A stretch of 23,554 nt of DNA, from positions 1 through 23,554 of the IMG/VR virus record IMGVR_UViG_3300042465_002716; one strand, 5' to 3'. Positions within the stretch are counted from its first letter, which is position 1. The number at the start of each line of letters is the position of its first letter. Origin of the DNA: a virus. The notes beneath the pieces were generated by a model. The model was given only the letters and a program-made list of their open reading frames with translations. It was not told the origin of the DNA and did no database searches. The position numbers and the translations under genes were made by a program. Of this stretch, positions 1-23,554 are shown piece after piece.

Positions 1-25
1 AAAAAAAGGACCTATGGTCCTTATT
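1..25 (-). terminator. Rho-independent terminator
   Basis: Seen: 7-bp perfect stem AAGGACC (6-12) / GGTCCTT (16-22) with a 3-base loop. Read on the minus strand it runs into a stretch of at least seven T. It sits just past the stop of the minus-strand gene at 40-360 and should end that transcript. The stem matches that of the terminator at 916-935, so the two may share an origin. Confidence 0.85.
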
Positions 26-39
26 TAAGTGCTGTTACT

Positions 40-360
40 TCATGCTCCAAAGAACTTGAGTATGGTCTGTAGATTCAACTGTCCAGTCCATCCTAGACCA
101 GCTATGAATGCCATGCCTACCATGCCATACATCATCATCTTGTTTTTGCTTTGTTCTAATTCGTTGAGTTTTTTACCTAATTCTGCATGCTGTGTGCAGG
201 AGGCATCATACATTTGATTTAATTTCTCCGTGAGACCGTCACGAGTTTTGTCCAGGCAATCGTGCATGTCCTTGACATCAACTTTTATGTCATCTAGTTT
301 CTCGCCAAGATTTGAAACCTGCGTTTCTACTATTCCAACACGTTCTGCTACTGTAGGCAT
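40..360 (-). CDS. Coiled-coil protein with C-terminal membrane segment (XhlA-like layout)
   Basis: 106 residues from the ATG at 360. This start has a GGAG ribosome site 9 bases upstream; a longer reading from a TTG at 375 would use part of that site. Residues about 5-70 are polar with heptad-like spacing (coiled coil). A hydrophobic segment follows at about 80-98 (GMVGMAFIAGLGW), and the protein ends in a short basic/aromatic tail. This coiled coil plus one C-terminal membrane helix is the layout of XhlA/holin-associated phage proteins and of small envelope proteins in T4-like phages. A role in lysis or membrane attachment is inference from architecture only. A late box at 452-459 gives it an 86-base leader. 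Confidence 0.75.
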   Translation of the reverse strand: MPTVAERVGIVETQVSNLGEKLDDIKVDVKDMHDCLDKTRDGLTEKLNQMYDASCTQHAELGKKLNELEQSKNKMMMYGMVGMAFIAGLGWTGQLNLQTILKFFGA

Positions 361-451
361 TAAGGCCGTCTCCAATGTTATAAGTCAAGTGCTCGCTCCG
401 AGCCATGTGCCTAGTCTATGATTGAATGCCTAATGGGTGCCTTTGAACTAG

Positions 452-459
452 TATTTATA
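452..459 (-). promoter_or_regulatory. Late promoter box TATAAATA
   Basis: Perfect match to the T4 late consensus on the minus strand, inside a longer palindrome (TAGTAT-TT-ATACTA). Predicted start near 446 gives an 86-base leader for the gene at 40-360. Confidence 0.7.
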
Positions 460-484
460 CTAAGTATGTAAAAACACACTTTGC

Positions 485-877
485 CTAAATCATTGTTACC
501 CAAGTATTTATCATGTCGCCCTGAGTTTGAAAGGCAGCAGGGTCGATGTCTTCACTGTTTTCTAAATCAACAACCACAGGCACATGGTTGAGGTCATGTG
601 CTAGCAGATAAACTGGATCACCGTCTTGTAGAAAAACCTGATCACGTTCGCAGTCAAACTCCCAGATCCAATACGTGGCCTTGCCTGATGCCGGCTCAGG
701 CAGTCTTCCTGTGTGCTTTTTTGGGTCACGTAACCATTCCACATTGGATCGCATGCCTATGGCCTGTAGCAGGCTGTTGAAGTTGGCCTGTTGACCCAAC
801 AGAGTCTTGTCGGTGTCGTTCCTATCAGGTTGGCTGCGGGTTATATCTACGAGAGTAACAATTCGGTATCGTGCCAT
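485..877 (-). CDS. Conserved phage protein of unknown function
   Basis: 130 residues, starting MARYRIVTLVDITRSQ. From memory, short proteins with the opening RYRIVTLVDIT occur in T4-like marine phages without known function. It is soluble and acidic, with no membrane segment and no metal motif. It is rich in Trp and Asp (IWEFDCERDQVF, then an acidic stretch at residues about 100-112). The ATG at 877 has no convincing ribosome site; a late box ends 9 bases upstream, so the mRNA should have almost no leader. I do not recognise a catalytic motif. Confidence 0.8.
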   Translation of the reverse strand: MARYRIVTLVDITRSQPDRNDTDKTLLGQQANFNSLLQAIGMRSNVEWLRDPKKHTGRLPEPASGKATYWIWEFDCERDQVFLQDGDPVYLLAHDLNHVPVVVDLENSEDIDPAAFQTQGDMINTWVTMI

Positions 878-885
878 AATGTATG

Positions 886-893
886 TATTTAAC
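886..893 (-). promoter_or_regulatory. Late promoter box GTTAAATA
   Basis: Minus-strand box whose last A lies 9 bases before the ATG at 877. Predicted transcription start is about 3 bases before that ATG. Confidence 0.5.
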
Positions 894-915
894 TCATAGA
901 AATTCAGCCAACAAA

Positions 916-935
916 AAAGGACCTTGCGGTCCTTT
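916..935 (-). terminator. Rho-independent terminator
   Basis: Seen: 8-bp stem AAAGGACC (916-923) / GGTCCTTT (928-935), 4-base loop. On the minus strand it is followed by a T run. It lies 30 bases past the stop of the gene at 965-1366 and isolates it from the gene at 485-877. Confidence 0.9.
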
Positions 936-964
936 AATGCTTCCCATCCCTGAGAATTAACTAA

Positions 965-1366
965 TTACAGTGCTGGTGTAAAGACTGCTTCAACAGTAAC
1001 AGTGCAACCACCAATACCGGCTGCTGCGTCTGTTGTGTCAAATGTACCAGTGCCTTGAACACGCATGTATAATACGTCTGTTGTTCCGCTAACAAAAGCT
1101 GAACCGTCTGCTGTACCAATTGCTGCTACAGTGAATGCATCACCTGTGTTAGCTGGTAGTGCACCTGCTGAACCGCCTGCTAGTGTAATTGCGTTACGAA
1201 TTGTTGTAACGTTTGCGTCTGTCATGTTTGTCAATGCAATTTTAATAATCAACTCGCGACCTACGTCAGCTTGGTTGATTCTGTGCTTGTTAAAGTTAGC
1301 ACCAAAAGTTACATAGGTTGAACCGTCGTTACCTACAATTTCATTTCTACTTGTTACGTCTGCCAT
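965..1366 (-). CDS. Probable virion (decoration-type) protein
   Basis: 133 residues rich in Ala, Gly, Thr and Val, with alternating beta-type segments (STYVTFGANF, DVLYMRVQGTG, GCTVTVEAVF) and no enzyme motif. The gene is a self-contained transcription unit: perfect late box, 67-base leader with a small hairpin, strong AAGGAG ribosome site 9 bases before the ATG, and its own terminator. That arrangement is expected of a highly expressed late structural protein such as a decoration or minor capsid protein. The structural role is inferred from composition and expression signals; I do not recognise the family. Confidence 0.75.
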   Translation of the reverse strand: MADVTSRNEIVGNDGSTYVTFGANFNKHRINQADVGRELIIKIALTNMTDANVTTIRNAITLAGGSAGALPANTGDAFTVAAIGTADGSAFVSGTTDVLYMRVQGTGTFDTTDAAAGIGGCTVTVEAVFTPAL

Positions 1367-1438
1367 GATAAATTCTCCTTGATCAATGACCTCGCTCAGA
1401 GGCCGGCAATATTAGGAATCACCTGATCCCTATGCAAG

Positions 1439-1446
1439 TATTTATA
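1439..1446 (-). promoter_or_regulatory. Late promoter box TATAAATA
   Basis: Perfect T4-type late box on the minus strand. Predicted start near 1433; 67-base leader to the gene at 965-1366. The leader holds a short hairpin (CCTC/GAGG, about 1391-1403). Confidence 0.75.
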
Positions 1447-1476
1447 TTGGATTGGAAAAATCAGGGTGTTTGACCG

Positions 1477-2574
1477 TTAATCGGCTCTAAACGGAGTCCA
1501 CCGATCTCTAGGCACATATTTGTCGCCGCCTATGATATAGCCCTCGCCACCGGGCTTGCCGTCTGTAGTGGCTGTGATTTCACCTTCAGCTGCGTCCAGC
1601 TCTCGGATTACTTCATCTTTAGCAGACATAATTTCTTTTACCAACTGAAATAAAATATCCATTACTCCTGGATGACGTTCACTGTGTGCAGCTATTTTAG
1701 CAGCTTTGGCGGGAGTCTTTTGTTCAAAGGCCAGGAACGCATCAGTGTTGATGTTATCTAATTGTTTAGCCTTGCTTTGACTATTCACAAAGTTATAGAT
1801 CTCTGTCCGTAGATAACCCATGCCTGCGACAGGAGCCAGCAGGCCGTTGATCTTTGACTGATTCTTGGCCAAAGCTTCAATCTTGGCCAGATTTTCTGCA
1901 CCCACAGCTGGTCTGTGACTGACTGCTGTGAGTCCAAATACTTCAAGTGCAGGAGTGTTATTAAACAGTTCTGGATTATCAAAGTCTTCTCCACTCTTGT
2001 CTCCGAAATAACCGAATACCTTGTGAGCTGCCACAGCTACCTTGGCCTTGGCCAGTGCTCGGCCTGTGTCGCTGTTGACTAAAACTGAGTAAGTGACTTG
2101 ATTAGGGGTGAATGAGATCCTACCATCTGCACCTGTGTATGGCTTGCCTGGGTGGAACAGGAGATCACCGTAGACATAGCCACGGAAATCTTTGGGCGTA
2201 GCAGCTTCGAATATGGGCCACATCGCGGCCATATCACTGGCAAATTTGGATCGCCAGTCTTCACCTTTGCCGCGACTCATGATAAATGATTTTAATTCAT
2301 CTGGGCTAGAGCTTTTACCTTCCTCACGTCCCCAGTTGTTCTTGCCCACCATGCGGAATGTGCCGTCATCATCACGTCCCCAATACACTGTGGGGTTGCC
2401 ATCCCATTTGATTGTGATGCTGGTTTCGGGTTTGGCCACAGCTTTTAGAGCTTGTATAACTTTAATTGCACCATCATCTTCTGCAAACACCTTGTCTTCA
2501 AGGTGGTTGAACTCTCTGCCAACTTTCTTGGCAGGAGGCGCATCATCTTCTAATAATAGTTCCCAGAATCTCAT
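1477..2574 (-). CDS. Ligase/capping-like covalent nucleotidyltransferase (DUF6267-like)
   Basis: 365 residues from the ATG at 2574, which overlaps the upstream stop as ATGA. Motifs resemble the DNA/RNA ligase and capping-enzyme superfamily. K56-W-D-G59 in ITIKWDGNPTVYWG would be motif I, the covalently nucleotidylated lysine. YVYGDLLF near 134-140 resembles motif III, with Asp where Glu is usual. GGEGYIIGGDKYVPR near 342-356 resembles motifs IV and V. Similar proteins in T4-like marine phages are, as I recall, filed as DUF6267 with no assigned function; RNA- or DNA-end joining is my inference. The N-terminus MRFWELLLE|D resembles a T4 capsid-targeting sequence with an LxE cleavage site. Third gene of an operon with a pol-beta nucleotidyltransferase. 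Confidence 0.7.
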   Translation of the reverse strand: MRFWELLLEDDAPPAKKVGREFNHLEDKVFAEDDGAIKVIQALKAVAKPETSITIKWDGNPTVYWGRDDDGTFRMVGKNNWGREEGKSSSPDELKSFIMSRGKGEDWRSKFASDMAAMWPIFEAATPKDFRGYVYGDLLFHPGKPYTGADGRISFTPNQVTYSVLVNSDTGRALAKAKVAVAAHKVFGYFGDKSGEDFDNPELFNNTPALEVFGLTAVSHRPAVGAENLAKIEALAKNQSKINGLLAPVAGMGYLRTEIYNFVNSQSKAKQLDNINTDAFLAFEQKTPAKAAKIAAHSERHPGVMDILFQLVKEIMSAKDEVIRELDAAEGEITATTDGKPGGEGYIIGGDKYVPRDRWTPFRAD

Positions 2575-3386
2575 TTTACTATTTCTATGAGTTGACGCAT
2601 CCAACCTATACTTCCTGGTTGGTAGCTTTCTATTTGATTGGCCTTAGGCAACTCTATGCCCTGCTTGCCTAGTGTTTCTCTAGCCCCTGCGACTAATTCT
2701 TCATAGTTGGGCAGTTTTTTAATGTAGTTAAGGATGGCATCCACTGAACGGATGTCTTTGATGGTAGCAGTCTGTCCCAGCAATTCTTTGGCAATTTGAT
2801 TCCAATCATTGCCGTTGGGCAGCAGTTCATCTGTTTGTGGATTTAATATCCCGTGCTTGGGACTATACTTCATGTTCTTGGCTCTAGCTATAGAACTCAA
2901 TAGAATGTGGCGATGTTCGCCACGATACTCTCCACCACCACTGATCATTGATCCTTGTTGGAACTTGGGATTAGCTGAAAACATAAAGTCTGCTTGCACA
3001 AATCCGTTGGCGCTGTCACCTTTGATAGGCACCTTCCAATGCACATTGTCACCGCTTAATTTGATGTTCTCTTTGCCGAACTGTGATATTAACTTGTCGG
3101 CGAAAGATCTTTTGTCTACTTCATTGGCATCCACGCTGAGGTCTAGATCGCCCGAACTGTTGCGTTCAAATGTGCCATCTGGATCTTCTTTGCGTCCAGT
3201 AGTGCCTAACCACTTCACTGGCTTTTTATCGTCTAGATCTTTCTCTTTGGTAAAGTCCAGTCCTGTGATCTTTTCAATGTAGTCCACTGTGCTTTCTACA
3301 TCTGCAGTGGCAATGCGCTGTGTTAGGGGCTGCTTGTCTGAACCCTTGAATACATTGCCGCCTTCTAGTAATTTACTCTGATTCAT
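2571..3386 (-). CDS. DNA polymerase beta-superfamily nucleotidyltransferase
   Basis: 271 residues. The LGTTG segment at 60-64 followed by SSGDLDLSVD at 77-86 fits the G-[ST] plus DxD signature of the pol-beta nucleotidyltransferase fold (metal ligands D80 and D82). VQADFMF places a third acidic residue at D133. The family adds nucleotides to RNA, protein or small molecules; nothing in the sequence fixes the substrate. The N-terminus MNQSKLLE|GG could be a capsid-targeting and cleavage site. Overlaps the upstream gene by 14 bases and the downstream gene by 4, so it is translationally coupled to both. Being next to a ligase-like enzyme suggests joint action on nucleic-acid ends (inference). Confidence 0.8.
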   Translation of the reverse strand: MNQSKLLEGGNVFKGSDKQPLTQRIATADVESTVDYIEKITGLDFTKEKDLDDKKPVKWLGTTGRKEDPDGTFERNSSGDLDLSVDANEVDKRSFADKLISQFGKENIKLSGDNVHWKVPIKGDSANGFVQADFMFSANPKFQQGSMISGGGEYRGEHRHILLSSIARAKNMKYSPKHGILNPQTDELLPNGNDWNQIAKELLGQTATIKDIRSVDAILNYIKKLPNYEELVAGARETLGKQGIELPKANQIESYQPGSIGWMRQLIEIVK

Positions 3387-3651
3387 TTAACGGTCTCTTG
3401 GTTCTTTTAGATTCGGCAATCTTACGTATGCCTCGTGTGAATTTGGCAGGATCCTGACCGCGTATGGCATTTAACAATCTACGTTCTAGCTCATCTGCCT
3501 GTTCCGCAGTGTAGTGTTTCTTCAACGTTTCCAGCAGATTAATAGCTGAATTGATGATGTTAGTGGCACGGCTTTCAAACAGTTCATCCTTGTTACGGAT
3601 TTCCGCTAATTCATTTAATTCCTGCAGGATCGATCTTGTTTTTAGTTTCAT
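3373..3651 (-). CDS. Small helical basic protein, first gene of the nucleotidyltransferase operon
   Basis: 92 residues, almost wholly alpha-helical by composition, with a basic C-terminal third (KFTRGIRKIAESKRTKRP). No known domain. The N-terminus MKLKTRSILQE|L carries an LxE site of the type cut by the T4 gp21 prohead protease, so it may be an internal head protein (inference). GGAAAGG ribosome site upstream of the ATG. It can be read from a late box 19 bases upstream (3670-3677) or a sigma70 promoter (3696-3724), which suggests both early and late expression of the operon. Confidence 0.75.
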   Translation of the reverse strand: MKLKTRSILQELNELAEIRNKDELFESRATNIINSAINLLETLKKHYTAEQADELERRLLNAIRGQDPAKFTRGIRKIAESKRTKRPLNESE

Positions 3652-3669
3652 GTGCCTTTCCTAGTCTAG

Positions 3670-3677
3670 TATTTAAC
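3670..3677 (-). promoter_or_regulatory. Late promoter box GTTAAATA
   Basis: Predicted start near 3664, giving a 12-base leader that holds the ribosome site of the gene at 3373-3651. Confidence 0.55.
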
Positions 3678-3695
3678 CTCTGTGTGTCATTTGAT

Positions 3696-3724
3696 ATTAT
3701 ACACTGTTTGTTCTATTTAATCAA
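3696..3724 (-). promoter_or_regulatory. Sigma70 promoter TTGATT-N17-TATAAT
   Basis: Minus-strand -35 at 3719-3724 and perfect -10 at 3696-3701, spacer exactly 17. Predicted start about 3689. Drives the operon 3651 to 1477, placing the nucleotidyltransferase genes also under host RNA polymerase. Confidence 0.75.
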
Positions 3725-3741
3725 GTTGTAACACTTCTCAT

Positions 3742-3749
3742 GGTAAATA
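3742..3749 (+). promoter_or_regulatory. Late-type box GGTAAATA
   Basis: Plus-strand box about 46 bases before the ATG at 3795; predicted start near 3755. Divergent from the minus-strand promoters at 3670-3724. Confidence 0.45.
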
Positions 3750-3794
3750 CTGAGTAGGAACACTAAGTTCTACACACACTTACAGAGGAAAAGT

Positions 3795-3971
3795 ATGAAG
3801 ACTATATCAGAAAAAATGCTAGCCATCTTGGAACGTCTATCCGAAATGTTCCCAGGATCTAGCTATCAAAGCAGTTTAGATGCATATCTAAGCACCAAAG
3901 GCATTACCGATGCCGCACAGTTGGAAGGTTATATCCGACAATTCAATTCTCAAAAGGAAAATTATCTATGA
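3795..3971 (+). CDS. Small conserved-type protein, 58 residues
   Basis: ATG at 3795 with AGAGGAAAAGT upstream; the stop overlaps the next ATG (ATGA). The product begins MKTISEKMLAILERLSEMFP and continues with a polar helical half containing the segment LDAYLSTKGITDAAQLEGYI. It looks like a small two-to-three-helix protein with no membrane segment, cysteines or known motif. Its ribosome site, coupled stop/start and codon-like composition support a real gene despite the size. Function unknown. Confidence 0.7.
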   Translation: MKTISEKMLAILERLSEMFPGSSYQSSLDAYLSTKGITDAAQLEGYIRQFNSQKENYL

Positions 3972-4087
3972 AAACAATTTTAAACTCAATCTGGTCATTT
4001 TTAGAAGCATTTGGACAAGCACGATATGCTGCGAGTCTTGCACGTCAGGGGCGCACTGAAGAAGCCAAAGCCGTATACGGAGCTTGA
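3968..4087 (+). CDS. Tiny protein, 39 residues
   Basis: ATG at 3968 inside the ATGA overlap with the preceding gene, AAAGGA ribosome site in the end of that gene. N-terminal MKTILNSIWSFLEAFGQ is an amphipathic aromatic helix, followed by a helix with the look QARYAASLARQGRTEEAKA. Similar tiny proteins occur in phages and proteobacteria (from memory) without known role. Its TGA stop overlaps the late box for the next gene. Confidence 0.65.
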   Translation: MKTILNSIWSFLEAFGQARYAASLARQGRTEEAKAVYGA

Positions 4088-4093
4088 TAAATA
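4086..4093 (+). promoter_or_regulatory. Late promoter box GATAAATA, leaderless geometry
   Basis: Shares bases with the TGA stop (4085-4087) of the preceding gene. The last A is 6 bases before the ATG at 4099, so the predicted start is the A of that ATG. Confidence 0.65.
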
Positions 4094-4098
4094 TTGGC

Positions 4099-4674
4099 AT
4101 GAACTTGGTGTATATTCACGGGGCAAATGCCACCAGCGAAAGTTTCAATTATATTAAGAGTAAACTGGGCACTGGGCTAGACATCAACTACGATAGTCGC
4201 AATGGGTTTGAAAATAACCTAAAAGACATGCAGTCAACATTGCAGAACTATCAGAACCTAGTGTTTGTTGCACATAGTTTAGGCGGTATTTACGCATTAC
4301 ATCTAGCTAATGCTATGCCCAATAGTGTTAAGGGTGCTGTTACATTGAGCACACCCTACGGTGGTGCAGAAGTGGCGGATTATGCTCAATACTTTTTGCC
4401 ATTCAGTAGACTAATGCGTGATATTGGCCCTAGTTCGTGGGTAATGAAGCAGGCTAGTAAGATTAAGATACAGCATCCCTGGACTAATATAGTAACAGTT
4501 AAAGGACAAAGTCCATTCATGCATGAGCCCAATGACGGAGTAGTTACTATTGCCAGTCAAAAACATCATGCAGACATGGAATTGATAGAAGTAGACTACA
4601 ACCACTATGAAGTAGTGCTCAGTGACCAAGTGGTTAAACTTATTAAAGAACGAACAAACAAGTTCAAAAAATAA
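4099..4674 (+). CDS. Alpha/beta-hydrolase (lipase/esterase-like)
   Basis: 191 residues. YIHG at 5-8 is the oxyanion-hole segment; VAHSLGG at 57-63 holds the nucleophile elbow (S60). D146 in EPNDGVVT and H169 in DYNHYEV complete a plausible Ser-Asp-His triad with the right order and spacing for the family. No signal peptide, so it acts in the cytoplasm or on the inner membrane face. The length is near the minimum for the fold and the cap is small, like bacterial PGAP1/lipase class hydrolases. Substrate unknown; lipid or ester cleavage is family knowledge. I chose ATG 4099 over a TTG at 4084 because the late box occupies 4086-4093 and predicts a start exactly at 4099. No SD precedes it. Confidence 0.85.
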   Translation: MNLVYIHGANATSESFNYIKSKLGTGLDINYDSRNGFENNLKDMQSTLQNYQNLVFVAHSLGGIYALHLANAMPNSVKGAVTLSTPYGGAEVADYAQYFLPFSRLMRDIGPSSWVMKQASKIKIQHPWTNIVTVKGQSPFMHEPNDGVVTIASQKHHADMELIEVDYNHYEVVLSDQVVKLIKERTNKFKK

Positions 4675-4675
4675 G

Positions 4676-4704
4676 TTGCTTTTCGCTCACAGAGCATATA
4701 TAAT
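4676..4704 (+). promoter_or_regulatory. Sigma70 promoter TTGCTT-N17-TATAAT
   Basis: -35 at 4676-4681, perfect -10 at 4699-4704, 17-base spacer. Predicted start about 4711, leaving a 54-base leader before the gene at 4765. Confidence 0.8.
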
Positions 4705-4764
4705 AAGTTAACAGCGAACAAGAAGTAGTTGTTAACATACAGACATTACACACAGGAGATTAAT

Positions 4765-5037
4765 ATGTCAAACGCATTTGAAACACCAAAGCTACCAGAA
4801 GTTAAATTCAACAAGAACGGCTACGAAATCCGTTCAGATATCCTAGGTATGGCAAAAAGCCTAGTGCAAGACGATTTCCATGCCAAGTTTCAAGGCTGGG
4901 AAATGACCGCCAAGCGCGATGAAAAGACTGGTCAGATCGTTACTACGGTCGGTATGCCAGAGTTTCCAGGTTTAGATAAAGTACTAGAAACTGCCGAAAA
5001 GATGTATTCATTTGTTAACAGCGGCGTGAAGAAATAA
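4765..5037 (+). CDS. Small conserved T4-like phage protein of unknown function
   Basis: 90 residues from the ATG at 4765, chosen because CAGGAG lies 6 bases upstream; an in-frame TTG at 4729 lacks such a site. The product has the pattern NGYEIRSDILGMAKSLV, then FHAKFQGWEM, then PGLDKVLETAEKMY. I recall this pattern from abundant small proteins of T4-like marine phages whose role is not known. Single-gene unit: its own strong sigma70 promoter and a terminator after the stop, suggesting high early expression. No enzyme motif or membrane segment. Confidence 0.8.
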   Translation: MSNAFETPKLPEVKFNKNGYEIRSDILGMAKSLVQDDFHAKFQGWEMTAKRDEKTGQIVTTVGMPEFPGLDKVLETAEKMYSFVNSGVKK

Positions 5038-5072
5038 AAGTACGCTCATAGAGCATTACATAGCGGTAAAAG

Positions 5073-5096
5073 AAAAGCACCTTCGGGTGCTTTTTC
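5073..5096. terminator. Bidirectional rho-independent terminator
   Basis: Seen: 9-bp stem AAAAGCACC (5073-5081) / GGTGCTTTT (5086-5094) with a TTCG tetraloop, T run on the plus side and A run on the other. It lies between the convergent genes ending at 5037 (+) and 5098 (-), and can serve both. Confidence 0.92.
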
Positions 5097-5097
5097 T

Positions 5098-5799
5098 TTA
5101 TCTAACTGTTGCTAATCTAAAAAATCTTAGTATAGAAATGTAGGCCCAGCCAATGTCAAACTCCCACCACTTCTGGCTGAACTTGGCATTGGCACCATCG
5201 GCATGATGATTGGAGTGTAATTCCTCGCCACCGATCCAGAATCCCCAGGGTATTAAATTCCTCGAAGTGTCGGGTGTTTCAACATTGCGGTAACCCCACC
5301 AATGACTAAGTCCATTAACTACCCCAGCTGCCCAGAATGGAATCCAGATCATTTGAATACCCCACACGAGCAGTCCCCACGGTCCAAAGAGCAAGCAGTC
5401 TATGACCAGCATTAAAAGAATACCTGAGCGACTGTGTGCGGAGTAAAGGTTGCGTTCGATCCAATCATTAGGGCAGTCCTTGCTTAATGAATCAACCATG
5501 GCTGTGTCTTTGCTGGCAGAATGATAAAGAAATGCCCCGCCAAATAACACACGCCAAATGCCATAGATCTGTGGACTATGCGGATCGCCCTCTTGGTCCG
5601 AACGTTGATGATGTCGGCGATGTATGGCCACCCATTGACGAGTGACCATGCCTGTGGTCAGCCAAAGCCAGGCTCGCATAATGTGGTTAACCGCAGGGTG
5701 AAATTGCACTGCTCTATGTGTTTGGCTTCTGTGCAAATATAGCGTTACACAGGCTATGGTGATTTGAACCATCACTAGGGTATAGATTATTATGTTCAT
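5098..5799 (-). CDS. Membrane fatty-acid (acyl-CoA type) desaturase
   Basis: 233 residues. Three histidine boxes of the membrane di-iron desaturases are intact: HRSQTH (23-28), HRRHH (60-64) and HSNHH (195-199), plus the usual extra His in NGLSHWWGY (near 166). Hydrophobic helices lie at about 1-21, 40-52 and 126-162. The family (delta-9 type, O2-dependent) puts double bonds into acyl chains at the inner membrane and raises fluidity. It is shorter than bacterial DesC-like enzymes (about 300 residues), mostly at the ends, with no catalytic box lost. T4-like phages of aquatic bacteria are known to carry such genes. A late-like box with one mismatch ends 5 bases before the ATG; no SD seen. Confidence 0.93.
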   Translation of the reverse strand: MNIIIYTLVMVQITIACVTLYLHRSQTHRAVQFHPAVNHIMRAWLWLTTGMVTRQWVAIHRRHHQRSDQEGDPHSPQIYGIWRVLFGGAFLYHSASKDTAMVDSLSKDCPNDWIERNLYSAHSRSGILLMLVIDCLLFGPWGLLVWGIQMIWIPFWAAGVVNGLSHWWGYRNVETPDTSRNLIPWGFWIGGEELHSNHHADGANAKFSQKWWEFDIGWAYISILRFFRLATVR

Positions 5800-5803
5800 T
5801 CTT

Positions 5804-5811
5804 TACTTATC
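5804..5811 (-). promoter_or_regulatory. Variant late box GATAAGTA
   Basis: One mismatch from GATAAATA. The last A is 5 bases before the desaturase ATG (5799), the same geometry as the other leaderless starts. It lies directly beside the -35 of the divergent promoter at 5815. Confidence 0.35.
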
Positions 5812-5814
5812 CGG

Positions 5815-5843
5815 TTGACAACAGCCCAAACTAATGCTATAAT
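5815..5843 (+). promoter_or_regulatory. Perfect sigma70 promoter TTGACA-N17-TATAAT, leaderless
   Basis: -35 at 5815-5820, -10 at 5838-5843, spacer 17. The -10 ends 5 bases before the ATG at 5849, so the predicted start (about 5850) coincides with the start codon. No ribosome site can fit. Confidence 0.85.
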
Positions 5844-5848
5844 ATGGT

Positions 5849-6433
5849 ATGAAACAAAAAATTATACTCACAGACGCAGACGGTGTTCTATTAGATTGGG
5901 AATGGGCATTCTCAGTCTGGATGCAAGAACGCGGTTACACACTGACCGCAGATAATAAAAAAAGCTATTATCTACATCACCACTACAACGAGCTAGAAGA
6001 AAAAGATTCCAAAAAAGTCATCAAGACATTCAACGAGTCGGCTGCTATTGGCTTCCTTCCTGCTCTACGTGACTCAGCTCACTATGTCAAGAAACTGCAC
6101 GAAAAACACGGTTATCAATTCCGAGTGATCACCAGTCTAAGTCTAGATAAAAACGCACAGAAGCTTAGAGAAAAGAATCTACGCAAGTTGTTTGGTAACG
6201 CTATTGAAACAGTGATCTGTTTAGACACTGGTGCAGACAAAGATGATGCACTTGCACCTTATAAAGATAGTGATCTGTATTGGATTGAAGACAAGCCTGC
6301 CAATGCCGATGTTGGCTATAACTTAGGATTACAATCTATTCTTATCGAACACGGACATAACATGCATCACAAATGTTCTTATCCAGTTGTAAAGAATTGG
6401 AAAGAGATCTATGGTATTATTGTAGGTCGCTGA
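5849..6433 (+). CDS. HAD-superfamily phosphatase (5'-nucleotidase-like)
   Basis: 194 residues. Motif I is LTDADGVLLD (nucleophile D9, acid/base D11), motif II VITSLS (T95, S96), a lysine at K131 in TGADKDD, and motif IV WIEDKPAN (E147, D148). These give a complete HAD active site for phosphate-ester hydrolysis. The cap is the short helical type seen in 5'(3')-deoxyribonucleotidases, so a nucleotide substrate is plausible. Close relatives with the same opening are common in T4-like cyanophages (memory). The gene is read from a perfect sigma70 promoter with no leader. Its last 17 bases overlap the convergent gene at 6417. Confidence 0.88.
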   Translation: MKQKIILTDADGVLLDWEWAFSVWMQERGYTLTADNKKSYYLHHHYNELEEKDSKKVIKTFNESAAIGFLPALRDSAHYVKKLHEKHGYQFRVITSLSLDKNAQKLREKNLRKLFGNAIETVICLDTGADKDDALAPYKDSDLYWIEDKPANADVGYNLGLQSILIEHGHNMHHKCSYPVVKNWKEIYGIIVGR

Positions 6434-7052
6434 CAAAATCCAACAGCAGTTCATGATGTCGCCCACCGTGATAGTGAGGCTTCATCCAGCTATGATATTC
6501 GTTGTACCAACTGAGTTGACTCTCTGGGTGACATCCAATTAGCCCTATGTTGTTTTGTATTACGGCCATAGCATCACCATTGGCATAGGTAGCAACAGTT
6601 TTAAATTTTGTAGTATCACCTACTAAAGCACATCCATCGTAGAAATACATTCGTTCTTGTTGCCCTTGCCAAGTTATAGGTAATGCTTTGGCATGCGGTC
6701 TACGTGTGTCTGTGCCAGGGCGGGTGATGTATTGCACAGCCTCTATGCCATCTACGATATCAAAATAGTCTTCCGCAGCCCAGTATGCTCCCATACATAT
6801 GCCAAGATACCTTCCGCCTCGACCAACAAAGTCCCTGACTCGATCTCCGTTGTGTGCCAGCAGGTGATCAAAACTATCGGCATCACCAATACCTCCTGGT
6901 ACAGCTATCATGTCAACATCATCAAAGAAGTCAGCATCAACGTGCCAGCGTGTGAATATTTTAAAACTGTGGTATGGTTGTAGTGCTTGGAGGATGCCGT
7001 TGCCGGACTCTACTGAACATTTAGGCTGATGCAAGAACAATGCTATCTTCAT
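6417..7052 (-). CDS. Class I glutamine-amidotransferase-like protein (BPL_N type)
   Basis: 211 residues from the ATG at 7052. VPGGIGDADSF (51-61) and GRYLGICMGAY (80-90, with C86 at the nucleophile elbow) followed by GCHPES (173-178) form the Cys-His-Glu arrangement of class I amidotransferase-like folds. The pattern best fits the BPL_N group, named for the N-terminal domain of yeast biotin-protein ligase, whose activity is not established. No partner synthetase domain is fused. A similar protein is common in T4-like marine phages (memory). Longer readings to 7106 are rejected: a near-late box (TATAAAGA) ends 5 bases before this ATG. Converges with the HAD gene. Confidence 0.83.
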   Translation of the reverse strand: MKIALFLHQPKCSVESGNGILQALQPYHSFKIFTRWHVDADFFDDVDMIAVPGGIGDADSFDHLLAHNGDRVRDFVGRGGRYLGICMGAYWAAEDYFDIVDGIEAVQYITRPGTDTRRPHAKALPITWQGQQERMYFYDGCALVGDTTKFKTVATYANGDAMAVIQNNIGLIGCHPESQLSWYNEYHSWMKPHYHGGRHHELLLDFVSDLQ

Positions 7053-7169
7053 ACAGTCTTTATAAAAGTGCTCACTTAGAACGCCATTCCGGGGCACGAC
7101 TCCCATAACGTTCTGCCCAGCAGCCGGGCAACCCTGAAGTAACGCTAACGTTCCTAAGGTAGGGTGTTC
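7053..7169. other. Intergenic segment with hairpin and 23S-rRNA-like (I-CeuI-site-like) string
   Basis: 117 bases between two minus-strand genes, long for this genome. Contains a hairpin TGCCC (7114-7118) / GGGCA (7126-7130), two copies of TAACGTTC (7106-7113 and 7146-7153), and at 7140-7166 a 27-base string with 21 identities to the 23S rRNA segment cut by I-CeuI, including an unbroken TCCTAAGGTAG. No coding sign. Role unknown. Confidence 0.5.
7057..7064 (-). promoter_or_regulatory. Variant late box TATAAAGA
   Basis: One mismatch from TATAAATA. The last base is 5 from the ATG at 7052, again predicting a start at the codon. Confidence 0.35.
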
Positions 7170-8282
7170 TTATTCTTGTGCTTTCTCGATGGTATAGTCT
7201 GCTTCTGTGCTATCTGGATATCGAGCTGTTAACTTGGCAATGATGTCTTGGCGGCTTTCACCTTGGATACGAGCAGTCCTACCTGATGCAGTCTGTGTTA
7301 CTACATACGTTCCAGGACCGTCATTGGCATCTGGTTCAGGCGCTGCTGGCTTTTCTTCGCCTGAAGCATAACTTAACGGGAATCGTTTTTTCAAATCTGC
7401 TATAGCAGCCGGAATATCATACCCGCCACGGGCCACATCTTCGCTGGCTGTTTTTAGTTCTGCTGCCTTGCTTTGGATACCTGCGACAATGCGCTTCATC
7501 AGTCCAGGAAACAGTTCTGAGAACTTCTCGTCTGATCGTATGCTTTGATTGCCGTTGTTGATTTGATTAGTAGGAGCATGTATCTGCCATTTGCCATTAA
7601 CATCATCTGAATTTTCTTTGTCAAACACAGATATCACAGGACCGTCTGGAGCATAGGTTTTAAACCAGCGTTCACCTGAGCTTGATCCTGTGCAGAAGCT
7701 GGCTTGGAAACCTGCGGAGTTGTTGAATGTGTAGCATGAACCGTAGTTCATAGGAACTACGATAAGGAATCGTTCATCATCTACGATGGTGATTTCTTTG
7801 CGATCACGTTTGTGTTTTTCAATGACTTCAGCATCTTTGATACGGTTAAGTTCATCGCGATAATTGCGCTGCTGAATGATAGATTGTATTTGACGTAGAT
7901 TTTTAAACTTGTTGAAGTCTTGATCTTTTTCTGCTAGTTTGCCACGTATGCTCAGGGCCTTCCAAGCACCTAGAGCGTCGCCACCTTCGCCGTTGATGTC
8001 TTCAAAGTCGGCCACGCCATTGATATACATGCGAGTCAACCATTCGTCAAACTTGCCATCAGTGGAGATGTTGCCATAGTCTGTGCTGCTGAGACTGAGG
8101 TCTAGGAGATCACTCCATAGTTTAACTATCTCGTCATCTGAGGGTTTAGGTCCTAGTTTGGCCACACGATCTTTGGGCAATGTGCCATCATGGCGCATGG
8201 CTATGCTCAACATCTTGACCATCTTGGGATCTTTGAGTTTGGCTGCTATGTTGGCTTCGAGAACTATTTGATTGAGTTTCAT
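7170..8282 (-). CDS. Phage protein with FCTG...GPV core, possible internal head protein
   Basis: 370 residues. The middle (about 165-240) reads FLIVVPMNYGSCYTF, FCTGSSSGERWFKTY, GPVISVFDK and KWQIHAP. This matches, from memory, a widespread phage domain with a KWCT-like motif followed by F..Y...GPL and QxH, for which no function is known. C197 and H235 are candidates for a conserved site. The N-terminus MKLNQIVLE|A resembles a capsid-targeting sequence (VLE rather than strict L/IxE). The C-terminal 70 residues look like a separate small domain after an acidic linker (about 310-325). Its ATG overlaps the preceding stop (ATGA); AAAGGAG lies 15 bases upstream. Confidence 0.8.
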   Translation of the reverse strand: MKLNQIVLEANIAAKLKDPKMVKMLSIAMRHDGTLPKDRVAKLGPKPSDDEIVKLWSDLLDLSLSSTDYGNISTDGKFDEWLTRMYINGVADFEDINGEGGDALGAWKALSIRGKLAEKDQDFNKFKNLRQIQSIIQQRNYRDELNRIKDAEVIEKHKRDRKEITIVDDERFLIVVPMNYGSCYTFNNSAGFQASFCTGSSSGERWFKTYAPDGPVISVFDKENSDDVNGKWQIHAPTNQINNGNQSIRSDEKFSELFPGLMKRIVAGIQSKAAELKTASEDVARGGYDIPAAIADLKKRFPLSYASGEEKPAAPEPDANDGPGTYVVTQTASGRTARIQGESRQDIIAKLTARYPDSTEADYTIEKAQE

Positions 8283-9151
8283 CCTGAAATCAAACTCCTT
8301 TTAAAGAATGTCAGCACTGTGCCTAATTTCTTTTGATCGCCGCCTGCGATGTCTTTCATCAGTTGGCTACCGCCCTCAGATCGCTGTGCATTATAGCCGT
8401 CGCGATAGCCGCTGCGACTTATAGCGCCAGTCTGTTCGGGGTAGTGATGACTGGCTGCCATTAACACAGCAACATTAATAGCAGCTCTGACTGAGTTAGG
8501 TGTGTCAGAATCTGTTTCCAACGACTCAATGGCTTGTTGCAGTCGTTTCACATGTTCTAGTTTTTTGGCAGCTTTGTCAAAGGCATCGTTCTTGATCTGA
8601 TTGGCGATATGTCCTTTGACGTCTGCGATAGCAGCAGTAATTGCTTTGGCCCACAGTGGCTTGAATTTTTTAGTCAGGGTGTCTACACTGACCATCGAAG
8701 TGTCAGTGCCAGCCTGTTGATCTTTACGTTTCTTTCGTTTGTCATTCACTGTAGAAGTATTGTTTCCCACATAGAACTTGTTTAGTTTGCCTATTTTTGA
8801 TTTCAAAAAATCAATGACGTTGCCGCCTCGGCCATCTGCAAAACTGTCTACTTCTCCACCTGAGCTAGCAGTGGCTTCATAACTACCGCTAGTGGTAGCA
8901 CGGATGGCTCCTGTGCCTGTGGTGCCTTTGATTATGACCCAAGCACCTCTTCTGGCGTCTTTGAGTTCACTCCATGATATCTTTTCTACTTGTCGATAAT
9001 CCTGATCATGTGCAAGGCCCATGTCTGTGTGAAGGAATTTAACTACTTGTTTGCCACCAGGATTGTCTAGTATCAAGTTGAGACTGGTGCTGGCTTCGTT
9101 GAGATAGCCTTCAAGCAGTTGTGAAAATAATTGATAAGATTCTGTGCGCAT
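8279..9151 (-). CDS. Unknown protein with capsid-targeting-like N-terminus
   Basis: 290 residues from the ATG at 9151. The late box ends 5 bases before this ATG, which argues against an upstream in-frame ATG at 9199 that would lie inside the nuclease gene. The start MRTESYQLFSQLLE|G has an amphipathic helix and an LLE site of the T4 prohead-protease type. A basic stretch (DKRKKRKDQQ, about 140-150) and long helices (about 165-240) suggest nucleic-acid binding, but no catalytic motif is visible. It forms a two-gene unit with the FCTG protein. An internal, DNA-associated head protein is my inference. Confidence 0.75.
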   Translation of the reverse strand: MRTESYQLFSQLLEGYLNEASTSLNLILDNPGGKQVVKFLHTDMGLAHDQDYRQVEKISWSELKDARRGAWVIIKGTTGTGAIRATTSGSYEATASSGGEVDSFADGRGGNVIDFLKSKIGKLNKFYVGNNTSTVNDKRKKRKDQQAGTDTSMVSVDTLTKKFKPLWAKAITAAIADVKGHIANQIKNDAFDKAAKKLEHVKRLQQAIESLETDSDTPNSVRAAINVAVLMAASHHYPEQTGAISRSGYRDGYNAQRSEGGSQLMKDIAGGDQKKLGTVLTFFKRSLISG

Positions 9152-9155
9152 GATA

Positions 9156-9163
9156 TATTTATT
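9156..9163 (-). promoter_or_regulatory. Late promoter box AATAAATA, leaderless geometry
   Basis: Contains the TAA stop (9159-9161) of the nuclease gene. The last A is 5 bases before the ATG at 9151. Confidence 0.65.
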
Positions 9164-9602
9164 GGCACCAGCTTTGTTTAGCATCGCCATAGTATTCACG
9201 AGCTAGGCCGTTGCTGATAAGTCCCTGACGAATGCTTTGTCCGTTTACCAGGATGTCTCCCAATATACGGCCACCAAACTTATCCCATCCGTAGATAATA
9301 ACTTGGTGCTTCGGGTGGGATTGTAAGGCTTGAGTTGTAAATTTACTCGCCAATTGCGCTCGCTGGTCTTCTTGTGGACATTGAGCTCTGTGTCCTTTTT
9401 CTGGCGTGTCGACTCCGTAGATCCTAACAGCAAGTTCGGGCTTGAGTGGTAAGGGGAGAAAGGGAGCGGCGATCACAATTGTGTCGCCGTCACTCACTCT
9501 AATAACTTGTGCATCGTAGGTTGCTGACTTTGCAGGCATCTTGCCCTGCGCAAATGCTAACAGGGGCAATGTCGATAATAATAATAGTAGTAGTTTATTC
9601 AT
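9159..9602 (-). CDS. Exported staphylococcal-type nuclease (SNase-like)
   Basis: 147 residues with a clear Sec signal peptide (MNKLLLLLLSTLPLLAFA, cut after LAFA), then an SNase/OB-fold domain. Active-site residues expected for the family are present: R60 and E68 in VRIYGVDTPE, and R112 in WDKFGGR, where one extra Gly replaces the usual YGR spacing. SDGDTIVI near 37-44 is the typical opening. The family cleaves DNA and RNA with calcium. With the signal peptide it should act in the periplasm or outside the cell, perhaps degrading host or competitor DNA or salvaging nucleotides after lysis. GGTCCCC precedes the ATG; the late box 9627-9634 gives a leader of about 20 bases. Confidence 0.9.
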   Translation of the reverse strand: MNKLLLLLLSTLPLLAFAQGKMPAKSATYDAQVIRVSDGDTIVIAAPFLPLPLKPELAVRIYGVDTPEKGHRAQCPQEDQRAQLASKFTTQALQSHPKHQVIIYGWDKFGGRILGDILVNGQSIRQGLISNGLAREYYGDAKQSWCQ

Positions 9603-9625
9603 GGGGACCTTTTAAATCTTATAGC

Positions 9626-10237
9626 TTATTTATTCTCTACCCAGAAGCCCAGTCTATCTCCGGCAGTTGAGGGATACCATGTGGTATTGGAGGGTTGAGG
9701 TTTGAGATCATCGCACCAAACTGGGTATATTACATCGCTGCTATGGTTGGAGAAATCATCGTTCCAACGCAGATGCACTTCGATGATCTTGTCCCCAACG
9801 TATTCCACATTGACCCACGGTGTCAAATGCCATAGTTCACCTAATACTTTAGGAAAGCTGTATTTCTCATCAATACGCTGCCAGCGGCTGAATCTGTCTA
9901 GCCTATCAGGATCATCGCGAAATCCTTCCACTGCCAGGGTCTGTATGCCATAGTGAAAGTCCACAGAGATATGACGGCCCTCGAAACATTCACTCCAAAA
10001 GTATCCGTCAGGAACTAGGTCAGTGTCTTGGGGTGTTAGCCATTGTTTCGTAGCACCGCGACTCATCATGCGTATGTTGGTTATAGGACGAACAATGTAG
10101 TGTGCTGGTTTAGGCACTGGTATACCTGCGGGTGCTGCGATATGCCCACATTTCACAGCTAGAACAAGTTTATCGTAGACCCAGAGATAATCGATCGGAC
10201 AACGACGCCATACATCCTTGTCGTCGATGTATTGCAT
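9626..10237 (-). CDS. ATP-grasp-like protein of T4-like phages
   Basis: 203 residues from the ATG at 10237, which follows the upstream stop by one base; an in-frame ATG at 10267 lies inside the upstream gene. IPVPKPAHYIVRPI (about 39-52) and a late segment VNVEYVGDKIIEVHLRWN resemble the ATP-grasp fold, where an E-x-H/N-x-R strand binds magnesium and ATP. RHISVDFHYGIQTLAVEGFRD in between fits the lysine-binding sheet region. A protein of this pattern is common in T4-like cyanophages (memory) and has no known substrate. The fold call is from motif shape only. Translationally coupled to the gene at 10239. Confidence 0.75.
   Translation of the reverse strand: MQYIDDKDVWRRCPIDYLWVYDKLVLAVKCGHIAAPAGIPVPKPAHYIVRPITNIRMMSRGATKQWLTPQDTDLVPDGYFWSECFEGRHISVDFHYGIQTLAVEGFRDDPDRLDRFSRWQRIDEKYSFPKVLGELWHLTPWVNVEYVGDKIIEVHLRWNDDFSNHSSDVIYPVWCDDLKPQPSNTTWYPSTAGDRLGFWVENK
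9627..9634 (-). promoter_or_regulatory. Late promoter box AATAAATA
   Basis: Overlaps the TAA stop (9626-9628) of the upstream gene. Predicted start near 9621, giving an 18-base leader with the ribosome site of the nuclease gene. Confidence 0.6.
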
Positions 10238-10238
10238 A

Positions 10239-10874
10239 TCACTCGTATGTAACAGTGTCTGAGTCACCTAAAGACCATTTAGGATTAGTTTCAACTACCC
10301 ACTTCTTGGTAGCTACCTTGAAGTCTGGGAACAGCATCTCTTTGGGATTACTAGCAGCATCTAAAAACAAGCAGCGATTGTTGGGCTGGGCAGCATACTG
10401 TCCGTTGTCCAGTTCAATGAAGTTAAAGCTCTTGTGATCTTCAGGCCATTCTGAATAGGTGGTGTCTATGATGTTCATATCCGGCGCTGCATTATCCACT
10501 GTGAACAGATAGTTGCCTTGATAAAACTCTTTGTTCTTGGCATAGAATTTACAACTGAGATTGCGTAGGAATGCTTTCTGTATCACAGCAATGTCATAAC
10601 TGAAACAGTCCCATATTTGTAGTGTATCTAAGGGTAAAAACTTTTCCGGTTCTAGATTGTCTGAACGGCTCACATAGGCATGCAGGGGCAGCTTGTCATA
10701 AAGCGCACCATAGCGTGGCAAGTAGGCTTCTATGCGAAATGCTTGACTGCGTAGGCTCTTGATTGAAACCCAGATGCAAGGTTCGTACTCACCGTGGCCA
10801 CTTTTAAAATCGTATAAGAACTCTCGTCTTACGAAACAATGTACTGGAGGAAGGTTGGCAACTAGAAAACTCAT
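10239..10874 (-). CDS. Conserved T4-like phage protein of unknown function
   Basis: 211 residues beginning MSFLVANLPPVHCFVRREFL. Recognisable segments are FRIEAYLPRYGALYDKLPLHAY, LQIWDCFSYD and DHKSFNFIELDNGQYAAQPNNRC, which recur in T4-like cyanophage proteins as I remember them. It is soluble and aromatic-rich with no catalytic signature that I know. The ATG is inside the stop of the cysteine-rich gene (ATGA), with AAAGGA 8 bases upstream. Its constant pairing with the ATP-grasp-like gene suggests a shared pathway (inference). Confidence 0.8.
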   Translation of the reverse strand: MSFLVANLPPVHCFVRREFLYDFKSGHGEYEPCIWVSIKSLRSQAFRIEAYLPRYGALYDKLPLHAYVSRSDNLEPEKFLPLDTLQIWDCFSYDIAVIQKAFLRNLSCKFYAKNKEFYQGNYLFTVDNAAPDMNIIDTTYSEWPEDHKSFNFIELDNGQYAAQPNNRCLFLDAASNPKEMLFPDFKVATKKWVVETNPKWSLGDSDTVTYE

Positions 10875-11020
10875 TCACATTCCTTTTTATCTATACAATC
10901 TAAACACGAACACTCGTTGCAATCGCAGTCGTCTGTCATACAACTGAATCCGCAGTGTGCGGTGCACCAGCAGGTGCATTTGGGTTTTAATCTTTGATAG
11001 CTTGTGTCATTGTTGTCCAT
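10871..11020 (-). CDS. Cysteine-rich 49-residue protein (metallothionein-like)
   Basis: ATG at 11020 with a strong AAGGAG site 8 bases upstream; the stop overlaps the next ATG (ATGA). The product has 11 cysteines in its last 35 residues, spaced mostly as CxC and CxxC (KCTCWC, AHC, FSC, DDCDC, NECSC, LDC, KEC), with several Asp/Glu. Such spacing binds clusters of zinc, copper or cadmium, as in metallothioneins, or several zinc ions. The length and lack of signal peptide suggest a cytoplasmic metal-binding protein. It sits between the fibre gene and the two conserved unknowns. No family match can be named. Confidence 0.8.
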   Translation of the reverse strand: MDNNDTSYQRLKPKCTCWCTAHCGFSCMTDDCDCNECSCLDCIDKKECE

Positions 11021-11030
11021 TGTTGTCTCC

Positions 11031-14000
11031 TTATAATAATCTCTCTGCTATGATATTGAAGCCATCTGTAGCACCGTCATCACTACGCATAAATGTCACA
11101 CGATAGATACGGCCCAATGCTTTATCCTGTAGTGTAACTGTAACAGTATCGCCTGGACTATCTATACCAAGACTGGTATACAAACTAGTCCAGGCATTAT
11201 TTGCTACTATCACCCCAGTGCTACCTGCTTGGTTTATCGCACTGCCGGATCTTGCGGTTACCGCTGTCCAAGCAAGATTTTTTGAGTAACTGGCGTTGCT
11301 GATAACCTGCGGAAATACGCCTGCAAGCCCAGAATTTGTTATGCGGAAACGCATATCATTCACAGTAAGTTCAGTGCCCATTGCGGCATTGAACGCTGTT
11401 CTAGCAAGACTTGGTGTTCTTGCTGTTACTACTGCATCCGTGTTAATATTAAACGCAGTGGTGTTCATGGTCAACACATTGGTAAACGCACTGCTACTAC
11501 GGAACTGGAATTCTCCGTTAGTGGTTCCGCCATTGCTAACATCAAAGTATATTACACTGGCGCCGTTGGTACGATCACGGATAGCCGCATCTCTGGGCAC
11601 AGACAATGCCACATTGCTGATAGCACTGTCGCCCGCACTAAATGCTGTTGTGTGATTACTTGTGACAGTGGCAGTTGTGCCTATGGTCTTGCCACTGGCC
11701 ATTGACAGGTTATTGTTGATAGTGGTAGTGCCTGTAGCTGCTCCAACACTTAAAGTGATAGCGGCTCCGGCAAAGTTTACAGTTGTAGCGGTAGTATTGA
11801 TTAAATTAAAACTTGAGCTTGGTGTTGTCAGACTTGTGGTAATTGCTGGACTGGTCATTGCTGGCGTGGCACCAAAACTGGTTAGACTGCTCGCTGTTAC
11901 ACCGCTGGCTAATGTGTTACCAGTCAGTGTGCCTGCCGCGGCTGTAACTGTAATATCAGAACTGCCATTAAAGCTAACTCCATTGATGTTGCGAGCAGTG
12001 GTCAGCGTAGCGGCTGACCCATTCACTGACCCGGTGATAGTGTTTGTAACTGATAGATTTGTTAAGGTACCTACGCTTGTAAGACTACTTGCTGTTACTC
12101 CTGATGCTAGAGTATTTCCAGTCAGTGTGCCAGCGGCTGCTGCACTCTGAGTGATAGTGATAGCACCTTCTGCATCTGAAGCTGTGGTGATACCACCTGC
12201 ACCTACAAACTTGACTGTTTCTTCTGTACCGATTGTTCTTAAAGTGCTGTCATCTGCGGCTACATTGAATGTAAAAGTATTTGTAATAGCATTCCACGGA
12301 GTGCGTTTCCAAATAGTAGGCAATGGGTTGGCACTGGTAATCGTGAAACTGTCTCCGAGAGTAACTGTGCCGGTCCAACTGGAAGTAAGTATAAGGTCCC
12401 AAAAACCATTTGGATAGTTTTCGGACCAACTAGACACACTCGATACTGTGCGGGTAATATTTCCGCCGCCGGGATTAAATGTCACAGTCCACCCGTAACC
12501 TGGTGTAAGTGCAAGTGGATTCCAATTGTTGCTGATTCTAAGTTGATTGTAGTTAGAAGCACTTTCACTGTTTAAGAATGTACCAGTATAACTATTGCTT
12601 ACATAGGCTGTGGTACAATAATAAATGTAGCTACTGTCAAAGGCCACATTGCCTACAGCATCTCCTACTGCACCTGTTAGTGAGCTTGGTGCGGCAACAA
12701 TTTTTAATGTGTTGGTACCGTCTGTTAGTGTAGGTATATTAATGGCTGCACTGCCGTCAAAGCCGACACCATTGATGTTTCGTGCCGTGGTTAGTGTTGC
12801 TGCTGAACCTGTGGTATTTTGATTTAGTGTAGGTATGTCAGCGGCTACAATAGCACGGAATGTTGGAGCCCCATTAGATCCGTTTGGTGCGGCTAGGAAA
12901 TGGTTGGCTGTCTTACTGGCATAAGGGTTCTGTGTATCACCATAACCCGAAGCCAATGCGATGGTAACTGCTGAACCGCCCGTATAACTTGTACCACTCA
13001 ATCCCGTGCCGATAGTCAAGGCGTTTGGATTAGCCGCTAAGATAGTAGCACTTGATCCTAAACTAATACTTGTGCCATTTACAGTTATTGAACTATTGGT
13101 TAGTTTGTTATTGGCTATTGACCCGGCTAACATTATGTCTGTAACAGCACCTATACTATTTGTGTAAACGCCATTAGTCACTGTAGTAGCATTACCAATA
13201 AAGTTAGTTGCTGTTACAGAGTTTAATCCTGCTAGGTTAGCGGTTGTAGTGCCTAACGCTACGACTGTGCTACCAATAGTAACTGTGCTGTTCAACAACT
13301 TGGCATTGGCAATGTTGCCTTCTAACATAGCATTAGTGACTTTGTCTGTGTCGCTGGTTCTAACTACAGTACTATCAACAGCTATAGTTATAGCACCTTC
13401 GGCATTTGACGAAGTATCAATGCCAGTGCTACCAATAAACTTGACTGTTTCTTCTGTGTCGATAGCAATCATAGTGCTATCGTCTGCGGCCACATTAAAT
13501 GTAAATGTTGACGCAGGACCTTGCGGTCCAACAGGGCCTTGTTCTCCTTGTATGCCTTGTGGCCCAGTTGCTCCTGCAGCACCGGTTGACCCAGTATCAC
13601 CTTGTATTCCTTGAGCACCTTGTGCGCCTGCGGGTCCTGTAGCGCCAGTTGCTCCTGTGGCCCCCGTGTCGCCTTTTAGTCCCTGTATACCTTGAGCACC
13701 TTGCAGTCCCTGTGGGCCAACTATCTGTCCAATATTATCCCAACGGCTGTCTGTGACATTCCAGAAATATAAATCGCCGTTCTCTTGATTGATCCAAGCA
13801 TCGCCTGCTGAAGGACTAACTACGGCTAATATTTCTGCTTCGTTATTTTTAGAACCTTTTAGAGTAACAGCAGCACCTTGTTCGCCGGTATCGCCCTTTA
13901 CACCTTGTATTCCTTGTATGCCTTGTGCGCCTTGTGCGCCTGCAGGTCCTGTCGCACCCGTAGCTCCCTGTGGTCCTGTGGGTCCTGTCGCACCCGTAGC

Positions 14001-14210
14001 TCCCTGTGGTCCTGCGGGTCCTGTAGCGCCTGTAGGTCCAGTTGGCCCGGGAGATCCGCCCCCTCCACTGACAATAGTACCTCCGGGAGTAGAACCGTCA
14101 CTCAAACGAAGTATACCAGTACTATTATCATAGAATAATGTGCCGCGTCTGCCAATGAAGTTGTCTACAGAACTCTGTACCAGTCCTGCTTCTATTTTGC
14201 GAAATGCCAT
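11031..14210 (-). CDS. Long tail-fibre/virion protein with collagen-like repeats
   Basis: 1059 residues. Residues 1-50 (MAFRKIEAGL...GILRLSDGS) match the N-terminal module of T4-like marine phage structural proteins. Two collagen-like Gly-x-y blocks follow at about 54-112 and 164-232, split by a small domain (GDAWINQENGDLYFW...W). The rest is beta-rich with internal repeats: FTFNVAADDST...EETVKF twice, TLTTARNINGV three times and LTGNTLASGVTASSLTS twice. Such rods form trimeric fibres that reach the receptor. The C-terminus resembles other fibre tips. Late box with 13-base leader and AGGG ribosome site. Base repeats are marked separately. Confidence 0.9.
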   Translation of the reverse strand: MAFRKIEAGLVQSSVDNFIGRRGTLFYDNSTGILRLSDGSTPGGTIVSGGGGSPGPTGPTGATGPAGPQGATGATGPTGPQGATGATGPAGAQGAQGIQGIQGVKGDTGEQGAAVTLKGSKNNEAEILAVVSPSAGDAWINQENGDLYFWNVTDSRWDNIGQIVGPQGLQGAQGIQGLKGDTGATGATGATGPAGAQGAQGIQGDTGSTGAAGATGPQGIQGEQGPVGPQGPASTFTFNVAADDSTMIAIDTEETVKFIGSTGIDTSSNAEGAITIAVDSTVVRTSDTDKVTNAMLEGNIANAKLLNSTVTIGSTVVALGTTTANLAGLNSVTATNFIGNATTVTNGVYTNSIGAVTDIMLAGSIANNKLTNSSITVNGTSISLGSSATILAANPNALTIGTGLSGTSYTGGSAVTIALASGYGDTQNPYASKTANHFLAAPNGSNGAPTFRAIVAADIPTLNQNTTGSAATLTTARNINGVGFDGSAAINIPTLTDGTNTLKIVAAPSSLTGAVGDAVGNVAFDSSYIYYCTTAYVSNSYTGTFLNSESASNYNQLRISNNWNPLALTPGYGWTVTFNPGGGNITRTVSSVSSWSENYPNGFWDLILTSSWTGTVTLGDSFTITSANPLPTIWKRTPWNAITNTFTFNVAADDSTLRTIGTEETVKFVGAGGITTASDAEGAITITQSAAAAGTLTGNTLASGVTASSLTSVGTLTNLSVTNTITGSVNGSAATLTTARNINGVSFNGSSDITVTAAAGTLTGNTLASGVTASSLTSFGATPAMTSPAITTSLTTPSSSFNLINTTATTVNFAGAAITLSVGAATGTTTINNNLSMASGKTIGTTATVTSNHTTAFSAGDSAISNVALSVPRDAAIRDRTNGASVIYFDVSNGGTTNGEFQFRSSSAFTNVLTMNTTAFNINTDAVVTARTPSLARTAFNAAMGTELTVNDMRFRITNSGLAGVFPQVISNASYSKNLAWTAVTARSGSAINQAGSTGVIVANNAWTSLYTSLGIDSPGDTVTVTLQDKALGRIYRVTFMRSDDGATDGFNIIAERLL
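13945..14016 (-). repeat. 36-bp tandem repeat in the collagen-like block
   Basis: Two copies (13945-13980 and 13981-14016) differ only at the second-last base (T/C), each coding 12 residues (four Gly-x-y triplets). The near-identity at DNA level, unlike the surrounding diverged triplets, points to a recent duplication by slippage or recombination. Confidence 0.9.
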
Positions 14211-14229
14211 CGAAATACCCTAGTTAGAG

Positions 14230-14237
14230 TATTTATC
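14230..14237 (-). promoter_or_regulatory. Late promoter box GATAAATA
   Basis: Contains the TAA stop (14233-14235) of the upstream gene. Predicted start near 14224, giving a 13-14 base leader with AGGG for the fibre gene. Confidence 0.7.
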
Positions 14238-14478
14238 GGCTTCTGAAGATTGGATTGTTGGGATTGTGCTCAGTCTCGTCTTGAGTGAGTTTGCGGATGA
14301 TTGGCGAATCTTTGCCCGCTTCAGCTTTGTCCAGTTCTAATTCTTGCTGTAACGGTGAAACCATTATGGGATTTGGGTCTTTTTCCTCTGGATTCTTTGG
14401 CTGGCTTTCACTAGACTCGTTGCCGTCTAGTTTTTCAATAATGTCGGCCAAGGCCCTCATGAATTCTGCTGCTCTCAT
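14233..14478 (-). CDS. Small acidic phage protein
   Basis: 81 residues: an N-terminal helix (MRAAEFMRALADIIEKLDGNE) followed by a disordered acidic/Pro/Asn-rich tail with NPIMVSPLQQELELDKAEAG. This LQQ-x-LEL segment occurs in small proteins next to fibre genes of T4-like phages, as I recall, without known role. An IIE|K site near residue 15 would fit a prohead-protease cut (speculative). The late box ends 6 bases before the ATG; no ribosome site is present, so the mRNA should be leaderless. Lies between two virion genes. Confidence 0.7.
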   Translation of the reverse strand: MRAAEFMRALADIIEKLDGNESSESQPKNPEEKDPNPIMVSPLQQELELDKAEAGKDSPIIRKLTQDETEHNPNNPIFRSR

Positions 14479-14483
14479 AGTGT

Positions 14484-14491
14484 TATTTATT
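14484..14491 (-). promoter_or_regulatory. Late promoter box AATAAATA, leaderless geometry
   Basis: Overlaps the stop of the PA14-like gene (TAA, 14490-14492). The last A is 6 bases before the ATG at 14478, placing the start at that codon. Confidence 0.7.
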
Positions 14492-15236
14492 AGAATCCGT
14501 TAGTGGCTGAGTTGTAGAACAGTTTACCGGACCAGTTTGATGTTTTAGCTTGTGTTCCGCTCGCCCAACTAACGGTCATTGTTCCTGGGCCTGTTAGGTT
14601 ACCGAACATAACACGGAAGGGATAATAAATGTTTGCTATCATTGCAATGGTTCCGCTCACTTCTGTAACACCGTGAAGGCCGCCGTTCTGGACAACAGCA
14701 TTGGTATGAGTATATCCTGTAATGGCATCTGGTCCAATCCACATATAACTAGCATCGTCTGTGCTAGTGTAGAATGTATAGGTATCTGTAGTAGGTGCTA
14801 AGAAGTATCCTGTAAGCATAATACTACTATACTCTGGTAGACTAGATAAGTTTAAACTTGTGTAAACACCTTGAGAAGTAGCAGCATAGGTATCAAAGAA
14901 TGTTAGATCGTCGTTTGCCGGGATAAAATCTACACCAAAATAGCCATTAGCATTTGTTGTGCCAGTTACTGTGCGATGATAAACTCCAGATGTAAATGTA
15001 ATAGCTGCAACGTTGATCCACGGACGTCCTAATAACAGTCCGTCAGGATTTGAATTATTCACTAATGTATTTCCAGAATACTTAGTAGGCAGATTATCTA
15101 TATCGTAGGTATTATTTTCTCTATAGTATGGCGCAGTAGTATCGCCTGCTGCTTGTCGTCTTGTTTGTGCTAAATCTAGTTTGGCTTCTTGCTTTAACTG
15201 TTTAGTTGCTAGTTCTGATATACCGTTTGCGGCCAT
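14490..15236 (-). CDS. Virion protein with PA14/GLEYA-like carbohydrate-binding domain
   Basis: 248 residues. The N-terminal part (MAANGISELATKQLKQEAKLD... to about 80, with LPTKYSGNTLV and LLGRPW) is a module I recall from T4-like phage structural proteins. The rest (about 135-245) has the PA14/GLEYA look: IMLTGYFLAPTTDTYTFYTSTDD, ASYMWIGPDA, ANIYYPFRVMFGN and TMTVSWASG. These beta-sandwich domains bind sugars, so a receptor- or particle-binding role on the virion is likely. GGGAG 6 bases before the ATG and a late box 12 bases further. Gene order with the fibre supports a tail/fibre or decoration role. Confidence 0.82.
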   Translation of the reverse strand: MAANGISELATKQLKQEAKLDLAQTRRQAAGDTTAPYYRENNTYDIDNLPTKYSGNTLVNNSNPDGLLLGRPWINVAAITFTSGVYHRTVTGTTNANGYFGVDFIPANDDLTFFDTYAATSQGVYTSLNLSSLPEYSSIMLTGYFLAPTTDTYTFYTSTDDASYMWIGPDAITGYTHTNAVVQNGGLHGVTEVSGTIAMIANIYYPFRVMFGNLTGPGTMTVSWASGTQAKTSNWSGKLFYNSATNGF

Positions 15237-15253
15237 TATTACTCCCAGTTTAA

Positions 15254-15261
15254 TATTTATG
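15254..15261 (-). promoter_or_regulatory. Late promoter box CATAAATA
   Basis: Predicted start near 15248 with a 12-base leader holding GGGAG. It overlaps the divergent plus-strand box for hemA. Confidence 0.6.
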
Positions 15262-15267
15262 TAAATA
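15260..15267 (+). promoter_or_regulatory. Late promoter box TGTAAATA for hemA
   Basis: The last A is 8 bases before the ATG at 15275, so the leader would be about 2 bases. It shares two bases with the opposite box at 15254-15261, forming a back-to-back late promoter. Confidence 0.5.
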
Positions 15268-15274
15268 GTTGACT

Positions 15275-16486
15275 ATGATCAATAAAGCTCCCTTTAATAA
15301 TCTACTCAAAACACTCAAAGACACGGGCAAATACCGTGTGTTCAACGACATTATCCGCGAAAAGGGCAAGTTTCCTTCAGCCATGTGGTACGGACCCTAC
15401 AACATCAAAAGCATCACAAACTGGTGCAGCAACGACTATTTGGGCATGGGTCAGCACAAAGTTGTGTTAGATGCCATGCATACTGCTCTAGATCACACAG
15501 GCGCAGGATCAGGTGGCACACGTAATATTGCAGGAACCAGTCACTATCACGTGGCCTTGGAATACGAGCTGGCCACTCTACACAACAAGGCACGAGCTCT
15601 GCTGTTCTCATCAGCCTATGTGGCCAACGAGTGGACTTTGATTGCTCTAAGCAAGATCATACCCAACATACATTTTGTTTCGGACAGTGAGAACCACAAC
15701 AGCCTAGTCATAGGCATGGTTCACAGCCGAGCACCTAAGACTGTATTTCGTCACAACGATCTCAATCACCTAGAAGACATATTAACCAGCATACAACTCA
15801 CAGGCAACGTGCCCTGCATTGTATTTGAATCAGTTTACTCAATGGATGGCGACGTAGGACACATCAAAGAAATCTGCGATCTAGCAGACAAATATGGTGC
15901 TATGACCTACATCGATGAAGTACATGCGGTAGGACTCTATGGACCCCACGGTGGTGGGAAAGTTGAAGAGCTAGGGCTACAATCCCGTGTTGACATAGTC
16001 AACGGTACATTAGGGAAAGCCTATGGGGTCCAAGGTGGCTATATAGCTGCCGATGCAGAGGTCATTGACGCCATCCGTTCTGTAGCTGCTGGATTTATCT
16101 TTACCACATCAATGAGCCCTGTGAGCTGTGCAGGTGCATTAGCTGCGGTCAAGTATCTAAAGGATCATCAAGAGCTGAGAGACAAGCATCAAGAACGCAG
16201 TCGTAAACTCAAACATAGATTGGCTGTGGCTGGCATGCCTGCAATGGAATGCACCAGCACACACATTGTTCCTATCCTAGTTGGGGAAGCTGTGCGTTGC
16301 AAGGCCATCAGCGATGAACTACTCAACGAGCACAACATCTATATCCAGCCTATCAATAATCCCACTGTGGCAGTGGGCACAGAGCGGTTACGTCTAGCAC
16401 CTACTCCGTTCCACGATGATGGTATGATTGAAGATCTAATTACTGCTCTGGCTGCTTCATTTGCGTGTCACCCGGCGCAAGTCTAA
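15275..16486 (+). CDS. hemA: 5-aminolevulinate synthase (ALAS)
   Basis: 403 residues, full family length. PLP enzyme that condenses glycine and succinyl-CoA to 5-aminolevulinate, the first step of the C4 route to heme. Seen: R21, CSNDYLG with N53, [11 protein letters not shown] with T82 and N84 (the ALAS-type pair, unlike AONS or KBL), NH141, [19 protein letters not shown] (D214, H217), the PLP lysine K248 in TLGKAYG, and ERLRLAPTP near the end. All key residues are present, so it should be active. ATG 15275 follows a late box; a TTG six bases upstream is less likely. Overlaps the convergent cupin gene by 47 bases. Probably an auxiliary metabolic gene from a C4-pathway (alphaproteobacterial-type) source. 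Confidence 0.95.
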
Positions 16487-16823
16487 ATCGATCTTCAACG
16501 TAGTCCGAGGTGCTAACTTCAAAGATCACACTGTTGGCAACCAGTGCTTCGATTTGATGCGGACCAAGAGCTCCGAAATCTGCAGTTTTGCCTTCTTCTA
16601 GGATGGCTTCCTTGGCTTCACCTGTGCTAACATCAATGTAGGTTACCTTGAATCTACCAGCATTGATAAACCAACTCTTGTATTTTTCTTTGTGAAACAC
16701 CAAACTGGTTTTGGCTCCTGCACGTTCGAATACAAGGAGTTTTCCGCAGTATTTGTCGTTGTTGGCCCATACCAATTCAAATCCCCACCCTTTGTCTATT
16801 TTACCTAATGTTTGTAAGTTCAT
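16440..16823 (-). CDS. Single-domain cupin protein
   Basis: 127 residues. [22 protein letters not shown], then [23 protein letters not shown], then LGPHQIEAL give the cupin double-stranded beta-helix pattern: motif 1 with H44 and later Glu/Lys, motif 2 with PHQ. The layout resembles the cupin domain of type II mannose-6-phosphate isomerase/sugar-phosphate cupins, and similar proteins occur in T4-like marine phages. A sugar-phosphate substrate is only suggested. The ATG overlaps the clpP stop (ATGA), so it is the second gene of the clpP unit. Confidence 0.82.
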
Positions 16824-17407
16824 GGTCGTTTCTCGATTATTTTATCTACTAGGCCATAGGCCAGTGCTTCTTCTGCTGACATGAAGGTGTCACGATCCAT
16901 GTCACGCTCGAAGTCTTGATAGGTCTTGCCTGCGGTATTGTGTTTAACATAAAGTTCAGTTAAGATTGTTTTCATCTTAGTGATCTCTTTGTATTGGATT
17001 TCAATGTCACTTTGCATACCGCGAGCGCCACCTGAAGGCTGATGTATCATGTGACGTGCATAGGGCAACATGTATCGTTTACCTTTGGCACCTGCTTGTG
17101 CTAGAAAGCTGCCCATTGAGCAGGCCTGCCCCATCACATAGGTAGCAACAGGACAACGAATAAACTGCATGGTATCATAGATACTCATGCCGGCAGTGAT
17201 AACACCACCTGGGCTGTTGATAAACATGCTGATTTCTTTATCTGGATTTTCGCTTTCTAAGAACAGCAATTGGGCCACAACCAGATTGGCCATGTGATCT
17301 TCTACAGGACCATTCAACATGATAATACGCTCTTTGAGCAAACGACTAAAGATGTCGTAGGCCCGCTCACCTTTTGATGTAGATTCAACTACCATTGGTA
17401 CTAACAT
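16820..17407 (-). CDS. clpP: ClpP serine protease subunit
   Basis: 195 residues from the ATG at 17407, which has AAAGGA upstream; an in-frame TTG 18 bases earlier is less likely. The catalytic triad is intact and at canonical numbering: S97 in [10 protein letters not shown]122 in MIHQPSGG, D171 in DRDTFM. INSPGG (63-68) is the oxyanion loop. Tetradecameric barrel protease that needs an AAA+ unfoldase (ClpX or ClpA); none is encoded in the window, so it would use the host's. The sequence is of cellular ClpP type, not the usual prohead protease. Transcribed from a strong early sigma70 promoter (17432-17460), followed by the cupin gene. Confidence 0.95.
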
Positions 17408-17431
17408 AGAATTCCTTTTGTGCAAAATTAA

Positions 17432-17460
17432 AGTATAACGTGTCTAGTAATTATTGTCAA
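17432..17460 (-). promoter_or_regulatory. Sigma70 promoter TTGACA-N17-TATACT for clpP
   Basis: -35 at 17455-17460 (perfect), -10 at 17432-17437 (one mismatch), spacer 17. Predicted start about 17425, leader about 18 bases with AAAGGA. Confidence 0.85.
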
Positions 17461-17465
17461 GGCTC

Positions 17466-17494
17466 TTGTTTTCTTTGTAATCTGAGCATATAAT
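17466..17494 (+). promoter_or_regulatory. Sigma70 promoter TTGTTT-N17-TATAAT for the HNH gene
   Basis: -35 at 17466-17471, perfect -10 at 17489-17494, spacer 17. Its -35 lies 5 bases from the -35 of the divergent clpP promoter. Predicted start about 17501. Confidence 0.75.
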
Positions 17495-17514
17495 AGTCAT
17501 GTAATCAACCCGCA

Positions 17515-17522
17515 GTTAAATA
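17515..17522 (+). promoter_or_regulatory. Late box GTTAAATA, leaderless geometry
   Basis: The last A is 5 bases before the ATG at 17527. The stretch AAATATATCATG is identical to that before the gene at 9151 on the other strand. Confidence 0.5.
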
Positions 17523-17526
17523 TATC

Positions 17527-18039
17527 ATGAGCACCCTTTTATTAAACGCAGACATGCAACCTGTAAGCCTTTTACCCTTGAGTGTGGTAGATTGGCAGGA
17601 AGCCATACGATACATGGTTCTGGACAAGGTCAAGGTCTTGGAATGGCATGACGATTGGATTGTCCACAGTGCCAGATGGCAGACTCGTGTGCCTGCTGTG
17701 ATCATGTTGAACACATATCAAAAACCCAAACATACCATGCGGTTGAGCAAACGCAACATATTCCTGCGTGATGCCTACACCTGTCAATACTGTGGCACAA
17801 ATGTCACAGAAACCAACGCCACTTTGGATCACGTGCATCCTGTGAGCCTGGGCGGCAAGACCACTTGGGAAAACTCGACCACAGCCTGCAAACATTGTAA
17901 CTATCGCAAGGCAGCTCATGTGGGTAAAATGAAGCCAAAGATTGCTCCTTACAAGCCTACATTTTGGGATCTAGTTGCCAAACGCAGGGTTAGAGGCTAT
18001 CACCTGGGCCATCCTAGCTGGGCGGACTATTTAGGATAA
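17527..18039 (+). CDS. HNH endonuclease
   Basis: 170 residues. The HNH fold occupies about 84-130: C86-x2-C89 and C121-x2-C124 bind structural zinc, DHVHPVSLGG (101-110) carries the catalytic D101/H102, and ENSTTACKHCN supplies the central Asn (N116) and the second Cys pair. The N-terminal 60 residues match the leader region of the bacterial stand-alone HNH family (LNADMQPVSL...). Could be a free-standing homing or DNA-processing nuclease; no intron is seen. It has both an early sigma70 promoter and a late box. No SD is visible before the ATG. Confidence 0.9.
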   Translation: MSTLLLNADMQPVSLLPLSVVDWQEAIRYMVLDKVKVLEWHDDWIVHSARWQTRVPAVIMLNTYQKPKHTMRLSKRNIFLRDAYTCQYCGTNVTETNATLDHVHPVSLGGKTTWENSTTACKHCNYRKAAHVGKMKPKIAPYKPTFWDLVAKRRVRGYHLGHPSWADYLG

Positions 18040-18056
18040 TCAATCCAAAATATCGC

Positions 18057-18085
18057 TTGACAACTCCACTGTTCGATGCTATAAT
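18057..18085 (+). promoter_or_regulatory. Perfect sigma70 promoter TTGACA-N17-TATAAT
   Basis: -35 at 18057-18062, -10 at 18080-18085, spacer 17. Predicted start about 18092; leader about 24 bases with AGGAG 7 bases before the ATG at 18116. Drives the ligase operon. Confidence 0.9.
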
Positions 18086-18115
18086 ATTAGCATTGTAACA
18101 GTTTAGGAGCAGAAA

Positions 18116-19429
18116 ATGAGAACACAACCGCAAGCAGTTATTGCTCAACTTGAAGCAGACAACAGCCGTTTGGCCAAAGAAGCTATTCTTGCAGAAGCAA
18201 TGACAGAAGGGCTAGATGAATTCTTCGAAGGAGTTCGCTGGTGTTTGGACAAACTGCATACCTTTGGAGTCAAGCAGGTTCCAGAGAGTGATGCAGATGG
18301 ACAGGGCCTAAGCTGGGCCAACTTCAGTGAATTGGCAGATGCTCTGTATCGCAGAACACTCACAGGTCATGCCGCACGTGATGCCATCAAATTGGCCATG
18401 GATGTGGCCACCAAAGATCAATGGAATGGATTCTATCGTAGGATCCTTATCAAAGACCTTCGCTGTGGTGTTTCAGAAAAGACAGTAAACACTGTGGCCA
18501 AGAAAAGCAAGAAGCCCGAATATGCTGTGCCTGTGTTTGAGTGCATGTTGGCGCACGATGGTGCCAATCACGAAGGCAAGATCACAGGCAAGAAATTGGT
18601 TGAGCCCAAACTGGATGGTGTGCGTGTGCTAACTGTGGTAGACTACGAAAGCCGCACAGTTGTGATGTATACTCGCAACGGCAAAGAACTAGTAAACTTT
18701 CCGCACATCGTCAAGGCCTTTGAAGACAACATGGACAATTGGGGCCGCAGTTATGTGTTTGATGGAGAAGTGATTTCAAACTCATTCCAGGATCTCATGA
18801 AACAGGTGCACAGGAAATCGGATGTGCAGGCACAGGATGCTAGACTCATGCTGTTTGACATCGTGCCTTTGGCAGAATTCAAAGCAGGAGCCAGTGTGAT
18901 GGGCCAGAAGCGCCGTAGTGCTTTCCTGCGTGAAAACTTCTCCAAACTGTTCGCAGACTCAGGTTGCATTGAAATCATCACACAACGAGAGTTTGATCTA
19001 GACGTGTTCACTGATGAAATTGAGTTTAAAGACTACAACAAAGCTGCCGTGGCCGCAGGCTATGAAGGCATTATGATCAAAGATCCCAATGGCAAATGGG
19101 AGGGCAAGCGAAGTGTGGCTTGGCTCAAGCAAAAGCCCTTTATCGAAGTCAGCCTTGCTGTGATTGAAACAGAAGAAGGCACAGGCCGCAACGTGGGCAA
19201 GATGGGTGCCCTGGTATGTGAAGGCACAGAAGATGGCAAGCTGATCCGAGTAAACGTGGGTTCGGGCTTCTCAGACAAGGATCGTGATGAATTTTGGCAG
19301 TGCAAGGTAGACGGACAGGTCATTGAAGTCAGAGCTGATGCTATCACACAGAACCAAGACGGCACCTATAGTCTACGCTTTCCAAGGTTCATGCGCTTCC
19401 GTGGCTTCAAAGCAGGAGAAAAGATATGA
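18116..19429 (+). CDS. ATP-dependent DNA ligase (T4 gp30/T7-like)
   Basis: 437 residues. Nucleotidyltransferase motif I is EPKLDGVR (K165 is the AMP lysine), motif III FDGEVI (E218), IIIa LMLFDIV, motif IV YEGIMIKD (E317), motif V WLKQKP (K338, K340), followed by the OB-fold domain to the end. An N-terminal helical domain of about 150 residues precedes it, as in T4 gp30. It seals nicks in phage DNA replication, recombination and repair. Length is close to the T4 protein (487) and longer than T7 ligase (359). First gene of a five-gene early operon; its stop overlaps the next ATG. Confidence 0.95.
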   Translation: MRTQPQAVIAQLEADNSRLAKEAILAEAMTEGLDEFFEGVRWCLDKLHTFGVKQVPESDADGQGLSWANFSELADALYRRTLTGHAARDAIKLAMDVATKDQWNGFYRRILIKDLRCGVSEKTVNTVAKKSKKPEYAVPVFECMLAHDGANHEGKITGKKLVEPKLDGVRVLTVVDYESRTVVMYTRNGKELVNFPHIVKAFEDNMDNWGRSYVFDGEVISNSFQDLMKQVHRKSDVQAQDARLMLFDIVPLAEFKAGASVMGQKRRSAFLRENFSKLFADSGCIEIITQREFDLDVFTDEIEFKDYNKAAVAAGYEGIMIKDPNGKWEGKRSVAWLKQKPFIEVSLAVIETEEGTGRNVGKMGALVCEGTEDGKLIRVNVGSGFSDKDRDEFWQCKVDGQVIEVRADAITQNQDGTYSLRFPRFMRFRGFKAGEKI

Positions 19430-19632
19430 ACCAACGAATTCGAGAACTTGAGAAACAATGTTGGAGTCACCGTGTGGACGGAGTCCTAGTAGACGGACAT
19501 TTACATTTTGATACACAAAAGTTTAACAACCTGATCATCGAAGACTGTATTCGTACCTTGCGTAGCAATGGCTACGATGATGCGGCAAAATGCCTACAGG
19601 ACATACACTTTGGAATTGAGAACCCAGTATGA
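19426..19632 (+). CDS. Small conserved T4-like phage protein
   Basis: 68 residues; ATGA overlap with the ligase gene on one side and the next gene on the other. Begins MNQRIRELEKQCWSH, contains GHLHFDTQKFNNLIIEDC, and ends FGIENPV. Small proteins with a similar opening (NxRIxELxxQC...FN..KFxxLIxxEC) are frequent in T4-like phages (memory), with no known function. Helical, cytoplasmic, no motif beyond two Cys and some His. Likely early, being in the ligase operon. Confidence 0.8.
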   Translation: MNQRIRELEKQCWSHRVDGVLVDGHLHFDTQKFNNLIIEDCIRTLRSNGYDDAAKCLQDIHFGIENPV

Positions 19633-19865
19633 GTGGCACACCAGCAAGCTCTAGCCCAGGCATATCAGGCTTTATTGAAATCTTCGAAGGTCGCTTGAAT
19701 AAGATGAAGCTACACCTTAAAGAAGAATTAAGCAAAGCTAAAGGTGAACGAGACCGTAAATCCATACGCAGGATTATTGCTGATGCTAGAAAGCTCAACA
19801 AGACACTGAAAGGAATGCGTAATGCCAATACCAAACTGTGTCCACATTGCGGAGAAAAGCTATGA
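19629..19865 (+). CDS. Helical basic protein with C-terminal CPHCGEKL
   Basis: 78 residues. A disordered Ser/Pro N-terminus is followed by a Lys/Arg-rich helix (about 20-65) and an end of CPHCGEKL, a half zinc knuckle (C-x2-C). A single pair cannot hold zinc alone, so it may dimerise or bind a metal jointly with nucleic acid (inference). Coupled to both neighbours by ATGA overlaps within the ligase operon. No family recognised. Confidence 0.7.
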   Translation: MSGTPASSSPGISGFIEIFEGRLNKMKLHLKEELSKAKGERDRKSIRRIIADARKLNKTLKGMRNANTKLCPHCGEKL

Positions 19866-20245
19866 GTGAATATACCCCAGATCGTTGGTGCGTGATACGC
19901 ATACCCAGCCCCAAAGAAACTGTCTACAAGGTGTTTGCTTCGTGGTCGGGCAGTTACACTGGGGGAGACTCTTGGAAGCTGAACTCAGGTATCACCCAAG
20001 CTACATTAGTTGACGGGGCTTGGGAGTTTGAAGGCACATCAGGCAGCGTGTATCGATGCAGGGCAGGCAGCTATGGGGCCAATGCCTATGGCCGTGCTGT
20101 GTTAGATGACATGATCCGCAGAACCCACGAGGGCGTAGGCATTGACATAGACATCCTAGATAAAGATACAGATTGGGCAGGCCTAGACTATGACCCTTTG
20201 CAACAATGGATTAGGCAGGGTGGTGATTTAACCCAAACAGACTAA
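19862..20245 (+). CDS. Conserved phage protein of unknown function
   Basis: 127 residues from the ATG at 19862 (ATGA overlap); an in-frame TTG or ATG upstream lies within the previous gene. Motifs: YTPDRWCVIRI at the start, VFASWSGSYTGGDSWKLNSGIT (about 28-48), SGSVYRCRAGSYGANAYG (about 60-80), then an acidic, Trp/Asp-rich C-terminus. The first half matches a protein common in T4-like marine phages (memory). Likely beta-rich. No catalytic motif recognised. Confidence 0.75.
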   Translation: MSEYTPDRWCVIRIPSPKETVYKVFASWSGSYTGGDSWKLNSGITQATLVDGAWEFEGTSGSVYRCRAGSYGANAYGRAVLDDMIRRTHEGVGIDIDILDKDTDWAGLDYDPLQQWIRQGGDLTQTD

Positions 20246-20294
20246 GTAAAGAATCATTGCAACAAACCATTAACCACCATTGAGGAAGCAGTAT

Positions 20295-20576
20295 ATGAAC
20301 AACGACCGAGAACAATTAGACGTCAGCGCCAGCGAAGAAGGCGAACAGGCACAGGCCATTGCTATGATACGTGATGCACAGGCTCTAGATGCTGTGCGTC
20401 AAAAGCTGGCCAAACAGCGCAGTCAGCCCAGCTTGACAGAGTGTGATGCATGTGGGGAAGATATTCCCGAGGCTCGCAGACTAGCTGTGCCGGGTGTTAC
20501 CATGTGTATCTATTGCCAATCAAAGTCAGAACGCTTTACAGCCAACTATCGACAGCCTGGTGACAGCTCAGAGTAA
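20295..20576 (+). CDS. DksA/TraR-type C4 zinc-finger protein
   Basis: 93 residues from the ATG at 20295, with GAGGAAG about 8 bases upstream. A coiled-coil-like helix (about 12-42) precedes a four-cysteine finger (C50-x2-C53 ... C71-x2-C74) in CDACGEDIPEARRLAVPG and MCIYCQ, the DksA/TraR signature. Such proteins enter the secondary channel of RNA polymerase and alter promoter choice; TraR-like phage proteins do so without ppGpp. Likely a regulator that redirects host transcription. Last gene of the ligase operon; the end overlaps the convergent gene by 41 bases. Confidence 0.85.
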   Translation: MNNDREQLDVSASEEGEQAQAIAMIRDAQALDAVRQKLAKQRSQPSLTECDACGEDIPEARRLAVPGVTMCIYCQSKSERFTANYRQPGDSSE

Positions 20577-21099
20577 CCACTCCACCCCATAGGTCTTCCA
20601 CAGGCTGTTCAAACAGCCACTCAGGGCCTAGATTTTGTGCGGTCAACCACGACTGCTCTTTGCGCCATACCCCCTGACCCTCAATCTCCTGATCCAGCTG
20701 CCCTGGGCCCCATGAAGCATAGCCCATGAACAGTCTAAAGTGGCGGGGCATGTCATGATCCATCATGCAATGAAACATTTCCAGTGAACTGGTCATGGCC
20801 CAGGCTGATGTAATCATCACGGTGTCACTGCATACCCAGTCTGAGCTGTGCAGCATCCATACACTTTGTGAGCCCATGGGCCCGCCCCAATACACAGGCA
20901 TAGGGGGTAGCCCTGTGTGATCTATGTCGGCATGTTTGAGTATTTCATCTAGGGTGTGACCCAAGGGTCTATTCACACACAGGCCATGAGCACCTCGTTC
21001 ATCGCTGTGGGTCAACATCAGCACTGAATCCCTGAATCGGGGGTCAGGCATGTTTGGGGGTGCTATCAGCAGATCAGTGGGGTTTAGGGCCAGTGTCAT
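20536..21099 (-). CDS. YqgE/AlgH family protein (UPF0301)
   Basis: 187 residues from the ATG at 21099 (ATGA overlap with the gene upstream). LLIAPPNMPDPRFRDSVLMLTHSDERGAHGLCVNRPLG (about 10-47) is the family signature, then PVYWGGPMG and the later FMGYASWGPGQLDQEI. Length matches bacterial YqgE (about 187). AlgH is linked to alginate control in Pseudomonas, but the biochemical role of the family is not settled. It is a chromosomal bacterial gene family that is unusual in a phage, here as the last gene of a late-type operon. No missing conserved segment noted. Confidence 0.9.
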   Translation of the reverse strand: MTLALNPTDLLIAPPNMPDPRFRDSVLMLTHSDERGAHGLCVNRPLGHTLDEILKHADIDHTGLPPMPVYWGGPMGSQSVWMLHSSDWVCSDTVMITSAWAMTSSLEMFHCMMDHDMPRHFRLFMGYASWGPGQLDQEIEGQGVWRKEQSWLTAQNLGPEWLFEQPVEDLWGGVVTLSCHQAVDSWL

Positions 21100-21581
21100 G
21101 ACCAATCAGGTAAAGGTCCGCCGTATTTCTTGCCTTTGATCTTCTTGCCACGGACTTTGACTCGCTCTGAGCCCACTTTGTGACTCTTGCCGCCATCTCT
21201 GCTGCGATAGCCTTGACTCTTGCAGCTGGCAAGATTTGAAGCACCCAGGGCTGAGTCTGGCTTGCCGCTTTGGCACAGATCACGACTAGCAGGCTCTTCG
21301 CTGACTGCTGAATCCCCAGTGGTGATGCCCAAGATGTCATCGTTCAAAGGAAAGTTCAGTTCCTGGAAACGTTCTGGTAGTTCCTGTGTGTCTATGATAA
21401 ACTCCAGCTCCTCGGAGCTGGGATGTTCCTTCATTAGAACCTGTGCAGCAGCATCGTGTGCTTCTGCGTTTGACCATATGTCCACATCATAGTGTTCTTT
21501 GTATAGACTGGCCACGGCATCCATGACCAATCTGTAGTCACAGGTGAATATGTTTTCTGTGACGATTTCACGTATTTTCAT
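21096..21581 (-). CDS. Protein with basic KKIKGKKYGGPLPDW tail, possible internal head protein
   Basis: 161 residues. The C-terminus (about 118-161) has ASCKSQGYRSRDGGKSHKVG, VRGKKIKGKKYGGPLPDW, a Lys/Gly-rich tail that recurs in T4-like phage proteins as I remember them, of unknown function, and likely binds DNA or RNA. The N-terminus MKIREIVTE|N looks like a capsid-targeting sequence, and the middle is acidic (about 60-80). Internal head protein that packs with DNA is an inference. ATGA overlaps on both sides; part of the lipoprotein-AlgH operon. Confidence 0.75.
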   Translation of the reverse strand: MKIREIVTENIFTCDYRLVMDAVASLYKEHYDVDIWSNAEAHDAAAQVLMKEHPSSEELEFIIDTQELPERFQELNFPLNDDILGITTGDSAVSEEPASRDLCQSGKPDSALGASNLASCKSQGYRSRDGGKSHKVGSERVKVRGKKIKGKKYGGPLPDWS

Positions 21582-21808
21582 GCCAGTTTTGCTCCAATCA
21601 TCACGCAGGATACCAATAGGTTCTTGATGTCTTGATCATCTGCTTGTGCGTTGAGTTGATCTGATCTAACCAGATCCTGCATGAGCTCTTGATATTCTTC
21701 AAGACTGATACCCCCACCCTCATATTGCTGCATTATGGCCAGAGCCATTTGAGCACGTTCACGAGCCCATGGTGGTCCCGATTGTGCTAGTTCATGTAGT
21801 TGTTGCAT
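21578..21808 (-). CDS. Small conserved T4-like phage protein
   Basis: 76 residues from the ATG at 21808 (TAATG overlap), preferred because GGGAG is 6 bases upstream, while an ATG at 21814 is directly adjacent to that site. MQQLHELAQSGPPWARERAQMALAIMQQY, then GGISLEEYQELMQDLVR and KNLLVS, all helical. I recall this protein as widespread in T4-like marine phages with no role assigned. ATGA overlap with the next gene. Confidence 0.8.
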   Translation of the reverse strand: MQQLHELAQSGPPWARERAQMALAIMQQYEGGGISLEEYQELMQDLVRSDQLNAQADDQDIKNLLVSCVMIGAKLA

Positions 21809-22197
21809 TACCATCTCCCTAGTATGCCCGCAGCTGCTCGCTGGGCCTGTTGTTGCATGACGGTTCGTTTGAGTTCACAGTAAGTGACACTGGCCTGGCC
21901 CTTGGATGTGCGTGTATACATGTCTTCCACAGTGGCCTGCATGGGTGCGATCAACCGGATCACATCTTTTTGTAGAGCACCTTTGCTAGCACTGTAGAGT
22001 TCAAACCAACGCAGGTCATCACGTATGCGAGTGATCTGAGCCAGTTGATCCCCAGCACAGTTGAGTCGATCTATGCCCAGTCTAACGTCTACAATGCGGG
22101 CACTTTGATTGTCGTCCCAGAATGAAGGTATCCATGTGCTCACAGTGGCACAACCCGATATCAGCACAGAGACTATGATAGTAAAGATGAGTTTCAT
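21808..22197 (-). CDS. Lipoprotein of T4-like phages
   Basis: 129 residues. Type II signal peptide MKLIFTIIVSVLISGC with lipobox ISG-C (C16), followed by WIPSFWDDNQSARIVDVRLGI and a helical domain with two further Cys (about 47 and 107) that may form a disulfide. It should be acylated at the inner or outer membrane. Lipoproteins of this kind (Trp-Ile-Pro-Ser-Phe-Trp-Asp-Asp) recur in T4-like phages (memory), function unknown; a lysis/spanin-related or superinfection role is possible but not shown. The late box ends 6 bases before the ATG, so a leaderless start is predicted. First gene of the operon ending in AlgH. Confidence 0.82.
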   Translation of the reverse strand: MKLIFTIIVSVLISGCATVSTWIPSFWDDNQSARIVDVRLGIDRLNCAGDQLAQITRIRDDLRWFELYSASKGALQKDVIRLIAPMQATVEDMYTRTSKGQASVTYCELKRTVMQQQAQRAAAGILGRW

Positions 22198-22202
22198 GTA
22201 GA

Positions 22203-22210
22203 TATTTACC
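22203..22210 (-). promoter_or_regulatory. Late box GGTAAATA, leaderless geometry
   Basis: The last A is 6 bases before the ATG at 22197, predicting transcription from that A. Lies just after the stop (22212-22214) of the upstream gene. Confidence 0.6.
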
Positions 22211-22211
22211 C

Positions 22212-22433
22212 TTATTCAGGCCAATCGCAGGCCACGATCATGGCGCCCAAAGCTGCTTCTGCACGAGGGATACTGGGCTCATCAAAAGGTTGATCATAGA
22301 CCGCCAGTTGATAGCGAACATTGGGTGCAGAACCCACAGTGATGACCAAGCTGCGATTCTCAGGCACCGCAGCCCATGCTCGTATCGCAGCAAGATCTTC
22401 ATGTCGGGGAATATCATAGAGTTGACGGTTCAT
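22212..22433 (-). CDS. Small protein of unknown function
   Basis: 73 residues from the ATG at 22433; a longer reading from 22451 is rejected because the late box (22438-22445) would be inside it. MNRQLYDIPRHEDLAAIRAWAAVPE, then LVITVGSAPNVRYQLAVYDQ and a C-terminal ALGAMIVACDWPE. Mixed alpha/beta, acidic, no known motif. The late box ends 5 bases before the ATG and no SD is seen. Confidence 0.65.
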   Translation of the reverse strand: MNRQLYDIPRHEDLAAIRAWAAVPENRSLVITVGSAPNVRYQLAVYDQPFDEPSIPRAEAALGAMIVACDWPE

Positions 22434-22437
22434 CTTG

Positions 22438-22445
22438 TATTTACA
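22438..22445 (-). promoter_or_regulatory. Late box TGTAAATA, leaderless geometry
   Basis: The last A is 5 bases before the ATG at 22433. Confidence 0.5.
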
Positions 22446-22465
22446 CCACACAGGTTAATTTTGTA

Positions 22466-22478
22466 GCTGCGAAGCAGC
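22466..22478 (-). terminator. Weak hairpin after the gene at 22505
   Basis: Stem GCTGC/GCAGC, three-base loop. On the minus strand it is followed by TACAAAATT rather than a T run, so termination is doubtful. Confidence 0.3.
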
Positions 22479-22504
22479 AGCGCGAGATTGTTGTGCAGAA
22501 AATT

Positions 22505-22750
22505 TTACACATAATCCTCGCCAGGAACACGATGTATGATATCCCAGTAGCGTAACACAAACTCTGACTCTAATGTGCTGTCAGTGGGTATCCAATATCT
22601 GCAACGATTCAGGTGCACTTCCATGGGCAGGTTATTGGCCTGTGCCCAAGACCAAGCGGAGTCACCGCCGTGATCCAAGTGTTCATTGAGTATGCCATAA
22701 CAGCGCATGGGTGTTTGCACTGTGCGTTCTGCTGTGGTTAGTTTGCGCAT
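22505..22750 (-). CDS. Small protein of unknown function
   Basis: 81 residues from the ATG at 22750, exactly where the late box predicts the start; longer readings upstream would run through that box and the divergent promoter. MRKLTTAERTVQTPMRC, HLDHGGDSAWSWAQANNL, LNRCRYWIPTD, VLRYWDIIHRVPGED. Trp/His-rich, soluble, no recognised motif. No SD. Divergent from the gene at 22815. Confidence 0.65.
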   Translation of the reverse strand: MRKLTTAERTVQTPMRCYGILNEHLDHGGDSAWSWAQANNLPMEVHLNRCRYWIPTDSTLESEFVLRYWDIIHRVPGEDYV

Positions 22751-22755
22751 GGAAG

Positions 22756-22763
22756 TATTTAAG
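22756..22763 (-). promoter_or_regulatory. Late box CTTAAATA, leaderless geometry
   Basis: The last A is 6 bases before the ATG at 22750. Confidence 0.5.
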
Positions 22764-22801
22764 TTTTTACTGAGCGTAGAAGCCCATAAACAGGAAGGGC
22801 A

Positions 22802-22809
22802 ATTAAATA
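22802..22809 (+). promoter_or_regulatory. Late box ATTAAATA, leaderless geometry
   Basis: The last A is 6 bases before the ATG at 22815. Together with the box at 22756-22763 it forms a divergent pair in a 64-base gap between genes. Confidence 0.55.
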
Positions 22810-22814
22810 TTAAC

Positions 22815-22985
22815 ATGAGCACAGAGTATAACATACGCACAGATTGGGATGCACATGGTGAACGATACACTGTGCTGAAGAACAATCGTGTGGTGATCAT
22901 CACTCGCTGTAGAAGCATTATCACGAAATGGTTTCCCTTGATGTGGATGGACACTAGTGGGATACCTGATGTGGTTGGGATCTAG
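22815..22985 (+). CDS. Small protein, 56 residues
   Basis: Start ATG 22815 is set by the late box six bases before; an in-frame upstream reading would cross that box and the opposite gene. MSTEYNIRTDWDAHGERYTVLKNNR, then VVIITRCRSIITKWF, then MWMDTSGIPDVVGI. Hydrophobic middle with charged flanks, perhaps a small beta protein. Unknown. Confidence 0.55.
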   Translation: MSTEYNIRTDWDAHGERYTVLKNNRVVIITRCRSIITKWFPLMWMDTSGIPDVVGI

Positions 22986-23015
22986 CATAATTACAAGACA
23001 ACATAAAGGACTGAC

Positions 23016-23183
23016 ATGACGATTTGGCTATTGGTATTTTGGTTGCAGTATCCGGAAAATCACACAGTGTATACAGAGTATAAGACTGAACGAGAGTGTA
23101 GAGATGCAGAGCACTTATGGCAGCGCAGACTGAACATAGTGGGTTCACAGCTGAGAGCGGAGTGCAGGGAGAAACGATTATGA
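23016..23183 (+). CDS. Small membrane-anchored protein, 55 residues
   Basis: ATG 23016 with AAAGGA about 6 bases upstream; the stop overlaps the next ATG (ATGA). MTIWLLVFWLQYP is a short hydrophobic N-terminus, followed by a polar segment with EYKTERECRDAEHLW and a C-terminal RAECREKRL; the two Cys could pair. The layout resembles a small periplasm-facing anchored protein, but the hydrophobic stretch is short. Unknown function; forms a unit with the next gene. Confidence 0.6.
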   Translation: MTIWLLVFWLQYPENHTVYTEYKTERECRDAEHLWQRRLNIVGSQLRAECREKRL

Positions 23184-23338
23184 AATGGCTGATCTTCCTG
23201 ATATATTGGATCAGTCTAGTATATACAATGCGACAGGGCGATCTATGGATGTGGTTGATACTGATGCCTTCATTCTTGTTGCTGTGGATGTGGGCTGAGG
23301 AACAAGATCAGGACAATGGCCCCGCTGCAATGGATTAG
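23180..23338 (+). CDS. Small two-helix membrane protein
   Basis: 52 residues. Two hydrophobic helices (about 2-16 and 22-40: MKWLIFLIYWISLVYT, LWMWLILMPSFLLLWMW) with a short turn, then an acidic tail EEQDQDNG. The size and topology are those of small phage holins, but the many Trp and the lack of a family match make this only a possibility. ATGA overlap with the preceding small anchored protein, so the two may act together. Confidence 0.65.
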   Translation: MKWLIFLIYWISLVYTMRQGDLWMWLILMPSFLLLWMWAEEQDQDNGPAAMD

Positions 23339-23342
23339 CGTA

Positions 23343-23511
23343 TATGCGTTTACACGCATAATTGCACAGTAAATGCAGAAAAGTGTGATTTACTGTTGGC
23401 CTGAATGCTTGTAGAGGCCGCTAAAGCAGCCGTGGGAGACCAAATGGTGTGGTTTAGTGTGACAAAGTGCAATAAAGTGTGGAATTGTGTGACCATTTGA
23501 GCATAGCCTCT
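23343..23511. other. Non-coding structured region with phased GTG array
   Basis: Seen: hairpin TATGCGT/ACGCATA (23343-23360), hairpin CAGTAAAT/ATTTACTG (23367-23395), long inverted repeat CAAATGGT/ACCATTTG (23441-23448 / 23492-23499) and a flanking AGAGGC/GCCTCT pair (23413-23418 / 23506-23511). Inside the long inverted repeat GTG recurs at 23447, 23457, 23467, 23477 and 23487, exactly 10 bp apart. No gene is seen in 23339-23554. Could be a protein-binding site, an origin or a structured RNA. Confidence 0.55.
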
Positions 23512-23554
23512 CCAACCACCGGTCTTGACTCTTGTAACACTATGGATTCTACCC

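Follow-up and report, generated by a model that had tools for sequence, protein, structure and literature searches.

Late transcription in phage T4 is a textbook system. In T4 late promoters, the box and the transcription start downstream of it are about one helical turn apart (PMC2988020), and a NATAAATA late promoter motif is described for cyanophages (PMC2984593). Leaderless middle and late mRNAs are reported for the Thermus phage phiYS40 (PMC3594737), and in Deinococcus-Thermus a -10 motif about 6-7 bp before the ORF goes with leaderless mRNA (PMC12340547). Here we analyzed a 23,554-nucleotide stretch of viral DNA (the window) and its relatives, of which G001-G005 are the five longest among 74 related contigs. 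The source lineage is one of large T4-related phages known from metagenomes alone. It shares the TATAAATA box core with the T4 late promoters (gp55/gp33/gp45); a TATAAATA-like box, as in a T4-type late promoter system, was found in the lineage, and two relatives encode gp55 homologues. To judge from spacing and motifs, the gp55-type late promoters of this lineage very probably yield two kinds of mRNA, one leaderless or nearly so, the other leadered and often SD-led. In our model, TAAATA would be the core of an active gp55-type (T4-like) late promoter, and at many of these promoters RNA synthesis would begin on, or a few bases from, the A of AUG, giving an mRNA with no ribosome-binding leader. 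A second gene set under the common box would keep leaders of some 11 nt and upwards, a clear SD being present in about half. Ribosomes may recognize the 5' AUG of the leaderless mRNAs directly, and read the others largely through SD-led initiation.

The original prediction named ten genes in the window with TAAATA 5-9 bases before the ATG, counted from the last A of TAAATA to the A of ATG. All ten boxes are present at exactly those distances (Table 1). These genes were said mostly to lack an SD, and GGAG, GAGG or AGGA at -18 to -5 occurred in 0/10 (0/8 at distance 5-6, 0/2 at 7-9). Five distant-box genes had been credited with an SD; it is clear in 360, 1366 and 15236, but 9602 and 14210 show just AAGG and AGGG. 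Two distant-box genes with an SD, 3651(-) and 3795(+), were absent from that list. At edge site 22(-), box, hairpin and T-run are arranged as they are where the orthologous genes of G001, G003 and G005 begin; the gene of this site is thus probably located just beyond the window. TAAATA sites 505(-), 4287(-) and 18028(-) have no predicted gene start within 100 bases downstream. The 7050-7180 stretch, rRNA-like by eye, gave no Rfam match.

Table 1. Late-type boxes, sigma70-type promoter and associated features of the window.
Feature	Position	Strand	Bases to ATG	Gene	Remarks
Distant late-type box	452..457	-	92	40-360(-)	SD present
Gene, predicted short or absent leader	485..877	-			No PHROG or Pfam family at thresholds used
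Late-type box	886..891	-	9	485-877(-)	
Terminator-like hairpin and T-run	916..935	-			Directly upstream of 886 box
Distant late-type box	1439..1444	-	73	965-1366(-)	SD present; 73 in G001 too
Distant late-type box	3670..3675	-	19	3373-3651(-)	SD present; second box 3714-3719
Distant late-type box	3744..3749	+	46	3795-3971(+)	SD present
Late-type box	4088..4093	+	6	4099-4674(+)	
Alpha/beta hydrolase-like protein	4099..4674	+			PF12697, 27 bits (cut-off 26.3)
Sigma70-type promoter (12/12 matches)	5815..5843	+	6 (end of -10)	5849-6433(+)	Leaderless geometry without late box
Late-type box	9156..9161	-	5	8279-9151(-)	
Distant late-type box	9627..9632	-	25	9159-9602(-)	Weak SD
Distant late-type box	14230..14235	-	20	11031-14210(-)	Collagen-like tail fibre; weak SD
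Late-type box	14484..14489	-	6	14233-14478(-)	
Distant late-type box	15254..15259	-	18	14490-15236(-)	PA14/GLEYA protein; SD present
Late-type box	15262..15267	+	8	15275-16486(+)	Back to back with 15254(-) box
5-aminolevulinate synthase	15275..16486	+			TIGR01821, 565.5 bits (cut-off 338.55)
Late-type box	17517..17522	+	5	17527-18039(+)	HNH endonuclease
Late-type box	22203..22208	-	6	21808-22197(-)	Distance 6-7 in G001, G002, G003, G005
Late-type box	22438..22443	-	5	22212-22433(-)	
Late-type box	22756..22761	-	6	22505-22750(-)	
Late-type box	22804..22809	+	6	22815-22985(+)	Equal distance in G001

The window holds 22 TAAATA sites against 13.2 +/- 3.5 expected, a number reached in 1 of 100 shuffles. 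This excess is less than two-fold and, within the window alone, would fit chance co-occurrence in an AT-rich genome. We counted distances over a clade set consisting of the window and G001-G005 (947,600 bases, 559 TAAATA sites; G001 minus its last 19 bases, G003 minus its last 1,938), where an ATG was taken if it opened at least 50 codons and no gene caller was used. At 95/559 sites, an ATG followed TAAATA at a distance of 5 or 6 bases, whereas random displacement gave a mean of 4.8 and a maximum of 14 in 1,000 trials. The peak was repeated in further loci (558,112 additional bases, 65/441 sites). An unbiased ranking by likelihood score placed TAAATA as top hexamer at 5-6 before ATG in G001-G005 without the window (87 vs 8.6 expected); TATATA and TAAGTA were likewise enriched at that place. 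Displaced sites, hexamer ranking, further loci and the permutations given below rule out chance, the probability of which we regard as negligible. The peak stays at 5-6 while the spacer letters vary between relatives, and the start codons at these distances in G001-G005 were ATG (87), GTG (4), CTG (3) and TTG (2). The check that had been proposed, the TAAATA-to-ATG distances of whole records with an SD split, was run on the relatives; the distribution was sharply bimodal rather than flat, with 10-16 nearly empty and a second hump from about 17.

SD motifs were found in 6/117 close-box genes (5-9) vs 107/203 distant-box genes (17-80) of the clade set (p = 3e-20), and in the further loci in 0/67 at distance 4-6 vs 73/153 at 17-40. 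An ATG threshold of 40 codons applied to the orthologue-class list and to the counts drawn from it (SD, T-before-ATG and terminator comparisons). A clear SD motif is absent in 96/203 distant-box genes of the clade, a point against our reading; 'distant box = SD' is therefore just a tendency.

The element adjoins start codons of genes without an SD, as would be expected if it served translation, for instance as an A/U-rich site for the ribosome or S1, and were not a promoter. We consider this highly improbable: the box also lies 17-80 bases upstream of SD genes, and some boxes have terminators directly upstream. We compared TAAATA with its 14 other permutations. Three of them peak (AAATAT, ATAAAT, ATAATA), and these overlap either a shifted copy of TAAATA or the sigma70 -10 box; for the remaining 11, the highest count at any distance between 1 and 15 was 18, vs 61 for TAAATA. 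Sigma70 -10 boxes peak at a spacing of their own.

The letter before the ATG bears on where a promoter at this place would start transcription. At distance 6, T preceded the ATG in 48/62 cases of the clade set, and T or C in 56/62; by comparison, T preceded 175/613 SD-preceded ATGs. This T is consistent with a start about one helical turn downstream of the box. At distance 5, a pyrimidine preceded 19/33 ATGs, with no significant preference. The original prediction had argued from T4 geometry that transcription starts at or near the A of ATG; the relatives' spacing and the T before ATG support this, but an exact AUG 5' end would be expected at distance 6 only. At distance 5, initiation would have to fall one base earlier, as strict T4 spacing would give the U of AUG. 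A narrower and non-exclusive version of our model, in which transcription mostly begins 1-5 bases before the AUG and leaves very short leaders, appears unlikely, though less so than the other alternatives. The 21 cases at distances 7-9, the missing pyrimidine preference at distance 5 and the 877 gene family speak for it, whereas the largest class, distance 6, has the pyrimidine expected if A is +1. Among the matches listed, the 877 gene has 19 distinct orthologue upstreams, with the box at 6-9 in 7 and at 11, within the otherwise sparse range, in 12, which counts against our reading. In the window, at distance 9, its leader would probably be 3-5 nt.

Orthologues mostly keep their class. Pairs were close/close in 103 cases, distant/distant in 157 and close/distant in 20, and 17 involve 10-16; the G002 terminase gene is entered as distant in this list, its second box having been met first, and its nearest box is actually at 5. 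For single genes of the window, we dropped matches that started after query residue 12, had fewer than 30 bases upstream or repeated an identical 60 bases; near-identical window copies remain, and all counts are among the matches listed. The close box was present in 23/24 distinct upstreams of 15275 and in 4/4 of 14478, the window itself being one. It was kept in 7/16 for 4099, including the window copy, with TATATA replacing TAAATA in two of the other 9. It was present in 16/44 for 9151 and absent in 28/44, most box-less orthologues examined having their ATG immediately after the stop of the preceding gene; 17527 had it in 5/22 and lacked it in 17/22, and its orthologues in G001-G005 have the box at 18-24. 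These absences (28/44, 17/22 and 9/16) weigh against our reading. The orthologue search found none for 22433(-) and 22750(-).

If the box were a promoter and most mRNA nevertheless came by readthrough from upstream promoters, the short spacing would reflect compact packing. A same-strand frame lies within 60 nt before 48/117 close-box genes, which could thus also be reached by readthrough, a point against our reading; the other 69/117 have no such frame. Strong terminators lie just upstream of 13/117 close boxes, 4/203 distant boxes and 7/3,000 random places, and in three records one precedes the close box of the large terminase gene. Moreover, packing alone would not yield a sparse 10-16 range and a sharp 5-6 peak, and the peak is missing in T4 and Syn9. 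We hold this explanation to be improbable.

Leaderless geometry extends beyond the late box. Among sigma70-type -10 boxes with a -35 in lineage records, 29/243 lie at distance 6-8, 21 of these at 7. Since these promoters show equivalent spacing, the lineage appears to make a general habit of leaderless starts. Two translation modes within one late regulon had been proposed. The SD split, the kept classes, the upstream terminators and gp55 argue for them, but the habit reaches beyond the late regulon to sigma70-type promoters, for example at 5849(+).

The gp55 late sigma factor homologues are encoded in G001 and G002, beside gp47-gp46, and that of G001 matches late-sigma family phrog_12791 at 1.7e-80. 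The gp55 search found none in G003-G005, possibly incomplete records, nor in the window. For the gp33 and gp45 families, T4, Syn9 and HTVC008M gave matches and G001-G005 none over the cut-off, nor did an iterative search; the initial clamp search lacked a positive control, and in G001 the gp33 family gave a single match (E 0.06), which falls below the cut-off. Divergence or missing parts are possible causes of this result, which counts against our reading. All six of gp23, gp20, gp17, gp18, gp19 and gp21 occur in each of G001-G004. As these core virion genes were found in neither G005 nor the window, the T4-superfamily placement of both rests on relatives.

Among the phage genes, gp13 and gp17 have leaderless geometry, gp18 and the single-strand binding protein are SD-led under the box, and gp23 and gp19 are SD-led with no box within 120 bases. 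A wider proposal, which we put forward tentatively and at somewhat less than even chances, is that the lineage rewired late-sigma and sigma70 promoters to AUG-start units and that the choice between leaderless and SD-led mRNA sets the amounts of late proteins. The neck protein and terminase would then be leaderless, and SD-led mRNAs would serve the tail sheath and the single-strand binding protein, both with the late box, as well as the capsid and tail tube. Low copy number as a rule for leaderless genes was suggestive at most: a baseplate-hub protein is SD-led and a tail-tube-like protein leaderless (names came from 20 of 29 listed proteins scanned, with a family in 7/10 and 4/10).

Should the 5' ends prove real, a single late sigma factor would feed two translation-initiation routes per infection. 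This would offer a natural test of the competition for ribosomes between leaderless and SD-led mRNAs, provide a start-site rule for gene finding in one group of phages that are uncultivated, and point to hosts with ribosomes that readily accept leaderless mRNA. The 5-aminolevulinate synthase points to Alphaproteobacteria as possible hosts; its best bacterial match (L176) has no TAAATA in 200 bases around its start.

The close-box habit belongs to this lineage and is not shared by T4-like phages in general. T4, Syn9, S-PM2 (covered to 160,000 of 196,280) and S-TIM5 have just 0-3 sites each at 5-6 before ATG, where the lineage boxes pile up. No peak was seen in these four or in PA5oct, 121Q, Phosso (to 400,000 of 469,473), Cr30 and phiM12. 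The jumbo phages PA5oct, Phosso and 121Q have gp55 proteins that, of those from named phages, are among the closest to that of G001 (48.5, 44.0 and 42.2% identity), but show no close-box excess (5/611, 2/122 and 0/231 sites at 5-6). Three candidate causes found no support. Phage ribosomal protein S21 was found in G001, G005, HTVC008M and Mosig; PA5oct and Phosso have it too, and the search found none in G002-G004 or T4. Phage-encoded IF3 was found in none of G001-G005 but is present in Phosso. An alphaproteobacterial host as a simple cause is not borne out, as the Sinorhizobium phages Phosso and phiM12 and the Caulobacter phage Cr30 (just 27 sites) have no peak.

The Pelagibacter phage HTVC008M is alike, with 13/186 sites at 5-6, an SD in 2/13 of these vs 12/24 at 17-40, and TAAATA also first in the hexamer ranking (14 vs 1.9 expected). 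Mosig (covered to 140,000 of 141,461) has 6/236 close sites, all at distance 6. Both differ in their smaller close-box class; TAAATA ranks 58th in Mosig, and the sigma70 counterpart is absent in HTVC008M (1/49). The Deinococcus-Thermus arrangement comes close to the sigma70-type set of the lineage, but uses a housekeeping-type -10 in bacteria and no phage late sigma. Finally, phiYS40 likewise has a class of phage mRNAs without leaders, which box spacing suggests for our lineage; it differs in its Thermus host, from another host group, whereas in our lineage one late box would serve leaderless genes as well as leadered ones, the latter often SD-led.

We analyzed the spacing between TAAATA, the core of gp55-type late promoters, and the downstream start codon, counting from the last A of the box to the A of the ATG. 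The window, a virus record of 23,554 bases, carries 22 such sites on its two strands, with 13.2 +/- 3.5 expected. The original prediction was that ten late boxes lie 5-9 bases before an ATG (close boxes), in a position to produce leaderless mRNAs, and that genes with a more distant box carry a Shine-Dalgarno (SD) motif, which implied two translation modes. Counts in the window and its relatives confirmed the observed pattern. We recovered all ten boxes, with gene frames checked on hand-picked genes, and GGAG, GAGG or AGGA occurred at the usual place in 0/10 of these genes. The claim about distant-box genes held in part: the window has seven (box 18-92 bases upstream), five of which had been named, and the SD is clear in five and weak in two.

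Using the protein encoded at 8279-9151 as a query, we retrieved 74 related loci from viral contigs that reach 280 kb in length. The five longest contigs (G001-G005) and the window, here called the clade, comprise 947,600 bases, in which an ATG was counted if it opened at least 50 codons. The distances were 34 at 5, 61 at 6, 4 at 7, 13 at 8 and 5 at 9 bases, followed by a total of 11 at 10-16 and 134 at 17-34. Across whole records, the distribution is thus not flat but has two humps, one at 5-6 and one from 17 on, with a sparse range at 10-16. When the boxes were displaced randomly by 15-500 bases, the 95 sites at 5-6 fell to a mean of 4.8 and a maximum of 14 (1,000 trials). With the window excluded, a likelihood ranking of all hexamers at 5-6 placed TAAATA first (87 vs 8.6 expected), while those ranked 2nd to 8th were SD-like; among the 18 one-change hexamers, the clearest enriched variants were TATATA (15 vs 4.2) and TAAGTA (15 vs 2.5). 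We also counted the 74 loci after removing stretches at least 90% identical to sequence already counted, which left 558,112 bases, with more than 500 bases from 56/74 loci. Here, 441 TAAATA sites gave 18 at 5, 47 at 6, 21 at 7-9, 13 at 10-16, including 9 at 11, and 153 at 17-40. At distance 8, ACT immediately precedes the ATG in 8/12 clade cases; these may form a class whose leader is fixed at 3 nt.

The two humps differ in their SD content. In the clade, an SD was present in 6/117 genes whose box lies at 5-9 vs 107/203 whose box lies at 17-80 (p = 3e-20); with the window left out, the counts were 6/107 and 103/197. A clear SD is therefore also missing from roughly half of the distant-box genes. 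In the further loci, the SD was found in 0/67 genes at 4-6, 0/21 at 7-9 and 0/13 at 10-16, and in 73/153 at 17-40 and 37/43 at 41-60. Orthologue pairs with a box in both members (HTVC008M included) were close/close in 103 cases, distant/distant in 157 and close/distant in 20, and 17 involved the 10-16 range. The T4 box spans -13 to -6, which places +1 six bases past its last A. The passages available from one account describe the T4 late promoter as a TATA box of 8 bp that precedes the start by roughly one helical turn and is numbered from -13 (PMC2988020). The sparse 10-16 range would fit a start 6 bases past the box, with a leader either near nil or of sufficient length for an SD.

Bacterial RNA polymerase usually starts on a purine (+1) that is preceded by a pyrimidine (-1). 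In the distance-6 class of the clade, the base before the ATG was T in 48/62 and T or C in 56/62, compared with 175/613 and 300/613 before SD-preceded ATGs. The distance-5 class has a pyrimidine there in 19/33, without the preference seen at distance 6. Start codons 5-6 bases from a box in G001-G005 were ATG (87), GTG (4), CTG (3) and TTG (2); the passages available from two papers describe AUG as the preferred start codon of leaderless mRNAs (PMC9031893; PMC3616915). In 13/117 close-box genes, a strong terminator is found no more than 55 bases ahead of the box, compared with 4/203 distant-box genes and 7/3,000 random places. For those genes, an mRNA derived from upstream would need to pass the terminator. 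The 13 cases include the large terminase gene (three records), a tail protein gene (four) and window 485-877.

Leaderless geometry does not appear to be confined to late promoters. Sigma70 promoters start RNA about 7 bases past the -10. We scored TATAAT with at least 4/6 matches to TTGACA at 16-18 bases, and of the 243 such sites in the clade, 6, 21 and 2 precede an ATG by 6, 7 and 8 bases, respectively. The corresponding totals for the 6-8 range are 1/53 in T4, 1/49 in HTVC008M, 0/28 in Syn9, 0/27 in S-PM2 and 1/31 in S-TIM5. This suggests that two promoter types each reach the AUG by their own spacing.

Orthologues of the window genes were compared by distinct upstream sequences, near-identical copies kept in (see table); our search of the relatives found none for 22433 and 22750. 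The TATTTA/TAAATA pair upstream of the synthase gene is present in 23/24 of these upstreams. Many relatives carry this synthase, and its best 80 bacterial copies are nearly all labelled Alphaproteobacteria, mostly at 52-57% identity, with one 65% match in a Rhodobacteraceae bin. The box-hairpin-T-run at 6-27(-) recurs immediately before an ATG in G001, G003 and G005, and the leader may contain a terminator or attenuator.

Features of the window and of related phages (window coordinates or gene starts unless a record is named)
Feature	Position	Observation
5-aminolevulinate synthase	15275-16486(+)	TIGR01821, 565.5 bits; close box 23/24 upstreams, spacers vary
Gene 14478	14478	close box 4/4
Gene 22197	22197	close box 3/4; fourth aligned from shifted residue, box present too
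Gene 9151	8279-9151(-)	close box 16/44; most others examined: ATG directly after upstream gene's stop codon
Gene 4099	4099	close box 7/16
Gene 877	485-877(-)	close box 7/19; remaining 12 at distance 11
Gene 17527	17527	close box 5/22; G001-G005 copies at 18-24
Gene 22815	22815	close box 1/1
Paired late boxes	15254-15267	back to back, facing apart, between PA14/GLEYA protein and synthase genes
Late box with hairpin	6-27(-)	box, then directly hairpin with T-run
Sigma70-type promoter	5815-5843	ahead of 5849, 12/12 matches
Fatty acid desaturase (DesA-like)	5098-5799(-)	metabolic or host-like
ClpP	16820-17407(-)	metabolic or host-like
YqgE/AlgH	20536-21099(-)	metabolic or host-like
Ribosomal protein S21 (PF01165)	G001 15466-15624(-); G005 100066-100221(+)	phage-encoded; also HTVC008M, Mosig, PA5oct, Phosso
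Translation initiation factor IF3 domain (PF00707)	Phosso, Sinorhizobium jumbo phage, PV764938 382560-382817(+)	1.8e-31; close-box class absent

Close-box, predicted leaderless genes include gp17, gp13, two virion structural proteins and a tail-tube-like protein. An SD-led leader with a late box precedes gp18, the single-strand binding protein, a baseplate-hub protein and tail-fibre-like proteins. Both gp23 and gp19 carry an SD, but the 120 bases upstream contain no TAAATA; the box of gp6 is close in G002 and distant in G001. In this small sample, an SD-led leader tends to go with abundant proteins, with exceptions.

G001-G004 encode homologues of T4 gp23, gp20, gp17, gp18, gp19 and gp21. G001 and G002 carry gp55 adjoining gp47 and gp46; that of G001 matches a late-sigma family at 1.7e-80, and its nearest named relatives include those of the jumbo phages PA5oct (48.5% identity), Phosso (44.0%) and 121Q (42.2%). 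The gp45 and gp33 families gave no match over the cut-off in G001-G005, while T4, Syn9 and HTVC008M matched. The T4 late machine is thus supported in part, through gp55.

TAAATA sites at 5-6 made up 95/559 in the clade, 13/186 in HTVC008M and 6/236 in Mosig, against 3/225 in T4, 5/611 in PA5oct, 2/122 in Phosso, 0/231 in 121Q, 0/132 in Syn9, 1/149 in S-PM2, 0/232 in S-TIM5, 0/65 in phiM12 and 0/27 in Cr30. By these counts, close boxes mark the clade and, more weakly, HTVC008M-type pelagiphages. In the hexamer scan at 5-6, T4 (3 vs 3.3 expected), PA5oct (5 vs 5.1) and Phosso (2 vs 3.5) lay at expectation, and none of the three tested jumbo relatives (PA5oct, Phosso and 121Q) showed the trait. 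We rejected close boxes as a general T4-like feature, given T4 at expectation and the 0-1 sites in Syn9, S-PM2, S-TIM5, phiM12 and Cr30.

The sequence evidence supports the predicted interpretation, in which close late boxes would give leaderless or near-leaderless mRNAs beside leadered ones, in two classes. Among the openly licensed PMC papers that our searches listed, the titles, abstract openings and passages available contain no report of leaderless T4-type late mRNAs. The Melnitz paper counts 15 late promoters for a relative of HTVC008M (PMC9004378), and in its available text the word leaderless occurs once, in a reference title. Elsewhere, according to the passages available, leaderless mRNAs occur in the Thermus phage phiYS40 (PMC3594737), the AR9 authors state that phage transcripts often lack a leader (PMC5312081), and bacterial leaderless transcripts and promoters are on record (PMC12340547; PMC3616915).
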